From: Porphyromonas gingivicanis JCM 15907
GTDB taxonomy: Bacteria > Bacteroidota > Bacteroidia > Bacteroidales > Porphyromonadaceae
Direction of reading: 5' to 3'
Assembly (NCBI RefSeq): GCF_000614585.1
Contig: NZ_BAKX01000005.1
Location: 1-64,000 of the forward strand
DNA: 64,000 nt
Position 1 is the stretch's first letter; the number at the start of each line of letters is the position of its first letter. The position numbers were made by a program, and so were the translations under genes. The notes under the pieces were generated by a model. That model was not told the DNA's origin. It searched no databases and saw only the letters and a program-made list of their open reading frames with translations. This document shows, one piece after another, positions 1 to 64,000 of this stretch.

Positions 1-547
1 TCACACTCTTACCAGGATCTCCTTTCTCTCCTCTTACTGACACCTTAAAGAGCTCATCTTTTGCCAACACTGATGCGACAGAAAAAGAGTCAGGTATTAT
101 GGTTAATATTGAGTAGGGGTTATAGACAGATAGCTCTCCTTTTATCTCTTTGTCCTGATATATGTTTACGAGTACAGGAGGCAGGAAAGGGAAATGCCTT
201 AGAACATCTGCAAAATTAATTTTACAAACAATCGATGCATAAATAGATACACCAGGAAGATCCTCTTTCCTTAAGTTGACCTCCCATCCTGTAGCGGTCC
301 ACTCGCTATCTGTAACACTCCAAAGGGGAGTTATATCCCTTAATTGAGATGTAAAGTCTATGCCATTAGCGGAGAAAAGACGTGCATTAAGAGTCGTTTC
401 TTGAAGTCCTTGATTAAAATGTACTCCATTTGTCGATTCAAGTAGTAGCGTCCAACCTTGCGGGAGAAGATGTGTATAAGATTCCTCTTCTTCCGCATTT
501 TGTTTATGCTTACTATAAATTTTTTTTGCCGCTCTGAGGTAGATCAT
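1..547 (-). CDS. Phage tail-side protein with collagen-like GEKGDPG segment (partial, C-terminus off window)
   Basis: An open reading frame of 182 codons runs from an ATG at 547-545 to the window edge without a stop. The start overlaps the stop of the upstream gene (TAATG), so the two are translationally coupled. The N-terminal 45 residues are charged (MIYLRAAKKIYSK..), the middle looks like a beta-rich structural domain, and the last visible residues read RGEKGDPGKS, the start of a collagen-like Gly-X-Y tract of the kind found in phage tail fibres and neck or appendage proteins. A tail appendage or tail accessory role is inferred from this and from the neighbours. No named family is recognised. 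Confidence 0.6.
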   Translation of the reverse strand, partial: MIYLRAAKKIYSKHKQNAEEEESYTHLLPQGWTLLLESTNGVHFNQGLQETTLNARLFSANGIDFTSQLRDITPLWSVTDSEWTATGWEVNLRKEDLPGVSIYASIVCKINFADVLRHFPFLPPVLVNIYQDKEIKGELSVYNPYSILTIIPDSFSVASVLAKDELFKVSVRGEKGDPGKSV

Positions 548-837
548 TACTTAAACTGCAAATCGATAGAATTAAGCTGTTCGAACGAGATGTGATCTGC
601 AAACTCCTCGTGACTGGCAAAAGGGAACTCCTTTTTATCTACTCTTGCCGATGACTTACAGATACAATAGAGGAGGATAGCTGAGTCCTCAAGATTGGAT
701 TCGTCGAATTTATCAAGTTCTCTACCCGTCTCTTTTTTGAATGATAGTAGTACTCCCATGCTCATACGCACGTTGTACTTTATACCTGCTACTTCGATGT
801 AATTCTTTTTCTCCTGAGAGGTCTCTGTTTTTTTCAT
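547..837 (-). CDS. Putative phage tail assembly chaperone-like protein
   Basis: A 96-residue acidic, soluble protein without signal or membrane segments. It begins with a lysine and glutamate-rich tail and contains the stretch YNVRMSMGVLLSFKKETG, then an alpha-helical C-terminus. Small proteins of this style sit beside tail genes in Bacteroidales prophages and are often predicted to be tail assembly chaperones. That role is inferred from size, composition and position only. It is the first gene of a minus-strand operon that diverges from the capsid operon across 838-1009, and it is coupled to the next gene by a TAATG overlap. Confidence 0.45.
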   Translation of the reverse strand: MKKTETSQEKKNYIEVAGIKYNVRMSMGVLLSFKKETGRELDKFDESNLEDSAILLYCICKSSARVDKKEFPFASHEEFADHISFEQLNSIDLQFK

Positions 838-903
838 AATAAGGTCTATGTTGAATTGAAATTCAATGCAAACTTAAACCCTTAAACAGCAGATAATAAA
901 ACA

Positions 904-924
904 GATAGGACACTATGTCCTATC
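904..924. promoter_or_regulatory. Perfect dyad in the divergent phage intergenic region
   Basis: GATAGGAC (904-911) and GTCCTATC (917-924) form an 8-bp perfect inverted repeat around a 5-base centre. It lies between the minus-strand tail-side operon and the plus-strand capsid operon, where no transcript should need to end, so an operator for a phage regulator is more likely than a terminator. No T-run follows on either side. Confidence 0.4.
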
Positions 925-963
925 CGTTTCTATGTCTGTTTGTAAAAGTCAAATTTTGCACCA

Positions 964-1007
964 GAAATAATGCAACAAATAATGCAACAAATAATGCAAC
1001 AAATAAC
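964..1007 (+). repeat. Tandem 12-bp repeat just upstream of the prohead protease gene
   Basis: The unit AAATAATGCAAC occurs three times in a row, with a partial fourth copy running up to the ATG at 1010. Each unit contains an ATG. Read from 970 the repeats encode MQQI three times and then THENHN and a stop at 1021-1023, so the short frame overlaps the start of the protease gene. It may be replication slippage in a leader or a translational leader peptide. Confidence 0.7.
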
Positions 1008-1009
1008 AC

Positions 1010-1927
1010 ATGAGAATCATAATTAACGATGAATCGGTTACAAATGATCGTGGCTGGAGACTATCGAATGCAGGGGTGGATTTGACTCGTTATAAAAACA
1101 ATCCTGTTTTCCTACATGACCATGAAACCAAATACCTAATCGGTCGCTGTGTTAATCTACATGTAGAAGGGAGTCTTTTAGTTGGAGATATCGAATTTGA
1201 TGAAGAAGACGATCTCGCCAAAGAAGTCAAAAGAAAAATGGAGAAAAACTTTTTACGAGGTATTTCCCCAGGATTTCACATCGAACAAATGGGTTTTGGA
1301 GAAGAGTTCGATACTGTTGAAAAGTGGGAACTCGTGGAGATATCAGCTGTAACTCTACCGTCTAATCGTGCAGCAGTTAAACTCTATTCAAGGCATGGTA
1401 TTTCTCTTAATGAAGATGAGGTAAAAGAACATGTAGCACAACTAAAGTCAAACTTTAATCTTAATAATACAATGAACAAACAACCAGAACAGATTGCTCT
1501 TTCATCGGAAGCCTATATCGCTCTCGGCTTGGACACAACTGCAAAAATGGTAGATGTCTCGGCTAAAGTCATTGCGTTGTCTGCCGAGTGTGTAGAACTC
1601 AGACAAAAGTTACAAGCACAGGAAGATGCCGAACGAGATGCTCTTATTTCTTCTGCAGTAAGTGATGGGCGCATCAAAGAGGCGGACAGAGATACCTACA
1701 AAAAATTGTACGCATCAGACAAGGAACTCTGTAAGAGTGTGCTTGCTTCGATGACGCCAGCGACCTCTCTCTCTGCTCAAGTACATCAATCCTCAAAAGG
1801 TAGTTCTCATTACGAAACTCTCTCTTGGGATGAACTCGACAAGCGTAATATGCTTGCTTCCCTCAAACGAGCCAACCCAGAACTCTTTACAAAGAAGTAC
1901 AAAGAACGCTTTGGAACTTCTCTATAA
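1010..1927 (+). CDS. Phage prohead serine protease fused to a scaffold-like C-terminus
   Basis: A 305-residue protein. The first 145 residues match the caudovirus prohead protease pattern: an N-terminal beta region, LTRYKNNPVFLHDHET carrying the usual histidine, then a helix and the segment FLRGISPGFHIEQ, and ELVEISAVTLPSNRAAV, where the Ser of SNR corresponds to the expected catalytic serine. The family (HK97 gp4 / Mu I type) cleaves capsid scaffold during maturation. After an Asn-rich linker near residue 150, the remainder is helical, charged and rich in Glu/Lys/Ala, consistent with a fused scaffolding domain that is later degraded. It sits 25 bp upstream of the capsid gene. The start is the ATG right after the 12-bp repeats; the repeats also offer earlier ATGs but in another frame. 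Confidence 0.82.
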   Translation: MRIIINDESVTNDRGWRLSNAGVDLTRYKNNPVFLHDHETKYLIGRCVNLHVEGSLLVGDIEFDEEDDLAKEVKRKMEKNFLRGISPGFHIEQMGFGEEFDTVEKWELVEISAVTLPSNRAAVKLYSRHGISLNEDEVKEHVAQLKSNFNLNNTMNKQPEQIALSSEAYIALGLDTTAKMVDVSAKVIALSAECVELRQKLQAQEDAERDALISSAVSDGRIKEADRDTYKKLYASDKELCKSVLASMTPATSLSAQVHQSSKGSSHYETLSWDELDKRNMLASLKRANPELFTKKYKERFGTSL

Positions 1928-1952
1928 CATAACCTAATAAATCTTACAACAC

Positions 1953-2750
1953 ATGCCAATTCTTGTAGAAATTTGGATTAATACATTGGTCGGTAATCTT
2001 TTTGCTGACGACTCCATCTTATCAAAAGCCGTTGACCACTCTGAATTTGTTTCTGGACATTCCGTACATGTCCCTAATGCAGGTGCTCCCGCGGAAATTG
2101 TTAAAAATCCGACTTCTTTCCCCGTTGAAGTCGGCAAAAGAGAGGATACAGATCTCAAATATGATATTGATACCTATGCGATTAAACCGATTCGTGTAGG
2201 TCGAACAGAAGAAGTCGAACTCTCTTATAACAAACGTGAATCTGTAGCAGGAGACGCACGTTCAGCACTTCGTGAAGAGGTCGCTGTCGACACTGTGAAA
2301 AAATGGTGTGAGACTGCGAAAAAGAAAGTGGTGAAAAAGCCATCCGAATCGGTTAAAGATTGGATCAAAACCGCGGCAAAACAATTCAAAAAGGACAAAG
2401 TCCCATTTGTGAACCGCTATGTCATGTTGACGGAAGATGGATATTATGACTTTTTGGATTCTCTTTCAGAAAGCGAAGCAACAGCCTTTTCTGCATCAGC
2501 TGATGTGGCAAAAGGAACCCTTGGTAAGTACTATGGATTTGAGATTGTGCAAGAAACAATCTTACCTACAGGTGTAGAAATGTTTGCTTGGCAAAAGCAG
2601 AGCGTTTCTGTTGCGAAAGGGGAAGTAGAACTTTTTGAAGATGAAGGCAGCCCCACAATGTATGGTGATGTGATTTCTGGACAAGTTCGTGCAGGTGGTT
2701 CTCTCGTGCGCAACGATGGTAAGGGTTCTTACGTTGTGAAGACTGCTTAA
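1953..2750 (+). CDS. Phage major capsid protein
   Basis: A 265-residue protein encoded directly after the prohead protease, the canonical position for the major coat protein. It has no signal peptide. The region around residues 30-75 (VDHSEFVSGHSVHVPNAGA followed by PTSFPVEVGKR) and the later beta-rich C-terminus (EVELFEDEGSPTMYGDVIS..RAGGSLVR) look like the N-arm/E-loop and the P and A domains of Bacteroidales phage coat proteins with the HK97 fold. The assignment rests on these resemblances and on gene order. The gene ends one base before the start of the next gene. Confidence 0.75.
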   Translation: MPILVEIWINTLVGNLFADDSILSKAVDHSEFVSGHSVHVPNAGAPAEIVKNPTSFPVEVGKREDTDLKYDIDTYAIKPIRVGRTEEVELSYNKRESVAGDARSALREEVAVDTVKKWCETAKKKVVKKPSESVKDWIKTAAKQFKKDKVPFVNRYVMLTEDGYYDFLDSLSESEATAFSASADVAKGTLGKYYGFEIVQETILPTGVEMFAWQKQSVSVAKGEVELFEDEGSPTMYGDVISGQVRAGGSLVRNDGKGSYVVKTA

Positions 2751-2751
2751 T

Positions 2752-3144
2752 ATGGGAGAAATAAAACGTAATAACCCTGGAAACATTCGCCCTGCAAAAG
2801 TAAAGTGGAAGGGCGAATGTACACGACCAGGACAACCCTTTTGCGAGTTCCAATCGATTGAATATGGCTGTCGAGCAATGCTGAAGTTGCTTTCAATCTA
2901 TATGACAAAGCATGGACTTACAAGCATACAAGCTATTATATCAAGATGGGCTCCACCTTCGGACAACAATAATACACAGGCATATTGTGGTTATGTTGCT
3001 CGTATGACTGGCTACAAGACAACGCAAGTTTTAGTGTCAAATAAGCAAACACTTATCAATCTTGCAAAGTCTATGACCAGGGTGGAACATGGAATAAATC
3101 CCCCTGCAGATGATGTTTGGAATAAAGCATGGCAACTTCTTTAA
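2752..3144 (+). CDS. P5-like phage muralytic/structural protein (probable endolysin)
   Basis: A 130-residue protein starting one base after the capsid stop codon. It opens with RNNPGNIRPA and continues with CEFQSIEYGCRAMLKLLSIY, a pattern I recognise from proteins annotated as structural protein P5 or lysozyme-like in Bacteroidetes prophages. ISRWAPPSDNNNTQAYCGYV also fits that family. Such proteins are thought to open peptidoglycan. The neighbours downstream are small membrane proteins and a spanin-like lipoprotein, which supports a lysis role over a purely structural one. Placement between capsid and tail tube genes is unusual for a lysis cassette in siphophages. The catalytic residues cannot be fixed by eye. 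Confidence 0.65.
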   Translation: MGEIKRNNPGNIRPAKVKWKGECTRPGQPFCEFQSIEYGCRAMLKLLSIYMTKHGLTSIQAIISRWAPPSDNNNTQAYCGYVARMTGYKTTQVLVSNKQTLINLAKSMTRVEHGINPPADDVWNKAWQLL

Positions 3145-3166
3145 GTAGCTTTTTTCTGCTCTTTAT

Positions 3167-3250
3167 AACCTATATAGGTTTTTTCCAAAACCTATATACC
3201 TTTTGCCGAAAACCTATATACCTTTTTTCACAGACCTATATAGGTCGTTT
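3167..3250. repeat. Four units on an exact 22-bp lattice inside the prophage
   Basis: The core CCTATATA recurs at 3169, 3191, 3213 and 3235, so the period is exactly 22 bp. The inner units read AAAACCTATATACCTTTTG; the outer ones extend to the palindrome ACCTATATAGGT. The skeleton AAACC....CCTTTTG is shared with units of the chromosomal 22-bp elements near 28.5 kb. It lies in the 164-bp gap between the P5-like gene and the next small gene. Confidence 0.75.
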
Positions 3251-3308
3251 AGGAGCTTAGCAAGAAGACTCTAACCACTATTTAATTACCATTTAACACA
3301 CCAATGAA

Positions 3309-3473
3309 ATGACACTGATTATTGCATTTTTCTTAGGCTTCATCTTAGGGTTCCTCTTAGGTTATTATACACGCTATAATCAACTTGAACGACGTATAGA
3401 AGACATACAACTTGCGCAAGAGTCTCTACACATAGAACTTCGAGAAATGCGTAATCAGTTGCCTCCCTTCTGA
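3309..3473 (+). CDS. Small phage membrane protein (possible holin/antiholin)
   Basis: A 54-residue product from ATG 3309 to TGA 3473. Residues 2-20 (TLIIAFFLGFILGFLLGYY) form one transmembrane segment, followed by a charged amphipathic helix, probably a coiled coil (ERRIEDIQLAQESLHIELREM). The stop overlaps the next start as TGATG. One membrane segment, tiny size and position in the lysis cassette suggest a holin-type or accessory lysis protein, but there is no family match I can name. An earlier ATG at 3304 gives only two codons. Confidence 0.6.
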   Translation: MTLIIAFFLGFILGFLLGYYTRYNQLERRIEDIQLAQESLHIELREMRNQLPPF

Positions 3474-3817
3474 TGAACGACTTAGTACAAATCATTATTT
3501 CCCTAATCGGAGGCGGAATTGTAGGACAGTTGATAAATCTAATCCTCTCACGACGAAAGCGTAAAACGGAAGGTATTGAGACGTATTCAGAGACAATAGA
3601 TAAACTTCTTGAAAGTAACTCTCGCTTAATTCAAGAACAAATCAAGTTGAGAGAGCATATCGCAAGACTCTCTGTAAAATGTCCTGTCTCTTTTCCATCT
3701 GCTGTAAACCAACCCCTTTATATGAAGCGTCGTATCCCTCCCATTAAGCCAACACAATCGAAACCAATTGACTATGAAGAGAATTTACCCGTTGATGCTC
3801 CTGATGAGCCTCCTTAG
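3473..3817 (+). CDS. Phage membrane protein with N-terminal anchor (possible holin partner)
   Basis: A 114-residue product. Residues 3-25 (DLVQIIISLIGGGIVGQLINLIL) form a transmembrane segment, followed by RRKRK as a positive-inside stop and then a coiled-coil-like helix to about residue 70 and a proline-rich tail. It starts inside the stop codon of the preceding small membrane gene, and its 3' end overlaps the next gene by 50 bases in another frame. This dense overlap is typical of lysis genes. Its exact function is inferred from position. Confidence 0.6.
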   Translation: MNDLVQIIISLIGGGIVGQLINLILSRRKRKTEGIETYSETIDKLLESNSRLIQEQIKLREHIARLSVKCPVSFPSAVNQPLYMKRRIPPIKPTQSKPIDYEENLPVDAPDEPP

Positions 3818-4148
3818 TCTCTCTCTTATCTCATGCAAAACCCGCTACATACCCGCAGAAATACATCACTATCACACCTCCGATTCTGTACGTAGCGAGC
3901 GAGACACAATCCTAATTCGTGATAGTGTTATCGTGCAACTTGCAGGAGATACCGTGGTAATAAGAGAAGTAAGAGAAAAAGAGCGTATCAGAGAAGTAGA
4001 GCTAAACAAAAGACGAAATGACTCTATCTCTCCTCCACAACCAATTTCTCCAACTCTCTACACAAACTCAAAACCAACACAAGAAGTGCCCTTCTTCTTT
4101 TATGTAGTTGCTCTTCTTGTAATAGTAATCATGATTAAAAACAGATAA
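3768..4148 (+). CDS. Probable unimolecular spanin: lipoprotein with C-terminal membrane anchor
   Basis: A 126-residue protein with a signal peptide ending in the lipobox LISC (lipidated Cys at about residue 23), a periplasmic charged region that is mostly predicted beta/helical (SERDTILIRDSVIVQLAGDT and VVIREVREKERIREVEL), a Pro-rich stretch, and a C-terminal hydrophobic segment (FFFYVVALLVIVIMIKNR). An outer-membrane lipid anchor plus an inner-membrane C-terminal anchor in one chain is the defining architecture of u-spanins such as T1 gp11, which fuse the two membranes in the last step of lysis. The 5' end is embedded in the upstream gene by 50 bases. A second in-frame ATG at 3774 could also be the start. 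Confidence 0.65.
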   Translation: MTMKRIYPLMLLMSLLSLSLISCKTRYIPAEIHHYHTSDSVRSERDTILIRDSVIVQLAGDTVVIREVREKERIREVELNKRRNDSISPPQPISPTLYTNSKPTQEVPFFFYVVALLVIVIMIKNR

Positions 4149-4149
4149 A

Positions 4150-4611
4150 ATGGCAGGACAAAAAAGAACTGGATATGTAAACGGGAGTGATATCGTACTC
4201 CTTGTAAATGTTGCCAAATCGGGAGCGGAAAGCTATAAGGTACTCTTAGGGGCAAAACAACACAAACTCTCTGTTAAGTCCAACACGAAGACAATCGTGG
4301 ATAAGGACATGGGGAATCCCAAATTCCAAAAAAAGTCTGTAAAGACAATAGACGTCTCTATCAGCGTCGATTGCTTTGTGAAACTTAGCGATGATGGTAT
4401 TAGCGCACAGGAAATCGAAGACTTGCTCTATGAAGGAGCAGAAGTAAAGCTGCGCTATGGATTCCGTAAAACTCAGCAGGGAGACACGTACAGAGAAGGA
4501 TTTTTTATCATTGACTCTTTCGAAGAAACCTCTTCCGCTCAAGAGGAGATGACATTTACAGCTTCTTTCTCCAACTCAGGAGAGGTAAAGCGAGTAGCAG
4601 CTTCCGTATAA
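4150..4611 (+). CDS. Phage tail tube protein
   Basis: A 153-residue protein starting with MAGQKRTGYVNGSDIVLLV. The pattern of a short N-terminal arm, a strand with KSNTKTIVDKD, then paired strands (KSVKTIDVSISVDCFVKL) and the closing EMTFTASFSNSGEV is characteristic of TP901-1/lambda-type major tail tube subunits, which polymerise into the inner tube of the tail. It starts one base after the spanin stop. Tail tube protein separated from the minus-strand tail-side genes by the capsid and lysis block is an unusual order. Confidence 0.7.
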   Translation: MAGQKRTGYVNGSDIVLLVNVAKSGAESYKVLLGAKQHKLSVKSNTKTIVDKDMGNPKFQKKSVKTIDVSISVDCFVKLSDDGISAQEIEDLLYEGAEVKLRYGFRKTQQGDTYREGFFIIDSFEETSSAQEEMTFTASFSNSGEVKRVAASV

Positions 4612-4616
4612 ACAAT

Positions 4617-4760
4617 CGAGGGGACGTAAAAAGCCCCTCGCCTTCTATCCACTTGTCGCCAAACATTCTTGGATAGAACAAAGGGTGCCAAACCACCAGC
4701 GAGGGGAATATATCCCAGGGTGGTTTGGCACCTATTATTTTCAAAAAAGAATGTTTGGCA
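4617..4760. other. Nested inverted repeats with mutually exclusive pairings
   Basis: Several perfect complementary pairs lie in this 144-base segment: CGAGGGG 4617-4623 with CCCCTCG 4634-4640; the same CCCCTCGC (4634-4641) with GCGAGGGG 4699-4706; TTCTATCC 4643-4650 with GGATAGAA 4671-4678; a 13-bp pair 4658-4670 with 4747-4759 (GCCAAACATTCTT); and a 14-bp pair 4684-4697 with 4719-4732 (GGTGCCAAACCACC). Some pairs exclude others. The motif GCCAAAC also recurs in both big arms. It follows the tail tube stop and precedes the methylase, so it could be a terminator/attenuator, a structured RNA or a cruciform-forming DNA site. Confidence 0.75.
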
Positions 4761-4803
4761 CTACAAAAGTAGTGCATTTATACAGAACCTAAATCTTAAA
4801 ACT

Positions 4804-5643
4804 ATGATTAAATACACTGCTTCTGCTCCTCTTCCTTTTGCTGGTCAAAAGCGAAGATGGATAAAACCTCTTGCACAGCTGCTGCAGACAACCCCTCCTC
4901 CTAATGTTATTGTAGACTTGTTCGGAGGCTCTGGACTACTCTCGCGACTTGCAAAAGATATTTTCCAAAATACTCGAGTAATCTATAATGATTATGATAA
5001 CTTCTCCGAGCGTCTTAAACATATTGATGAGACCGAACTTCTGAGACAAGAAATAGCAACTATCCTCTCACCTCTTGATAGAGATAAACGCCTACCTGAT
5101 GAGTATAAGGCTCGAGTTCTACAATCTGTCTATCGACACCAAGAGCGTTATCTGTATGTTGATTGGGTAAGCCTATCAGGGTGGCTATTGTTTACGAACA
5201 ACTTTGCTTACGACTTCGATGATTTCGCCTCCAGAGGATTTTACAACCACCCGAGCCGTACGGCTCTCTCAGATGCTAATGCATCCGAGAGATATTTAGA
5301 TGGTTTGGAGATTGTCTCTCTCGATTATAAAGAGCTTCTATCTAAATATCGAGAACATCCTAATGTGCTCTTTATAATAGATCCTCCATACTTTGCGACG
5401 GAGTGCGGAGGGTACAAAGGACGTACTTGGAGTAACGATGATTATCTCGACCTTCTTGTCTCTATTCCCACCTCTAACTACTTGTACTTCTCTTCGACCA
5501 AGTTTGACCTGGTCCCTTTTCTACGACGTACATCCGCGTCATGGGGATATAGACATCCATTTGTTGATGCTGAGGTGCTAACTCGCTCGAACCCGTTCGG
5601 GAGTGGAGGTAATAATACCGAGATACTCTATTATAAACTCTGA
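4804..5643 (+). CDS. D12-class DNA adenine N6-methyltransferase
   Basis: A 279-residue protein. PLPFAGQKRRW near the N-terminus is the SAM-proximal FxGxK-type motif, VDLFGGSGLLS at about residues 39-49 is the SAM-binding motif, and FIIDPPYF near residue 190 is the catalytic DPPY motif. This order is that of Dam-like (D12/alpha class) adenine methylases. The ATG at 4804 is chosen because the conserved domain starts a few residues later; an in-frame ATG at 4669 would run through the inverted-repeat region. As the last phage gene before the right end it occupies the place of the Mu DNA-modification gene mom and may protect phage DNA from host restriction. Confidence 0.8.
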   Translation: MIKYTASAPLPFAGQKRRWIKPLAQLLQTTPPPNVIVDLFGGSGLLSRLAKDIFQNTRVIYNDYDNFSERLKHIDETELLRQEIATILSPLDRDKRLPDEYKARVLQSVYRHQERYLYVDWVSLSGWLLFTNNFAYDFDDFASRGFYNHPSRTALSDANASERYLDGLEIVSLDYKELLSKYREHPNVLFIIDPPYFATECGGYKGRTWSNDDYLDLLVSIPTSNYLYFSSTKFDLVPFLRRTSASWGYRHPFVDAEVLTRSNPFGSGGNNTEILYYKL

Positions 5644-5673
5644 TTAACTACCGTTTAATCGGCTTCTAAAAGT

Positions 5674-5703
5674 AAGGAGGGACTTTTTTTGCCCCTCCTT
5701 TTT
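5674..5703 (+). terminator. Rho-independent-like terminator after the phage methylase
   Basis: AAGGAGGG (5674-5681) pairs with CCCTCCTT (5693-5700), with further T residues following. It lies 31 bp after the methylase stop and just before the putative prophage end repeats. Confidence 0.65.
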
Positions 5704-5780
5704 GTACTTTTTGTTTGCGTGTTTCTTTGTGTTAAATATGTACTTTTCGTTTTTCGACTTTGTACTTTTCGTTTTTCCGA
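5701..5780. repeat. Three spaced repeats resembling Mu-type transposase-binding sites (prophage right end)
   Basis: TGTAC starts at 5703, 5739 and 5761. The two outermost copies continue as TGTACTTTTCGTTTTTC and lie exactly 22 bp apart; the inner copy (TGTACTTTTTGTTTGCG) lies 36 bp further in. Read inward from the right, the core is ACGAAAAGTAC, which shares CGAAAA with the Mu A-protein binding consensus. Two abutting 22-bp sites plus one more distant site is the arrangement of Mu R1-R2-R3. The true terminal base cannot be set from this end alone. Confidence 0.65.
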
Positions 5781-5877
5781 TTATATGTGGGCTGTTGAGA
5801 AGGGAGTGAAGGAGTCCTTTTTACTGCCCCTTGCTCCCCTCGATACCCTTTTTGAAAACTTCCGTAAGGCTCGCTAT

Positions 5878-6351
5878 TTAGTGGTGGGCAGGTATGCGCA
5901 CCGCTACCATCATAGCCGTGGCAGTTTTCTTATCGCCCGCCCACATCTCCATTTTCATAATGACTTTGCGAGCTCCCACTTCGGTAGGCGTGGCTATAAT
6001 CCTAAGCTCTTGTTGCATAGGAGTGGGAGTCAAGTAATCGACCTCCAAGTGAGCCGTGACGAAGCGTTCGATGTTTTCTGCCGTAACCTCTATACCATGG
6101 TGCACCATGTAGAAGCCTGCCGCCGAACCCGTACCGTGGCAATCGAAAAACATAGCAATGGCTCCGCCGTAGAGGTTATGAGGCACTCCCCCCGTATAGT
6201 AGTCGGGCGGTGTGATGCGACACTCGGCTTCTGTGCCACTGTCTGATAGATAACTTTTTATATGTAGCCCCGTGGGGTGTATCTGTCCGCAACCAAAGCA
6301 GTGACTGTATTCGGGAGCGTAAAGCTCTTGTAGGGAGGTAGGGTATTTCAT
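5878..6351 (-). CDS. PaaI-family hot-dog thioesterase
   Basis: A 157-residue soluble protein. CFGCGQIHPTGLHI near the N-terminus and HNLYGGAIAMFFDCHGTGSA (residues about 58-77) match the hot-dog fold thioesterases, where the Gly-Gly-Ala helix holds the CoA ester and an acidic residue in the helix is catalytic. The physiological substrate is unknown. It is transcribed towards the prophage, with its 3' end within about 100 bp of the phage end, so the phage inserted just downstream of it. No operon partners are visible. Confidence 0.8.
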   Translation of the reverse strand: MKYPTSLQELYAPEYSHCFGCGQIHPTGLHIKSYLSDSGTEAECRITPPDYYTGGVPHNLYGGAIAMFFDCHGTGSAAGFYMVHHGIEVTAENIERFVTAHLEVDYLTPTPMQQELRIIATPTEVGARKVIMKMEMWAGDKKTATAMMVAVRIPAHH

Positions 6352-6519
6352 CGTTATGCGTAGATTAAGTTTTTTTATTGCGCCGACAAAGATACCCTAT
6401 TTGCAAGGAGTCACAAATAGCGAGGGGCATAGCTCGTAGCGGTAGCCCTTCTTGGTAGGTTTACCAATATGTTTTAATATTTCTATTGTTCTTTTGATTT
6501 ATTTTGGTGTATGTGATGG

Positions 6520-6546
6520 TTGATTTGGGTTAAAGGTATAACTTTG
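6520..6546 (+). promoter_or_regulatory. Possible Bacteroidetes promoter of the membrane-protein array
   Basis: TAACTTTG at 6539-6546 fits the -7 consensus TAnnTTTG. A TTG at 6520-6522 is a -33 candidate but is only 16 bp away, shorter than the usual 19. The first paralog starts about 95 bp downstream. The rest of the 6352-6628 gap shows no gene. Confidence 0.35.
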
Positions 6547-6640
6547 TAGAGCAGACTTGAATGGTGATAGATACCTTGGTTGTGCAGAAACAGTATACGG
6601 AGATTATGGTGATAAGAAGTAAAGTTTAATGCCTACTATT

Positions 6641-6943
6641 ATGCAACAGAATAAACGAGACCCTTGGGTTATTTTTACTGCTGTTCTAGTTATTATTCTG
6701 ACTTTTACTTTTCCTTGGATAACAAATAATGTTTGGGTTATTTTTACTACAGGGGCTGTTTTGGGGATACTAGGTCTTGCTTCTTTAATCTATTTTGTAG
6801 AGTTTGCTCTTAGAGAGAATGATACAATGACTCGTAAAAAGAATCGTTTGCTTATGATAGGACTTCATATAGCTTTTTTGGGGGCTATGTTATTGGGAAG
6901 GTTGGCTGTCGCTTTGATGTTAGACTTCCCTAGAGTAATCTAA
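6641..6943 (+). CDS. Small membrane protein, paralog 1 of a four-gene array
   Basis: A 100-residue protein starting MQQNKRDPW with three hydrophobic segments (roughly 8-25, 30-52 and 70-95) and a basic loop TRKKNR. I choose the ATG at 6641 over the in-frame one at 6629 because its context (ACTATTATGCAACAG) matches the starts of paralogs 3 and 4 and gives the same N-terminus (M-E/Q-Q-K). The C-terminus LMLDFPRVI matches paralog 2 (LLMDFPKLI). No domain is recognised and the function is unknown. The gene set is tandem and probably co-transcribed. Confidence 0.65.
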   Translation: MQQNKRDPWVIFTAVLVIILTFTFPWITNNVWVIFTTGAVLGILGLASLIYFVEFALRENDTMTRKKNRLLMIGLHIAFLGAMLLGRLAVALMLDFPRVI

Positions 6944-7109
6944 GTATTCTATTGTAGGAGTAACCTTTTCTATTACATTTTTTGCATCGAAAAATTACCC
7001 CCTTGGTTTAATCTGAGGAGGTTTCTAATTTCATAAAAAACATTTTGATTACATTTGTATGACACATCGAAATTACAAAGAAGAAGCAGATATTTCACCT
7101 CAAACACAG

Positions 7110-7421
7110 ATGGAAGAGAAAGAGTATAGAAAAGTGGATCCTTGGGATATTGTAGTCCCCGTTTTAGTTGTTTTATTGGCTGATTCTCTCCCTCGGATTA
7201 TAGGAGATGCTTGGATTGTTTCCATTATAGCTTTCGTTGTGGGAGTTGCAAGTTTCTTTTTCTTAGCCTTTTTTGTGGGGAGAATTCTGAGAAAAAACAA
7301 ACCTGTAACTTATAAAATGACACGCTTTCTTATGGTAGCTATTTTTGCAGGAATATTGTCCCTTGCTCTTTTGGCGAAAGTAGTTGTATCCTTATTGATG
7401 GACTTTCCTAAGCTAATCTAA
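7110..7421 (+). CDS. Small membrane protein, paralog 2
   Basis: A protein of about 103 residues from the ATG at 7110 (MEEKEYRKVDPWDIVVPVL), with the same three hydrophobic segments, a basic loop (RKNKPVTYKMTR) and the ending LLMDFPKLI as paralog 1. An in-frame ATG at 7059 would add 17 residues, but TACATTTG at 7050-7057 looks like a -7 promoter element whose transcript would begin at about 7064, after that ATG; the paralogs also start at the equivalent of 7110. The function is unknown. Confidence 0.65.
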   Translation: MEEKEYRKVDPWDIVVPVLVVLLADSLPRIIGDAWIVSIIAFVVGVASFFFLAFFVGRILRKNKPVTYKMTRFLMVAIFAGILSLALLAKVVVSLLMDFPKLI

Positions 7422-7439
7422 TAGCCTACTCTTCGGGGT

Positions 7440-7500
7440 GAACGGTAGAAAGCGGTTTATGAACTGAAAGAATAATACAATAGTAGTTATGGAGCAGAAA
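7440..7500 (+). repeat. Leader repeat, copy 1 (second copy at 7816-7876)
   Basis: The 60 bases before paralog 3 are repeated almost unchanged before paralog 4 (7816-7876): GAAC(G/A)GT(A/G)GAAAGCGGTTT, then TGAACT, then AATAATACAATAGT(A/G)GTTATGGA(G/A)CAGAAAGA. The copies show that paralogs 3 and 4 arose by a recent tandem duplication that included the leader and ribosome entry region. Confidence 0.8.
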
Positions 7501-7797
7501 GAGTACAATGTAGATTTTTTTATGACGATTGTGGCTATGTTGGCCCTTCCAGTGATTTTTTTCTTACCTTTTTTTGTAAGAAATCATTGGGTCATATCCG
7601 TCATAGCATTTATCTTAGGCTTGGCAAGTTTTCTAACCTTAATGATTATTCCCGGTCGTGCTCTAATAAAAAAACGACCTATAACGCGTAGGTTGATTTA
7701 TATCTTTATAGTCTCTGTCTTTGCCCAAATGGTCTCTGTGGGACTCTTTACAGATGTGATTATAGACGTTTTGATGCGAGGTTACAATCCCATCTAA
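7489..7797 (+). CDS. Small membrane protein, paralog 3
   Basis: A 102-residue protein (MEQKEYNVDFFMTIVAMLAL..) with three hydrophobic segments and a basic loop (KKRPITRR) like its neighbours. It ends VLMRGYNPI where paralogs 1 and 2 have LMDFP. The start is fixed by alignment with paralog 4, whose first five residues are identical. The function is unknown; the array may encode subunits of one small membrane complex or a family under diversification. Confidence 0.65.
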   Translation: MEQKEYNVDFFMTIVAMLALPVIFFLPFFVRNHWVISVIAFILGLASFLTLMIIPGRALIKKRPITRRLIYIFIVSVFAQMVSVGLFTDVIIDVLMRGYNPI

Positions 7798-7864
7798 ATA
7801 CCCTAACTTCCCGAATGAACAGTGGAAAGCGGTTTTTGAACTAAAAAATAATACAATAGTGGTT

Positions 7865-8166
7865 ATGGAACAGAAAGAAAAGAGAATGGATGTGTGGAGC
7901 TTGGTTATTATAGCTCTGGCAGCTGTTGGGGGAGCTTCCTCCGATTTGTAATTTCTGACCCTAAGATACTCTTCGTGCTCGCTATGGTAGTGATGGTAGT
8001 ACTCCTTTTCTGCTTGGCAGGCTATGCAGGGGCAGCCTTTAAGAGTAGGAAGAATAGCACTGCCAAAGAGCGTCGCATATCTGCACTGCTTGCGGCGATA
8101 CTCCTCTTTTCGGGTTGTATATTCATACAACTCTTTTTCCCAACTTGTATGAATGGATGTGCCTGA
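7865..8166 (+). CDS. Small membrane protein, paralog 4 (apparent -1 base frameshift)
   Basis: From ATG 7865 the frame MEQKEKRMDVWSLVIIALA stops at 7949-7951. The homologous continuation is in another frame (FLRFVISDPKILFVLAMVV.. to 8166). Adding one G to the G5 run at 7928-7932 joins them into a 100-residue protein of the same length and hydrophobicity pattern as paralogs 1-3. The simplest reading is a missed base in a homopolymer; a true pseudogene is possible for this non-essential copy. Its leader duplicates that of paralog 3. Confidence 0.6.
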
Positions 8167-8195
8167 CGCTTAGTTCATACTCCTCCGAAATAGTG

Positions 8196-8233
8196 AAGCA
8201 ATGATTGCCTTAGGGTGGTCATTGCTTTTTTTG
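8196..8233 (+). terminator. Terminator after the membrane-protein array
   Basis: AAGCAATGA (8196-8204) pairs perfectly with TCATTGCTT (8219-8227), followed by a run of T. It closes the array before ychF. Confidence 0.75.
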
Positions 8234-8326
8234 TACACTTTTGAGCCTCCTTTATTTTCGGTAATATCTGCAAAAAGGCTATTTTTGTCCTGATAAACTG
8301 ATAGAAATAAAGATAGTTACACAATA

Positions 8327-9430
8327 ATGTCGTTACAATGCGGTATCGTTGGTTTGCCCAATGTAGGTAAATCGACCCTCTTCAATTGCTTATCCAATGC
8401 AAAGGCACAGTCTGCCAATTTCCCTTTTTGTACCATAGAGCCCAACGTGGGGGTTATTACAGTACCCGATGAGCGTCTCAATAAGTTGGCAGAGATCGAT
8501 AAGCCTAAGCGCCTTATCCCTGCTACGGTGGAGATTGTAGATATAGCGGGTTTGGTCAAGGGTGCCAGTAAGGGCGAGGGCTTGGGCAATAAGTTTCTCG
8601 GCAATATACGAGAGACCGATGCCATACTGCACGTACTGCGTTGCTTTGACGACGATAACATCACGCACGTAGACGGCTCGGTAGACCCCATTCGAGATAA
8701 GGAAATCATCGACACCGAACTACAACTCAAAGATTTGGAAACGGTAGAGAGTCGTCTTGCTAAGCTCGAAAAGCAGGCTAAGACGGGCGGAGACAAGCAG
8801 GCTGCCCTTGTGGTAGGCGTTTTGCAACGCTACAAAGAGGCACTCGAAAAGGGACTCAACGCACGTACCGTGCAGTTTGACAAGAAGGAGGAGCAGGAAG
8901 CTGCGCGCGAGCTTTATTTGCTTACTGCCAAACCTGTGCTTTATGTATGTAATGTGGACGAAGCCTCTGCTATTAAAGGCAATGCCTATGTAGAGCGAGT
9001 GCGCCAAGCTATTGCTAGCGAGGGGGCAGGTTTGCTCATCGTGGCAGCGAAGATAGAGAGCGAAATAGCCGAGTTAGAGACCTACGAAGAGCGTCAGATG
9101 TTCCTCGAAGAGATAGGCTTGGAAGAGTCGGGAGTAAGCCGCCTTATCCGTGCCGCCTATGCGTTGCTCAACTTACAAACCTACTTTACTTCGGGAGCTG
9201 ACGAGACCCGCGCGTGGACCTTCATTAAGGGGAGCAAAGCTCCTCAGTGTGCAGGCATCATTCATACTGATTTCGAGAAAGGATTCATTCGTGCCGAAGT
9301 AATTAAATACGAAGACTATGTTGCTTTGGGCAGTGAGGCAGCTGTAAAAGAAGCAGGCAAAATGAACGTAGAGGGCAAAGAGTATGTGGTGCAAGATGGA
9401 GACATTATGCACTTCCGCTTCAACGTATAA
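8327..9430 (+). CDS. ychF: Redox-regulated ATPase YchF (OLA1 family)
   Basis: A 367-residue protein, the usual YchF length. The P-loop GLPNVGKST is at residues 9-17, DIAGLVKGAS is the G3-region motif, and the C-terminal 90 residues (from about YFTSGADETRAWTFIKG) form the TGS domain. YchF binds the ribosome and hydrolyses ATP rather than GTP, with a role in stress and translation. There is no operon partner: the gap before it ends an upstream array and the next gene starts 78 bp later. The frame is intact, in contrast to several neighbours. Confidence 0.97.
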   Translation: MSLQCGIVGLPNVGKSTLFNCLSNAKAQSANFPFCTIEPNVGVITVPDERLNKLAEIDKPKRLIPATVEIVDIAGLVKGASKGEGLGNKFLGNIRETDAILHVLRCFDDDNITHVDGSVDPIRDKEIIDTELQLKDLETVESRLAKLEKQAKTGGDKQAALVVGVLQRYKEALEKGLNARTVQFDKKEEQEAARELYLLTAKPVLYVCNVDEASAIKGNAYVERVRQAIASEGAGLLIVAAKIESEIAELETYEERQMFLEEIGLEESGVSRLIRAAYALLNLQTYFTSGADETRAWTFIKGSKAPQCAGIIHTDFEKGFIRAEVIKYEDYVALGSEAAVKEAGKMNVEGKEYVVQDGDIMHFRFNV

Positions 9431-9508
9431 GAGCGACAAGAGAGAAGAGTAAACGAGATTGTTATCTGACTAAAGAGTAAAACCGATTAGTGCTAAAAGG
9501 CATATCCT

Positions 9509-10690
9509 ATGGAATATAAGTGGATAAAAACGGTACGTCTGTGTTGCCTACTCCTTCTTATCGGAGGCATAGGGGCTACCTCCCTTTGGGCGCAACGAGG
9601 CGGAAAGAACCGCTTTACGGTAGTTATCGACCCTGGGCATGGAGGCAAAGATGCAGGGGCAGTAGCCCATGGTGGTAAGGAGAAAGATATTAACCTTGCT
9701 GTGGGTCTGCGTGTGGGAGAGATGATAAGCAAAAGATTTCCCAACGTAAAGGTGCTATATACCCGTAAAGATGATACTTTCATCGGTTTGCAACAGCGTG
9801 CCAATTTTGCCAATAAGAACAAGGCAGACCTTTTTATGAGTATTCATACCAATTCTGCCAAGTCTTCTGCTTCGGGCGTAGAGACCTATGTGCTTGGTCT
9901 GTGGCGTAACGAAGACAACTTGCGAGTGGCGATGAAGGAGAACGAATCCATTCTTTTGGAGGAAAACTATGAACGCACTTATCAGGGCTTTGACCCTTCT
10001 TCGAGCGAGAGCTATATCATGTTCGAGCTTTTACAGAACAAACACCTTGACCAGAGCATAAAGATTGCCAAAGCGGTACAAGACCAGTTGGGGGCAACAT
10101 CGCTTATCAATCGTGGGGTACGTCAGGCTGGTTTCTTAGTAATCCGAGAGACTGCTATGCCGAGTATCCTTATTGAGTTGGGCTTTATTTCTAACCGTAA
10201 TGAGGCTGCCTTCCTATTAAGTCAGCGAGGGCAACAAACCCTTTCTAATGCTATTGTAGAGGGGTTTAGCAATTACTACAAAGCCTATAACAAAAGTTTT
10301 GGACTTACTACGGTGGAGAATACTCAAGTTAATGAGCCTGAGCCTCCCGTACAAGAGCTCGAACCCATAGAGGAACCCTCGCCCGAGCCAGCTGTTGAGG
10401 AGCCCGAAGCAGAAGAGAAAGCTCCCGTTGCAACACCCTCTACCTCCGCCAAAGGGGAAACCTATGCCATACAAATCATGGCTTTGAAGAAAAAAGTATC
10501 GACCAAAGACCGTGATTTTAAGGGAGAGAAAGTTCGTTGTGAGCGCAACGGCAAGATGTACTGCTATGTGGTAGACGTAGTAGGTGATAAAGACAAGGCT
10601 CGTAAACAGCTCAAAAAGTATAAGAAAAAGTTCCCCGGAGCCTACATTGTGATCTATAAGAATGGTGTTCGAAAGGGTACTATATACTGA
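9509..10690 (+). CDS. N-acetylmuramoyl-L-alanine amidase with C-terminal SPOR-like region
   Basis: A 393-residue exported enzyme. Residues 1-28 are a signal peptide ending SLWAQ. The Amidase_3 domain spans about 35-255: DPGHGG at 41-46 carries a zinc histidine, GGKEKDINL supplies the zinc glutamate, SIHTN at 111-115 another histidine, and SILIELGFISN the catalytic glutamate. It cleaves the bond between muramic acid and the stem peptide, typically to separate daughter cells. A Pro/Glu-rich linker (about 265-315) leads to an 80-residue basic domain resembling SPOR domains, which bind denuded septal glycan. First gene of a plus-strand run. Confidence 0.9.
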   Translation: MEYKWIKTVRLCCLLLLIGGIGATSLWAQRGGKNRFTVVIDPGHGGKDAGAVAHGGKEKDINLAVGLRVGEMISKRFPNVKVLYTRKDDTFIGLQQRANFANKNKADLFMSIHTNSAKSSASGVETYVLGLWRNEDNLRVAMKENESILLEENYERTYQGFDPSSSESYIMFELLQNKHLDQSIKIAKAVQDQLGATSLINRGVRQAGFLVIRETAMPSILIELGFISNRNEAAFLLSQRGQQTLSNAIVEGFSNYYKAYNKSFGLTTVENTQVNEPEPPVQELEPIEEPSPEPAVEEPEAEEKAPVATPSTSAKGETYAIQIMALKKKVSTKDRDFKGEKVRCERNGKMYCYVVDVVGDKDKARKQLKKYKKKFPGAYIVIYKNGVRKGTIY

Positions 10691-10739
10691 CAACGTATAG
10701 CAATAAACAGAAATACACACCACAAAAACATAGCGATAT

Positions 10740-11641
10740 ATGAAGAAAACAACGAAAATAGCTCTTGTAGGATTTTGGGTAGTGCTTGCTGCTCTAATCC
10801 TTTATTTAGGTATAAATTATTTGAAAGGGCTCTCCGTCTTTAGCAATGAGAAGTACTATTATGCTCGTTTCAAAGATGTTTCGGGTATTGTGGTTGCTTC
10901 TCCTGTTCTCATCAATGGATACAAAGTGGGCACGGTGCAGGGCTTAGAGTTTGATATGGAGCATGATGCTACTACTTTGGTAAAGGTAAACATTGATAAG
11001 TCTATACGTCTGCCCAAGGCACATCTGCCACTGCTCGCCTCTCCCTCTTTGGAGGAGCACAGTTGGATTTGCATTTGGGTGCTTCTTCCGAAATCTTGGA
11101 ACAGGGAGGATATTTGGAGACTGTTCCTCCCGATAATGACCCTATGTCTGTGGTTACGAATACTATCTTACCCACTGTGGTAAAGATGTTGCCCAAGATA
11201 GACTCTACCCTCTCTGCTATCAATACCATTGCCAACGACCCCGTAATACGGGCTACTCTCAAGGAGGTACATGCTACTGTACAGAGAGCCAATGTAGCAA
11301 TGCAAGGTATAGAGGGTGTTGTTGCCAAGGTAGATGGTTATATGAAAGGAGATGTGGCGAATATACTCCGAGCTGCAGATTCTTCTGCAGTACGTCTTGA
11401 GCGTTTTACTCGTCAGCTGGACGAAATCGAACTCAAAACATTGGTGCAAAACTTAGAGACCTCCAGCGAAGAGTTGCGTAAGATAACTCAGCAAATCAAC
11501 TCTACTGATGGTACTATTGGCAAGTTGGTGCACAACAATGAGTTGTATAACGAAATCAATAGCTTGCTACAAACCATAGATACCCTTGTTAAGGATATTA
11601 AAGCTAATCCGAAGAAATATCTCAAAATAAGTGTCTTCTAA
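10740..11641 (+). CDS. MlaD/MCE-family lipid transport protein (apparent single-base frameshift)
   Basis: The N-terminal frame has a single transmembrane anchor (residues 6-26) followed by the MCE domain (YYARFKDVSGIVVASPVLINGYKVGTV). The frame is lost at 11048-11050: after LLASPSL it reads EEHSW, while the next frame gives GGAQLDLHLGASSEILE, the conserved end of the MCE domain, and then a long alpha-helical tail to 11641. Adding one T to the TTT run restores a 300-residue protein. MCE proteins form substrate-binding rings for phospholipid transport across the periplasm. It lies 49 bp after the amidase and 2 bp before the next gene. Matching ABC partners are not in the window. Confidence 0.8.
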
Positions 11642-11643
11642 CG

Positions 11644-12501
11644 ATGAAAAGAGAAATAGCTTTTGGGGTGGGTGTTGCCCTCCTTATGACCTTAGGACTG
11701 GGAGGCTGCTCCTCCGATAAGAAAGAACGTAAGCAGGCATTGGAGCAGTTGCAGAGTTATGTGGCAGAGGGGGCTTTTGTACAGGCGATAACCCTTGCCG
11801 ACTCTATTGATAGCGTATGGGCATCTGACCTCGCTTTGCGAGAGGAGGCACTTGCTTGGCGTCGTAAGGCTCTTTCGCAGAAGTACACCTTTCTCTTAGA
11901 CTCCATAGAGCAGGCTCTCGAAGGGCTTCAGGTGCGTTTAGATAGCCTCGAAGAAAAGATGGTTTTTATACCTGAGAGCGAACTCCAAGAGGCTAAGTAT
12001 TGTGCGCAGAATCATAGGCAGGTTCCAACGCAGATGGGTAATTATCTCTACGCTTCGGCACATCCAAAGGGCTTTTTGAGCCTTACACATTATTATATAG
12101 GTAGCAGACCTTTGAAATATGATGCTATCGGACTGACCTCTTCGCAAGAGATTGCCGTGCGCTCAAGAGTTTTCGACACAGGAGATGACCATAACCACAC
12201 CTTTACGGCTGGTGGGAGGCATCATGCTACATTACAGTTGCCCCCGAATGATAGTTATGCTTTGGGGCTTTATGTATATATGTGCTATCAAGATAGTGTA
12301 CCGCTAAGGGTGGAGCTACACCATGAGGGAAAAATAGTTACTCGCTATACTCTGAGCCGTGCGGATCAGAAGCCCTTGGTGGAGACTTTCCTCTTTGCCC
12401 AATGGGTACAGCAGAGAGAAAGTCTCAAAGCACGCTATACACGTTATCAAAAGGCGTTAGGACAAGTAACTGAAAAAGACCCCCTCGCGCCTCGAAGCTA
12501 A
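11644..12501 (+). CDS. Conserved lipoprotein of unknown function
   Basis: A 285-residue protein with a signal peptide and lipobox LGGC (Cys at about residue 22). Residues 30-110 are helical and coiled-coil-like (LEQLQSYVAEGAFVQAI.., LEGLQVRLDSLEEKM); the rest is a beta-rich domain (HYYIGSRPLKYDAIGL.., NDSYALGLYVYMCYQDS). I do not recognise the family. It starts 2 bp after the MCE gene, so they are translationally linked; a role in the same envelope process is inferred only from that. Confidence 0.75.
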   Translation: MKREIAFGVGVALLMTLGLGGCSSDKKERKQALEQLQSYVAEGAFVQAITLADSIDSVWASDLALREEALAWRRKALSQKYTFLLDSIEQALEGLQVRLDSLEEKMVFIPESELQEAKYCAQNHRQVPTQMGNYLYASAHPKGFLSLTHYYIGSRPLKYDAIGLTSSQEIAVRSRVFDTGDDHNHTFTAGGRHHATLQLPPNDSYALGLYVYMCYQDSVPLRVELHHEGKIVTRYTLSRADQKPLVETFLFAQWVQQRESLKARYTRYQKALGQVTEKDPLAPRS

Positions 12502-12516
12502 ATCATTGCTACTGCT

Positions 12517-13191
12517 ATGCCCTATGCTTACTTTTGGACAGGACAGATTATCTATGACGTTGCTTATCTGTTGTTGCTCTTAGGGTTGCTCTTTTTGGGG
12601 TTTGCATCGTATCGTATCCCTCGTCTCTACCCTCGTCTTTTTGAGGCAGCAGTTTACTATAAAGAGAGTATCTTCTTCGAAGAGATTAAAAGGTATATAG
12701 CTCCCTCTTTCTTCCTTCTCTTGGGGCGCTTGCAGTTTACGCTCTCGCTCTCGCTTATTGTCTACCTTTTTTTAGATGCCAAGGGGCGTTTGGTAGGTAT
12801 AGCTTTGGAAGAGACATTGCTGGTGCTATCGTTACTCTTTGTGGGCATATATCTCTATTTCGTTTTGCATAGGTTACTCTATCGGACTTTGGGGTATGTG
12901 TATCTCACCCCCTCTCTTTACAACTCGTGGAGAGACGGCTATAATCTCTTGGAGTGGTTATGGTCTTTTCCCCTTTACATCGCTATTCTTATGATGACTT
13001 ATTCGGGTGGTTTCGAGATAGGTATATGGCTCGCCAGCATTACGTTTGTGCTTTGGAGGCTCTTTATTATACGGCGTACGTTGAGTGTGTTGAAAGAGAC
13101 AAATATTACATATCTACAACTTTCTTTGTACCTTTGTACCCACGAAATAGCACCCTTTGCCCTATTGGCTTGGATGGCTATACGGGGGTAG
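12517..13191 (+). CDS. DUF4271 integral membrane protein
   Basis: A 224-residue protein with about six hydrophobic segments (at roughly 11-32, 62-85, 90-118, 140-162, 165-182 and 198-222) and the loop FEAAVYYKESIFFEEIKRY between the first two. It resembles the DUF4271 membrane proteins that sit directly upstream of uroporphyrinogen-III synthase in Bacteroidales, and here too hemD follows 25 bp later. Function is unknown; the constant link to hemD suggests co-expression rather than a haem role. Confidence 0.75.
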   Translation: MPYAYFWTGQIIYDVAYLLLLLGLLFLGFASYRIPRLYPRLFEAAVYYKESIFFEEIKRYIAPSFFLLLGRLQFTLSLSLIVYLFLDAKGRLVGIALEETLLVLSLLFVGIYLYFVLHRLLYRTLGYVYLTPSLYNSWRDGYNLLEWLWSFPLYIAILMMTYSGGFEIGIWLASITFVLWRLFIIRRTLSVLKETNITYLQLSLYLCTHEIAPFALLAWMAIRG

Positions 13192-13216
13192 TATTAATTT
13201 TGTAGTAATAGAAAAT

Positions 13217-13972
13217 ATGACCACACCGACCAAAAAGATACTCATATCGCAACCAGAACCGACTTCTGGACGATCTCCCTACTACTCTATTGCCGAAAAG
13301 CATGGTTACTCTTTAGAATTTCGTCAACTCATTAAGGTGGTTACGGTAGAACCCTCAGAGTTTCGTCGACAGAGGGTAGATATCCTCTCTCACACAGCGG
13401 TAATCCTCTCTTCTAAATCGGCTATCGACAACTTCTTTACCCTTGCTAAAGAATTACGCCTCACTATACCTGAGTCGATGAAATATTTCTGTCCGAGTGA
13501 GTCTATTGCCCTCTATTTGCAGAAGTATATAGTGTACCGTAAGCGTAAGGTCTTCTTTGGAGACAACGGACAGCTTGCAGACTTGGTGGCAACCATTGCC
13601 AAGCATCCTAAGGAAACCTATTTCCTTCCCGTTTCGGAGAATGCAGAGAATACGCTCTTTGATATGCTCACGGAGAAGAAGATCACCTTTAACCACGCTG
13701 TAATGTACAGAACGGTAACACGTGGTTTGGATGAAGAACCAATGGCTTTTGACCACGATATTATTCTTTTCTTCAGTCCTTATGGAATCAAAGCTCTAAA
13801 GGAGTTGTGTCCTAACTTTGAGCAAGGAGACAAGGTGATAGGTGCTTTCAGCGATTCGGCTGCAGAGGCGGTTGAGCAAGCTGGCTTACGACTGGACTTT
13901 GCAGCGCCCGTACCGGGTGTGCCCTCTATGCCTGCCGCGCTTGACCTCTATCTCTCTCAGCATGCAGAGTAG
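13217..13972 (+). CDS. hemD: Uroporphyrinogen-III synthase (HemD)
   Basis: A 251-residue soluble protein starting MTTPTKKILISQPEPTS. Two Rossmann-like lobes are visible, with the conserved pieces ILSSKSAIDNFF (lobe 1), YFLPVSENAENTLFDML and IILFFSPYGIKALKEL (lobe 2), ending GVPSMPAALDLYL. The enzyme closes hydroxymethylbilane with inversion of ring D, a step of tetrapyrrole synthesis. Sequence conservation in this family is low, so gene order (DUF4271-hemD-rnpA-yidD) adds weight. An in-frame ATG at 13157 lies inside the upstream gene and is rejected. Its stop overlaps the start of rnpA. Confidence 0.85.
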   Translation: MTTPTKKILISQPEPTSGRSPYYSIAEKHGYSLEFRQLIKVVTVEPSEFRRQRVDILSHTAVILSSKSAIDNFFTLAKELRLTIPESMKYFCPSESIALYLQKYIVYRKRKVFFGDNGQLADLVATIAKHPKETYFLPVSENAENTLFDMLTEKKITFNHAVMYRTVTRGLDEEPMAFDHDIILFFSPYGIKALKELCPNFEQGDKVIGAFSDSAAEAVEQAGLRLDFAAPVPGVPSMPAALDLYLSQHAE

Positions 13973-14459
13973 TAGACTTCAGAAATCAGAACGAATATAT
14001 TTAAGAGATACCCTCCGCAAGCTCTTTGCAAGCGGAGATACTTTTGTGGCATACCCATTTAGGGTAGTCTACCGAGTGGTTCGAGAGAGGGGTAGAGAGG
14101 CTCCGCTTGCTCTACTTATAAGTGTGCCGAAAAAACGTTTTAAGCACGCTGTAGACCGTAATAGACTCAAAAGGTTGGTGCGAGAGAGCTTCCGCCTTCA
14201 GAAAGCTCCCCTCCGCGAGAGTTTGGAAAAGGCTGATACTTCTCTGCATTTCGCAGTATTGATGATAGCCGATGAGATGCCTTCTTATGCCACGGTCTAC
14301 AAGGCTATGGAGAAGATACTCCGTAGGTTAGAGCGAGAGTGGCTCAAGAGAGAGGAACATCGCGATAACGATTGTCCACCCAATCCCTCTGTAGAAAAGA
14401 GCATAGATAGCACCACAGCACTTCAAGGAGAGGGCGATGCGTCAGAAAATCCTTCATGA
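13962..14459 (+). CDS. rnpA: Ribonuclease P protein component
   Basis: A 165-residue basic protein, longer than the usual 110-130 because of a C-terminal extension of about 40 residues. [27 protein letters not shown] is the RNR signature helix that binds the P RNA, cited here as overlapping short blocks [15 protein letters not shown] and LVRESFR. It assists 5' maturation of tRNAs. The ATG at 13962 overlaps the hemD stop by 11 bases; the upstream in-frame ATG at 13842 is deep inside hemD. The stop overlaps the yidD start (ATGA), as in many bacteria. Confidence 0.93.
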
Positions 14460-14749
14460 GTCAAGTAGTTTCTTATCCTACTGCTATGAGTAAATTAGCA
14501 TCTTTTGGACAGAAAGTTTATCGGGCATTGCGCCACCTTCTTGTGCTTATTCTCTCTTTTCCTATTCACTTCTACCGAGGGGCTATATCTCCTCTTTTTC
14601 CTCCCTCCTGTCGTTTCACTCCTACTTGCTCGCAATATGCTTTAGAAGCCTTGCGCAAACATGGGCCGTTCAAGGGGCTCAAACTCACTATTCGACGCAT
14701 CTTGCGCTGTCATCCTTGGGGTGGAAATGGTTACGATCCAGTACCTTAA
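14456..14749 (+). CDS. yidD: Membrane protein insertion efficiency factor YidD
   Basis: A 97-residue protein with the family core [24 protein letters not shown] and [15 protein letters not shown] then GGNGYDPVP. The hydrophobic helix (about residues 28-42) associates with the inner membrane, where YidD helps YidC insert proteins. The position right after rnpA is the standard neighbourhood. A second in-frame ATG ten codons in ([10 protein letters not shown]) could be the true start, but the ATGA overlap with rnpA favours 14456. Confidence 0.93.
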
Positions 14750-14770
14750 TCAATAAATCAACACTTCGTT

Positions 14771-15449
14771 ATGGCTCCATTTATAGATCTGCATACCCAT
14801 TCTAAAGGTTCATTTCATCTGAAGTCTTAGCGATAAAAAGCATAGACCTCTGTACTCAGGGAGCAGATGATATAGGAGAACAGCCTGTTTCCGTGGGCTT
14901 ACATCCATGGCATATAGAGCAAGCAACACTTCAGAAGTTACTCTATCTCCTTGAGCACTATGCCCAACAGGAGAATATACTAATGTTGGGAGAGATAGGT
15001 TTAGATCGTAATAGTCGAGTCGATATGGAGTTACAAAAGAGTGCTTTCGAGATGCAGTGTCAAATCGCCTATCAGCACCATTTGCCTTGCATATTGCACA
15101 TCGTTAAGGCGTGGGAGGAGTTGTTTGCCACGCTAAAGAGGTTGGGGCGAGAACAACCCCTTTTCATCATTCATGCTTTCGAGGAAAGCCCGATTTGGCA
15201 AAGAGTCTTATTGACAAGGGGTTTTACCTTTCATTCGGAAGCCACTATTCGCAAGAATCTTTGCTCGTAGCTTGGCAGGCACACCATCTTTTCTTAGAGA
15301 CCGATGAGGCAGAGCTTTCGATAGCTACCCATTATCAGCAAGTAGCCGAGATGTTAGGAATCACTTCTAAAACCCTTAGAGAAACTATTTTTGAACAGGG
15401 GGCAGAACTCTTGCCCTTGCTCCCTTACTTGCTCTCTTCGATGCGTTGA
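14771..15449 (+). CDS. TatD-family metal-dependent DNase/hydrolase (two apparent single-base frameshifts)
   Basis: Three frames together make one TatD-like protein: FIDLHTHS (metal ligands) from ATG 14771; SEVLAIKSIDLC to GLHPWHI and MLGEIGLDR in the next frame; and RGKPDLAKSLIDKGFYLSFG to LLETDE-type FLETDEAEL in the third. One base is missing near 14810-14813 (a TTT run) and one near 15178-15181 (HAF/RGKP junction). Restoring both gives 226 residues, the size of the short Bacteroidales TatD proteins. TatD enzymes hydrolyse nucleic acid 3' ends. Two independent lesions would usually mean a pseudogene, but the same error type recurs through the window, so I keep it as a gene. Confidence 0.7.
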
Positions 15450-15491
15450 AACCTCCATGAGTAACTTTTGTTAGCTTCTATTAGAAATAAG

Positions 15492-15525
15492 AAGGAGACC
15501 ATTTATAAATGGTCTCCTTTTTTTG
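15492..15525. terminator. Strong bidirectional terminator between tatD and the metal-uptake locus
   Basis: A perfect 14-bp palindrome (AAGGAGACCATTTA, 15492-15505, with its complement at 15506-15519), followed by T residues on the plus strand and preceded by A residues on the left. It lies between converging genes and can serve both. Confidence 0.85.
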
Positions 15526-15563
15526 TATCTATGTAAAAGTGCAATGCTTTCGTATGGTCTCAA

Positions 15564-16586
15564 TTACATAGAGTAGTATTCTTTTTTACGCTCTTCTTGA
15601 GGGATATTGCGAGCCTCGTCCCACATTTCATGAACTTGTTCTTCAGTGAGTTGGAACTCCTTAGCAATATCTTTGAAAAAGATATTGAGGGTTTCCTTGT
15701 CATTAGGATGTTTGGTTACGATGCGCACAGGTATCTTAAAGCTACATAGGGTCAAAGCATTGAACGATTCCTCCCAGGCGAAGGCATTGCGATGCTGATT
15801 GCCTTTCATCTTATCTTTTGGTGTTGCAAAGCGAACAAAGTGATATACAAGGTCGAAAGCTACATAGCTCTCACGCACTCCAATAAAGTTTTCGGCTTTT
15901 TGGGTAGCAGGATTGTTGAAGTAGCCCTTGAAGCCGATGTTGGCGTTAGAGAGTTCTACTTTTTCGTCGTCATCGTGTCTTAGAGTACCAGCGTGTGCAT
16001 GGTCTCCATGGTCATGATCGTGGTCTCCGTGGTCGTGGTCATGATCTCCATGATGATGTCCATTCTTTTTTCCGAACATAAGATGCTCTGGATTGGTGTC
16101 TCTATATACAAATCCGCTCATCATCATCTCTAACGACTTGTTGAGTGTAGCACCTTCTTGTGCTTGTCCTGGGGTATATTGACGCACATTTTCTGCTGTC
16201 AAGAAGAACTGGAAGAGGTCTTTTTTGTCATTTGCAGTATAGTAGCCATTCAAACGCTTGTTGTCACGATCCGAGAAAACAATCTCCGAAGACCACACAC
16301 GATTGGCTATTAGGCGGATAGGCTCATTGCTTAGAGGCTTATAGCTTTTGCCATCAGCTTGCAATTCGAGAGTTACGAGAGCTTTGTTTTTGAGTGGGAA
16401 AGCGACTTGCGATAGGGTAGCATCGGCATGAAATAGCGAGCCATGCATGTGTCCACCTCGCATTTGTAGCTCGATTTTTTGAGGCATAATTCCTTCCACC
16501 TTGTTTGTAATCTCTTTTTTCTTACAAGAAGAAAAGGAGAGCGCTACGCTTGTCGTGAGCGCAAGCATAAAAATGATTTTCTTCAT
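15564..16586 (-). CDS. His/Asp-rich lipoprotein, probable metal-binding partner of the TonB receptor
   Basis: A 340-residue lipoprotein: signal peptide and lipobox SFSSC (Cys about 21), then a beta domain (EPIRLIANRVWSSEIVF..RLNGYY..LFQFFLTAE). At about residues 175-200 there is a metal-chelating repeat of the type GDHDHDH, encoded by imperfect 24-bp tandem repeats near 16000-16060. A second domain follows (FIGVRESYVAFDLVYHFVRF). It shares the first domain with the next gene. The His-rich loop and the TonB receptor in the same operon suggest surface capture of zinc or another divalent metal. The start MKKIIF is preferred to the ATG six bases upstream. Confidence 0.75.
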   Translation of the reverse strand: MKKIIFMLALTTSVALSFSSCKKKEITNKVEGIMPQKIELQMRGGHMHGSLFHADATLSQVAFPLKNKALVTLELQADGKSYKPLSNEPIRLIANRVWSSEIVFSDRDNKRLNGYYTANDKKDLFQFFLTAENVRQYTPGQAQEGATLNKSLEMMMSGFVYRDTNPEHLMFGKKNGHHHGDHDHDHGDHDHDHGDHAHAGTLRHDDDEKVELSNANIGFKGYFNNPATQKAENFIGVRESYVAFDLVYHFVRFATPKDKMKGNQHRNAFAWEESFNALTLCSFKIPVRIVTKHPNDKETLNIFFKDIAKEFQLTEEQVHEMWDEARNIPQEERKKEYYSM

Positions 16587-16620
16587 AATCAAATATAAAT
16601 TGTATTGAGTAAATAGTAGT

Positions 16621-17313
16621 TTATTCCTGTACTATAATAGGTATTTGTAAATCTATATCAGTAACTCCTAAGAGGTGTTCGCCCGGTTCGTCAAAAGGAT
16701 AGTAGCTACCCTCCTTGCTCTTTTTAGTAGCGGGAGGTACTACGTGTACCAGTTGGGTGCGCAAGTTAAAGTCCGTGTAGGCAAGCTCTTCTTTGAGGCG
16801 AAGCACTCCTTCAAATCCGATGGGTTGTCGCTCTCCGCCGGAAGGAGCAACATCCATATACTTGTAAATGACTTGGCTTGCTATTTTGGAAGGATACTTT
16901 TGAGAAGTATTTTTCAATCGAGTGCATACGAAGAAAAATTGATGCATAGATGCCTGTTCGGGGGTCAAGTATTGTGCATTGAGACGCACCTTGGCTTTGT
17001 TGTAGAAGTTTATATTTACCTTGTACCATTGGTTCTTTGCCAAGCGGATAGGTTCGGGCTTACGGATAGTACCATCGCTATCGTCGGTGGTAATGGTGTA
17101 GCTGAGAGTTTCTCCTCCAGAAGGGGTAAATCGTTCGGCATAGAGCGTTGTGGTGTCTTGTGCTGTACCTGGGGTAAAGAGAACTTCGATACTCCAAGGG
17201 AATTCGTGCCCTCTTTCCTCGACATGGTTCTTTACTTCAGGGGCTTTACATGCCAAGAAAAGGAGCGAAAATAGGCTTCCCCAAAGAAGGGAGGCAAGAT
17301 GCTTTCTATTCAT
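16621..17313 (-). CDS. Lipoprotein paralogous to the His-rich protein, without the His tract
   Basis: A 230-residue protein with a signal peptide and lipobox LFLAC (Cys about 22). It shares with the neighbour the pattern EPIRLAKNQWYKVNINF..VRLNAQYL..MHQFFFVC, so the two form a duplicated surface-protein domain. The C-terminal half (VIYKYMDVAPSGGERQPIGF.., LLGVTDIDLQIPIIVQE) matches the equivalent part of the His-rich protein loosely. The start overlaps the 3' end of the receptor gene by 8 bases, so translation is coupled. It may present ligand to the receptor; no enzyme motif is visible. Confidence 0.7.
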   Translation of the reverse strand: MNRKHLASLLWGSLFSLLFLACKAPEVKNHVEERGHEFPWSIEVLFTPGTAQDTTTLYAERFTPSGGETLSYTITTDDSDGTIRKPEPIRLAKNQWYKVNINFYNKAKVRLNAQYLTPEQASMHQFFFVCTRLKNTSQKYPSKIASQVIYKYMDVAPSGGERQPIGFEGVLRLKEELAYTDFNLRTQLVHVVPPATKKSKEGSYYPFDEPGEHLLGVTDIDLQIPIIVQE

Positions 17314-19698
17314 ATCTATTGTTTGTTGGTTTATTCTTGTTATAGCGTGTAGCTATAGAGAGTTGCACATCTCTGCCCTTTTCATGGGCATAGTAACGAA
17401 ATCGGTTGGTGTATTCTTTATAGAGTCGGTTGAGGAGATTTTCTCCCTTTAATCGTACCTCCAATAAGCCTTTACCTATGGGAAAAGAGGCTCCTACAGA
17501 AGCTCCGAAAAGATGATAGGCAGGAGGTGTTTGAGGAATGAAATCTATATCGGGGTCAAAGCGTGTTTGTTGCGTTACGTAGAGATGTTGGAGTGCAAAA
17601 GATAGCTCTCGAATGTTTTTTAGTGATAGGGTAGGGCGCCAATCGATGCGTTGTGAATAGCGATCCGAGGGGATGTAGGGAAAGAACCCTCTGGTCTCTC
17701 GGTTGATAGCTCTTATCCACTGTCCTTCTACATGATAGCTTATGCCTTTCCAAGGTTCGAGGGTTAGACTCATATCGCCTCCATAAAATAGGGCATTGGC
17801 CTGTCGATAGCGAAATACGGGAAAGACTCCTGCAATCAATTCTTTTACTTCGGCTTTACCCGTAGAGGTATCTTTTTGAGGAGCGTCATAGATGTAATTT
17901 TTTACCCATTGTGCAAAAAAACTCGTCGTGAGCGAGAGGAAGCCAGTATTGTAGTTAAGCTCATTGTTCCACTTCCAAGCGGCTTCGGGAGCAAGGTTCG
18001 GGTCTCCTATTTCGTAGGAGGCGGCTCCGTGATGTAGGCCATTGCTGTAAAGTTCGTTTACATCGGGTGCTCTCCATGCTAACCCTAAATTGCTGCTAAA
18101 AGAGGCTCTGTCGCCCAAGCGTCTCATTGCAGATAGTGAGAAAGAAGGACTCTTAAATGTACTTTCACCCCCATAGAAGCGACCTAAGTTATCATATCCT
18201 TTGGCGTCGAGATACTTATAGTCATAGCGCACCCCTACTTCCAACTCATAAAGGCGTTGGATATACTTGGTTATGGCATACCCTCCTATCGAAAAAGAAC
18301 CGTAATTGGGGATGAGAGGTACAGCTCCAGTATCGTTACGATTGGCATTTTGCTGGAAATTGAGAGAAGTACCTACTATGAAGCGTAAAGGGATATGCTT
18401 GTCTGACTCCCAGCTTAAATGTCCCGAATGGGTCGTTAGGAAGAGACCCATCGAGGGAGCATGCTGGAAGCGACCAGGGCGATTTTCAAACTCGTCACGA
18501 GCATTACTCTGTACGTCATATTGCATACGTATCAAGCCTTTTATGCCCATGGAGTACTCTCCAGAAAGACGCCCAATAAGGTGAAGTACTTCTTGCTTGG
18601 GGTGTTTGATAGCGTAGGAAGCTGGTACGGTGTGCATAGGACGTCCCTTTTCAAAACGAGCCAAAAGGTCGTCCAGAGTGCCGATATGCGCTCCATAGAA
18701 TACTCCCAGCTGTGCATAGTATAGGCTGGCAAAAGCATCTATGGAAAAGGTGGGGCGTTTGAGTCCAATAGCTATTGTAGAGCCAGCTTCGCGAACCCCT
18801 GTGTTATTTAATACATATTCTGCTGTTTGGTAGTCTCCTGCGTAGAGCGAAGAGGCTTGCAAACGCCACTTTAGTCCATCAATAGGTTTATAACCTCCGT
18901 AAGTATCGGCATTTATGCCCCAACTTCGAGCGTTGGAGGCTCCTTGTAACGAGAGTTTCCCTCCCCATTGACTTTCTTCCGGTAGGGTAGCAGTGTTCAT
19001 TAGTATTACCCCTCCTATGGCACCAGCTCCGTAGCGGATAGATTCAGCTCCCTTAATAACTTCCATGTCGGTTACCGAGGAGGCATCTACCTCGGGCGCA
19101 TGGTCGGCACCCCACTGTTGCCCCTCTTGGCGCACCCCATTGTTGATAAGTAGTATCCTGCTACTGTGCATGCCTTGAATAACGGGTTTCATGATGGTAG
19201 CTCCACTGCTGATGCTACTCATCCCCGGTACTTGTTGGAGGATTTGTGCTAAGTTTTTACCCACATTCTCTTTGAGTTGCGCCTGACTCATACGTACCGA
19301 GACTGTGGTTCGCTCGCGCTTTCTTTTATCAGTGGTAACGACGACTTCGTCGAGGACTACATTCTGTAAATAGAGGGTAAGAGGGGCATTGCCCACTTCG
19401 TCATAGGTAAGCTCTTTTTGTAATTCTTGGTAGCCCACGGCATGTACCATAAGGTGTGCTTTACGCCCCGAGGGCCATTGGAGGTAGGCTATACCTTGTG
19501 GATTGGTGATTGTATGATACTCTTCTATACGCACTACAGCTCCTGGGATAGCTCTTGGGTGTGTGCTTCCAAGATGACTATTTCCAGCTGTTTGCTTACT
19601 TTGCTCTGAGCAAAGAGGGTATGAGGTGCCAGCAAAAGCAATAGAAGAGAAGCAAGGCATTTGGCGTACGGCATCAGTGTATTATATAGGCGTCTCAT
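17306..19698 (-). CDS. TonB-dependent outer-membrane receptor (apparent single-base frameshift near the N-terminus)
   Basis: The main frame encodes a carboxypeptidase-regulatory-like domain (GAVVRIEEYHTITNPQGIAYL), a plug domain (VLDEVVVTTDKRKRERTTV.., GVRQEGQQWGADHAPEVD.., IKGAESIRYGAGAIGG) and a beta-barrel ending in an aromatic-rich strand. The signal peptide is in another frame: from ATG 19698, MRRLYNTLMPYAK then a leucine-rich core to HTLFAQ. One missing C/G at the run 19557-19559 joins them into 797 residues. The plug resembles copper/zinc-type and siderophore receptors. With the two lipoproteins it probably imports a metal or metal complex across the outer membrane. Confidence 0.88.
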
Positions 19699-19812
19699 GA
19701 CGGGTTTCGGGCGGTGGCGGTAAATAATAGGTGGAGTTTTGTTCTCTTTGAGACTATTATATACAGGTTTCTTTGGTCGATTTTCGATACATCTCTTTCG
19801 TAAGAACTAAAA

Positions 19813-19844
19813 CAAAGATAGATGATTTTTGGGCTTTTTGCAAA
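19813..19844 (-). promoter_or_regulatory. Bacteroidetes-type promoter of the TonB receptor operon
   Basis: On the minus strand TTTG (19844-19841), a 20-bp spacer and TATCTTTG (19820-19813) match the Bacteroidetes sigma-ABfr promoter. Transcription would start at about 19806, giving a leader of roughly 108 nt before ATG 19698. I see no obvious metal-regulator operator. Confidence 0.6.
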
Positions 19845-20094
19845 TGGTAATTATAAAGTTGAGGTTTTGAAATCTCTTTTAGCTCTTTATAATAAAGGAT
19901 TTTCCTGTTTTTGAAAAAGAACTTTTTTTATTGCTTTTGTTCTTGTAGAGCAATACTTTCTTTAGTCTGAATTCGATATTTTATCCTCTTTTCCTACCTC
20001 TCTGAAAGGGTAAAAGATCGTGGAAAAGTGGTAGAGTAAGTGGACGAGAATTGTAATGGGCAGATAGCTTCCTGACACTACCTTTAGCCCCAAC

Positions 20095-20185
20095 ATTTCA
20101 AACCCTCTGTGTCTATTTTTTAACCATCCGAGCAAACTCTTGAAACCCTCCGTGTAAACTTCCAAAAGGGTTAATCCTTTTGTTC
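20095..20185. repeat. Dispersed 22-bp-lattice minisatellite element, locus B
   Basis: Degenerate units start with AACC at 20101, 20122 and 20144 (AACCCTCTGTGTCTATTTTT, AACCATCCGAGCAAACTC, AACCCTCCGTGTAAACTTCC), then AAAAGGGTTAATCCTTTT. The unit AACCCTCCGTG(C/T)AAAC recurs at the loci near 28.4 and 47.4 kb. It lies in the 630-bp gap between the TonB receptor and ung, where I see no gene. Confidence 0.7.
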
Positions 20186-20328
20186 CTGACCTTTATACCT
20201 TTTGTTACTTTTGAGAATAGTCTTTTGTATAGCCCTCTCGTCATCGAAATCGTCCCGCATAGAGAAAATGTATATCTTTGGAGTGCGGAAAAACGAGAAG
20301 AGTTTTGCTACATCCCCCGACACAAATT

Positions 20329-20994
20329 ATGAATGTACGCATCGAAGAGAGTTGGAAACGAGTCTTGTCCAAGGAGTTCGAGAAGTTTTACTTTACTGCC
20401 TTGACCGACTTTGTGCGTCAAAGTTATACCACGGGTAGGGTCTATCCGCCTGCCAAGTATATCTTTAGGGCTTTCGATGCTTGTCCGTTCGATAAGGTGC
20501 GAGTGGTTATATTGGGGCAAGATCCTTATCACGAGCCAGGGCAAGCTGAGGGATTGGCGTTCTCCGTGCCTGAGGGTATTACTATTCCACCCAGTTTGCG
20601 TAACATACTCAAGGAGGTCGAAACCGATTTGGGTCGCCCCTCTATCATTCGTTCGGGGCATTTGGGACCGTGGGTAGAGCAGGGAGTGCTCTTACTTAAC
20701 GCCACGCTCACAGTGGCTGCGCATAGTGCTGCATCGCATCAAAATAGAGGTTGGGAAACCTTTACCGATGCTGCCATAGAGGCGCTCGCCAAGCAGCGAG
20801 AAGGTCTTGTTTTTATGCTTTGGGGGAGTTCGGCTCGGCGCAAAGCAGCGATGATATCGAGCAGTAAGCACGCTATACTCGAGGCACCTCACCCATCGCC
20901 TCTGTCGGCTTCGCGTGGCTTTATCGGTTGCAAGCATTTTAGCAAGGCGAACAAATATCTCATAGCACAGGGCAAAGAGCCTATCAATTGGTAA
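20329..20994 (+). CDS. ung: Uracil-DNA glycosylase
   Basis: A 221-residue enzyme of family 1. GQDPYHEPGQAEGLAFSVP is the catalytic loop with the aspartate that activates water, LLLNATLTV and WETFTDAAI follow, and HPSPLSASRGFIG is the Leu-type intercalation loop with the catalytic histidine. It removes uracil from DNA at the start of base excision repair. The ATG at 20329 (MNVRIEESW) matches the family start; the in-frame ATG at 20278 would place the promoter-like TATCTTTG at 20273-20280 inside the coding region. Confidence 0.97.
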   Translation: MNVRIEESWKRVLSKEFEKFYFTALTDFVRQSYTTGRVYPPAKYIFRAFDACPFDKVRVVILGQDPYHEPGQAEGLAFSVPEGITIPPSLRNILKEVETDLGRPSIIRSGHLGPWVEQGVLLLNATLTVAAHSAASHQNRGWETFTDAAIEALAKQREGLVFMLWGSSARRKAAMISSSKHAILEAPHPSPLSASRGFIGCKHFSKANKYLIAQGKEPINW

Positions 20995-21186
20995 CTTTCG
21001 TGCGCCCTCTGTCCGTTTCTCCCATCTGCAGGGGCTAATAGAGGGGAGACAGGGGGTTATACATCAGAGGATATATTTTCGATTTTTAACCGAAAAGGTT
21101 TATCTTTGTTCTGTTATAGGTGTCCCGTAATTCGGTGATGGTCTTTAACTTTTTTCTGAGGTGTACCACTTGTTAGAACAAGAAAG

Positions 21187-22908
21187 ATGAACGAAATCAA
21201 TAATAACAATCCGTTAGAAACTGCCAAAGAGGAGAAACGCTCCTTAAACTTCGTAGAGCAGATTGTGGAAAAAGATTTAGCAGAAGGAGTCAATGATGGT
21301 CGTGTGCAGACACGTTTTCCACCAGAACCTAACGGCTATCTGCACATAGGTCATGCCAAGGCGATATGTATTGATTTCGGAATGGCTCAGAAGTATAATG
21401 GGGTCTGCAATCTTCGTTTTGATGATACCAATCCGACAAAGGAAGATGTTGAGTATGTCGATGCCATTGTCGAGGATATACATTGGCTCGGCTTTCAATA
21501 TGGAGCTATTTACTACGCATCGGATTATTTCGAAGATTTGTATGCTTTTGCCGAACGTTTGATTATGGAGGGGCATGCTTATGTAGACGAACAGAGCGCC
21601 GAAGAGATTGCTCAGCAGAAGGGTACGCCCACACAAGCAGGTGTCGATAGCCCTTATCGCAATCGTCCCAAAGAGGAGAGCTTGGACCTCTTCCGCAGGA
21701 TGAATGCAGGCGAATTTGAAGAGGGAGCTATGACTTTACGTGCCAAGATAGATATGGCATCGTCCAATATGCACTTCCGTGACCCTATTATCTACCGTAT
21801 TATCAAGCATCCTCACCACCGTACAGGTACGCAGTGGAAGGTGTATCCGATGTATGATTTTGCACATGGACAGAGCGACTTCTTCGAGGGTGTAACGCAC
21901 TCGATTTGTACGTTGGAGTTTGTTCCTCATCGTCCGCTTTATGACTATTTCATAGACCTTCTTAAGGATAAGGATAGCCATTATCGTCCTCGTCAGTATG
22001 AGTTTAATAGATTGAACCTTACTTACACTATGATGAGCAAGCGTAAGCTGCTGCAGTTGGTCAAAGAGGGATTGGTGAATGGATGGGACGACCCCCGTAT
22101 GCCCACTATATGTGGTTATCGCCGTAGAGGTTATACTCCTAAGGCTATCCGCAATTTTATTGATAGCATCGGCTATACGAAGTACGATGGAATGATCGAT
22201 GTGGCACTCCTTGAGCATGCCGTGCGTGAGGACTTGAACAAAGAGGCTATTCGTGTTTCGGCTGTTTTAGACCCTATTCGTTTGGTAATAACTAACTATC
22301 CCGAAGACCAAGTGGAGTACTTCGATGCAGTCAATAATCCTGAAAATGAAGCCGATGGTACACACTCTATCGCTTTCTCACGGGAGCTGTGGATAGAGCG
22401 AGAAGACTTTATGGAAGAGGCTCCAAAGAAGTATTTCCGCCTAACCCCAGGCAATGAGGTGCGTTTGAAGAATGCCTATATAATACGATGCACAGGCTGC
22501 AAGAAAGATGAAGCGGGTAATGTGCTCGAAGTATATGCCGAGTATGACCCCGATACTCGTAGCGGATTGCCAGGAAGTAACCGTAAGGTAAAGGGTACGA
22601 TACATTGGCTCTCTACCCAGCATTCAATAGATGCCGAAGTGAGACTCTATGACCGTCTTTTTGTAGACGAAGACCCCTCTTCGGTGGAAGGCAAGACATT
22701 ACAAGAGATGCTCAATCCTAATTCGCTACAAGTGATTTCCAACGCAAAAGTAGAAGAGTACCTACAAGGGGCTTCTGAGGGAGATAAATTCCAGTTCCAA
22801 CGTACGGGCTACTTTGTGGTAGACAAGGATAGTACTAAAGAGCACTTGGTGTTTAACCGTACCGTATCGCTCAAAGATACGTGGAGTAAGATTGTCGCCA
22901 AGCACTAA
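21187..22908 (+). CDS. glnS: Glutaminyl-tRNA synthetase
   Basis: A 573-residue class I synthetase. PPEPNGYLHIGHAKAI places the HIGH motif at 53-56, LRFDDTNP follows, and TMMSKRK (281-287) is the KMSKS-type motif. The C-terminal half is the two-barrel anticodon-binding region. It charges tRNA-Gln directly, so this organism has the direct route. The 192-bp gap upstream has TATCTTTG at 21101-21108 as a -7 candidate; its -33 element is weak. It is followed by dedA after 31 bp. Confidence 0.97.
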   Translation: MNEINNNNPLETAKEEKRSLNFVEQIVEKDLAEGVNDGRVQTRFPPEPNGYLHIGHAKAICIDFGMAQKYNGVCNLRFDDTNPTKEDVEYVDAIVEDIHWLGFQYGAIYYASDYFEDLYAFAERLIMEGHAYVDEQSAEEIAQQKGTPTQAGVDSPYRNRPKEESLDLFRRMNAGEFEEGAMTLRAKIDMASSNMHFRDPIIYRIIKHPHHRTGTQWKVYPMYDFAHGQSDFFEGVTHSICTLEFVPHRPLYDYFIDLLKDKDSHYRPRQYEFNRLNLTYTMMSKRKLLQLVKEGLVNGWDDPRMPTICGYRRRGYTPKAIRNFIDSIGYTKYDGMIDVALLEHAVREDLNKEAIRVSAVLDPIRLVITNYPEDQVEYFDAVNNPENEADGTHSIAFSRELWIEREDFMEEAPKKYFRLTPGNEVRLKNAYIIRCTGCKKDEAGNVLEVYAEYDPDTRSGLPGSNRKVKGTIHWLSTQHSIDAEVRLYDRLFVDEDPSSVEGKTLQEMLNPNSLQVISNAKVEEYLQGASEGDKFQFQRTGYFVVDKDSTKEHLVFNRTVSLKDTWSKIVAKH

Positions 22909-22939
22909 GCTGTTGTAACCCTCACAACTCTTTATCGTT

Positions 22940-23623
22940 ATGCAGGCTTTTATAGCGTGGTATTTATCGCATATTAATTACCTGACAATTTTTCTCTTGA
23001 TGACTATCGAGAGTAGTTTCATTCCCTTCCCGAGCGAGGTCGTAGTGCCTCCTGCTGCCTATTTGGCAGCTCAGGGAGAGTTGAACGGAAGTCTTGTTTT
23101 GTTAGTTTCCACATTGGGAGCTCTTTGTGGGGCTGTGATCAACTATTTCCTCGCTTTATGGTTGGGGCGTCCGTTGGTACATGCTTTCGTTCGTAGTCGT
23201 CTGGGACGCGTTTTGCTCTTGAGTGAAGAGAAGTTGGTACGTGCCGAACACTATTTCGACCGCAAGGGAGCTGTCTCTACCCTCATAGGGCGGTTGTTGC
23301 CCGGTATCAGGCAGTTGATTTCTATACCCGCAGGTTTGGCTCGTATGCGCCTCTTATCGTTTATGCTCTATACGACGTTAGGAGCAGGGGTGTGGAATGT
23401 TATTCTCTACATCTTGGGTTACTCAGTATCCAAAATACCTGGTATAGAGACCAAAGAGCAGTTAATCGAAAAGGTGACGGTATATAGTCACCAGATAAGC
23501 ATCGTTATCCTTATCCTTTTTCACCTTATTATTATACCATTGGTACTAACTAAGGTGTACAAAAAGAGGAAAAATAGAAAACAAACTATTGTGCCTTCTA
23601 AAGATGACTCTCCAACAACTTGA
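22940..23623 (+). CDS. DedA-family membrane protein
   Basis: A 227-residue integral membrane protein with four to five hydrophobic segments. SSFIPFPSEVVVPPAAYLA (residues about 25-44) and the segment with GRLLPGIRQLISIPAGLARM (split here as GRLLPGIRQ and ISIPAGLARM) are the DedA signatures; the Glu and Arg residues in these re-entrant loops are required for undecaprenyl-phosphate or phospholipid flipping in characterised homologs. The C-terminus is basic (KKRKNRKQ). The last 20 bases overlap the start of oxyR in another frame. Confidence 0.9.
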   Translation: MQAFIAWYLSHINYLTIFLLMTIESSFIPFPSEVVVPPAAYLAAQGELNGSLVLLVSTLGALCGAVINYFLALWLGRPLVHAFVRSRLGRVLLLSEEKLVRAEHYFDRKGAVSTLIGRLLPGIRQLISIPAGLARMRLLSFMLYTTLGAGVWNVILYILGYSVSKIPGIETKEQLIEKVTVYSHQISIVILILFHLIIIPLVLTKVYKKRKNRKQTIVPSKDDSPTT

Positions 23624-24527
23624 ATACCTCTTAGCTTTGGACAGACATAGACAGTTTGCCAAAGCAGCTGCCGCTTGCGACATAACGCAACCGACACTTA
23701 GCACTATGATTCAACGGCTCGAAGAGGAGCTGGGCGTTACTCTTTTCGACCGTACCCAACAGAGGCCTACTGAGATAGGGCTTAAAGTAATCGATCAAGC
23801 CAAATGTATCCTACAAGAGGCATCGCAGATTAGAAGTATCATTGACGAAGAAAAGCATACTATACAGGGTACTTTTACTCTGGCGGTGTTGCCTACCATA
23901 GCGCCCTATTTGCTCCCTATGGTATTGCCTAAGTGGAGGACCAGCTTTAAGGATTTAGAGCTTAGAATTGTCGAAATGAAAACGAGCGACTGTCTGAAGG
24001 CCATTGCCGACCGTACCATAGATATGGCCATTATAGCCTCCGATCCTGAACACACAGATATTCGTTATTCGCAGCTTTATTTTGAAGAATTTTTAGGCTA
24101 TGTATCTCGCAACGAAAAGATATACCGCTCTTCAGTGGTACGCACAGCCGAGGTAGACGCTCAGCGTATGTGGTTGCTTGATGAGGGACATTGCTTTAGA
24201 GATCAATTGGTACGTTTCTGCCAGTTAAAGTCTCAAAGCAAAGCGAAGTTGACCTATTCAGAGGGTAACCTTCTTTCCTTTATGCATCTCGTAGAGGCTG
24301 GGCAGGGACTTACCTTTATACCGAAGTTGGCAGAGCGCTATCTTGATACAAATCAACGTACGCTAATACGACCCTTTGCAATACCACGTCCCGTGAGAGG
24401 CATTTATCTTGCTTATAGAAGAGATTTTGTACGCCAGTCTATCTTGGCACTTTTCGAGGAGAGCATCCAAAGCTCCGTACCCCGAGAGATGCTCTCTATA
24501 AGCCCAGAGCAGATGTTGGCTAAGTAA
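23604..24527 (+). CDS. oxyR: LysR-family hydrogen-peroxide sensor OxyR
   Basis: A 307-residue regulator. Residues 1-60 are the winged helix-turn-helix (FAKAAAACDITQPTLSTMI). The regulatory domain carries GHCFRDQLVRFC, with Cys197 and Cys206 spaced as the peroxide-sensing Cys199/Cys208 pair of E. coli OxyR. Oxidation to a disulfide activates catalase/peroxidase and Dps-type genes. The ATG at 23604 starts inside the dedA reading frame, 20 bases before its stop, so the two genes are coupled. None of the usual targets is in the window. Confidence 0.92.
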   Translation: MTLQQLEYLLALDRHRQFAKAAAACDITQPTLSTMIQRLEEELGVTLFDRTQQRPTEIGLKVIDQAKCILQEASQIRSIIDEEKHTIQGTFTLAVLPTIAPYLLPMVLPKWRTSFKDLELRIVEMKTSDCLKAIADRTIDMAIIASDPEHTDIRYSQLYFEEFLGYVSRNEKIYRSSVVRTAEVDAQRMWLLDEGHCFRDQLVRFCQLKSQSKAKLTYSEGNLLSFMHLVEAGQGLTFIPKLAERYLDTNQRTLIRPFAIPRPVRGIYLAYRRDFVRQSILALFEESIQSSVPREMLSISPEQMLAK

Positions 24528-24628
24528 AAATAGCTCCTGAGAGATAGTTAGAACCTGTCTTTCAGGAGTTTTCTATACACTCCACTATGGGAAGTAGGAA
24601 AAAGTACACACCACATAACCACAATAAC

Positions 24629-26344
24629 ATGAAAGCTTTTTTTCGACTCTTCCAACTCACTCCGAGAAGAGCCTATTTGCTTATGGCTCTCCTCTGCTGG
24701 CTACCTACTTGGATTATAGTACTCTCGGACAAGCAAACTTCGGAAAGTATCTTCCTTAGCTCTGCTCTTTTGGTCTTGGCAGCTCTATGTGTAGGGATGT
24801 TAGGGGCTATTGGAGGGCGCATTGCTCCTATCTTAGGGGCTGTTTGGCTTCTTTTCTTTCCAGCAGAAGTAGCTTCGTATGTCTTGGCGGGAGAGCCTGT
24901 TTCTTTTGGTTTGGTACAAGCTACATTTCAGACCAATTCGGGAGAATTGATGGAACTCTTCGGGCTTTATATCGTGATTGCAGCGATTACTTTACTTTAT
25001 TGGTTTATGTACTATTGGGCTTTTTTGGTATGGAAAAAGCGACCTATTGTACTCTCTGCCAAAATTCGCTCTGCCATTGCCGTGGCTTTCTTTCTTTTCT
25101 TAGGAGCAGTTGCGGTACAGATGTATAAGCTCCCCAATAAGCGTTCCACCGTGGCATTCAAACTCGACTTTGCAGTTACCTATACGGCATCCAAGCTCTG
25201 CAAGGTATTCCCGATAGATATTCTTTATAATACGGGGCGTTACATATCGGTGCGTCGGGAGGAGAGGTTCTACTCCAAGCAGATTGGTGATGGTGCTTTT
25301 GAGATAACTTCTTCTCCTATTACGGAGCAAATGCCTGCATCGGAATATCCAATTGTAGTATTTATTATCGGAGAGACGGGCAATGTGTCGCACTGGCAAC
25401 TCTATGGCTACGAACGCACGACTACTCCTCTTTTGGCGCAGAGGGAGCGTATGATTATTTTTTCGGATGTACTCTCGACAGCGACACTTACCTCTATTGC
25501 CGTGCCTATGATGATAAGTAGGTCTACACCGCACGACTTCAAACGTTGGCAACATGAGGGCAGTTTGATTCATTTGTTTAATAAGGCGGGTTTTTTGACC
25601 GCATGGCTGGGCAATCAAGCCTCGAACTTTGCCATTGTTCGTGCTTCTTCCAACAAGGTAGATTATTACTTTAATACGGGTAAAGATGTCGAGAATTTGG
25701 TCTCTTATGATACTGTCATGCTCGCTCCTCTGGATGATTATTTGACCTCTGTTGTAGAGCGCAAACAGCCGGCTTGTATCGTGATGCATACCATGGGAAG
25801 CCACTTCCGCTACGATGCTCGCTATCCCATCGAGTTTGAATGCTTTACTCCTACTACTCGTAGCTATAAAACTACTAATAGCGTGCTTCATCCCTCTAAT
25901 CACAAAGCCCTTATCAATAGTTACGATAATTCCATTCTTTATACCGATTTCTTCCTTAATGAAGTTGCAAAACGCATTGATGCACTCGACCGACCAGCCC
26001 TCTTTCTCTATGCTCCCGACCATGGTGAAGGATTAGGAGAGATAGACCCTCGAGCTCTGTTGCATGGGTCGGAACACCCTTTGAGAGATGAGCTTCAAAT
26101 CCCCCTCATTATCGTGTATAACAAAGCCTATGAAAGGCTTAATGCTCCGCTCGTTCGGACTTTGCAGGAGAAACGAAATACCCCTATTAGCATAGTCGAT
26201 ATACCTCCTTTGTTGGTACGACTTTCGGGTATTGCTTCGCCCGACTTTCCTATCTCGGTGGCAGATACTACCTATCGCCCTCGCAAGCGTTACTATTTGA
26301 GTCCTAATCTAAAGGTGCGCTCGGCAGACGATACACTGCATTAA
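24629..26344 (+). CDS. Lipid A phosphoethanolamine transferase-like protein (EptA/sulfatase superfamily)
   Basis: A 571-residue protein with about five N-terminal transmembrane segments (residues 15-170) and a periplasmic catalytic domain. FIIGETGNVSHWQLYGYER is the EptA-type metal/nucleophile region, with the Thr of GET as the expected phosphoethanolamine-accepting residue; VMHTMGSHFRYDARYP, YDNSILYTDFFL and LYAPDHGEGLGE complete the metal site. Members transfer phosphoethanolamine from phosphatidylethanolamine to lipid A or core sugars, affecting resistance to cationic peptides. The ATG at 24629 (MKAFFRLFQ) starts next to the first membrane segment; an in-frame ATG at 24587 would add 14 polar residues. 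Confidence 0.85.
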   Translation: MKAFFRLFQLTPRRAYLLMALLCWLPTWIIVLSDKQTSESIFLSSALLVLAALCVGMLGAIGGRIAPILGAVWLLFFPAEVASYVLAGEPVSFGLVQATFQTNSGELMELFGLYIVIAAITLLYWFMYYWAFLVWKKRPIVLSAKIRSAIAVAFFLFLGAVAVQMYKLPNKRSTVAFKLDFAVTYTASKLCKVFPIDILYNTGRYISVRREERFYSKQIGDGAFEITSSPITEQMPASEYPIVVFIIGETGNVSHWQLYGYERTTTPLLAQRERMIIFSDVLSTATLTSIAVPMMISRSTPHDFKRWQHEGSLIHLFNKAGFLTAWLGNQASNFAIVRASSNKVDYYFNTGKDVENLVSYDTVMLAPLDDYLTSVVERKQPACIVMHTMGSHFRYDARYPIEFECFTPTTRSYKTTNSVLHPSNHKALINSYDNSILYTDFFLNEVAKRIDALDRPALFLYAPDHGEGLGEIDPRALLHGSEHPLRDELQIPLIIVYNKAYERLNAPLVRTLQEKRNTPISIVDIPPLLVRLSGIASPDFPISVADTTYRPRKRYYLSPNLKVRSADDTLH

Positions 26345-26362
26345 AGATATAGAACGAGATGC

Positions 26363-26392
26363 TTGTAACGACCGAAATAATACGTAATTTTG
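26363..26392 (+). promoter_or_regulatory. Bacteroidetes-type promoter of the threonine dehydrogenase gene
   Basis: TTG (26363-26365), exactly 19 bp, then TAATTTTG (26385-26392), matching the TTTG/TAnnTTTG consensus. The transcript would start near 26400, about 40 nt before the ATG at 26440. Confidence 0.65.
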
Positions 26393-26439
26393 CACTGTCC
26401 TTTTGAAAGGCGTAATATAGTACTAATCAATCAAGCGTA

Positions 26440-27395
26440 ATGAAAAATATTCTCATTATCGGCTCTACCGGTCAGATCGGTTCAGAGCTTGCTCTGAAGT
26501 TGAGGGAAACATATCCCTCTGGTAATGTTGTAGCAGGATACATTCCTGGGGCTGAGCCAAAGGAGCGTTGGCAGAGACTGGTCCTTGCGAAGTGGTAGAT
26601 ATTACCAATGCGCAACAAATAGCAGAAGTTGTAGATAAGTATAAGGTAGATACGATTTACAACCTTGCCGCACTTCTTAGTGCCGTAGCAGAAGCGAAGC
26701 CTCAACTCGCGTGGCACATCGGTTTGGGCGGACTTTTCAATGTTTTGGAAGTAGCTCGTGAGAAGAAGTGTGCCGTATTTACTCCCAGCTCTATTGGAGC
26801 TTTTGGAGAAGATACTCCTAAGGACAAGACCCCTCAAGATACTATTCAACGCCCTAAGACAATGTATGGGGTAACCAAAGTAGCAGGAGAGTTGCTCAGC
26901 GACTATTACTTCAAACGTTTCGGAGTAGATACTCGTTCGGTACGTTTCCCTGGGCTTATTTCTAACGTTACGCTACCCGGTGGTGGTACTACCGATTATG
27001 CGGTGGATATTTACTATGCAGCGGTAAAAGAGGGACGCTTTGTATGTCCTATCAAGGAGGGTACTTACATGGATATGATGTATATGCCCGATGCGCTTCG
27101 TGCTTGTATCGAATTGATGGAAGCAGACCCTACACGTTTGGTACACCGTAATTCATTCAACATCGCATCTATGAGCTTTGAACCCAGTCAGATTGCTGCT
27201 GCGGTGAAGAAGTTAATACCTAATTTCGAGATGACTTACGATGTAGACCCTCTTCGTCAAGGTATTGCCGAGTCTTGGCCTAACTCTTTGGATGATAGTT
27301 GCGCCCGTGCTGAGTGGGATTGGAAGCCACAGTACGATATGGACTCTATGAGCGAAGATATGATTCGCATCCTCAAAGAGCGTTACGGCAAATAA
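26440..27395 (+). CDS. NAD-dependent L-threonine 3-dehydrogenase, epimerase type (apparent single-base frameshift)
   Basis: From ATG 26440, MKNILIIGSTGQIGSELAL shows the GxxGxxG NAD-binding motif. The frame breaks near 26562-26563: one missing G in AAAGG (P-K-G-A-L-A-E-T) joins it to ALAETGPCEVVDITN and the rest of the protein to 27395, 318 residues in total, the normal family length. SSIGAFGEDTPKDKTPQ and MYGVTKVAGE (the YxxxK pair) match the short-chain threonine dehydrogenases, which oxidise threonine to 2-amino-3-ketobutyrate. No partner ligase gene is nearby. Confidence 0.85.
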
Positions 27396-27448
27396 GTATT
27401 GATTGCTTTTCTTTCTCTCCTTCGGGGGTAGAAAAGAGCTACTAATAA

Positions 27449-27486
27449 ACCCCTTGTTCTATGGTTGTAGAGCAAGGGGTATTTTT
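27449..27486 (+). terminator. Terminator after threonine dehydrogenase
   Basis: ACCCCTTGTT (27449-27458) pairs with AGCAAGGGGT (27471-27480) with one mismatch, followed by ATTTTTAT. The rest of the gap to 27630 has no visible gene. Confidence 0.7.
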
Positions 27487-27630
27487 ATAAGTGGGTGGTT
27501 AGAGGTCTTTTGGGAACTCTCTTCCCGAGAGTACTTTGTCTTCCTATTGTGAGAGCGAGGGATACCCTTCGAGAGGGCGGAAGTAGGGTTCTCTTTTGCT
27601 GAACCTATTCAGCCATGCTGGGCGTTACTC

Positions 27631-28149
27631 TTAATAGAAGAAGTGGGGGAATAGCTCCGTAAAATCGCCCTCCGTTGCCAAGGCAAACGTAAAAATCAAG
27701 TAAAGTGCGGAGAAGATAAAGCCGAAGATAGCTCCGAAAACGATGAGTCCGAGTGCTCTTTTGCTCTTTCTTTTTGCCTCTTGATAATCGCCTCTACGGT
27801 AGGCAGACTGCACTCCTGCCGAGCTGATAATGGCGAAGATGCCCAAGATTTGACAGCAAAATAGCGTGATGAGCACCGACCAAACCAAATAGGAGGGAGG
27901 GCAGGGTTCCTTATACTCTTCTACTATGAAATCTCTCTGTGCCGAGGGAGATGTATAGGAGGGTGGAGGAGTGGTGGGCTGAGGTCTCAAGTGTCGTGCC
28001 ACTTCGAATACCTGCGAGGCTTTTTTCCAATCGGGCATACCCTCTGTCCATATTGGAGTGTCGAGGGTAATATCTCTTTTCAAAAGTTCCTCTAAAGTAA
28101 AGGGGCCCTGCTGTTGTTCATGCAGAATGCAGTAGTATAATTTATCCAT
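27631..28149 (-). CDS. GYF_2-domain / CD225-dispanin membrane protein
   Basis: A 172-residue protein. Residues 1-55 resemble the GYF_2 domain of bacterial proteins (LYYCILHEQQQGPFTLEEL.., PIWTEGMPDWKKASQV). After a Pro/Ser-rich linker comes a CD225/dispanin domain: a membrane segment (LVWSVLITLFCCQILGIFAI), the loop SAYRRGDYQEAKRKSKRA, and a second membrane segment (LGLIVFGAIFGFIFSALYLI). The dispanin family includes the vertebrate antiviral IFITMs; the bacterial function is unknown. The ATG at 28149 (MDKLYYC) is preferred to the one at 28170. It stands alone, away from other genes. Confidence 0.8.
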   Translation of the reverse strand: MDKLYYCILHEQQQGPFTLEELLKRDITLDTPIWTEGMPDWKKASQVFEVARHLRPQPTTPPPSYTSPSAQRDFIVEEYKEPCPPSYLVWSVLITLFCCQILGIFAIISSAGVQSAYRRGDYQEAKRKSKRALGLIVFGAIFGFIFSALYLIFTFALATEGDFTELFPHFFY

Positions 28150-28325
28150 AGGTCGGTAGCGACTAATCATTTGTCATTGTTCTTTTGAGCCTATTGCTTG
28201 GAAGGATGTGTGTCCTTTTTTCTATCCCAATGGTGGTAAGCCCTTAAAGTATTATAATTTTATTTCGTAAAGGTATATCTTTTTGTTGCAATAGAGATGT
28301 GTGCCAGAAGAAAAGGCAATAGAAA

Positions 28326-28368
28326 AAGGTCTTATCAGAAGAAGATATTATTCTCTTGATAAGACCTT
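28326..28368 (-). terminator. Terminator downstream of miaB
   Basis: A perfect 12-bp stem, AAGGTCTTATCA (28326-28337) with TGATAAGACCTT (28357-28368). On the minus strand it is followed by TTTTTCT. It lies about 210 bp after the miaB stop, beyond the 22-bp repeat element. Confidence 0.65.
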
Positions 28369-28427
28369 ATGAATAGGTATCGTATAGCTTGTTAGAAGTG
28401 CCTTTGGGGCAGGGAGAACCAAAGGTA

Positions 28428-28561
28428 TAATCCTTCAGAGAGTTTGCACGGAAGGTTTTGCAAGTTTGCACGGAGGGTTTTGTGCAAAAGGGTCTATGCT
28501 TTTTCAAGAAACCATAGACCCTTTTGAGTGAAAGCATAGACCCTTTTGAAACGAAGGATTA
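28428..28561. repeat. Dispersed 22-bp-lattice minisatellite element with terminal inverted repeats, locus C
   Basis: The ends TAATCCTTC (28428-28436) and GAAGGATTA (28553-28561) are perfect 9-bp inverted repeats. Inside, GTTTGCACGG occurs at 28442 and 28464 and CATAGACCCTTTTG at 28513 and 28535, each pair exactly 22 bp apart; a unit in the opposite sense (GGGTCTATGCTTTT) lies between. This is a MITE-like element holding a short minisatellite in mixed orientation, in the 3' region of miaB. Confidence 0.8.
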
Positions 28562-28576
28562 AACCCTTGAGAACTT

Positions 28577-29953
28577 TTATTGCTGCCCTTGCTCCACCTC
28601 TGTGGAAACTTCTCGCCCTAAGAGTGTGGCAGACGTGGCTTCGAGTACCTCTACCTGTACGAAGCTACCGATGCGTGCCTTGACTTTGGGGAATACCACT
28701 ACCTTGTTTTGCGAGGTACGTCCAAAAAGTTCGTTGGGCGACTTTTTGCTCACCCCCTCCACGAGTACCTCAAATTGCTTGCCTATATCGCTCTTGTTGG
28801 AGCTAAGGCTCAATTCGTTTTGTAGAGCAATCATTTCGTTAAGACGTCGTAGTTTGGTCTCTTCGGGTACATCGTCTTCGAGATATTTCGCTGCGTAAGT
28901 GCCAGGTCGTTCACTGTATTTGAACATGAAGGCAGAGTCGAAGTGTACCCTACGCATAATGTCGAGCGTCTCTTGGAAATCCTCTTCCGTCTCTCCACAG
29001 AAGCCACAAAAGGCGTCCGTTCCTATGGCACAGTCGGGCATAGCCTTGTGGATGGCAGCTACTCTATCGAGATACCATTCGCGAGTGTAGCTTCTCTTCA
29101 TGAGTTTCAGTATCCGATTGCTACCGCTCTGTACAGGCAGGTGGATGTGCTTGCAGATGTTGGGGTAGCGCGCCATTATAGCGATGGTCTTGTCGCTCAT
29201 ATCCTTGGGGTGGGGCGAAGTGAAGCGGATGCGCATCTTGGGGGCACGCTCTGCTACGGCTTGCAGTAGGTCGGCAAAGTCGAAGAGGGTACCATCTTCC
29301 TGTTTGATTTGATACGAATTGACATTCTGCCCGAGGAGTGTTACTTCTCGATAGCCCAATTGTACCATGTGATCTATTTCTCGGAGTATGCTCTCTACCT
29401 CTCGGCTACGCTCGTGCCCACGTGTGTAGGGTACTATGCAGTAGGTGCAGTAGTTGTCGCACCCACGCATAATGGAGACAAAGCCCGTGATGTGAAGCCC
29501 TTCCATCTTGAGGGGGATAACATCGCGGTAGGTCTCGGTGCGTGAAAGCTCTATGTTCATCGCTTTTTGCCCCATTTCTACAGCAGCAAATAGGTTGGGT
29601 AGGTCGGCATAGGCATCAGGCCCCGCCACAATATCTACACCATGATTGTCAATAAGATCTTGGCGTACTCGTTCTGCCATGCAACCTAAAACCCCTATTA
29701 TAGAGGGGTGTTTGTGTTTGCGACGGCAAGCATTATAGTATTCCAAGCGGTTAAGTACTTTCTTCTCGGCATTGTCTCGTACCGAACAGGTATTGATTAG
29801 CAAGGCATCTGCTTGCTCGGGCGAGTCTGTTATCTCGTAGCCCGCCATCTCCATGATAGCAGCTACTACTTCAGAGTCGGCTACGTTCATTTGACAACCA
29901 TAGGTTTCTATGTGTACTTTCCGTGATATATTTTTGCTTTCTGTGGGTTGCAT
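28577..29953 (-). CDS. miaB: tRNA-2-methylthio-N6-dimethylallyladenosine synthase MiaB
   Basis: A 458-residue radical SAM methylthiotransferase. The N-terminal UPF0004 domain has TYGCQMNVADSE plus later cysteines for one iron-sulfur cluster, the radical SAM core has MRGCDNYCTYCIVPYTRG (CxxxCxxC), and the C-terminus is a TRAM domain. It adds the 2-methylthio group to i6A37 of tRNAs reading UNN codons. The gene is monocistronic on the minus strand. The frame is intact over its full length. Confidence 0.96.
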   Translation of the reverse strand: MQPTESKNISRKVHIETYGCQMNVADSEVVAAIMEMAGYEITDSPEQADALLINTCSVRDNAEKKVLNRLEYYNACRRKHKHPSIIGVLGCMAERVRQDLIDNHGVDIVAGPDAYADLPNLFAAVEMGQKAMNIELSRTETYRDVIPLKMEGLHITGFVSIMRGCDNYCTYCIVPYTRGHERSREVESILREIDHMVQLGYREVTLLGQNVNSYQIKQEDGTLFDFADLLQAVAERAPKMRIRFTSPHPKDMSDKTIAIMARYPNICKHIHLPVQSGSNRILKLMKRSYTREWYLDRVAAIHKAMPDCAIGTDAFCGFCGETEEDFQETLDIMRRVHFDSAFMFKYSERPGTYAAKYLEDDVPEETKLRRLNEMIALQNELSLSSNKSDIGKQFEVLVEGVSKKSPNELFGRTSQNKVVVFPKVKARIGSFVQVEVLEATSATLLGREVSTEVEQGQQ

Positions 29954-30021
29954 TTTATGTAATCTTGTTTTAATCGGCTCGTTTGTATGGGTGGATAGAT
30001 AAAATATTATCTAAAATGTTT

Positions 30022-30052
30022 TTTGTAATATCAAATTAATTGTATATATTTG
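30022..30052 (+). promoter_or_regulatory. Consensus promoter with no gene directly downstream
   Basis: TTTG (30022-30025), exactly 19 bp, then TATATTTG (30045-30052): a full match to the Bacteroidetes promoter. The next plus-strand gene starts 400 bp away and has its own -7 candidate (TATCTTTG, 30331-30338), so this promoter probably makes a separate short RNA. Confidence 0.65.
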
Positions 30053-30059
30053 TAGTGAA

Positions 30060-30200
30060 TAATAGGACTTTTCATAAGTTAAGGTTTTGGTTATGTTGGG
30101 AGGGGTGAGCTGAGAAGTTCGCCCTTTCTGTGTGTAGAGGGCATTGCGTAGGAGTGTTTGCCACAGTAGGCAAAAGAAGACCCCCCATGTTTTTATGAGG
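30060..30200 (+). ncRNA. Candidate structured non-coding RNA
   Basis: Downstream of the promoter at 30022-30052 the sequence has no open frame of note but folds by eye into a closed multi-stem shape: TGGGAGGGGT near 30097 can pair with ACCCCCCA near 30180, enclosing GCCCTT..GAGGGC and TTTGCC..GGCAAA hairpins. It could be a small regulatory or 6S-like RNA. The boundaries are approximate and no Rfam family is claimed. Confidence 0.35.
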
Positions 30201-30450
30201 CACTGGGTACGCTGTAAACATCTCTTTGAACATTCTCTGCATTTTATTCCTTTACTACCAACCTATATTTCCTATAAAAGGTTCGGTAAAAAACATCCTT
30301 TTAGATAAGGATACTTTGATGAATACTTCGTATCTTTGGGTGTCCATACTCGGTACAAAAGTACAAAAGAGAATGTGAACTATTTAGAACAGAGACATGG
30401 CGCCTCTTAATACAAAATATTCATAAGGATAATAGACACAGAGGAAAAAG

Positions 30451-31941
30451 ATGAAAACCAAAATTATGTCGGCAGAAGAAGCCGCAGCCTTTATTCAAAA
30501 TGGAGATAACGTTGGGTTTAGTGGTTTTACTCCAGCGGGTTGTCCAAAAGTAGTACCCGCAGCACTTGCTCGTCGTGCCAAAGCAGAGCACGAGGCAGGG
30601 CGTCCTTTTGCCATCGGGATGTTTACCGGTGCATCAACGGGCGATCGTCTTGATGGCGAATTGGCTCGTGCTAATGCAATAAAGTTCCGCACACCTTATC
30701 AGTCCAATAAAGATCTTCGTAAGTTAATCAATACAGGAGGTACACAATATTTCGATATGCACCTTTCTATGCTGGCACAGGAGTTACGCTATGGGTTTTT
30801 AGGTCCCGTAGATGTAGCTATTGTAGAGGCTGCCGATGTAACCGAAGATGGTCAGATCGTACCTACTTCGGGTGTGGGGATACTCCCCACTATATGCCGC
30901 ATGGCGAAAAAGATTATCATCGAGCTTAACGAGAAGCACCCTAAAGAAATTCGTGGTATCCATGATTTGGTAGAGCCTCTCGACCCTCCTCACAGGAAAG
31001 AGTTACCTATTTATACGCCCAGCGACCGTATCGGTAAGCCCTATATACAGGTAGACCCCGAGAAGATTGTTGCCATTGTACATACGAGCGAACCTAACGA
31101 TGAGGGCGATTTCGCTCCCTTGGACGAAGTTACGAAGGCTATTGGAGACAATGTGGCTCGTTTCTTGGCCAATGAACTCAAGTGCGGACGCATTCCTAAA
31201 GAGTTTCTTCCTATCCAAAGTGGGGTAGGTAATGTGGCGAACGCTGTTTTAGGTTCATTGGGAGACAATGAGGTAATTCCTGCTTTCGATATATATACGG
31301 AGGTTATTCAAGACTCTGTAATTGCATTGATGAAAAAGGGGAGAGTACGTTTTGCCAGTGGTTGCTCTCTTTCGGTGAGTCGCTCTGCTATAAAAGAGGT
31401 ATATAGTAACCTCGATTTCTTCCGCGACAAATTATTGCTCCGTCCTGTAGAGTACTCCAATAGTCCCGAGATTGTACGCCGATTAGGTGTTATTACCATC
31501 AATACCGCTCTTGAAGCGGACATCTTCGGTAATATCAACTCTACCCACGTTAATGGTACTCGTATGATGAACGGCTTGGGTGGCTCAGGAGACTTTACTC
31601 GCAATGCCTTTATATCTATATTCACCACCCCCTCTACCGCCAAGGAGGGTAAGGTAAGTGCTTTTGTACCTATGGTATCGCACGTAGATCATAGTGAGCA
31701 TTCGGTAAAGGTTATTATCACAGAGTATGGTATTGCCGACTTGAGAGGTCTCTCTCCTCGCCAAAGAGCGCGTTGCATTATTGATAATTGTGTACACCCT
31801 GATTATAGACCTCTTCTCAATGAGTATCTCGAAAGAGGCATTGAGGGGCAAACACCACAAGACCTCGACAACTGTTTTGCTTTCCACAAAGCAGCTATCG
31901 AGAAAGGGGATATGCGCTTGGCGGAGTACTCCAAGAAGTAA
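30451..31941 (+). CDS. Acetyl-CoA hydrolase/transferase family: succinyl-CoA:acetate-type CoA transferase
   Basis: A 496-residue protein. FSGFTPAGCPKVVP near residue 24 and FDIYTEVIQDSVI near residue 285 are family signatures; the Glu of YTEV is the expected catalytic residue that carries CoA as a thioester. GLGGSGDFTRNAF and ITEYGIADLRGLSPRQRA are conserved C-terminal blocks. Family members move CoA between succinate, acetate, propionate or 4-hydroxybutyrate. The next gene, PEP carboxykinase, supports a place in succinate/propionate-forming fermentation. A leader of about 105 nt is inferred from the -7 candidate at 30331. Confidence 0.9.
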   Translation: MKTKIMSAEEAAAFIQNGDNVGFSGFTPAGCPKVVPAALARRAKAEHEAGRPFAIGMFTGASTGDRLDGELARANAIKFRTPYQSNKDLRKLINTGGTQYFDMHLSMLAQELRYGFLGPVDVAIVEAADVTEDGQIVPTSGVGILPTICRMAKKIIIELNEKHPKEIRGIHDLVEPLDPPHRKELPIYTPSDRIGKPYIQVDPEKIVAIVHTSEPNDEGDFAPLDEVTKAIGDNVARFLANELKCGRIPKEFLPIQSGVGNVANAVLGSLGDNEVIPAFDIYTEVIQDSVIALMKKGRVRFASGCSLSVSRSAIKEVYSNLDFFRDKLLLRPVEYSNSPEIVRRLGVITINTALEADIFGNINSTHVNGTRMMNGLGGSGDFTRNAFISIFTTPSTAKEGKVSAFVPMVSHVDHSEHSVKVIITEYGIADLRGLSPRQRARCIIDNCVHPDYRPLLNEYLERGIEGQTPQDLDNCFAFHKAAIEKGDMRLAEYSKK

Positions 31942-31989
31942 ATGACCCTGCGAATAGAAAAGATTGAACATACATTTTATAAGTAATAG

Positions 31990-33603
31990 ATGATGAAAAC
32001 ACCAGATTTAAGTAAGTACAATATCCACGATGCTGCCGAGATTGTCTACAATCCCTCGTATGAGCAACTCTATGCAGAGGAGACCAAGCCTGAATTGACA
32101 GGCTATGAAAAGGGACAAGTGACAGAACTCGGAGCTGTTAACGTGATGACAGGAGTCTATACAGGACGTTCGCCCAAGGATAAATTCTTCGTAATGGACG
32201 ATACGACCCGTGATACCATTTGGTGGACTTCCGACGAATACAAGAACGATAATAAGCCCATTACTCCAGAGGCTTGGAAAGAATTGAAGCGTATTGCTAC
32301 GGAACAACTCTCTAACAAACGTCTCTTCGTAGTAGATGCTTTTTGCGGAGCTAACCCCAATAGCCGTCTTAAACTCCGTTTCATTATGGAGGTGGCTTGG
32401 CAGGCACACTTTGTGAAGAATATGTTTATCCGTCCTACCGATGAAGAGTTGGCAAATTTTGGAGAGCCTGATTTCGTTATCATGAACGCTTCTAAGGCTA
32501 AGGTGGATAATTATAAGGAGTTGGGATTGAACTCAGAGACAGCCGTAGTTTTCAACCTTACTGAAAAGATCCAAATCATCTTGAACACATGGTATGGTGG
32601 TGAGATGAAAAAGGGTATGTTCTCTTATATGAACTACCTAAATCCGCTCAACGGACGTGCTTCTATGCACTGCTCTGCTAATACCAGTCTTGATGGTAAG
32701 GAAACAGCTATCTTCTTCGGACTTTCGGGAACGGGTAAAACCACACTCTCTACCGATCCTAAGCGTCAGCTCATCGGAGATGACGAGCATGGATGGGACG
32801 ATGATGGAGTCTTCAACTACGAAGGTGGTTGCTATGCTAAGGTTATCGACCTAAGTAAAGAAAGCGAACCCGATATTTATAAGGCTATCCGTCGTGATGC
32901 TTTGCTCGAAAACGTTACCGTAGATGCTAATGGTAAGATAGACTTTACGGATAAGAGCGTTACAGAAAATACGCGTGTGTCCTATCCTATCTATCATATC
33001 GATAACATCGTTAAGCCTGTTTCTAAGGCAGGACATGCCAATAAGGTTATCTTCCTTTCGGCAGATGCTTTCGGAGTGTTGCCTCCAGTATCTATACTCA
33101 CTCCAGAGCAGACACAATACTACTTCTTGAGTGGATTTACGGCTAAGTTGGCAGGTACAGAGCGTGGTATTACTGAGCCTACGCCTACTTTCTCAGCTTG
33201 CTTTGGTGCAGCCTTCCTCTCACTCCACCCTACTAAGTATGGACAAGAGTTGGTAAAACGTATGGAAGCTGTCGGAGCTAAGGCTTACCTTGTAAATACA
33301 GGTTGGAACGGAACAGGCAAACGTATCTCTATTAAGGATACACGTGGTATTATTGATGCTATTTTGGACGGTTCTATCGACAAGGCACCTACTAAGAAGA
33401 TTCCTTTCTTCGACTTCGAAGTACCTACTGCTTTGCCCGGTGTAGATAGCAATATTCTCGATCCTCGCGACACCTACAAAGATGCTTCCGAATGGGAAAA
33501 CAAGGCGAAAGACTTGGCAGAGCGCTTTGTGAAGAACTTTACTAAGTTCACAGGCAACGAAGCCGGTAAAGCTCTTGTAGATGCAGGTCCTAAGGTAGAC
33601 TAA
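31990..33603 (+). CDS. pckA: Phosphoenolpyruvate carboxykinase (ATP)
   Basis: A 537-residue enzyme of the ATP-dependent class. [14 protein letters not shown] is the P-loop, [24 protein letters not shown] holds the metal and substrate residues, and [11 protein letters not shown] follows towards the C-terminus. In succinate-producing Bacteroidetes it runs in the carboxylating direction, fixing CO2 on PEP to give oxaloacetate and ATP. It lies 48 bp after the CoA transferase, probably in one operon, and ends at a strong terminator. Confidence 0.97.
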
Positions 33604-33653
33604 TTGCTATCATTTGAGCGTCTCACTTAGAGACTTTATGAGCTAAAAAAGAA

Positions 33654-33684
33654 GGGAAGCAACATTGTGTTGCTTCCCTTTTTC
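33654..33684 (+). terminator. Rho-independent-like terminator of pckA
   Basis: GGGAAGCAACA (33654-33664) pairs perfectly with TGTTGCTTCCC (33668-33678) around a 3-base loop, followed by TTTTTC. Confidence 0.9.
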
Positions 33685-33762
33685 TTTCAATAGAGGATTG
33701 GGATTTGCTCTTATACCAAGAGGAGAGCGCAATAATTGCAAGAGAGCGCTCGATAGCCTTTG

Positions 33763-35166
33763 TTAGTTACCGAGCGGTAAGTCCTTGAGTAGGGTGTCGG
33801 CAGAAGTCTCTTTGAGTCCGCTACGTGTTGCCAGTGTAAGTTGCCATTCGGTAGCATAACGTTGGCGATCTACTTTGAAATTTTCACTCCCCTTGGCATC
33901 CAATAGTTGTACTATATAGCCTATGCTAATTTTATCAGGGTCGAGAGCTGGATAGTAGTAGCCTGTTTTGAGATCTTCGGGGTAGTTTACTTCGATGATG
34001 ATACCCAGTTCGATGAGTTCTCGGATAATAATCATAGTGAGTCGAATGGGTATCTTGCACGTATTGGCAATGCTCTCTGCTGTGTGTGGTGTCTGTGTGG
34101 AGATATCTACAAAACGCTGTATGATGTGCCCTGCTACAAGGATAGTGAGGAAATCGCTATACCTTCTGGAGACTAAAGTTGTCTCCTTTTCGTAGTAGAA
34201 TTTATCTACATTCTGTATCGCATAGCAGAGCTTGGCGCAGAAGAGTATGATAATCCACGTAAGTTGTATCCACAGAAGTAAGAGAGGGAAAGCAGCGAAA
34301 CTACCATATATGGAGTTGTATTTTGAAATCCACATCATACCGTTGATGTACATCACTTGGAAGGTTTGAAAGGCAATACCTGCCAAAATACCCGACAGCA
34401 ATGCAGGTAGGAAGCGTACCTTAACGTTGGGCATGGCCATGAACATACCTACAAAGGTAAAGACGATAAGTACGAAGGGTATGAGGTGCAGTACTAATTC
34501 GGAAATAGGTCCTATGATGATGTAGTCTTTGATAAAGCTATTCTTAATAGTGCTCATGGTGAGTGTCAATCCCGAAGATACGGTAATGATTACGGGAAGG
34601 AGAAAAAGCATTGTGAAATAGCTTGTAATCTTTGCTTTGAGCGGACGTCCTTTAGGGGTTTCCCAGATGTCGTTGAAAGCACTCTCTATAGTAGAGAGTA
34701 GGTTGAACACAGTGTATAAAAGCAAAAGCAACCCGAACCCGAGGAAGATGCCACTACGTACCTGATCTAAGTAGTTGTCTACAAAGCCAAAAGAGCGGGT
34801 TAGTTGCTCCTGATGCGAGGGAAAGTAGTCGAGCAGAGCTTTGTAGAATATATCTTGTATGCCAAATCCCTTGGCGATGCCTAAAAGCACTGCCAGTAGG
34901 GGTACTATCGAAAGTACTGTGCTATAGGTTAAGGCAGAGGCTTTTTGGGTTAAGTTCTCTGCAACAAAACCCTTAATAGCCATATAGATAGACTTAAGCG
35001 CATTGATGTAGAGTCTATGAATACCGCTTACCTCATGCTCTCGAATGTGCCACATATCTTTCGTAATGAAGAAGAAAATCCTATTGAATAGATAGGTGCA
35101 CTTACGGAAGAAGCGATTTTTTTTCTTGGGGGTAACTGGTTCCGAGCGTTTTGCTTTTTTCTTCAT
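33763..35166 (-). CDS. YihY/BrkB-family membrane protein
   Basis: A 467-residue protein. After a basic N-terminus (KKKAKRSEPVTPKKKNR) there are six membrane segments from about residue 55 to 310. The family blocks ENLTQKASALTYSTVLSIVPLLAVL and YGSFAAFPLLLLWIQLTWIIILFCA are present. A C-terminal cytoplasmic region of 150 residues looks like a winged helix (IANTCKIPIRLTMIIIRELIELGIII). Once called RNase BN, the family is now regarded as membrane transport or export proteins of unclear substrate. It is the last gene of the minus-strand block that starts at cysS, separated by 117 bp. Confidence 0.88.
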   Translation of the reverse strand: MKKKAKRSEPVTPKKKNRFFRKCTYLFNRIFFFITKDMWHIREHEVSGIHRLYINALKSIYMAIKGFVAENLTQKASALTYSTVLSIVPLLAVLLGIAKGFGIQDIFYKALLDYFPSHQEQLTRSFGFVDNYLDQVRSGIFLGFGLLLLLYTVFNLLSTIESAFNDIWETPKGRPLKAKITSYFTMLFLLPVIITVSSGLTLTMSTIKNSFIKDYIIIGPISELVLHLIPFVLIVFTFVGMFMAMPNVKVRFLPALLSGILAGIAFQTFQVMYINGMMWISKYNSIYGSFAAFPLLLLWIQLTWIIILFCAKLCYAIQNVDKFYYEKETTLVSRRYSDFLTILVAGHIIQRFVDISTQTPHTAESIANTCKIPIRLTMIIIRELIELGIIIEVNYPEDLKTGYYYPALDPDKISIGYIVQLLDAKGSENFKVDRQRYATEWQLTLATRSGLKETSADTLLKDLPLGN

Positions 35167-35283
35167 AGGGATATATTTAATAGTTAGATGGCTAAGAGGT
35201 AGGTAATTGGGGATAGATGGTTTGTTTCTTTTGAGTGGGAGAAAAGAGAGGTATAGGAGGAGAAGTTGCCCTCTTTGAGAGGC

Positions 35284-35847
35284 TTAAAGGGTACGCAACC
35301 CCTCTTGCTGTATGCAGGAGCGGAGAGTAGTGCCGTCATCGATACTTGCGATGCCTTGCTCCAAAAGGTAGAGCTTATCGCTTAGATTGAAACGAAGCAA
35401 ATCACGTACCGATTGTAGTACGCAGTAGTCTCCAGCAATACCTGCCACCACTATGTGTGTCGCCTTTTGAAGTAGAGGAGGAAGTTCCTTTTCAAAGGCA
35501 CTATACGCATCTTGTTCGGCAGTCGTTGCTTTTTCTACCATTTGGTAGGGGATGCCTCGGACTATCACCTGCTCTATGAGTGGAATAAGCTCGGGTGTGA
35601 GAGCTGCTCCTATGGTGTGACGGATGCAATGAGGAGGCCATACACCTCCATAGGCTTTGAAGCTACAGTGATTCCACGTGTGCTGATCGGAGGTAATAAT
35701 AAGAGCTTCCATATCTTCTATATGGAGGTTGCCCCACTCTGTTAGTTGCTCCATAGCCTTCGCCGCATGCGGTACTGCTAAAGAGCCGCTAACAAAGTCT
35801 ACCTGAGGGTCTACGACCAGCAGCGTATAGGGTTTAGGGATATTCAT
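35284..35847 (-). CDS. pncA: Nicotinamidase / isochorismatase-family hydrolase
   Basis: A 187-residue protein. LLVVDPQVDF supplies the catalytic Asp, TSDQHTWNHCSF and WPPHCI the metal-site Asp and His residues, MVEKATT the catalytic Lys, and VVAGIAGDYCVLQSV the nucleophilic Cys. The metal motif marks it as nicotinamidase (nicotinamide to nicotinate for NAD salvage) rather than another isochorismatase-like enzyme. Its start overlaps the stop of the upstream TPR gene (ATGA). Confidence 0.85.
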   Translation of the reverse strand: MNIPKPYTLLVVDPQVDFVSGSLAVPHAAKAMEQLTEWGNLHIEDMEALIITSDQHTWNHCSFKAYGGVWPPHCIRHTIGAALTPELIPLIEQVIVRGIPYQMVEKATTAEQDAYSAFEKELPPLLQKATHIVVAGIAGDYCVLQSVRDLLRFNLSDKLYLLEQGIASIDDGTTLRSCIQQEGLRTL

Positions 35848-37538
35848 CGTAGTAATACTTGAAACTCTCCGTCTTGCGATAGATTGGCAAACTCTTTGTC
35901 TACACGTAGGCGATTTACCATATTGGGGTTACGACGTAGGGCTTCACGAAGATAGTTCATTGCTCCTCGTTTGTCTCCTATTCGGTTGCTTACAATCGCT
36001 TTGAGGTAGTCGGTAGTGGCGTTGCTTCTCTCTACGCTTTCGAGTATTTCAAGGGCTTTTTTATAGTTTTTCGTGAGAAGCTGTGCAATGGCTGCATTGT
36101 TGCTCTTTGTCTCACCATAGGTGGCTAAGGCTTGCTCATACTTACCTTGTTTGAGATAGAGTAGAGCGATTACTTCGTTGCTTCCTTTCGAGGAAGTCGC
36201 TACGGAGGTACCGATTAGTTCTTCGGCACGTTTCAAATCACCTTTGTCGAGGGAGAGTAAAGCGAGGTTCAAACGAATCTCTGGGAGGTCTTGTACCGAA
36301 CGTGCGCGTTCATACCATTCGAGGGCTTTTTTTTCTTCGCCCTTTTGGAGATAGAGCGAACCTATATTGTTGTAGGCACGAGCATCTTTGGGATAGAGTT
36401 GAGAGGCTTTTAGGTAAAGACGTTCTTGATTGGAGGGATTACCTTCGAGAGTTACGGCGTAGAGTAATTCCTCTATGCTGAGCGTTTCGGGAGAGGTATG
36501 TGCCAAACGACTTAACTCCTCATCGCTTTTTCCAATAGTTTCGATATTTGCAGTGAGTCGAGAACGACGTAGGCGAGGCAAAATCTCTTTAGCCAATTGA
36601 TCATACACGACGCTTATGTTACGAATCTCCTGTTCACGCTCTTCAGGGTCGCTGTACATAGAGAGTACACGGAGGATGAGTTCCTTGTCTTGGATAGAAC
36701 TTTGCTCTACAAAGGTGCGGAAGCCTTCCCAATCTTGTGCCGTGTAGTGGGCATTTATGGCTACGTTCTTCTTCCACTCCTTATTGAGGGCAGAAGTGGT
36801 GTTTCGTTCTCTTTGTGCAGAAAGTTTCTCGTTGAGTTCTACTCCTCCATCGGGAGAGGCATAGGCTTGTACCTCTACCGAAACACGCTGATTAGGTGTT
36901 TGTTGAGCATTTTCCACGAGTTCTTTCCATTCTTGTACATCCTCTTTCTTCCATTCTTGTGAACGTATGTTGGCCTGCTGTATAAGAAAGTGGATATCCG
37001 CATCGAAACGTTCCTTAATAATCCTTTGAAAAGCATCGGGAGCAATAATAGGCGTAGCTCCCGAAGCATCTGCCAGTGTCTGTGTGGCAAGAGTCCCCTC
37101 TCCGATTTTTACTTCGGGCAGCTGCACAGTTTTGCCATTGATAGTGGCATTGAAAGTCATATAAAGGTCACTTTGCATTAGGCGAGGGTCGCTGTAATCA
37201 AAACGAGTGTTTACTCGTATGATACCCCCATCTACATAGCTTACCGAGCGATGATTGTCCAAAACTTTCTCTCCTTGGATAGTTTCGGTCATGCCCCAAG
37301 TTTCTCCTCCTGCATAGCGTAATACGGGAAGGAAAGATACTTTGGCCTTTTTGTGCATCCATTTAGTGGGGATATTGACCGATATAGTGGTCGGTATGTA
37401 CCCTCCGACCAGCTCTAAGGGGTGAGGTTCGGCTGTGAACTGCTGTTCAGAAAGTGGCTTTAATTTGGGGCTACATGATGCCATCATTAAAGCTGTAGTC
37501 ATACACAATGCGGTTGTATGCAAAAATCCTCGAGACAT
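35844..37538 (-). CDS. TPR-repeat outer-membrane lipoprotein
   Basis: A 564-residue protein with signal peptide and lipobox MMASC (Cys about 22). A beta-rich domain (residues 40-190) precedes a region resembling OmpA-type peptidoglycan-binding folds (VEVQAYASPDGGVELNEKLSAQR, quoted in part: YASPDGG.., LSAQRERN). From about residue 380 there are TPR units (KDARAYNNIGSLYLQKGEEKKALEWYERA in part: YNNIGSLYLQKG). Such proteins link the outer membrane to the wall and dock partners. Similar TPR lipoproteins occur in Porphyromonas. It sits 10 bp after the YfhO-like gene. Confidence 0.75.
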   Translation of the reverse strand: MSRGFLHTTALCMTTALMMASCSPKLKPLSEQQFTAEPHPLELVGGYIPTTISVNIPTKWMHKKAKVSFLPVLRYAGGETWGMTETIQGEKVLDNHRSVSYVDGGIIRVNTRFDYSDPRLMQSDLYMTFNATINGKTVQLPEVKIGEGTLATQTLADASGATPIIAPDAFQRIIKERFDADIHFLIQQANIRSQEWKKEDVQEWKELVENAQQTPNQRVSVEVQAYASPDGGVELNEKLSAQRERNTTSALNKEWKKNVAINAHYTAQDWEGFRTFVEQSSIQDKELILRVLSMYSDPEEREQEIRNISVVYDQLAKEILPRLRRSRLTANIETIGKSDEELSRLAHTSPETLSIEELLYAVTLEGNPSNQERLYLKASQLYPKDARAYNNIGSLYLQKGEEKKALEWYERARSVQDLPEIRLNLALLSLDKGDLKRAEELIGTSVATSSKGSNEVIALLYLKQGKYEQALATYGETKSNNAAIAQLLTKNYKKALEILESVERSNATTDYLKAIVSNRIGDKRGAMNYLREALRRNPNMVNRLRVDKEFANLSQDGEFQVLLR

Positions 37539-37548
37539 ATTGGGTTTA

Positions 37549-40070
37549 TTATTTAGTGGTTTTATTAGTTCGAAAACTCCTCGCAGATTGGAAAATTGTG
37601 CCTAAAAGGAGTAAGAAGAGTAGGATGAGAGCGACGAAAGCAATCCTTTCGGTTGTGGCAATAGATGTAGGAGCAAAGGTGAAGCGCACTGAATGTTTGC
37701 CCGCAGGTACGATGATGCCCCTAAGTGTATAATTGACTCGGATAATTGGATGTTCCTCTCCATCAATGGTAGCTATCCAACCCTCGGGATAGTATATTTC
37801 GGAGCAAACTAAGAGGGCATCTTGTCTGTTCGAAGTACTGTACTCTACTCGATTGGGTGTGTGCAGGGTAAGCGTTACCTCTGCTATACTATCAGTAAGG
37901 GGTAGCAGTTGTTGGAGCTTATCGTCTACAAAACGTTTATCAACTATTGCTGTTGTGCGCAAGTCTTCTGTATCAAGGGCTTGCATCTCGCTGTTTGCAT
38001 TGGGCACTACCTTTATTTTTTGTGCAAACCAAGCAGGTCCATAGGCTTCTTGATTAAAGAAGGGGATAGGTACTCGGGTCTCTGGGTCGGGTTGGATAAT
38101 ATAACGGGTATTGAGCATATTTACGACCCCTTGATTGCCTTTGAGCAACTGATGCGTTATGATGTCTTGATACCGTTGTAGTTTGGCTGCGTGGTAGCCC
38201 CCAATACTTTTGTGCCAACGGCTGGTCGTAGCATCGTTGAACGAATTGACAGACATATTCCAAACACGATAACCAAGGGTCTTGTCGTTCAAAATAATAC
38301 GATCTGCCTCTGTTTGTGGGGTAGCCATAGCCTGCACTTGCGTGGGTTGTTGGTACATAGCATCGTGTAGATAACGCTTATCTACCTGCCACAAGTCGAC
38401 GAAAGTGATAACTCCTAAGAGGATGAGAACAGGTGTAGATTTTAATTTTCCCTTGGTGTAAAGAATAATTACTCCAGCCGAAAGGGCGATAATCACTATC
38501 GAGCGAAGTGCATCGCTACGGAGCATCTCTCTACGTATCTCTACTAAGGCATCTCTAAGTCCCATGTATTCGGGATGGGAAAGAATGAGCTGACCGAATT
38601 GCTCCTGCTCTTCCGAAGAGAGAAAGCTAAAGAACCAGTCGGGGAGTATAACAAAGAGTAGCAACGCCACCATCGGTAACCCTACAGCGAAGAGCGTAGC
38701 CCATTTTTTCTCTCTTAGTATGTTGGGTGTTTTGATCACCTCAGCTAAGCCTAAAATAGCCAGTACAGGGATGGTAAACTCGGCAATTACCAAAATTGAA
38801 GAGACTGCTCGGAAGTTATTGTATAAGGGAAAGTAGTCGATGAAAAGCTCCGTCAGGGGCATAAAATTTTTACCCCAAGAGAGGAGTATAGAAAGTAGGG
38901 TCATGGCAAGCATAGCCCACTTTATAGGGCCTCGAACTAAAAAGCAGCCGAGGAGAAAGAGAACACAAACGAAAGCTCCTACGTAGACAGGACCCGATGT
39001 GAAAGGTTGTTCTCCCCAGTAGGAGGGTGTACCTAAGAGCAACGGACGGTATATCGAAGGAACGTTGTTCAAGCGTTCGGCTTCTGTGCTTAAAGGTACA
39101 GAAGCACCTCCTCTGATATTCGGCACGAGTAGACTCCAAGTTTCACCCACTCCGTAGCTCCATTGAGTAATGTACGCTTTATCTAAACCGCTACTATTTT
39201 CCTTTGTGTGTTGTGGCGTTAAGAGATCTTCGGAGGAGAGAGTCAGCTCGCTACCGCCTCGCATGGTCTCTTGAGCGTAGCGATAGGTATGATATAAGTT
39301 CGATGCATTAACGGCTATACCGATAAGCCCTGCTATAAGAGCTACCCCCGTGGAGCGGAGAAAGTGTCCTATACGCTTTGTGCGTATCGAATCTATACAC
39401 CAACCTATTACCATAGAACCCATAACGAAGAGAAAGTAATAGGTCATCTGTACGTGGTTGGCGAGGAGTTGTAACGCTGTGAAGAGAGCCAATACAAAAG
39501 CTCCTTGCAACCATTTACCCCGATAAATCCATACCAGCCCTGCGATGGTTGGAGGTATGAAAGCCAATGCCATGAGCTTCCAAATGTGTCCTGCCGCTAT
39601 GAGGATAATAAAGTAACTCGAGAAGGTCCACATAATAGCTCCTATTGTGGCAGGAATATTCTTTATCTGTAACGATTTGAGCAGTAGGAAGAACCCAATT
39701 AGCATGGCAAAGAGTAACCATGGAGAGTCTCCCATAATCTGTAAGGGCCAACGCAAGGTGTATGCTTTCTCGGCTATTGATAGGGCTTCTGTAGAGGGAT
39801 AGGAGGGAGATATTTGGTACATCGGCATCCCCCCGAAGAGACCATTGGTCCAGTAGGAATGCTCGCCTGTAGCTACTTCATGGTCTCGCACATCTTGTCC
39901 ATTGCCTGAAGCCCCCGCTACATCTTGCTGAAAGAGTACGCGCCCTTCCCACGTAGCTGGCATGAAATAGGCAGTGGCTATAATGCCGAAGAGGACTACT
40001 ATAACAGCATAGGGCCATAATGCTTGAGGCGTTGTAGGAGTGTATTCTTTGAGGGGAGAGTCATATTCAT
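37549..40070 (-). CDS. YfhO-like multi-spanning membrane protein (start uncertain, possible frameshift)
   Basis: A protein of about 840 residues with 12 or more membrane segments. NGLFGGMPMYQISPSYP and YFPLYNNFRAVSSILVI are family blocks, and the C-terminal periplasmic part ends with ICSEIYYPEGW-type VCSEIYYPEGWIATIDG. YfhO-family proteins are glycosyltransferase-like lipid carriers or sugar-transfer membrane proteins (GT-C relatives). The in-frame ATG at 40182 would overlap the upstream gene by 80 bases and give a poor N-terminus; ATG 40070 (MNMTLPSKN) lies 30 bp after that gene but needs one added base near 40045-40055 to join the main frame. Function is inferred from family only. Confidence 0.7.
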
Positions 40071-40100
40071 ACGTAAAGAGCTTGATGCTTATTAGTGTAT

Positions 40101-41074
40101 TTATGTGGAGTGTGAAAAAAGAGCTGTGATGAGTCCTAACCCATACCCGAAGATTTGAATGAAAGAGGCTATAACGGCACAACCCGCTACTTTAAGGCTT
40201 CGGGTTTGCTGGAGTGCATCTAAAAAGAAGAGAAGAGTAAGCCCCCCTATTGGCAACCATGACCAAAGGCTAATAATTCCTCCCAAGAAAAGGAGAGAGA
40301 GACCTATTGTTCCCACAGAGGGGAGTAGATGAATGGGGCGGAGAGAGCTCGATGGCGACGACTGAGTGCCACTCGAGCACCGCCGAACTTGAATACTTGT
40401 CGGTAAAATTGTGCAAAAGTGCTACGTCTTTTATGGTATACAAATGCCTCGGGTATGAGTCGTACGTGCGCCCCTCTCTCGTGCAAACGCATACTAAAGT
40501 CGAGATCTTCACCGTAACGCATAGAGGTATCGAACCCGCCCATCTCTTTATAGAGTGCTGTACGGCAACCCAAATTGAAACTTCGGGGGTAGTAATGACT
40601 GATGCGCTTCTTTCCGCCTCGTATGCCTCCAGTTGTAAGGAAAGAGGTCATCGAGTAGTTGATAGCCTTCTGTATGGTAGTAAAGTCGGTATGTGCTGCA
40701 TCAGGCCCTCCAAAAGCATCTAAAGGTTTCCCCTGCTCTTGGTAGCATTGAAGGGCTTGCTCTATAGAGGCTATGTATTGGGGGGGGAGGATAACGTCGG
40801 AGTCTAAGATGATAATATACTCCCCCTCTGCCCACATACTCCCTGCATTACGAGCCTTAGATGGTCCTCCATTAGGAATGCTGTGATACTGTATGGAGAG
40901 ATGCTCTTTGTAGCGGTCTACCTCCCCATGGCAGGGATGGGAAGAACCATCCTCTACGATAATCACCTCGAACGTTTGTAACGTTTGTTCTACAAGACTT
41001 TGTAGTAACTCTGCCACTTCTTCGGGGCGGTTGTAGACCGGTACGATTATAGAGTAACGAGGAGGAGTAGGCAT
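40101..41074 (-). CDS. Family 2 glycosyltransferase with C-terminal membrane segments (apparent single-base frameshift)
   Basis: From ATG 41074: YSIIVPVYNRPEEVAELLQSL is the GT-A start (in part: IIVPVYNRPEEV), FEVIIVEDGSS the nucleotide site, IIILDSDVILP the DxD motif, and MRYGEDLDFSMRL the catalytic ED region. The frame ends early at SPLWEQ. Another frame carries RPIHLLPSVGTIGLSLLFLG and two to three membrane helices to 40101. One missing base near 40342-40358 unites them in 324 residues, typical for GT2 enzymes of Bacteroidales that end in membrane helices. It lies 20 bp after cysS and 30 bp before the YfhO-like gene. Confidence 0.82.
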
Positions 41075-41094
41075 AGTTGCATCCTATGAATAGC

Positions 41095-42570
41095 TTATTC
41101 GTTGAGTTGCCATTCAGCACCCTCTTTGGTATCTTTTATAGTAAAGCCGAGTTCTGTCAAGGCATTTCGGATTTTGTCCGAAGTAGCCCAATCCTTTTGG
41201 CTCTTAGCAGTTTGACGGATGTCAAGGAGCAGATTGACCGCTCCCTTGTAGGCTTCGGTGCCTGTACTACCCGATACACGCTCGTCTTTCATACCCAAAA
41301 TGTCGAAGAGATAGAGGCGATAAATGCGCTTCAGTTCATCCAAATCTTCTTGAGAGATCTGCTCTTCGCCATTGCGGAGGCGGTTGATGAGCTTTGCGGC
41401 GTCGAAGAGGGTGGCAATAACGATAGGCGTATTGAGGTCGTCATTCATAGCTTCGGCGCATTGGGTAGCTATCGAAGCTATATCATAACTGCTCTTGCTA
41501 CTAGTGGTGAGCTTGTCGAGTTGGTCGTTGGCATCCAAAAGACGTACTAACCCCTTGTTGGCAGCCTGCAACGCTTCGTTGCTAAAGTCTACTGTTCCTC
41601 TGTAATGCGCTCCTAATATAAAGAAGCGGATGGTCATTGGAGAGTAGGCTTGTGTTAGTTTGGGGTGATCGCCTGTAAAGAATTGGTCAAGAGTGATGAA
41701 GTTGCCCAAACTTTTTCCCATCTTTTTTCCCTCGATAGTAATCATGTTGTTGTGCATCCAATAGCGCACCATCTGATGTCCTTGGGCGGCTGTGGCTTGG
41801 GCTATCTCGCACTCATGATGGGGAAAAACCAAGTCCATACCTCCTCCGTGGATGTCGAAGTTCTCACCCAAATATTTTCTACCCATAGCAGTACATTCGC
41901 AGTGCCAACCGGGAAAGCCTTCGCTCCATGGTGCGGGCCAGTGCATAAGGTGCTCGGGTTTGGCACATTTCCACAGGGCAAAGTCAAGCGGATTACGCTT
42001 TTCATCCTGCCCATCTAAGGTACGAGTATTGGCTATCATATCTTCTATGTTACGACCACTCAGGATACCATAACCAAAATCTTTATTGAATTTCTCTACA
42101 TCGAAGTAGACCGAACCTTTGCTTTCGTAGGCATAACCTGCTTGTAGAATCTCTTCAACCAACTGAATTTGCTCTATGATATGACCACTTGCCATAGGCT
42201 CTATGCTTGGCGGCAACACGTTGAGCGACTCCATAGCATGACGGTAGCGAGTCAGGTAGTATTGCACCACTTCCATAGGCTCCAACTGCTCCAATCGTGC
42301 TTTCTTAGCCACTTTATCCTCTCCATCATCGGCATCGGCTTCTAAGTGCCCTACATCGGTGATATTACGTACATAACGTACTTTGTAGCCTAAATGGGTC
42401 AGGTAACGGAATAGTATATCGAAAGTGATTGCTGGGCGAGCATGCCCCAAATGTGCATCTCCATAAACCGTAGGACCACAAACGTAAAGTCCCACATGAG
42501 GGGCTGCGATAGGGATAAATTGCTCTTTGTTTCTACTGAGCGTGTTATATAGAAAAAAAGGATGTTCCAT
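41095..42570 (-). CDS. cysS: Cysteinyl-tRNA synthetase
   Basis: A 491-residue class I synthetase. [18 protein letters not shown] contains the zinc Cys and the HIGH-type motif, WHCECTAMG and [10 protein letters not shown] the further zinc ligands, and [12 protein letters not shown] the KMSKS motif. It charges tRNA-Cys and is essential. First gene of a five-gene minus-strand run (cysS, GT2, YfhO-like, TPR lipoprotein, pncA). TATCTTTG at 42609-42602 (minus strand) is a -7 candidate about 30 bp upstream. Confidence 0.96.
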
Positions 42571-42825
42571 AATTAGCTACTATTATGCCAAAATATCTAT
42601 ACAAAGATACAGTTTATCGGTCAACTAAAGTAGAGACTATGGGCAGAGGTCTTCAAAAAGGAGGCATACTCCCTTTTCATGGAAGATGTGTCAGGGTAAA
42701 ATGAGACAAGGGTTTGAGAATGAGGGGAGAATATGGATACTTTGTAGCACTTTCTGAATGTAATGCCACGAGCATGCTGTTGGATGAAACCAGAAGTTCA
42801 GGAAGCAAGACAGGAAAACGAAAAA

Positions 42826-42858
42826 CGTTGCCTCTATAACATATAGAAAAAGGCAACG
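42826..42858 (-). terminator. Terminator of the tRNA-fMet transcript
   Basis: CGTTGCCT (42826-42833) pairs with AGGCAACG (42851-42858); on the minus strand a T-rich run (TTTTTCGTTTT) follows. It is 28 bp after the tRNA 3' end. Confidence 0.75.
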
Positions 42859-42885
42859 CTCTCTAAACTCATTTATTTCCTTAAG

Positions 42886-42957
42886 TTGCGGGGAGAGGAC
42901 TCGAACCTCTGGCCTTCGGGTTATGAGCCCGACGAGCTACCACTGCTCCACCCCGCG
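42886..42957 (-). tRNA. Initiator tRNA-fMet (CAT anticodon)
   Basis: On the minus strand the RNA begins CGCGGGGTGGAGCAG and ends CTCCCCGCAA. The anticodon loop is CTCATAA with three consecutive G-C pairs (GGG/CCC) in the anticodon stem. The first base pair is a C1:A72 mismatch. The last two features are the hallmarks of bacterial initiator tRNA and distinguish it from elongator Met or tRNA-Ile2. CCA is not encoded, so the 3' end must be added by a CCA-adding enzyme, whose gene appears to start at 63798. Confidence 0.95.
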
Positions 42958-43019
42958 ATATAGTCAAAGCAGATTGTAGACACAGAAAAAAATAAGGTCT
43001 TTTGGTCTGATTTGCTCCA

Positions 43020-43051
43020 CAAAGGTAGCCCTTTATTTTGAATTGACCAAA
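43020..43051 (-). promoter_or_regulatory. Bacteroidetes-type promoter of tRNA-fMet
   Basis: On the minus strand TTTG (43051-43048), 20 bp, then TACCTTTG (43027-43020). Transcription would start about 55 nt before the tRNA. The same TACCTTTG element drives the tRNA-Gly gene at 63008. Confidence 0.7.
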
Positions 43052-43141
43052 TGAAGGTGCTGTATGCTATTTGTTGTAGATTCCTGTATCAAGTGCTACT
43101 TCTCTCTTGGAGAATGTATTAACATGCGCTATGAATTGAAA

Positions 43142-43175
43142 AACGGAGCTTCTACCCATTGATAAAAGCCCCGTT
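43142..43175 (-). terminator. Terminator downstream of the Ig-like lipoprotein gene
   Basis: AACGGAGCTT (43142-43151) pairs with AAGCCCCGTT (43166-43175) with one mismatch; on the minus strand TTTTTC follows. Confidence 0.65.
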
Positions 43176-43209
43176 GTAAGAGAGGTTTGTAGTCCTCTAC
43201 TTATTGTTG

Positions 43210-44376
43210 TCAATCAACATCGAACTCAATATAGAGTACGTAGCTATCGTCGTCTGTGCTGAAAGAGTAGGTTACTTTGTTCTTGTAACCCGATACCAGT
43301 TCTTCTAATGGGAAGTGGAAAGCCAAGTGATGCTTGCCTGCGCTGAGATTACCTTCGTATATGAAAGGATTTACATCGCCAGGTTGACCGAAGCACGCAT
43401 TACCCATGCACCATTGAAGTGCATTTTGGAAGTTCTTTTGGTAAGTAGCCTTAGCCTTGTAACCATCTTTGGGGAACTCAAGGTCGATTACAGGAACGTA
43501 TTCGCTACCTTCGTTTGCCATAACGGTGTGTACCTTTATAGTAGCTCCATTAGGGAGATCTTTCCCGAAAAGACTTGCTTTCATCTTAGAGGCGGGTAGA
43601 GGGGGTTCTACGAGAATGATTTCGTCAGCTTTGCCTACAATAGCTTTAGCTTTGAGAGGAAGGCGGAATGTTTTGCCTCCATACTTGGCCACCAAGTCCG
43701 CTTTGAATTCCCCTGCTTTTTTTGCTTTGAAGATAACTCCTACGATGCCAGATGGAGCAGCTTTTTTCTTTCTATCTTCTATTTTGTCATGACTGATTTG
43801 GAATAGGTTGGCATCTACACCCTCCAATGAGAGTAAAATAGCCTCTCCGACTTCACCTCCCTTGCCATCAAGGCGGATGTTTTGGAATACATCAACGCCT
43901 GAATAATTGGCAGGATACTTAGCTTCAAAAGTTGCTTCTTCTACAGTGCCGTTGATAGAAAATTTTACCTCACTATCATTAACGATAGGGGTGGCAGATA
44001 CCTTAGCTTTTAGAGTTACCTCTTTAGAGAGAGCACCAGCTACTACTTTGAGTACAGCGGTAAACTCGCCTTCGGTTTCTGCTTTGGCTGTAACCTCTAT
44101 TTTGCCGCCCTCTTTAGGAAGTTCTTGAGTATTAAGGGCAAATTGATTGGCATGAGTGCCTTCCAATGTGAGTTTAATACCACTTGGTAACTCTTTACCT
44201 GTTACAGTGATTTCTTTCTTAGCAGGTTGGTTGTGTTTAATATCGCCAAACTCTACGCTTGTAGGGGCAACATCGAGAGATGGATTCTTCAAATCGGGTC
44301 CACAAGCTACGAGCCCGATGGCTGTTGCCAACAGCATAATTACTGGGAGCAGAAATTTTTTGCCTTGTTTCATCAT
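43210..44376 (-). CDS. Lipoprotein with Ig-like beta-sandwich domains
   Basis: A 388-residue protein with a signal peptide and lipobox GLVAC (Cys about 25). Two tandem Ig-like domains follow: SLDVAPTSVEFGDIKHNQPAK is typical of ASPM/SPD-2/Hydin-like or DUF1573-type sandwiches (quoted in part: VAPTSVEFGDI), and EVKFSINGTVEEATFEAKYP starts the second. A C-terminal beta domain ends in YVLYIEFDVD. Probably a surface or periplasmic adhesion or scaffold protein; no enzyme motif. Single gene between two hairpins. Confidence 0.7.
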   Translation of the reverse strand: MMKQGKKFLLPVIMLLATAIGLVACGPDLKNPSLDVAPTSVEFGDIKHNQPAKKEITVTGKELPSGIKLTLEGTHANQFALNTQELPKEGGKIEVTAKAETEGEFTAVLKVVAGALSKEVTLKAKVSATPIVNDSEVKFSINGTVEEATFEAKYPANYSGVDVFQNIRLDGKGGEVGEAILLSLEGVDANLFQISHDKIEDRKKKAAPSGIVGVIFKAKKAGEFKADLVAKYGGKTFRLPLKAKAIVGKADEIILVEPPLPASKMKASLFGKDLPNGATIKVHTVMANEGSEYVPVIDLEFPKDGYKAKATYQKNFQNALQWCMGNACFGQPGDVNPFIYEGNLSAGKHHLAFHFPLEELVSGYKNKVTYSFSTDDDSYVLYIEFDVD

Positions 44377-44504
44377 ACTTTATTGTTGTTTTTGATTTTC
44401 TTCCGAGCGCAAATCTAATAATAATATACTAATGAGCTATTATTCAAATTGTTAATAATACATTAAACCTCTACTTGATAGAGGTTTATGTATTAAACAA
44501 AAAG

Positions 44505-44554
44505 AACTACCCCATCTACACTTTCCTTTTCGGTAAAAGGTAGGTGGGGTAGTT
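44505..44554 (-). terminator. Terminator of the fibronectin-like surface protein gene
   Basis: AACTACCCCA (44505-44514) pairs perfectly with TGGGGTAGTT (44545-44554), extended inward by weaker pairs. On the minus strand CTTTTTG follows. A second small hairpin (AAACCTCTA..TAGAGGTTT, 44464-44487) lies further on. Confidence 0.75.
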
Positions 44555-44645
44555 GTCGTATTGTTATCTCCTGTTTAAGAGTGCATTATGAATTTCTTAT
44601 TTGAGCGAATTGGTTGCATGCTATCACTTAAAGGAGCGTAGAGAT

Positions 44646-45887
44646 TTACTTTATCACTCTTGCAATAATACCTGATTGGCTCTTAGGAGTGGCAGGTGCA
44701 GATTGTGAAGTCAAGGTTTTGAACTCTACTTTTGTCAATGTCCCCCATTGGTTGTCTGCATTCATACCCATAGCAATAGCATAGTAAGAGGTGTTAGGGG
44801 TTAGTTCTGACCAAGTAAATTCGGAGTCTCCAAATTCGAAAGGTAAGTTGATGTTTTCTGGAGTATTTTTGATGAAGTCCATAGCAAACTCTTCAGTGTA
44901 CTTATCTTTCTCCATTACAAAGTAGCGATACTCAGAAGTATTTGCATCGGGTTTGCATTTGACAGTTGCTTTAGTAGAGGTAACATTATCTACTGTTACT
45001 GTAATAGTAGAGGTTTCAGATGTACCTGCTTTCTGAGTTTGTACTTTATGCTCAATTAGTTCCGACATCTGACCATCTGCATCAACCATAACTACATTGA
45101 TTACATACTCCTTACCAGGGCGTAAGCTATTAAAAGTTTGCTCCTTGTTGCCAACGTGAGGTTTTCTGGTTCTGAAGTCTGCTCCGAAAGCTACTACATA
45201 ATGCATCATGTCGGGTATGTGCATCATCTTCATAGTCTCTTCGATACCAGGATCACCTTTCATTGTAAGAAGGTAGTAGTAGCCAGCGCAATCTCCATTG
45301 GGCTTAAGAGCAACTGTAAACTCTCTTTGTGTTATATTAGAAAAAGTTACACCTACTTGAGGATTGCCCTTAAGAGGTCCCTTAGCTACTTGGAACGCTT
45401 GGCTGGAAACAGGTCCTATACAGCCATACTGATCCATTGCATAGATAATTCCAATGTAAGAGTATCCTTGCTGCATCCCTTTAAGCTCAAACGAAGTTGT
45501 TCTTACATTAGGATCTAACATATTTACTCTATAAACACTTTTCTCAGGCAAACGAGATACGAGTTTTATCAGTTCGTTTTCTGACAGATTTTCTGGCACC
45601 AGATGTTTTTCGGGGAACGCCATGCAGATCTTTTTTACATCTTTTCCTACGGTAACATTGAGCTTAACTCCACCTGTTACCCCACTCAAAGGAGATGTAG
45701 TCATAGACGAAGTAAGGTCTACTTGATCTGTCAAGAACATTATGCTATCGGTATGGTCTACTCTTATACCATAGGGGTCTCCTGTTTTAGGGTAGATAAT
45801 CATGCGCTCTTTTACCTGCGCAGTAGCCATAAGAGCCGAAGCAAAAACGGCAAGAGTTACAATAAATAAAGTATATATTCTTTTCAT
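44646..45887 (-). CDS. Secreted protein with fibronectin type III-like domains
   Basis: A 413-residue protein with a signal peptide (cleavage after about residue 23, ATAQ). The N-terminal segment (MIIYPKTGDPYGIRVDHTDSIMF in part: IYPKTGDPYGIRVDHTDSI) is a short beta motif common in Bacteroidales surface proteins. Several FN3-like repeats follow (VTFSNITQREFTVALKP.., FNSLRPGKEYVINVVMVDADG, WSELTPNTSYYAIAMGM). The C-terminus lacks a clear T9SS sorting domain. It is coupled to the upstream gene by an ATGA overlap, so the two may act together at the surface. Confidence 0.65.
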   Translation of the reverse strand: MKRIYTLFIVTLAVFASALMATAQVKERMIIYPKTGDPYGIRVDHTDSIMFLTDQVDLTSSMTTSPLSGVTGGVKLNVTVGKDVKKICMAFPEKHLVPENLSENELIKLVSRLPEKSVYRVNMLDPNVRTTSFELKGMQQGYSYIGIIYAMDQYGCIGPVSSQAFQVAKGPLKGNPQVGVTFSNITQREFTVALKPNGDCAGYYYLLTMKGDPGIEETMKMMHIPDMMHYVVAFGADFRTRKPHVGNKEQTFNSLRPGKEYVINVVMVDADGQMSELIEHKVQTQKAGTSETSTITVTVDNVTSTKATVKCKPDANTSEYRYFVMEKDKYTEEFAMDFIKNTPENINLPFEFGDSEFTWSELTPNTSYYAIAMGMNADNQWGTLTKVEFKTLTSQSAPATPKSQSGIIARVIK

Positions 45888-46396
45888 TGTTTTACGAACT
45901 TGATGGGTTGGTTGTTAATGCTTATCAGATAAACGCCGGCACTCCAAAGAGAGGTGTCGATAGATTGAGAGGATTGGAATTGCTTTGCGGTGTAGATGAG
46001 ACTACCCGATACATTAAAGATGCGTAGATTGTAAGAAGTTTGCGCATCCAAGCCGTTGAATTTAAGCCTATCTTCCTCTTCATAACAAGAGTAAACTCCT
46101 TCGTTGGGTACGATGGCTTCGTTGTCTGTGGTAGGTAGCTCGGTAGAGAAGGTGCATTTTTCTATCTGTTTGAGAGGGAAAATCCCATTCTCTGGGAGAG
46201 ACCATCCGTTTTGCATTGTTACGTGCATCTTACCTGCTTCGAATGTTATCTTGTGCAACTGGTGCAGATAAAAGACCTGTGTAGGTTTGCTTTCAAGTCT
46301 TTTTATGACTAAGGATGTGGGGTATTCGCCCTGTCCATAGGCACACGAAACAGTTAAGAGTAGCCCGAACAACAATAATAACTTATTCTTTTTCAT
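45884..46396 (-). CDS. Small secreted protein with T9SS type A-like C-terminal domain
   Basis: A 170-residue protein with signal peptide (MKKNKLLLLFGLLLTVSCAYG). The C-terminal 70 residues (SYNLRIFNVSGSLIYTAKQF.., SLWSAGVYLISI, PIKFVKQ) have the pattern of the type IX secretion sorting domain: a strand with LR(I/V)F(N/D)..G, then AGVYL, and a final K-rich strand. Such domains direct export through the Por system and attachment to A-LPS. Its stop overlaps the start of the FN3 protein. M3 is preferred over the ATG at 46402. Confidence 0.7.
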   Translation of the reverse strand: MKKNKLLLLFGLLLTVSCAYGQGEYPTSLVIKRLESKPTQVFYLHQLHKITFEAGKMHVTMQNGWSLPENGIFPLKQIEKCTFSTELPTTDNEAIVPNEGVYSCYEEEDRLKFNGLDAQTSYNLRIFNVSGSLIYTAKQFQSSQSIDTSLWSAGVYLISINNQPIKFVKQ

Positions 46397-46505
46397 AGGC
46401 AACTATAATATAAATGTGTGATAATCGAGACAAAAATTCTCCATCTTTGCAAAGGTACTTTTTGTTCGGCGATGTACCAAATGCTACCTAAGAGTCGCAT
46501 AAAAA

Positions 46506-46535
46506 GAAGAGGGCTTTGTATTTTCAGCCCTCTTC
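46506..46535. terminator. Hairpin in the intergenic region left of the small membrane protein gene
   Basis: GAAGAGGGCT (46506-46515) pairs with AGCCCTCTTC (46526-46535) around a 10-base loop; on the minus strand TTTTTATG follows. It fits the end of the transcript from 46959. The rest of 46397-46728 shows no gene. Confidence 0.6.
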
Positions 46536-46728
46536 CAAATAGTCCCTATTTAATCTATGGATTCTAAATGAATGGTAGCATTTACAACGCTTCGTTAATG
46601 GAACTCACAATACCTCCACTAACAGATCCCTATTGTCGGGTTGCTCACAACCACAAAAATCTTTGTTTGTACAAAGACTCATAAAAAGTACCTATGGGGA
46701 GCATCTTGATAAGTTTCGTAATCTAATG

Positions 46729-46959
46729 CTATTCCTTGACTTGCCGCTTAGACTTCGATTTAATAAGTAGAAAGAGAAAGGCGATTAGGAACAAACATCC
46801 AGTAAGGATGAATCCATAAACGAGGCTTGTTTTGATGTCGCATAAGAGGTTTACGATAAGCATTCCAACCACAGCGGTTATGAGTGCATATATAAGTGCC
46901 AATAAAGCAATTCTAAACAAGGGTTTCCTCAAGAAGGGAGAAATCTGTCTTTCTTTCAT
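46729..46959 (-). CDS. Small two-helix membrane protein of unknown function
   Basis: A 76-residue product with a basic N-terminus, two membrane helices (about residues 14-38 and 46-66) and a basic C-terminus (KSKSKRQVKE). I recognise no family. The composition is like the paralogous membrane proteins at 6.6-8.2 kb, but there is no clear sequence match. It stands alone between a hairpin and a 580-bp gap. Confidence 0.5.
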   Translation of the reverse strand: MKERQISPFLRKPLFRIALLALIYALITAVVGMLIVNLLCDIKTSLVYGFILTGCLFLIAFLFLLIKSKSKRQVKE

Positions 46960-47352
46960 TTTCAGTCTTTTCTTTATTGATCGTCTTTTTGACGTGGTTA
47001 ATTACTTGTTTATCTGCATTTATAGGGAAGGGATATGTTTTGACGAATATACCCTTCTGCTCTTATTGCATTATTTGTTGTTCACCACAATCTTGTTAAA
47101 CAGTGCGAAAATATAAATGATTTTTCTAAAAGCCATACCTTTAATCTTAGGGTTGGTTGATTTGTATTTTTAGGTAGGGTTGATTGTTTTTCTTGATAAC
47201 TGTTGTGCTATCTACTGGGTTGACAACCAAGTTATGAAAAGAGGATTGATAGTTGCTACTAATAGGAAGTAGCTCTCGAATCTTTTCTTAGCCCCCTTTT
47301 TTACGTTCCGATAGAGTTTTTTGCGTTGCACTTACGACTCAAAAAAATAAAA

Positions 47353-47395
47353 TGCCCGCTCTTGAAATCTATACAGTATATAGGTAAGGCGGGCA
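47353..47395 (-). terminator. Terminator of the dcw-PASTA-rluD operon
   Basis: TGCCCGC (47353-47359) pairs with GCGGGCA (47389-47395); on the minus strand TTTTATTTTTTT follows. It lies beyond the 22-bp element that occupies the 3' end of the operon. Apart from these two, the gap 46960-47542 shows nothing. Confidence 0.75.
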
Positions 47396-47400
47396 AGGTA

Positions 47401-47498
47401 TAATGGTTACGTGTAAAAGGGTCTATGCTTTTGGACAAAAGGCTCCGTGCAAACTTGGAAAACCATCCGTGTAAACGAACGAAAGGGTTAATGGTTAC
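47401..47498. repeat. Dispersed 22-bp-lattice minisatellite element, locus D
   Basis: TAATGGTTAC occurs at 47401 and 47489, 88 bp (four units) apart. The core TC(T/C)(A/G)TG is in register at 47422, 47444 and 47466, exactly 22 bp each: AAAGGGTCTATGCTTTTGG, AAAAGGCTCCGTGCAAACTT and AAAACCATCCGTGTAAACG. Locus C shows the same units in the opposite orientation. Confidence 0.8.
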
Positions 47499-47542
47499 TT
47501 AGCCTGCTATCCATCCTTTTGAAAAGGGAATGTAACCCTCTC

Positions 47543-48625
47543 TTAGAGAATAGAGAGGGCATACTTGCGCCACTCGTCGATGAGCGACTGCATATCTTCG
47601 GGTATGGGCACTTCAAAGCGCATCGTCTCTTTTGTCGTGGGGTGCACAAAACCCAGTGTGCGGGCGTGTAGAGCCTGTCGAGGGCACAGAGCAAGCATTC
47701 GTCGAGCAAAGGATAAATAAGCAGAAGTGGGGCGACCTCGCAAGATTTCGTGTCCGCCATACTTTTCGTCGGAAAATAGGGGATGATTGATAGACTTCAT
47801 ATGGGCACGTATTTGGTGCGTGCGCCCCGTTTCCAAACGGCACTCGATGAGCGACACGAAAGCAAATGTTTCGAGTACTTTATAGTGCGTTACGGCAGGC
47901 TTGCCCTCCTCTCCATCGGGAGGGAAGACCAACATGCGAGTACGGTCTTTGGGGTCTCTGCCGATGTTACCCTCTATGCGCCCCTCTTTTTCGGAGAAAG
48001 CCCCCCATACCAAGGCATGGTAGGTGCGTTCGGATGTCTTCTCGAAAAACTGCTTCCCCAAGGCGGTTTTGGCATCGGGTCGCTTAGCCACTACGAGCAG
48101 TCCACTTGTATCTTTATCAATACGATGTGCCAAACCAACGGCAGGATCGTTAGGGTCATAGGTAGGATTGTCTTGTAGATAGAAGGCTAAGGCATTGACC
48201 AAAGTGCCCGTATAGTTGCCATTGCCCGGGTGGACTACCATACCTGCGGGTTTATTGACCACTAATAAGTCGTCATCTTCGTAGACAATATCGAGGGGGA
48301 TCTCTTCGGGCAAAATGCCTTTCTCAAAGGGTGGACGTTCCAAACGCAGGGTAATAATATCTCCTGGGCGTACTTTATAGCTACTTTTTATAGGTGTTTC
48401 GCCTGCAAATAGGTGTCCAGCCTCTGCCGCTTGCTGTATGCGGTTGCGTGAGCTATGTTCTAAGCGGTCGCCCAAAAACTTATCGACACGAATAGGGGTC
48501 TGCCCTTGGTCTACGATTACTCGAAAGTGTTCGTAGAGTTCATTGCCTTGCCCTTTGCTCGATGCAGAGGGGAGGTCAAAGCTTTCCTCATCGTCCCAAA
48601 GCTCGTCAGTATAGTTCTCTTTCAT
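47543..48625 (-). CDS. RluA-family 23S rRNA pseudouridine synthase (RluD-like)
   Basis: A 360-residue protein. An S4-like RNA-binding domain (residues about 35-100: RVDKFLGDRLEHSSRNRIQQ) precedes the catalytic domain with HRIDKDTSGLLVVAK, where Asp is the nucleophile, and GRTHQIRAHM. RluD modifies helix 69 of 23S rRNA; RluA-family specificity cannot be told by eye. It is the last gene of a minus-strand operon beginning at ftsL and lies 17 bp after the PASTA protein. Bacteroidales commonly pair these two genes. Confidence 0.92.
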   Translation of the reverse strand: MKENYTDELWDDEESFDLPSASSKGQGNELYEHFRVIVDQGQTPIRVDKFLGDRLEHSSRNRIQQAAEAGHLFAGETPIKSSYKVRPGDIITLRLERPPFEKGILPEEIPLDIVYEDDDLLVVNKPAGMVVHPGNGNYTGTLVNALAFYLQDNPTYDPNDPAVGLAHRIDKDTSGLLVVAKRPDAKTALGKQFFEKTSERTYHALVWGAFSEKEGRIEGNIGRDPKDRTRMLVFPPDGEEGKPAVTHYKVLETFAFVSLIECRLETGRTHQIRAHMKSINHPLFSDEKYGGHEILRGRPTSAYLSFARRMLALCPRQALHARTLGFVHPTTKETMRFEVPIPEDMQSLIDEWRKYALSIL

Positions 48626-48642
48626 ACTATATAGATGCTATC

Positions 48643-49286
48643 TTACCACCAACTCTCTTCCTCCTCTGGAGAAGCGGGGGGGATGGGAGCCTCTTCGGGC
48701 ATCACAGGTTGGTCGGGCGTTGTGGAGAGGTCTTCGAGTCTGAGGGGAGTATTCCCTGTAACTAAGAGAACGAGCGAAGACTGCGCTTCGAGCTTGGTGC
48801 CGGGGGCTAAAGAGAGCCCTTTGGTGTCTTCTACACCTACCGTAAGTCCTTCAAACTCTCCCGGCACTTGGCGGATCTGTGCTATCCTAAAGCCTAAGCC
48901 TTCTAAGGTCGCTTTCGCCTGACGCATAGACATTCCCTCTAAATTGGAGGGTAATTGTACCAGCTTCGGTGAAGTGGCATTAACTGTCAAGAAGATAATG
49001 CGACCGGGCTTTACTTTGGCTCCCGCTTCGGGTAGGCTTTCATAGACGCTACCTGGGGCTAAGTGTTCGTAGTAATTGGAGTCCACGACTTCGCCTCGCA
49101 ACCCTTGAGCCTTGAGTTTTGCTTCGGCATCTTGCCAACTAAGCCCTTGAAGAGGAGGAACAATCACAGCATCTCCATGCTTTGTATAGTGTCCTAATCC
49201 GAGGAGTAGTATGATAACGATAGCTATACTAACAGCAATCATCAGAAGAATGTTGCTTATAAGAGGGTTTTACGTAAAAACTTCAT
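48643..49286 (-). CDS. PASTA-domain membrane protein (apparent single-base frameshift)
   Basis: A membrane anchor (IAVSIAIVIILLLGLGHYTK) is followed by three PASTA domains (VPPLQGLSWQDAEAKLKAQG.., LVQLPSNLEGMSMRQAKATL in part, SLVLLVTGNTP) and an acidic Pro/Glu tail. The natural start is ATG 49286 (MKFLRKTLL), which meets a stop at once in its own frame; adding one base near 49261-49270 joins it to ISNILLM and gives 214 residues. PASTA domains bind muropeptides or beta-lactams, and the protein may monitor or stabilise wall synthesis. It lies between mraY and rluD. Confidence 0.82.
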
Positions 49287-49341
49287 AACAAAAACAGGTT
49301 TATTGCAAGCCTATATTGAGTAGTAGAGGGGTATAGGTAAC

Positions 49342-50601
49342 TTATCGCATCTTGAGAGTAGCTACCGATAGTGCCGCCAAGATAATAGCTATAAGCCAAA
49401 AACGCACTACAATTTTGTTTTCGGCAATCTTCTTGTGTGGATGTTGTATGATAGACTTTATTTGGTCTGCATCTCCCTTTTGGAAATGGTGATGTAGGGG
49501 AGCCATGCGTAATATCCGTCGTGGTTCGCCATAACGTTTGCGAGTATATTTATAATAACCCACTTGAAGCATAGTAGAGAGCCCCTCAATGATAAAGAGT
49601 CCACACATAATGGGGAGCAGAAACTCTTTGCGGATGATGATAGCAAAGGCGGCTATAATCCCCCCGAGAGCGAGGCTACCCGTGTCTCCCATAAATACTT
49701 GTGCAGGGTAGCTATTGAACCAGAGGAAGCCGATAGTAGCTCCTACAAAAGCGGCAGCGAAGATAACCAGCTCTTCTGCCCCTGGGATATACATAATATT
49801 AAGGTAGGAAGCCATCTGTATATGGCTCGAAACGTATGCCAAAATCAATAGCACCAGTCCGACAGGTGCCGAAGACCCCGCCGCCAGTCCATCCAATCCA
49901 TCCGTCAAGTTCACACAGTTGCTCAAATAGGTGATAATCAAAATCGTTATCGTTATAAAGAGCAACCAGCCAACAACCTGCTTGTATTGGTCGGGAACGG
50001 GAAGGATGTCGGCATAGTCGAAGTTGTTGTTTTTGAAGAAAGGAATAGTCGTTTTAGTACTTTTTACTTGCTCCTTCTCAAAAAGAACATTCTCAATAGT
50101 TCCCTCATTACGTACCTCTTTGTTTTCCCGAATAGTAGCTTCGGGACTTAAATAGAGTACCGTGCCGATGATAAGCCCTAAGATAACTTGTACCAATATC
50201 TTATACTTGCCCTTTAACCCATCCTTATTTTTGCGAAAGACCTTGATGTAATCATCCAAAAAGCCTACCATGGCCATAAGTAGGGTGGTGATGATCATTA
50301 AAATAACATAGATGTTATCGAGACGAGCCCACAACAAGGTCGGGATAAGGATAGCTAAGATGATGATAATACCCCCCATAGTAGGTGTATTCTTCTTGGA
50401 GGCTTCGCCCTCTAAGCCTAAGTCTCTTACTACCTCTCCTATTTGGTGCTTGCGCAGATAGTTGATAATACCGCTCCCTACCCAAGTTGCCAAAACGAGA
50501 GCAAGTATAAATGCCATAGTAGCTCGGAAGGAGACATAGTAGAAAAGTCTACTACCAGGGATTTGCCATTCGGTTAGTAAATCGCTTAAATAGTATAACA
50601 T
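49342..50601 (-). CDS. mraY: Phospho-N-acetylmuramoyl-pentapeptide transferase
   Basis: A 419-residue enzyme with about ten membrane helices, slightly long because of a cytoplasmic insert near residues 145-200, common in Bacteroidetes. KKNTPTMGGIIII, GFLDDYIKV (the catalytic DDxxK region), NCVNLTDGLDGLAAG and the C-terminal MAPLHHHFQ are the family signatures. It makes lipid I from UDP-MurNAc-pentapeptide and undecaprenyl phosphate at the inner membrane. It starts 13 bp after murE. Confidence 0.96.
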   Translation of the reverse strand: MLYYLSDLLTEWQIPGSRLFYYVSFRATMAFILALVLATWVGSGIINYLRKHQIGEVVRDLGLEGEASKKNTPTMGGIIIILAILIPTLLWARLDNIYVILMIITTLLMAMVGFLDDYIKVFRKNKDGLKGKYKILVQVILGLIIGTVLYLSPEATIRENKEVRNEGTIENVLFEKEQVKSTKTTIPFFKNNNFDYADILPVPDQYKQVVGWLLFITITILIITYLSNCVNLTDGLDGLAAGSSAPVGLVLLILAYVSSHIQMASYLNIMYIPGAEELVIFAAAFVGATIGFLWFNSYPAQVFMGDTGSLALGGIIAAFAIIIRKEFLLPIMCGLFIIEGLSTMLQVGYYKYTRKRYGEPRRILRMAPLHHHFQKGDADQIKSIIQHPHKKIAENKIVVRFWLIAIILAALSVATLKMR

Positions 50602-50614
50602 AGTGCGTAGTACG

Positions 50615-52152
50615 TTAAGATGGATTGTTCAGTAAAGAGAGAGCTGTGCGAAGCTCCTCACGGTCGTCGAAGTGATGGCGTACACCCGCTATCTCTTGAT
50701 AGGTTTCGTGCCCTTTGCCTGCCACAAGGATAACATCACCCTTCTGTGCCAAGCGACAGGCGGTGCGTATTGCTTCTTTTCGATCTTTATTGATGAGTGT
50801 TTGTAGCTGCTCTTGAGGGGTAAGACCCTCAAGCATATCTTGGATTATTTGTTCGGGTTCTTCGTTGCGGGGGTTGTCGCTGGTCAGCAAGAGCAAATCG
50901 CTACGACGGAATGCCTCTTGTGCCATAATGGGTCTTTTGCCTTTGTCCCGATTGCCCCCTGCTCCAACTACTGTTATAAGGCGCGCTCCCTCGGAGAGTA
51001 GGGGACGGATGGTCTCTAATACCTTGATTAACGCATCGGGCGTATGAGCATAGTCTACGATGGCGGTGCAAGTGCCCGAATAGACTACTTCGAAACGCCC
51101 CTCTGCGGCTTGTAGATTGCTAAGAGCAGTAAGAAGTTCTTCGATAGGTAAATTGGGGAGTAATAAGCGAGTGGCAGCGTAAACTACTCCCATATTATAG
51201 GCGTTGAAGTTGCCTACTAATCGGCTCCATACTTCCTTATTGTCTAAGAGTAATGCCGTGCCGTTAAGGTCTCTCTCGATCACTTTTATAGAGAAGTCAG
51301 CAGCCCTATTGAGAGAATAGGTGTAAACTTGAGCACGACAGTTTTGTATCATAGTGGCTCCGTTCTTATCGTCTGCGTTGATAAGAGCGAAGGCTTCTGT
51401 AGATAGGCTATCGAAGAAGCCCTTTTTGGCACGAATATACTCGAGCATAGTGCCGTGATAGTCGAGATGATCTCTTGTCAAGTTGGTAAAAATGCCCCCT
51501 CGAAAGAAAAGAGAGCCTATGCGTCTCTGTACCACCGCGTGCGAAGAAACTTCCATAAAGACATACGAACAGCCCGATATGTACATTTGGTGAAGTAAGG
51601 CTCCTAAGGATATGGGGTCGGGAGTAGTATGTGTGGCGGGGATAACCTCTTTGCCAATTCTGTTCTCTACAGTACCGATAAGCCTGTTTGGTAGCCTAAT
51701 TGAGAGAAAAGGCGGTAGAGCAGTGTAGCAGTCGTTGTCTTCCCATTGGTGCCTGTTACCCCGATTAATTGCATCTTTTCTGAAGGGTAGTCCCAATAGA
51801 GAGCTACTAAGGCGGCTAATGCCTCGGGCGAAGAGGAGACTTGAATATACACCACATCGTGCGTAGTGAATAGCGTTTGTTCCTCTTGGGTTAGTGTAGG
51901 TTCTCCTACAATCAGACGGACTCCACCCTCTACTACTTGGGAAATGAAGCTCCACCCCTCTACAGCCACGCCAGAAATGGCCACGAAAATACCTCCAGCA
52001 ACCACTTTGCGAGAGTCGGAGGCTATGTTAGAGAAAGCAAGTTCGGGAACTTCTTGTGGTTTGCAACTAACGAACCATGGTTGCAGGCTCTTGATAATCT
52101 CCTTTAGGGTGATACTTCTTGGAGAAGTACAAGGGTATGGCTTATCGTTCAT
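50615..52152 (-). CDS. murE: UDP-MurNAc-tripeptide synthetase MurE (apparent single-base frameshift)
   Basis: From ATG 52152 the frame carries the N-terminal domain and [18 protein letters not shown], then stops after [11 protein letters not shown]. The next frame continues [21 protein letters not shown], with YMEVSSHA.. blocks ([13 protein letters not shown]) and [11 protein letters not shown], to 50615. One missing base near 51681-51686 (GGCCTT read as GGCTT) restores 512 residues. The DNPR motif is typical of diaminopimelate-adding MurE. The gene is essential in wall synthesis, so a true disruption is very unlikely. Its start overlaps the ftsI end by 11 bases. Confidence 0.9.
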
Positions 52153-54458
52153 TTTGCTTATCTGGGGTCGAAATATCTTTGGGGGGAGTGGAGGGGCTAT
52201 GCCTGGGCTGTAAGTGAAGCAGTACCTTTTCGCCTTTCCCTATTTTACTTCCGCTCGGTTTAGACTGTGCTACTACCTCTCCCCTGCCTTTGAGCTGTAC
52301 AGACAAGCCATGGTTTAGGAGCAGATAGTAGGCGTCAGAGGCAGACATCCCTATCACTGAGGCATAATCTCTTGTCGCTGTGCGTTGATAGGCACTAAGT
52401 CTATTTTACTGTCCTTTTGTGTTTGTGGGGCTACGTAGGATGTTTTTTGATGTTCTTTATCGGAAGAGAGAGAGAGACCCGCCTGCTCTGAAAAACCTTC
52501 AACAGAGGGCCTTCTGCCCGAGAGTAGATGGGGAGCAATGGGAGAAACTTTGCTTGCGTTCAAATCTTCAAAATTGATTTGCTTCTGACGCTGAGCATCG
52601 GCAATGGCAATAGCTTTTACAATAGGACCTGCCATCAGTGCTGCGGCAGGGCGTCCCTTGGGGTTTTGGGGACGTACTATATTGGCATAGACTGTATAGC
52701 GAGGGTTTTCGGAGGGAAAGAAGCCACAAAAGCTCACCACGTGTTCATCGGGGATATAGCCTCTTCCAGGGTCTGTGTAGCGTGCCGTTCCTGTTTTACC
52801 ACTGATAGACACAATGGGTGTCCGCAAATGTTTTGCTGTACCCTCGGTTACTACCATACGTAGCATAGTGCGCACGGCATCTATCGTGGAAGGCGTAGCA
52901 ATGTCAGACTTCAAAACAGTAGGCTTATTCTCCAAAACAATCTCTCCTTTAGAGTTGATTACCCTATCTACAAGGTAGGGGCGCATGATGCGTCCGCCGT
53001 TAGCAAGGGCGTTATAAAAAGTAAGGATATATATTGGAGGGAGTTGCATAGCATATCCATAGGACATACGAGAGAGGGTAAGTTTGTCCCATGCCTTACC
53101 TCCTGGAGAATGGATAATAGGTATTGAGGGGTTGGGAATGTCGCTTCTAAGAGAGTCTCCAAAGCCCAACGCTCTAAGACTCTTTACAAATCGTTCGGGG
53201 CGATGTTCATAGCCTGCTGTTATCATTTTCGCAGAGGCGATATTACTGGAGTTAGCAAGAGCTTCCTCGTAGGTTAATACCCCTACATTATGATCTTTAA
53301 TGGGCTTGCCACGATAGTGCCATACCCGATTGTTACCAATATCAATGGTTTCTTTGGGGTGTACCAACCCATCGTCCAAGGCAATAACCATACTTGCTGT
53401 CTTGAGCGTACTTCCTGGCTCTATAAGGTCTAAGAAAATATGGTTCCCCGTTTCCTCGATTTTATTCGTCTTTAGATCTCTTTTCTTATTTGAAATAGCT
53501 ACAATACGTCCCGTATTGACTTCCATAACAGCTACAGAACCTCTATGGGCTTGGTAGGAGTCGATTTGTGCTATAAGAGTCTCTTCGGCAATGTCTTGGA
53601 GCGTCCAATCAATGGTTGTGTAGAGGTCGGCTCCGTCTATGGGAGGAGTTTTGCGTATGGTAGTAGAGCGTGTGGTGCGGAAGCTCTGCTCTTTGATGCC
53701 AAAAGAGCCTGCTAAATACTTGTTGTAATACTCCTCAATGCCTCCCTGTGCTACAGTAATGCTATCTTGTGTGCGCTCTAAAACGAAGCCGAGGATAGAT
53801 TTAGCCATATCCCCATTGGGAGAGCTACGTTTCGATATTTTGTCCGAATTGAGTGCTAAATAGAAGGGGCTACGACCTTTCTTCTTGCCATCTTTCTTGT
53901 AGGTCCACATAAGAGAGTCCCTTTTCAGAGCTTCGTATTCGTCGAAGGTTATGTTATACCATATAGGTCTGCTCCTCTATTACCCTTATTGGACTGTTTG
54001 AGCCAGCGTTGCACCAAAGCCTCTTCTGTGTTGGCTTTGTCCAAAGTGCGCAGACGGGGGATACTACGAAGCGAAATCTGTGCCAAGGTTTTCAAAACCT
54101 CTCGTTCGTTGCATCGATTGCTGTCGCAGAGAGCAAGATACCCTTCGGAGCGGAAGTCGAAGCGCATACGGAAAAGAGGAATGGAGACACGAAGCAATTC
54201 GCCCGAAGAGGTGTAGATATTACCTCGTTTGGGATATTCTACTACATCTTTAACTGGGCGATGTGCTCGCTCTATGCGTCGCCACTCTGCTCCATCTACA
54301 CCAGCTATCCAGTAAAGACGTCCCCAAACTACAAATGCCACAATAACGAAAACCCATGCTATTGAATAGAAGCGAAGTACAATCTTTTTGTGAGCACGTC
54401 TATTCTGTTCGATGCGTTCTCGTACAGAGTGAGGTATATTATCTTTTTCCGTGGGCAT
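52142..54458 (-). CDS. ftsI: Septal peptidoglycan transpeptidase FtsI/PBP3 (two apparent single-base frameshifts)
   Basis: From ATG 54458 come a short cytoplasmic tail, a membrane anchor (IAWVFVIVAFVVWGRLYW) and the start of the dimerisation domain. The frame is lost near 53965-53985, then regained with FDEYEALKRD. The transpeptidase has PGSTLK (SxxK serine), SSN (SxN) and SGKTGTARY (KTG). A second missing base near 52355-52366 cuts off the C-terminal PASTA domain (VIGMSASDAYYLLLNHG). Restoring both gives 772 residues. FtsI cross-links septal wall and is essential. It lies 18 bp after ftsL. Confidence 0.9.
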
Positions 54459-54476
54459 AGAGAGCGAGTTGAGAGG

Positions 54477-55136
54477 TTAGTTATTATCTTCTTCGTATAG
54501 TCCCTCGGGTTCTACAACATAGAGCAAAAAGGAAGATTCGTTAGAGGGAGCAAGAGTAGAGCCAATGGTCTGCAAACGTAGTTCCACTTCGTCGGGACGT
54601 ATAGCTGAGTGGAGCTTGGAGCTAAGTTGTTGTTGCTTACGATAGGTAGTTTCCAATTGAGTCTCTAAATGATCTATACGAGATATGAGATTGTTTGTTT
54701 TGTAAGATTGCCATATTCCCAACGTACTCCAAAGTGCCACTACACAAAATATCGTAATAGCCCATGGGTATTGGCTCAAAAAAGCTCCCGACAAGATTTG
54801 AAAAAGTTGTCCTCGTACCGAAGCCTTAGGAGTCTTGTTGCCGTTAGATGGAGATGAAGTATTTGTCTTTTTGTATGAGGTTTGGGGGTGTGATGCTCTT
54901 CGCTGACCTGTTGCTTGTATTGGCGCAATAGTTTCCTCCACTGCTTGCTCTTCTTCGTTGTGTGGAGAGGGTTCTATGCCCACTGTCAAATCTTCCCGAA
55001 TAGAAGAAGTTGTGTCGTTTCTCTGTAAGTCCATTGACTCCTCTTGAAGGCACTCTTCGGGCATATAATCCGCCGAAGAAAATGCATCGTGAGGCTCATT
55101 ACCTCGATAAAGGTCGTCCTTATTTTTTTCTTCCAT
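54477..55136 (-). CDS. ftsL: FtsL-like division protein with long disordered N-terminus
   Basis: A 219-residue protein, longer than the 100-120 residues usual for FtsL. The first 110 residues are acidic and Ser/Thr-rich, probably disordered and cytoplasmic. A membrane segment (YPWAITIFCVVALWSTLGIW) at about 130-150 precedes a coiled coil (LISRIDHLETQLETTYRKQQ). One membrane helix plus a periplasmic coiled coil directly before ftsI is the FtsL pattern; sequence identity is always low in this family. mraZ and rsmH, normally upstream, are absent: 55137-55478 holds no gene that I can support. Confidence 0.75.
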   Translation of the reverse strand: MEEKNKDDLYRGNEPHDAFSSADYMPEECLQEESMDLQRNDTTSSIREDLTVGIEPSPHNEEEQAVEETIAPIQATGQRRASHPQTSYKKTNTSSPSNGNKTPKASVRGQLFQILSGAFLSQYPWAITIFCVVALWSTLGIWQSYKTNNLISRIDHLETQLETTYRKQQQLSSKLHSAIRPDEVELRLQTIGSTLAPSNESSFLLYVVEPEGLYEEDNN

Positions 55137-55478
55137 AAAACAGATAATTGCTTTAGATATACCCTACTGAAAAACCATACAAAGGTAATCATACTAATAA
55201 GGATATGCAAGAGATGTAAAAAGAGATAAGGATTTCTTTTTTAGGACTTTTGATGAGAGCTTGTAGAACAGCGTAGTCACAAGATGTTGCTACCAAAATT
55301 AAAAGAAATGTACAGAAGTAGCTACCATAAACTAAATGTCGATAATAGCGCAGTATGTGCAGTAGTAGACAATAGTTTCTATCCTCTATACACAAAAGAC
55401 TCCTCCATTTACATCAATAGAGAAGCCTTTGCCGAAGTTGTATGCAACAACTTTGAAACAGGTACAAAATGTTTTATC

Positions 55479-57281
55479 TTAAGGAACCAGCACCTTGTAG
55501 CTCTTTGCACCCACCTGTACCACATAGTTGCCCATAGGAAGAGGTAGACTATTCTTGCCTTCTATCGAAACAAACTGAGCAACTTCCTGACCAGCTAAAT
55601 TATAAACCTCAACTCTCTTTCCTTTTGACATCGTGAGATTAAGTACTCCTTTTCCTAAAGAGACTATAACCTCTTCACTTCTCACATCATTGAGGTCTAC
55701 CGTTCCTCCCATAAAACTAAATGAAACTTTTTGCTCTTTCTCAGTTATAGCGGTAATAGGTTTACCCAGATAACCTCCGCTGTACAATGAGGCTGCAGGA
55801 ATTGAGGTGTCGGTAAACTCCGTTTTATTTAGTGGCCCAGGGAAAAGGTCTTCCGCTTCATCATTGTAAGAAGGAGAATTATCTGCTGCTACTATCTGAA
55901 AACGGGGATGGCTATTGCCTGTTCTATTAACGCTGTTGCTTTCCCAAAAAGATTGAGAATAATCAACATGAGTAATCATCAAACCATTGCCTGGAAGGTA
56001 AGCATCCCATCCTGTTTTTTGTCTATTCTCAAAAAGAAAATATTCATTAGGGTTGGCATCGGAGTGAATAATGCAAGCCTGATTATGAGTGTTAATAGGG
56101 TTTAGTATTACAAGTGTAGGTCGAGTCAACTGCTTGGGTTCTAACCAACCTACAAACATACGCTCGTAAGAGGTGTAGCCTGCGGGAGTGTGCGAAGAGT
56201 TGTTATAAGAACCTCTGTCCATTAAACTCCAGCTACCCACACCATAATTACCCGAAAAAATCGATGCCGTATCATAAAAGTCAGGAAGCCCCAAACAGTG
56301 AGTAAACTCATGACAGAAAGTACCAATCCCATCTAAAAAGGCCCCAAAAGAACCCTTTAACTCTGAAGTGCAGGCGTAACGATCTACTTTTAAATCTCCC
56401 AGTTTAACCCCACTGTAACCCGCTTCGGTCAAAGTCCATGCGTGGGGCCAAATAGATGCTGAAGGTCCTCCCTGCGACTCACTATATCCAGCGTATATGA
56501 GAAAGACCAAGTCTATGATTCCATCTTTGTCATTATCGTACTGACTAAAATCGATGTTTCGTTTCGAAAGCTCTTCACATGCCTCTTTTACCATTTCTGG
56601 AGCATGCGCATCATACTTCAGATGGGTTCTCTGTCCGTAATAAGCCATAGGTCGTTTTAAAGTAATGGGTTCAGTTACATCGAACGAGGGAGTGAATTTT
56701 CCATACGATTGATCTGAGAAGTAATCAAAGGCACTGCCCGTAGCATTGCCCTTCTTATAGCCTTTCTCATTCATTTGCGCATCAATTGCCTTTTGAGGCT
56801 CTGCGATTTGGAACTTTATATCTTTGTATTGGACTAAAACAACCAATCCCTTAGGGCTTCCCGTTGATGGGAATTTACCCCTTGAAAACTTCTCTCGAAG
56901 AGGGCTTTCTGCACGTTTTTGGTACACAGCCCTTTTAAAGTTTTCCACAGACAAAGATGCAAGAAAAGAACGCTCCTCTTCGGAACGATGGGCAGGATCA
57001 TGACCCACAAAAGAAGAAACAACAATGTCGTAATTTTCAGTAACAGTAGCATACTTCATATAACCATCTGCATCTTCAAGAAGCATAAATCCATCGGAAG
57101 TGCTGTGATAGTTAAAATGCTCATCACCTTGCAAGAAGATGGTAAGGGTACTACCATCGGGCTGGGTAAAAAGGCGTATTACTCTATCGGCAGGAGCAGC
57201 CTGTACAATGCCTTGCACTAATAAAAAAAGGAAAGAGAGTAACAAGCCTTTATGCACTTGTAGCAAAAAGTTATTCTTCAT
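55479..57281 (-). CDS. M6-family metalloprotease with T9SS C-terminal domain
   Basis: A secreted protease of about 600 residues. Signal peptide (GLLLSFLFLLVQGIVQA), a pro-region to about residue 135, and a catalytic domain with FCHEFTHCLGLPDFYD (HExxH at 328-332 counted from the ATG at 57293) and IYAGYSESQGG before it, as in immune-inhibitor-A-like M6 peptidases. The last 70 residues (KRVEVYNLAGQEVAQFV.., MGNYVVQVGAKSYKVLVP) are a T9SS type A sorting domain, so it is exported and anchored. Likely a surface virulence or nutrition protease. First of three linked T9SS cargo genes. Confidence 0.85.
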   Translation of the reverse strand: MKNNFLLQVHKGLLLSFLFLLVQGIVQAAPADRVIRLFTQPDGSTLTIFLQGDEHFNYHSTSDGFMLLEDADGYMKYATVTENYDIVVSSFVGHDPAHRSEEERSFLASLSVENFKRAVYQKRAESPLREKFSRGKFPSTGSPKGLVVLVQYKDIKFQIAEPQKAIDAQMNEKGYKKGNATGSAFDYFSDQSYGKFTPSFDVTEPITLKRPMAYYGQRTHLKYDAHAPEMVKEACEELSKRNIDFSQYDNDKDGIIDLVFLIYAGYSESQGGPSASIWPHAWTLTEAGYSGVKLGDLKVDRYACTSELKGSFGAFLDGIGTFCHEFTHCLGLPDFYDTASIFSGNYGVGSWSLMDRGSYNNSSHTPAGYTSYERMFVGWLEPKQLTRPTLVILNPINTHNQACIIHSDANPNEYFLFENRQKTGWDAYLPGNGLMITHVDYSQSFWESNSVNRTGNSHPRFQIVAADNSPSYNDEAEDLFPGPLNKTEFTDTSIPAASLYSGGYLGKPITAITEKEQKVSFSFMGGTVDLNDVRSEEVIVSLGKGVLNLTMSKGKRVEVYNLAGQEVAQFVSIEGKNSLPLPMGNYVVQVGAKSYKVLVP

Positions 57282-57310
57282 AAGGCAATACATTTTACGA
57301 TAAGTAGAAA

Positions 57311-57347
57311 CACCCTCAGAGATTTTTATGATGATTCGCTGAGGGTG
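57311..57347 (-). terminator. Hairpin between two T9SS cargo genes
   Basis: CACCCTCAG (57311-57319) pairs with CTGAGGGTG (57339-57347); on the minus strand it is followed by TTTCT. It separates the Omp28-like gene from the M6 protease gene. Confidence 0.65.
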
Positions 57348-57356
57348 CTTGTTCTT

Positions 57357-59273
57357 TTATTTTACAAGTAATTTACGCACAAGGCGATTGTGCCCATCTG
57401 TTAGTTGCACTACATAGTAACCAGAAGAGAGATTAGACGATGCTATACGACGTCCTGAGAGGTCATATACAGCAACTATCTCAAAACCTTTAGTTGCCTG
57501 AATAATCCCCTCTGAATACCATACTTGCGCCTCAATATCTGCAAGGATTCCTTCGTTGCTTGTGCCTTTTTTAACACTAAATTCTGCAGCGTTATGTACA
57601 CGAAGATCTTTGGGCGTAGCACCATAATCATTTACGAAAGCTACCACACGAAGATTTTCTCTATTCCACTTAGAATCAAGCTGGAGGGTGTAGTCTTTTT
57701 GATAGTTATAACTACTCAAATCCAACTTATCTCCCCATGTAGAGGCATTCAAAATAGCTCGAACGACCCCATTTTGGATGTATTCTTTCTTTCCCAACTG
57801 AGTGGTAGATTTAATAGAGTCTTCTACAATGAGAACCGTAAGGCGTGGTTCTTTAGCAAAAGGCAACTCTTTCGCAGCAGACTCGCCTTTAATTCTAATA
57901 TCCAATCGATTTGTTGCCTTGTCGAGTTTAAGCTCTCCATTTACGGAAATAAATGCAGGAAAAGAAGCTCCGTTATTTATGACGAAAGTCGTTAAGCCCT
58001 CTACACCAACAAAATAAGCAGGTCCTCTCTCTTCAAGCCCTGGATATATATCTCTGTTTATAGCTATTGCAGGGAGGAATGTTTTATTATTTTCAAAAAA
58101 TACAGAAAGATCATTTGTATAGGGCAAGGAGTAAGTATCTTCGTATAGATGGTGCTTAATCCAAACCACATCCTTACGTTTATTAATAGCAACAGCATAA
58201 AGAGAGTCTGCTTCGGGCATAGCCCTATGGCGCTCAGAAGTGAACTGCTCGAAAAGGACTTTCTTAGACATTACACTACCACCTTCTTTGAAAACGAAGA
58301 GGTTCTTCTCTAAATGGTCATTCCCCTTATTACTATCAAGTTTTTCATTAACAGTAAGTACATCCAACTCGATGGTATGGTTGCCTTCTTCGGGAAATTT
58401 TATGCCTCCCATTGTAATGAAAGACTCCAATCCTATGGGTAAATTGAGGGTGTCTACTGTTATCTGCTGAAATTCTTTTCCATCAGATTTAAGAGAAAAA
58501 GTTACCTTTTTGACATTACTCTTAGAGTAGTTACGAAGGCAGAAATCAACGGACGAAGGCGTGTTGCGACTCACGAAATCACTCGACTCCAATCGTCTTA
58601 TACCCACATCATTCAAAGGAGCATTATCTCCCTTGGCATAGGCAAATATGGCGATGTTATAGTCAAGAGGAAAACGATCTAAGGGATCCCATTTAGTCGC
58701 AGGGGGACCTAAGAAAAAGTTTGCTCCACTCTCTCGAGCGCCGCGAGTAAAACTCAACTGAACAGCAGGAAAATTACCAACACTATAATGTGCAAATATC
58801 CCTATGTAGAGAGGCTTGTCGGCTTCGATAGGAATCTCGCGTTGTAGCGTTACTACATTCCAAGCATTTTCCTTGAGATTTTCGACTTTTTGCTTTAGAG
58901 GAAAGTTGCTGAACCCCATATCTAAGTCAGGAGTTACAAAAACGTATATCGCATCTAAAATACTTTTTTCCAAAGAGGGCTGGTAGAATACGATATCGGT
59001 CAATGTATTGCCAGCATACTTATTAACGATTTCTTTTTTTAGTAGAACAGCTGCACCTTGATCCACAGGTTGATCAGACCATTGGAGCTTCAATGTACCG
59101 CCTACGCGGTCTTCGGTGTATCCAATACGTAACTTACTTTCATCTGTTCGAGGGCTTTTTATAGTATTTTTTCCCGAGGAAGGCTCAAAGAAAACACCGC
59201 CATTCCCTTGAGACCACCCTAAAGTAGCCCCAGTAGAAAAGAGAGTAAGTAGTAGTAAAAGTTTCTTTATCAT
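57357..59273 (-). CDS. T9SS-exported Omp28-like protein lacking the CxxC pair
   Basis: A 638-residue protein with a signal peptide (MIKKLLLLLTLFSTGATLGW..), a choice-of-anchor-type beta region (residues 30-200), an Ig-like part (IKFPEEGNHTIELDVLTV), and from about residue 330 an Omp28-like thioredoxin fold: VLFEQFTSERHRAMPEADS aligns with the usual (L)EEFTG..CGNCP but the two cysteines are replaced. The C-terminus (VAVYDLSGRRIASSNL.., GYYVVQLTDGHNRLVRKLLVK) is a T9SS sorting domain. ATG 59273 is preferred to the ATG at 59315 because the signal peptide starts there. Binding rather than redox function is inferred from the missing CxxC. Confidence 0.8.
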   Translation of the reverse strand: MIKKLLLLLTLFSTGATLGWSQGNGGVFFEPSSGKNTIKSPRTDESKLRIGYTEDRVGGTLKLQWSDQPVDQGAAVLLKKEIVNKYAGNTLTDIVFYQPSLEKSILDAIYVFVTPDLDMGFSNFPLKQKVENLKENAWNVVTLQREIPIEADKPLYIGIFAHYSVGNFPAVQLSFTRGARESGANFFLGPPATKWDPLDRFPLDYNIAIFAYAKGDNAPLNDVGIRRLESSDFVSRNTPSSVDFCLRNYSKSNVKKVTFSLKSDGKEFQQITVDTLNLPIGLESFITMGGIKFPEEGNHTIELDVLTVNEKLDSNKGNDHLEKNLFVFKEGGSVMSKKVLFEQFTSERHRAMPEADSLYAVAINKRKDVVWIKHHLYEDTYSLPYTNDLSVFFENNKTFLPAIAINRDIYPGLEERGPAYFVGVEGLTTFVINNGASFPAFISVNGELKLDKATNRLDIRIKGESAAKELPFAKEPRLTVLIVEDSIKSTTQLGKKEYIQNGVVRAILNASTWGDKLDLSSYNYQKDYTLQLDSKWNRENLRVVAFVNDYGATPKDLRVHNAAEFSVKKGTSNEGILADIEAQVWYSEGIIQATKGFEIVAVYDLSGRRIASSNLSSGYYVVQLTDGHNRLVRKLLVK

Positions 59274-59294
59274 AAGTTCTTGATTATACGATTT

Positions 59295-59326
59295 GGAGGA
59301 TAGAATCGACAACAATCCTATCCTCC
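59295..59326 (-). terminator. Hairpin after the cleaved-adhesin-type gene
   Basis: GGAGGATAG (59295-59303) pairs perfectly with CTATCCTCC (59318-59326), 15 bp after the stop on the minus strand. There is no clear T-run, so attenuation or mRNA stabilisation is as likely as termination. Confidence 0.5.
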
Positions 59327-59340
59327 GAAAAATATAAATA

Positions 59341-62300
59341 TTATTGATTTACACTAACCTTAATACTGGCAGTAGAACCATCTACTCCTTGTGCCGTCAC
59401 TACGTAAACGCCAGGAGTCAAGTCTAAATCAACTTCATAATTACCCTCTACGACATGCTTCTTTTCGATGAGACGCCCCGTCAAATCGTAAACACGTACC
59501 ATACTTGCATTAAAATTACCAAGCTGAAGTTTCTTTGTCATAGAGTTATAAGAGATAGCAGCTCCTACAACAACTTCTTGTACCCCCGTACCTCCCTTGA
59601 TAGCCAAACGAAGTTGAGGTACCCAATCTAATAAAAGCATAGCTTGTGCATTGGGGTTAGATGGATTTAATTCATTACGAGCCATGTAGCGCATTGAGCG
59701 AAGCTCTCCACTCCCTTTTCCAAAAGTTACAAACTGAGCAGGGTAACTATTTCCTGTTGTTCCTTCTTTCCACACTTGGATGCAGAGGTGTTTGTCTTTT
59801 TGGTATTCAAAATCTTTAGAGAAGTTGAACTCCATTCGATTAACTCCATCCTTGATACTTAACTGTCCTTCATACACGAGTGTCATATCTTTTGGATTCA
59901 TACAAGCCGCAACTGGAGTAAGATCTTTATAGTCCTTTATGTCTACGTTTGCCATATAAATCTTAACGTCTACATCTTCCACAGAAGCTACCCCATTGAT
60001 ATAGTCGTATGCCATACGGGAAATCAGTGCATCTTTTACCAAAGCAAGCTCTTCTGCATGGTAGATGGTTTGGCTCACAGAGTATTGTCTTGAGAAACTC
60101 ATTGGGAGAGTCGTTTCGTGGGTAATAGAATTTCTCGTAATCAAGTGACTCCAAGGAGCAGTGCCTGCGGGAAGGATTTTCACATCAAATGTTTGAGAAC
60201 GATTGTTATTCTTTTCTCCGTCGCCTTCCAAGACTACCTCTGCTGCCAACTTTATCATTCCTTCTACTTGAGGATTGTAGTTAATAAAGCATACTGCGCC
60301 CTTCTTAGATTCTATAACGGGAACGTCCGAAGTTTCTGCAAGGATAGTAGCATTATCTCCCTTCACTTCGAGAAGCCTTACTTTGTAAGAGCTTTGAGCT
60401 TCAGAGCCTTCGTTGTAAATTTTGACAGCCACTTTATTCTCTAAATCTTTGATCAATTCACTAATTTCAAATTCTTCTACAGAAAGGTCTTTCTTGTATA
60501 GTTCTTTGACCATAACATCTTGTATAGAGAACTTGTTACGAACCTCCATCGTACCAACTGAAGTACAGTGAATGCCAAGATTATAATTTCCATCTTCGGA
60601 AATATCTACAGTCATCACCTCTGTTTGAATTTGATTGGGCTTCGATGAAGTGTAATCTTCAAATTTTTGAATTTCTTTCTGAGCAGCTACAGATGCTCCT
60701 TTGCCAATATTCACAGAGAAGTTATGAACAGAGTAAGCTATATCGAGCTGTGTTTGAATGATGATTTCGTAGCGCTTACCAGCTTTCAATGTGATAGCTG
60801 GAGAGAAGAGCCAGTCATCAGCTGCTTGTTCGTAGGGTGCTGGATCAAGAGCCATACGTTGGAAGTTGTCGAAACTTCCTCCTAAATACTCAAAAGTCTT
60901 ACCATCTTTGTTAGCATCAAGTACAGTCCAGCTATCTGCATCGTCTTGGGTTTTGAAAGAAGTGTGATAGGGAGTTGAGTAAGCCTGTCCTGCTTTAATC
61001 TTCTCCGATTCCGTTGGAACACCTTTACCCACATCGTTTTTGGGGACGATAATGTAAGAGTAGGCTTGTATTACTCCCAAAGTATTGTCTAAGAATGTTG
61101 TTTCTTTAGTATTCTCTACGACTACTTTTTGGTCGGGCATACGTATAACAGAGTAAGAAATCTTAGATGGATCAATCCACCCCTCGTGTCCACCCTTAGT
61201 AGGCGCAGACCACGTAATTTCTATATCCGAACCCTTCTTTTCTCTCTTTAGATTTTCTACCTTTCCAGGGATGTCTTCGCCTACATAGCAACGAATACTA
61301 TCCAAAACACCCATACCAGCACTGTTCTCTACCTTTACGTAGTAGGTATGTATACCTTGTGGTACATTGGTATCTATCCATTGCATTGTAGCTCCAGGAT
61401 ACCCTCCTGCTATGCTACTAACGATATTGCTTCTTTTGTCTCGGGCAATATAAACCTTTTGGATAGAAGGCAACTCTGTTTTATCCCATGTTTTAGAAGG
61501 ATTCTTCCAAGTTATTTTAGCGTTATTCTTATTTTTTGAATCAAAAGTAGCACTCAAATCTTCAACACGAGCTGGAGCCTTTCTTTCCGAAGCGACTTCA
61601 TAGGGGATATAAAGACCTGTAACAATATCTCCAAAACCAATAGAACCCAAAAAGAGAGACTCCCCACTTTTAGGATCTACCTTTACTGCATACTGTATTC
61701 CCGAGTTGTCGGATGCCAGCCAGTAGAGATCGCCCGTAGTATGATCAAAATCTACAGTATGGGTATAGTTAGGAATAATTGCACTATTGTCTCTCTTTAT
61801 CTCTTTTTTAGTTGATTCTATTTCTTGGAAATTGGTGGTATCAAACTGTACGATTTGGCTTCCTACATAATTGCCCTCTGCATTAGGCTTCCCAATTATT
61901 CCATACAGGTTGCCATCATAATCATAGGCTGCTCCAAACACATAAACATCTAAATCCTTTACAAAAGTAAATTCTCCTGTATTCGTGTTTATCTTGTAGA
62001 CAGCAGAAACTGCTTTGTCTGTACGCTTGCTACGTCCCAATCCCCAACATTGTTTATTCTTATGGTCGTAAGCCAACTCATAGATTGTAGGCCAATTTTG
62101 AGACTCTGGAGATTCGTACACATACTGTCTGATAGTTTTTATCTCTCCCGTATTAGTATCTATTTCCACAAAAGCATGTGGAAGGACCTGATGGGTATAG
62201 AGGGTTACAATGTATCCGATATACTTATCTCCAGTATAAGTCCCTCCATGGAGTACCTTGATTTTGAATTCGTTTTTCTCTGCTATAGGACCAAGGCGTT

Positions 62301-62570
62301 CTATATCTAATGTCTTTGTAGAGTAAAAACGCACTACACTCGGATAGGCAACTCCGTCTTTGAGTGTTGTCCCGAAAAATAGTACGCCTTTTTTTGCACT
62401 GCTCCCATCATCCAAACGAAGTTGAGGTCTGGATCTTTGGGCGCAGTACTACTCTTTTCTGTCAATGCAGGGTAGGTACCTTGCTGAGGCATACTCCCCT
62501 CTTTTTGAGCAAAGAGAAGACTAAACGAGGCACCTAACAAAGACAAACAAAGTAAAATCTTCTTTTTCAT
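59341..62570 (-). CDS. Large T9SS surface protein with FN3 and cleaved-adhesin (choice-of-anchor J) domains (apparent single-base frameshift)
   Basis: From ATG 62570 a signal peptide (LLCLSLLGASFSLLFAQ) leads into a frame that stops at 62334; the rest is in the next frame (LDDGSSAKKGVLFFG..). One missing base near 62420-62440 gives 1076 residues. A beta-propeller-like region (to about 280) precedes FN3 repeats (WKNPSKTWDKTELPS..), a cleaved-adhesin/MAM-like domain (ADSWTVLDANKDG.., ADDWLFSPAITL), further beta domains and a T9SS sorting domain (VRVYDLTGRLIEKKHV.., TPGVYVVTAQG). Similar domains occur in P. gingivalis haemagglutinin/gingipain adhesins. The role is probably adhesion or haem/host-protein binding. 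Confidence 0.8.
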
Positions 62571-62954
62571 CTTGTTCTATCGTTACTAAAAATTAAACAT
62601 ATTTATCCACTCACTGAAGTTTTGCACTCTACCGTGTGTCATTACGACAGTGATTATACAATGTCGTCGAAAGGAGTTTGACCATTGCACAAGACACTTG
62701 CAGTGTATGTACACTGTCGGTCTCAGAAAGCTCTATTATTAAGTCTTTCCGATCATCAAAGATTATCATTTCTCTCTACCGTCTTCACAAGGATTACTCC
62801 TTCGGGAGAGAAGATTTTGAGAAGTGTATTGCAAAAAAACTTCCCCTTTTCCACATAATATATCGCTATACGCCCATCTAAAACAAAGGTAGCAAAAAGA
62901 ATGATAATAAGAGAATGGATAGCAAGTCTTCTTCTGTTCATTCTCTTCAAACTA

Positions 62955-62984
62955 TTGTTTTTGTCAAATTATTTGCTACCTTTG
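62955..62984 (+). promoter_or_regulatory. Bacteroidetes-type promoter of tRNA-Gly
   Basis: TTG (62955-62957), exactly 19 bp, then TACCTTTG (62977-62984). The transcript would start about 16 nt before the tRNA. The remaining gap between 62571 and 62950 has no supported gene. Confidence 0.75.
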
Positions 62985-63007
62985 CACTTGGATTTGAAAT
63001 ATCTTAT

Positions 63008-63080
63008 GCGGAAATAGCTCAGTTGGTAGAGCATAACCTTGCCAAGGTTAGGGTCGCGAGTTCGAGTCTCGTTTTCCGCT
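63008..63080 (+). tRNA. tRNA-Gly (GCC anticodon)
   Basis: GCGGAAA (63008-63014) pairs with TTTCCGC (63073-63079), discriminator base T at 63080. The D arm is GCTCAGTTGGTAGAGC, the anticodon loop CTTGCCAAG with anticodon GCC, and the T arm GCGAGTTCGAGTCTCGT. CCA is not encoded. A promoter and a terminator flank it. Confidence 0.95.
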
Positions 63081-63090
63081 CTCGGGTTTG

Positions 63091-63125
63091 GCTCTCCTAT
63101 CTTATCATTAGATGGGGGAGTTTTT
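63091..63125 (+). terminator. Terminator of tRNA-Gly
   Basis: CTCTCCTATCT pairs, with two mismatches or wobbles, with AGATGGGGGAG about 7 bases later, followed by TTTTTTT. Confidence 0.7.
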
Positions 63126-63326
63126 TTGTCAAATAGAGTTTCTACATACAAGTATAGAGAACCTGTCCCTCTTGCTCGCTCAATAGTTCTGAAGAAAAAA
63201 TATTGAAAAAGAATCTCTTGTTGGCTATTACCTCCTCTTATACTATCGGGAATGATTTCTCCACGATGTAGCCTTATCTTAACCCCCTCTATTTCTATCT
63301 TTCATAACCATTATAGCTTTTCATCG

Positions 63327-63395
63327 TAACCCTTAACCCTTTTGAGCAAAAAGGTCTGTGCTAAGTCTCGAAAGGATTAACCCTTTGTTTTTCCT
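63327..63395. repeat. Dispersed 22-bp-type element, short locus E
   Basis: TAACCCTTAACCCTTTTGAGC, AAAAAGGTCTGTGCTAAG and AAAGGATTAACCCTTTG form a short degenerate copy with the same AAAAGG-TC-GTG core and the same AGGATTAA/TTAACCC ends as loci B-D. It is in the 700-bp gap before the CCA-adding enzyme gene; nothing else was found there. Confidence 0.55.
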
Positions 63396-63797
63396 CCTAC
63401 AATGGGAACTGTTGTACACTGCCCTATTTAGCGCATTACTGCCTGCATACAGGCTGGTTATCTACTTGTGTATACTCTCTTTCTTATCATTATCAGTGAT
63501 TTATAGTTATGGTTAATTGCAAAGTCTCATAAAAGTTCACGCAATCGCCTCAAGGCAAAGGAAACACTCACAAATACCTAACCCGAACAAAACATCGGCG
63601 ACAACTATAACGAACAGATAGCAAATAAAGCCTCTAAAAGCTATTTCAACAACTCTTTAGATTGTTCTTGCAGGGTTATCCCCACCTTCTGTATTTTCAT
63701 CGTACTATCCCCTACAAGCCAAAAGGAGAGAGGTTTTCTCTAAGAGAAAAAGCCTAATTTTGTTACCATAATATTGAAATAACTCCGTTTCCTTAAT

Positions 63798-64000
63798 ATG
63801 TTGGATGAGAAAAGTTTAGCACAAGCCATCAATACACCTCTATTTCACCTCATCGGAGAGGCTGCTGACGAATTGGGAGTTGAAGCCTATGTGGTGGGGG
63901 GGTATGTACGAGACCTAATACTGAATCGTCCCTCCTACGATATTGATGTGGTTTCAGTGGGGAGAGGGATTGACCTTGCTCGTGCTTTCGCCAAAAAGTG
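63798..64000 (+). CDS. CCA-adding tRNA nucleotidyltransferase / poly(A) polymerase family (partial)
   Basis: The first 67 codons are visible. VEAYVVGGYVRDLILNRPS followed by YDIDVVS is the family signature: GGxVRD binds the nucleotide and the DxD-like DID the catalytic metals. Members add CCA to tRNA 3' ends. Neither tRNA in this window encodes CCA, so such an enzyme is required. The ATG at 63798 is chosen; TAATTTTG at 63755-63762 is a -7 candidate. The protein runs off the right edge. Confidence 0.9.
   Translation, partial: MLDEKSLAQAINTPLFHLIGEAADELGVEAYVVGGYVRDLILNRPSYDIDVVSVGRGIDLARAFAKK

Follow-up and report, generated by a model that had tools for sequence, protein, structure and literature searches.

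The window analysed here, that is the whole stretch of 64,000 nucleotides formed by bases 1-64000 of contig C31 of the Porphyromonas gingivicanis assembly, carries phage head and tail genes within approximately 1.0-5.6 kb (head protease, major head protein and tail tube genes together with a DNA methyltransferase-like gene, at 1010-5643), four tandem small paralogs at 6629-8166, which encode proteins of 102-120 aa where intact, and a series of further genes; the initial annotation had listed twelve single-base frame breaks in ten genes of the window. The assembly amounts to 2,054,250 bp in 35 contigs, with completeness of 88.54 and contamination of 5.39, the latter against values of 0-1 in 25 congeners; split genes may themselves cause this contamination estimate. 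The closest congener found, hereafter G033, is P. circumdentaria, its contig C19 containing 21,569 bp of NZ_FUXE01000012.1 (P. circumdentaria ATCC 51356) without any difference, and a second congener, G007, was used as check and control. The sequence compared comprised 800,163 bp of the assembly, 1,047,880 bp of G033 and 350,773 bp of G007. The window was compared, by protein-to-DNA alignment permitting frame changes, with intact G033 proteins and with such G007 proteins as were available; G033 gene alignments covered 49,184 of the 64,000 bases, the uncovered stretches longer than 700 bases being 1-5739 (which includes the phage part), 6244-7488, 46403-47545 and 62571-64000.

Eleven of the twelve listed sites correspond to a net loss of one base with respect to intact G033 proteins, while the remaining one, in the fourth tandem paralog, shows no lost base and is considered at the end. 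The positions agree with those first annotated within approximately 30 bases, the largest offset being that of the MCE/MlaD-domain gene (11017 vs. 11048-11050). This gene lies on the plus strand (10740..11641) and breaks at approximately 11017, with 30/30 and 27/30 matching residues on the two flanks and a single frame of 300 aa in G033. On the same strand, tatD (14771..15431; 248 aa in a single G033 frame) breaks at approximately 14808 (8/12 and 15/30) and again at 15176 (18/30 and 22/30), the 8/12 residues of its first break constituting a weak point among the sites, and an NAD-epimerase family gene (26440..27395), initially named threonine dehydrogenase, breaks at approximately 26561, its homologues being single frames of 318 aa in both G033 (30/30 and 30/30) and G007 (27/30 and 25/30). 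The minus-strand genes include a TonB-dependent receptor (17306..19698; break at approximately 19550; 14/30 and 22/30; 786 aa in G033), a GT2 glycosyltransferase (40104..41074; approximately 40350; 28/30 and 19/30; 337 aa) and a large surface protein, earlier called an adhesin (59341..62570; approximately 62410; 21/30 and 14/30; 1079 aa), all encoded by single frames in the relative. The break of murE (minus strand, 50615..52152), at approximately 51680, is bridged by single frames in G033 (29/30 and 27/30) and G007 (21/30 and 24/30), and both this break and that at 26561 were recovered in the same place with either relative.

The adjacent ftsI-type transpeptidase gene (minus strand, 52148..54458) breaks at approximately 52358 and 53956 against a single G033 frame of 779 aa (13/30 and 27/30, 22/30 and 19/30); both breaks rest on G033, since the G007 homologue, with 37% identity, gave +2 and -1 events at shifted places. 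Around murE and ftsI the DNA identity to G033 is about 72%. Ten of the eleven sites are anchored by at least 12 aligned residues on each side, the weakly anchored one being that of the PASTA-domain gene (minus strand, 48643..49286; approximately 49270), with five aligned residues upstream, all matching, and 18/30 downstream. A further break at approximately 40021 is possible in a YfhO-like gene (minus strand, 37549..40052), to judge from 7/10 matching residues upstream; this region shows several gaps in the DNA alignment, and the G007 homologue is unbroken but aligned only to 40014. An apparent break at 50629, produced by the mraY protein of G007, was judged spurious, for it falls where murE and mraY overlap, and in G033 too this protein yields an event at the matching place. 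The comparison with related Porphyromonas genomes proposed in the initial annotation has borne out its list in part, the relative keeping the genes at 11 of the 12 sites in one frame.

The same pattern extends over the assembly. In a survey with 260 G033 genes (92,797 residues), in which breaks were kept only where both flanks reached 12 residues and 40% identity, 77 of 88 events were retained, namely 62 net -1, 10 net -2, five net +1 and none net +2; the anchoring rule removed seven -1 events, three -2 and one +1, the PASTA site among them. Losses thus account for 72 of the 77 anchored breaks, as against 3 of 6 in the control comparison of G007 proteins with G033, which gave two -2, two +1, one +2 and one -1 in 39,941 residues; the breaks between these two congeners are without direction, unlike those of the assembly. 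When G007 proteins were aligned to the assembly instead, 20 events were kept in 30,304 residues, 16 of them -1 (including the spurious one at 50629). Six window sites fall within this survey, the others deriving from the separate window alignments. The coding DNA has one break per 3,615 bp, and the number of breaks per gene (196, 52, 11 and 1 genes with zero, one, two and three breaks) follows the Poisson expectation of 196.1, 52.8, 9.5 and 1.4. The contig of the window has eight breaks in 12,161 residues, close to the mean rate, and the window does not stand out: breaks are found throughout the sampled assembly, in seven of nine stretches having aligned genes, with none kept in contigs C34 (5,149 residues) and C27 (756 residues). 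The distribution is nonetheless not wholly even: the absence of breaks in C34 has a probability of about 0.014 under a uniform process, C29 and C26 have high rates, and 47 of the 77 breaks fall in genes that run on the minus strand of the respective contig (p = 0.04).

A DNA comparison free of any reading frame points in the same direction. At local DNA identity of at least 80%, single-base gaps number 47 in the assembly vs. 18 in G033, while three-base gaps are seven in each, and the comparison of G007 with G033 gives six and five. The mean length of open reading frames differs only mildly (269 aa in the assembly vs. 300 in G033). A reverse comparison, of open reading frames of the assembly with G033, gave 33 of 42 events as +1 and was set aside; we think that antisense frames crossing a break would cause such events. 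The 16S alignment, in which two insertions but no deletion are peculiar to the assembly, is uninformative, 0.4 being expected, and tRNA scans gave no evidence in either direction on losses.

Kept losses affect 60 of the 260 sampled genes, and NCBIfam naming covered 20 of the corresponding 60 G033 proteins. Those above the curated NCBIfam cut-off are a type II topoisomerase subunit A, alaS, mutS (with two -1 breaks), feoB, metG, uvrB, rpsA, glyS, a YidE-type transporter, lgt, rpe and the fumarate reductase iron-sulfur subunit. Among the genes broken here, alaS, metG, glyS, rpsA, lgt and murE are known to be normally essential. No match to alaS other than its two pieces was found in the assembly; metG is split as well, into two adjacent pieces, and the four weaker matches found elsewhere are probably related synthetases. 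Transpeptidase domains are found as six pieces in the assembly, with three matches in 16 of 18 congeners. Broken genes are as conserved as the others, with a median identity of 86% vs. 83% in the rest, and in-frame stops are rare: 13 in the 260 genes, nine of them anchored, with a single gene carrying both a kept loss and a stop, the latter near the gene start. Two of the five kept gains lie in genes with in-frame stops. In contig C35 (G000:C35), at approximately 170.2 and 172.3 kb, two nearby genes show single-base gains together with in-frame stops with respect to G033, and these are likely true pseudogenes.

The sequence context of the losses was examined after omitting 17 of the 77 kept breaks (the five gains, and 12 losses lacking a single clean gap); a -2 loss of mixed letters was further omitted from the run-length counts, leaving 59 typed losses. 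For 33 of the 54 -1 losses that could be typed cleanly, an identical base stands next to the lost one, as compared with 30% of 2,577 clean losses in a simulation (p = 2e-6); the lost base is G or C in 31 of the 54, an excess that is not significant as such (p = 0.17). Runs of two or three bases hold 35 of the 59 typed losses, and G/C runs of this length 26, whereas 21 of the 59 are placed at single bases, some perhaps wrongly. In A/T runs the rate is 3.4 losses per 10,000 for runs of two and 3.1 for runs of three, and in G/C runs it is 7.6 for runs of two, 38 for runs of three (14 losses in 3,645 runs) and 11 for runs of four, the last from one loss; the losses per 10,000 at single bases are 1.8 for A/T and 1.1 for G/C. 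No loss was found in 2,868 A/T runs of four or five, nor in 216 G/C runs of five. One loss in 258 A/T runs and one in 52 G/C runs of six or more give 39 and 192 per 10,000, rates at least as high as that of G/C runs of three but each resting on one loss. All five uniform-letter -2 losses fall in G/C runs of three. Where the initial annotation placed many of the breaks in short homopolymers, the losses favour short runs, above all of two or three G/C, over homopolymers in general. Two simple rules were tried and rejected: slippage in long homopolymers, which these run-length counts do not support in spite of the single losses in runs of six or more, and a single methylation-like motif, AGGC/GCCT being enriched (14 of 63 break sites vs. 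3.7 expected) in a minority of sites.

Taken together, these data argue that 11 of the 12 sites reflect a fault of the sequence and not of the organism, the breaks being an artefact of some kind, a reading to which we assign a probability of roughly 0.93. It is favoured by the occurrence of breaks far outside the window, their bias towards losses, their preference for short runs, their Poisson scatter, the paucity of nonsense mutations in genes with losses and the rupture of normally essential genes; against it stand the uneven rates among contigs, the excess on the minus strand, the 21 losses at single bases, the want of a significant G/C bias in the lost base as such and the high rates, each from one loss, in runs of six or more. 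Systematic deletion error, the explanation preferred in the initial annotation, is upheld by the 11 sites of the window, by the 72 losses among 77 breaks over the assembly and by the rupture of alaS and metG, for which no second copy was found. The consensus would have lost a base, in some cases two, at a rate of approximately one event per 3.6 kb of coding sequence, at places scattered over otherwise conserved genes. The source may be an indel-prone short-read platform, most likely Ion Torrent, whose site-specific indels of high frequency would remove a C or G from runs of two to three and would thereby persist in the consensus.

For Ion Torrent itself we would give about even odds. In the passages of Bragg et al. 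(2013; PMC3623719) dealing with high-frequency indels of the PGM instrument, the strand-asymmetric class is dominated by deletions of C and G, lies for 82% in homopolymers of two to three, occurs in the order of one per 1-2 kb and is said to yield frame-shifts in assembly. The losses described here resemble this class in part, 26 of 59 lying in G/C runs of two or three while the G/C excess as such is not significant, and they differ from it in their lower density, in the smaller share found in runs of two or three (35/59) and in the presence of -2 losses. The match is good but incomplete. The small contigs of the assembly (589, 696 and 1,353 bp) and the position of the only 16S and 23S genes found, on one contig of 5,393 bp, suggest short reads; these traits do not single out a platform, because G007, which is without such error, also has short contigs and its only 16S gene found on a contig of 5.7 kb. 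Among the papers listed for Porphyromonas and Ion Torrent, none could be tied to this assembly. The passages on GeneTack frame transitions (PMC3711429) state that unclustered breaks confirmed by protein matches are expected to be sequencing errors, in agreement with the reading given here.

Among the other explanations, an unpolished nanopore assembly, with compressed homopolymers and methylated motifs mishandled by the basecaller, would also produce a dominance of losses, and the enrichment of AGGC/GCCT at breaks could be read in its favour. According to the parts of PMC6591954 concerned with consensus errors, these lie chiefly in homopolymers and methylation motifs; the likeness is that of systematic consensus errors located in part in homopolymers, but there is no concentration in long A/T runs here, AGGC occurs at fewer than half of the sites and can arise through the loss of a base, and the assembly, with rRNA genes on a contig of 5.4 kb and contigs down to 589 bp, looks short-read. 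Nanopore sequencing thus seems a poorer match than Ion Torrent, and we regard it as unlikely. Far less probable is that ambiguity codes, arising from a strain mixture, were stripped from the file together with the polymorphic bases: this would yield losses only, scattered over the genome, yet polymorphic bases should be third codon positions, and the weights observed for the three positions in 59 events (0.39, 0.38 and 0.23) are near those of random losses (0.41, 0.40 and 0.18) rather than those of third-position losses (0.33, 0.30 and 0.37).

We give equally little credence to a real hypermutator, in which defective mismatch repair would let slippage break many genes, even if MutS is itself broken twice and the breaks are spread across the sampled contigs. 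Under slippage a steep increase with run length would be expected, and gains as well as losses, whereas A/T runs of four or five are free of losses, the rates in runs of six or more rest on single losses and only 5 of 77 breaks are gains; moreover, a living cell could hardly bear the rupture of alaS, metG, glyS and rpsA, as is well established. Real decay of genes in a reduced or dying lineage is the least credible of all, for although a few genes look decayed, including those that hold two of the five gains, the genes with losses are as conserved as the rest and show hardly any nonsense mutation or similar mark of decay, one of them alone having an in-frame stop, and losses outnumber gains by 72 to 5.

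Systematic loss of bases as the preferred reading gains nothing from the phage part of the window, which the initial annotation had noted to show no frame breaks. This observation carries no weight because, at one break per 3.6 kb, one to two would be expected there and the probability of finding none is about 0.28. Figures for pseudogenes, pangenome or completeness drawn from this assembly would mislead, because anchored losses affect 60 of the 260 genes sampled that have a relative; at the same time, each break needs checking against a relative, since one of those listed is real.

The latter break is that of the fourth paralog (plus strand, 7865..8166), which consists of overlapping frames at 7865-7951 and 7894-8166 with a frame change at approximately 7928-7940. 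The frame change was correctly located in the initial annotation, but the base presumed missing is not: G033 has the same arrangement (L068 9364-9665), with nine differences and no gap in 302 bases. As the same change is present at equal length in an independent assembly of another species, the break is real. Seven of the nine differences fall at third positions, each half being counted in its own frame (p = 0.008, from small numbers and two species). In the passages of PMC3711429 on shared frame transitions, these are ascribed to pseudogenes, translational coupling or recoding; the fourth paralog would be the shared one here, and differs from that class in that its second frame is found only in the assembly and G033, two of the 26 congeners searched, and in that the G run of the overlap is not conserved. 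No conserved slippery sequence was found in the overlap, by eye, the G run being interrupted in P. circumdentaria; a slippery site is therefore unsupported. The locus may represent a fixed pseudogene, small genes that are coupled, or a case of frameshifting. It is rather improbable that the locus is a working two-frame gene, in which a leader frame (about 28 residues) and a 90-residue frame that overlaps it would both be under coding selection in the two Porphyromonas species and expressed by ribosomal frameshifting or translational coupling.

No Pfam family matches any of the four paralogs, and the second has weak or no relatives in most congeners. Identity to P. circumdentaria is 95-99% over 8000-9199 and 74-84% over 9200-10799, and an exchange between the two lineages would be a fair guess. 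Along the window, the stretches 5600-6399, 8000-9199 and 11600-12399 are 94-99% identical to P. circumdentaria among others of 63-90%, as if they had been exchanged or strongly conserved.
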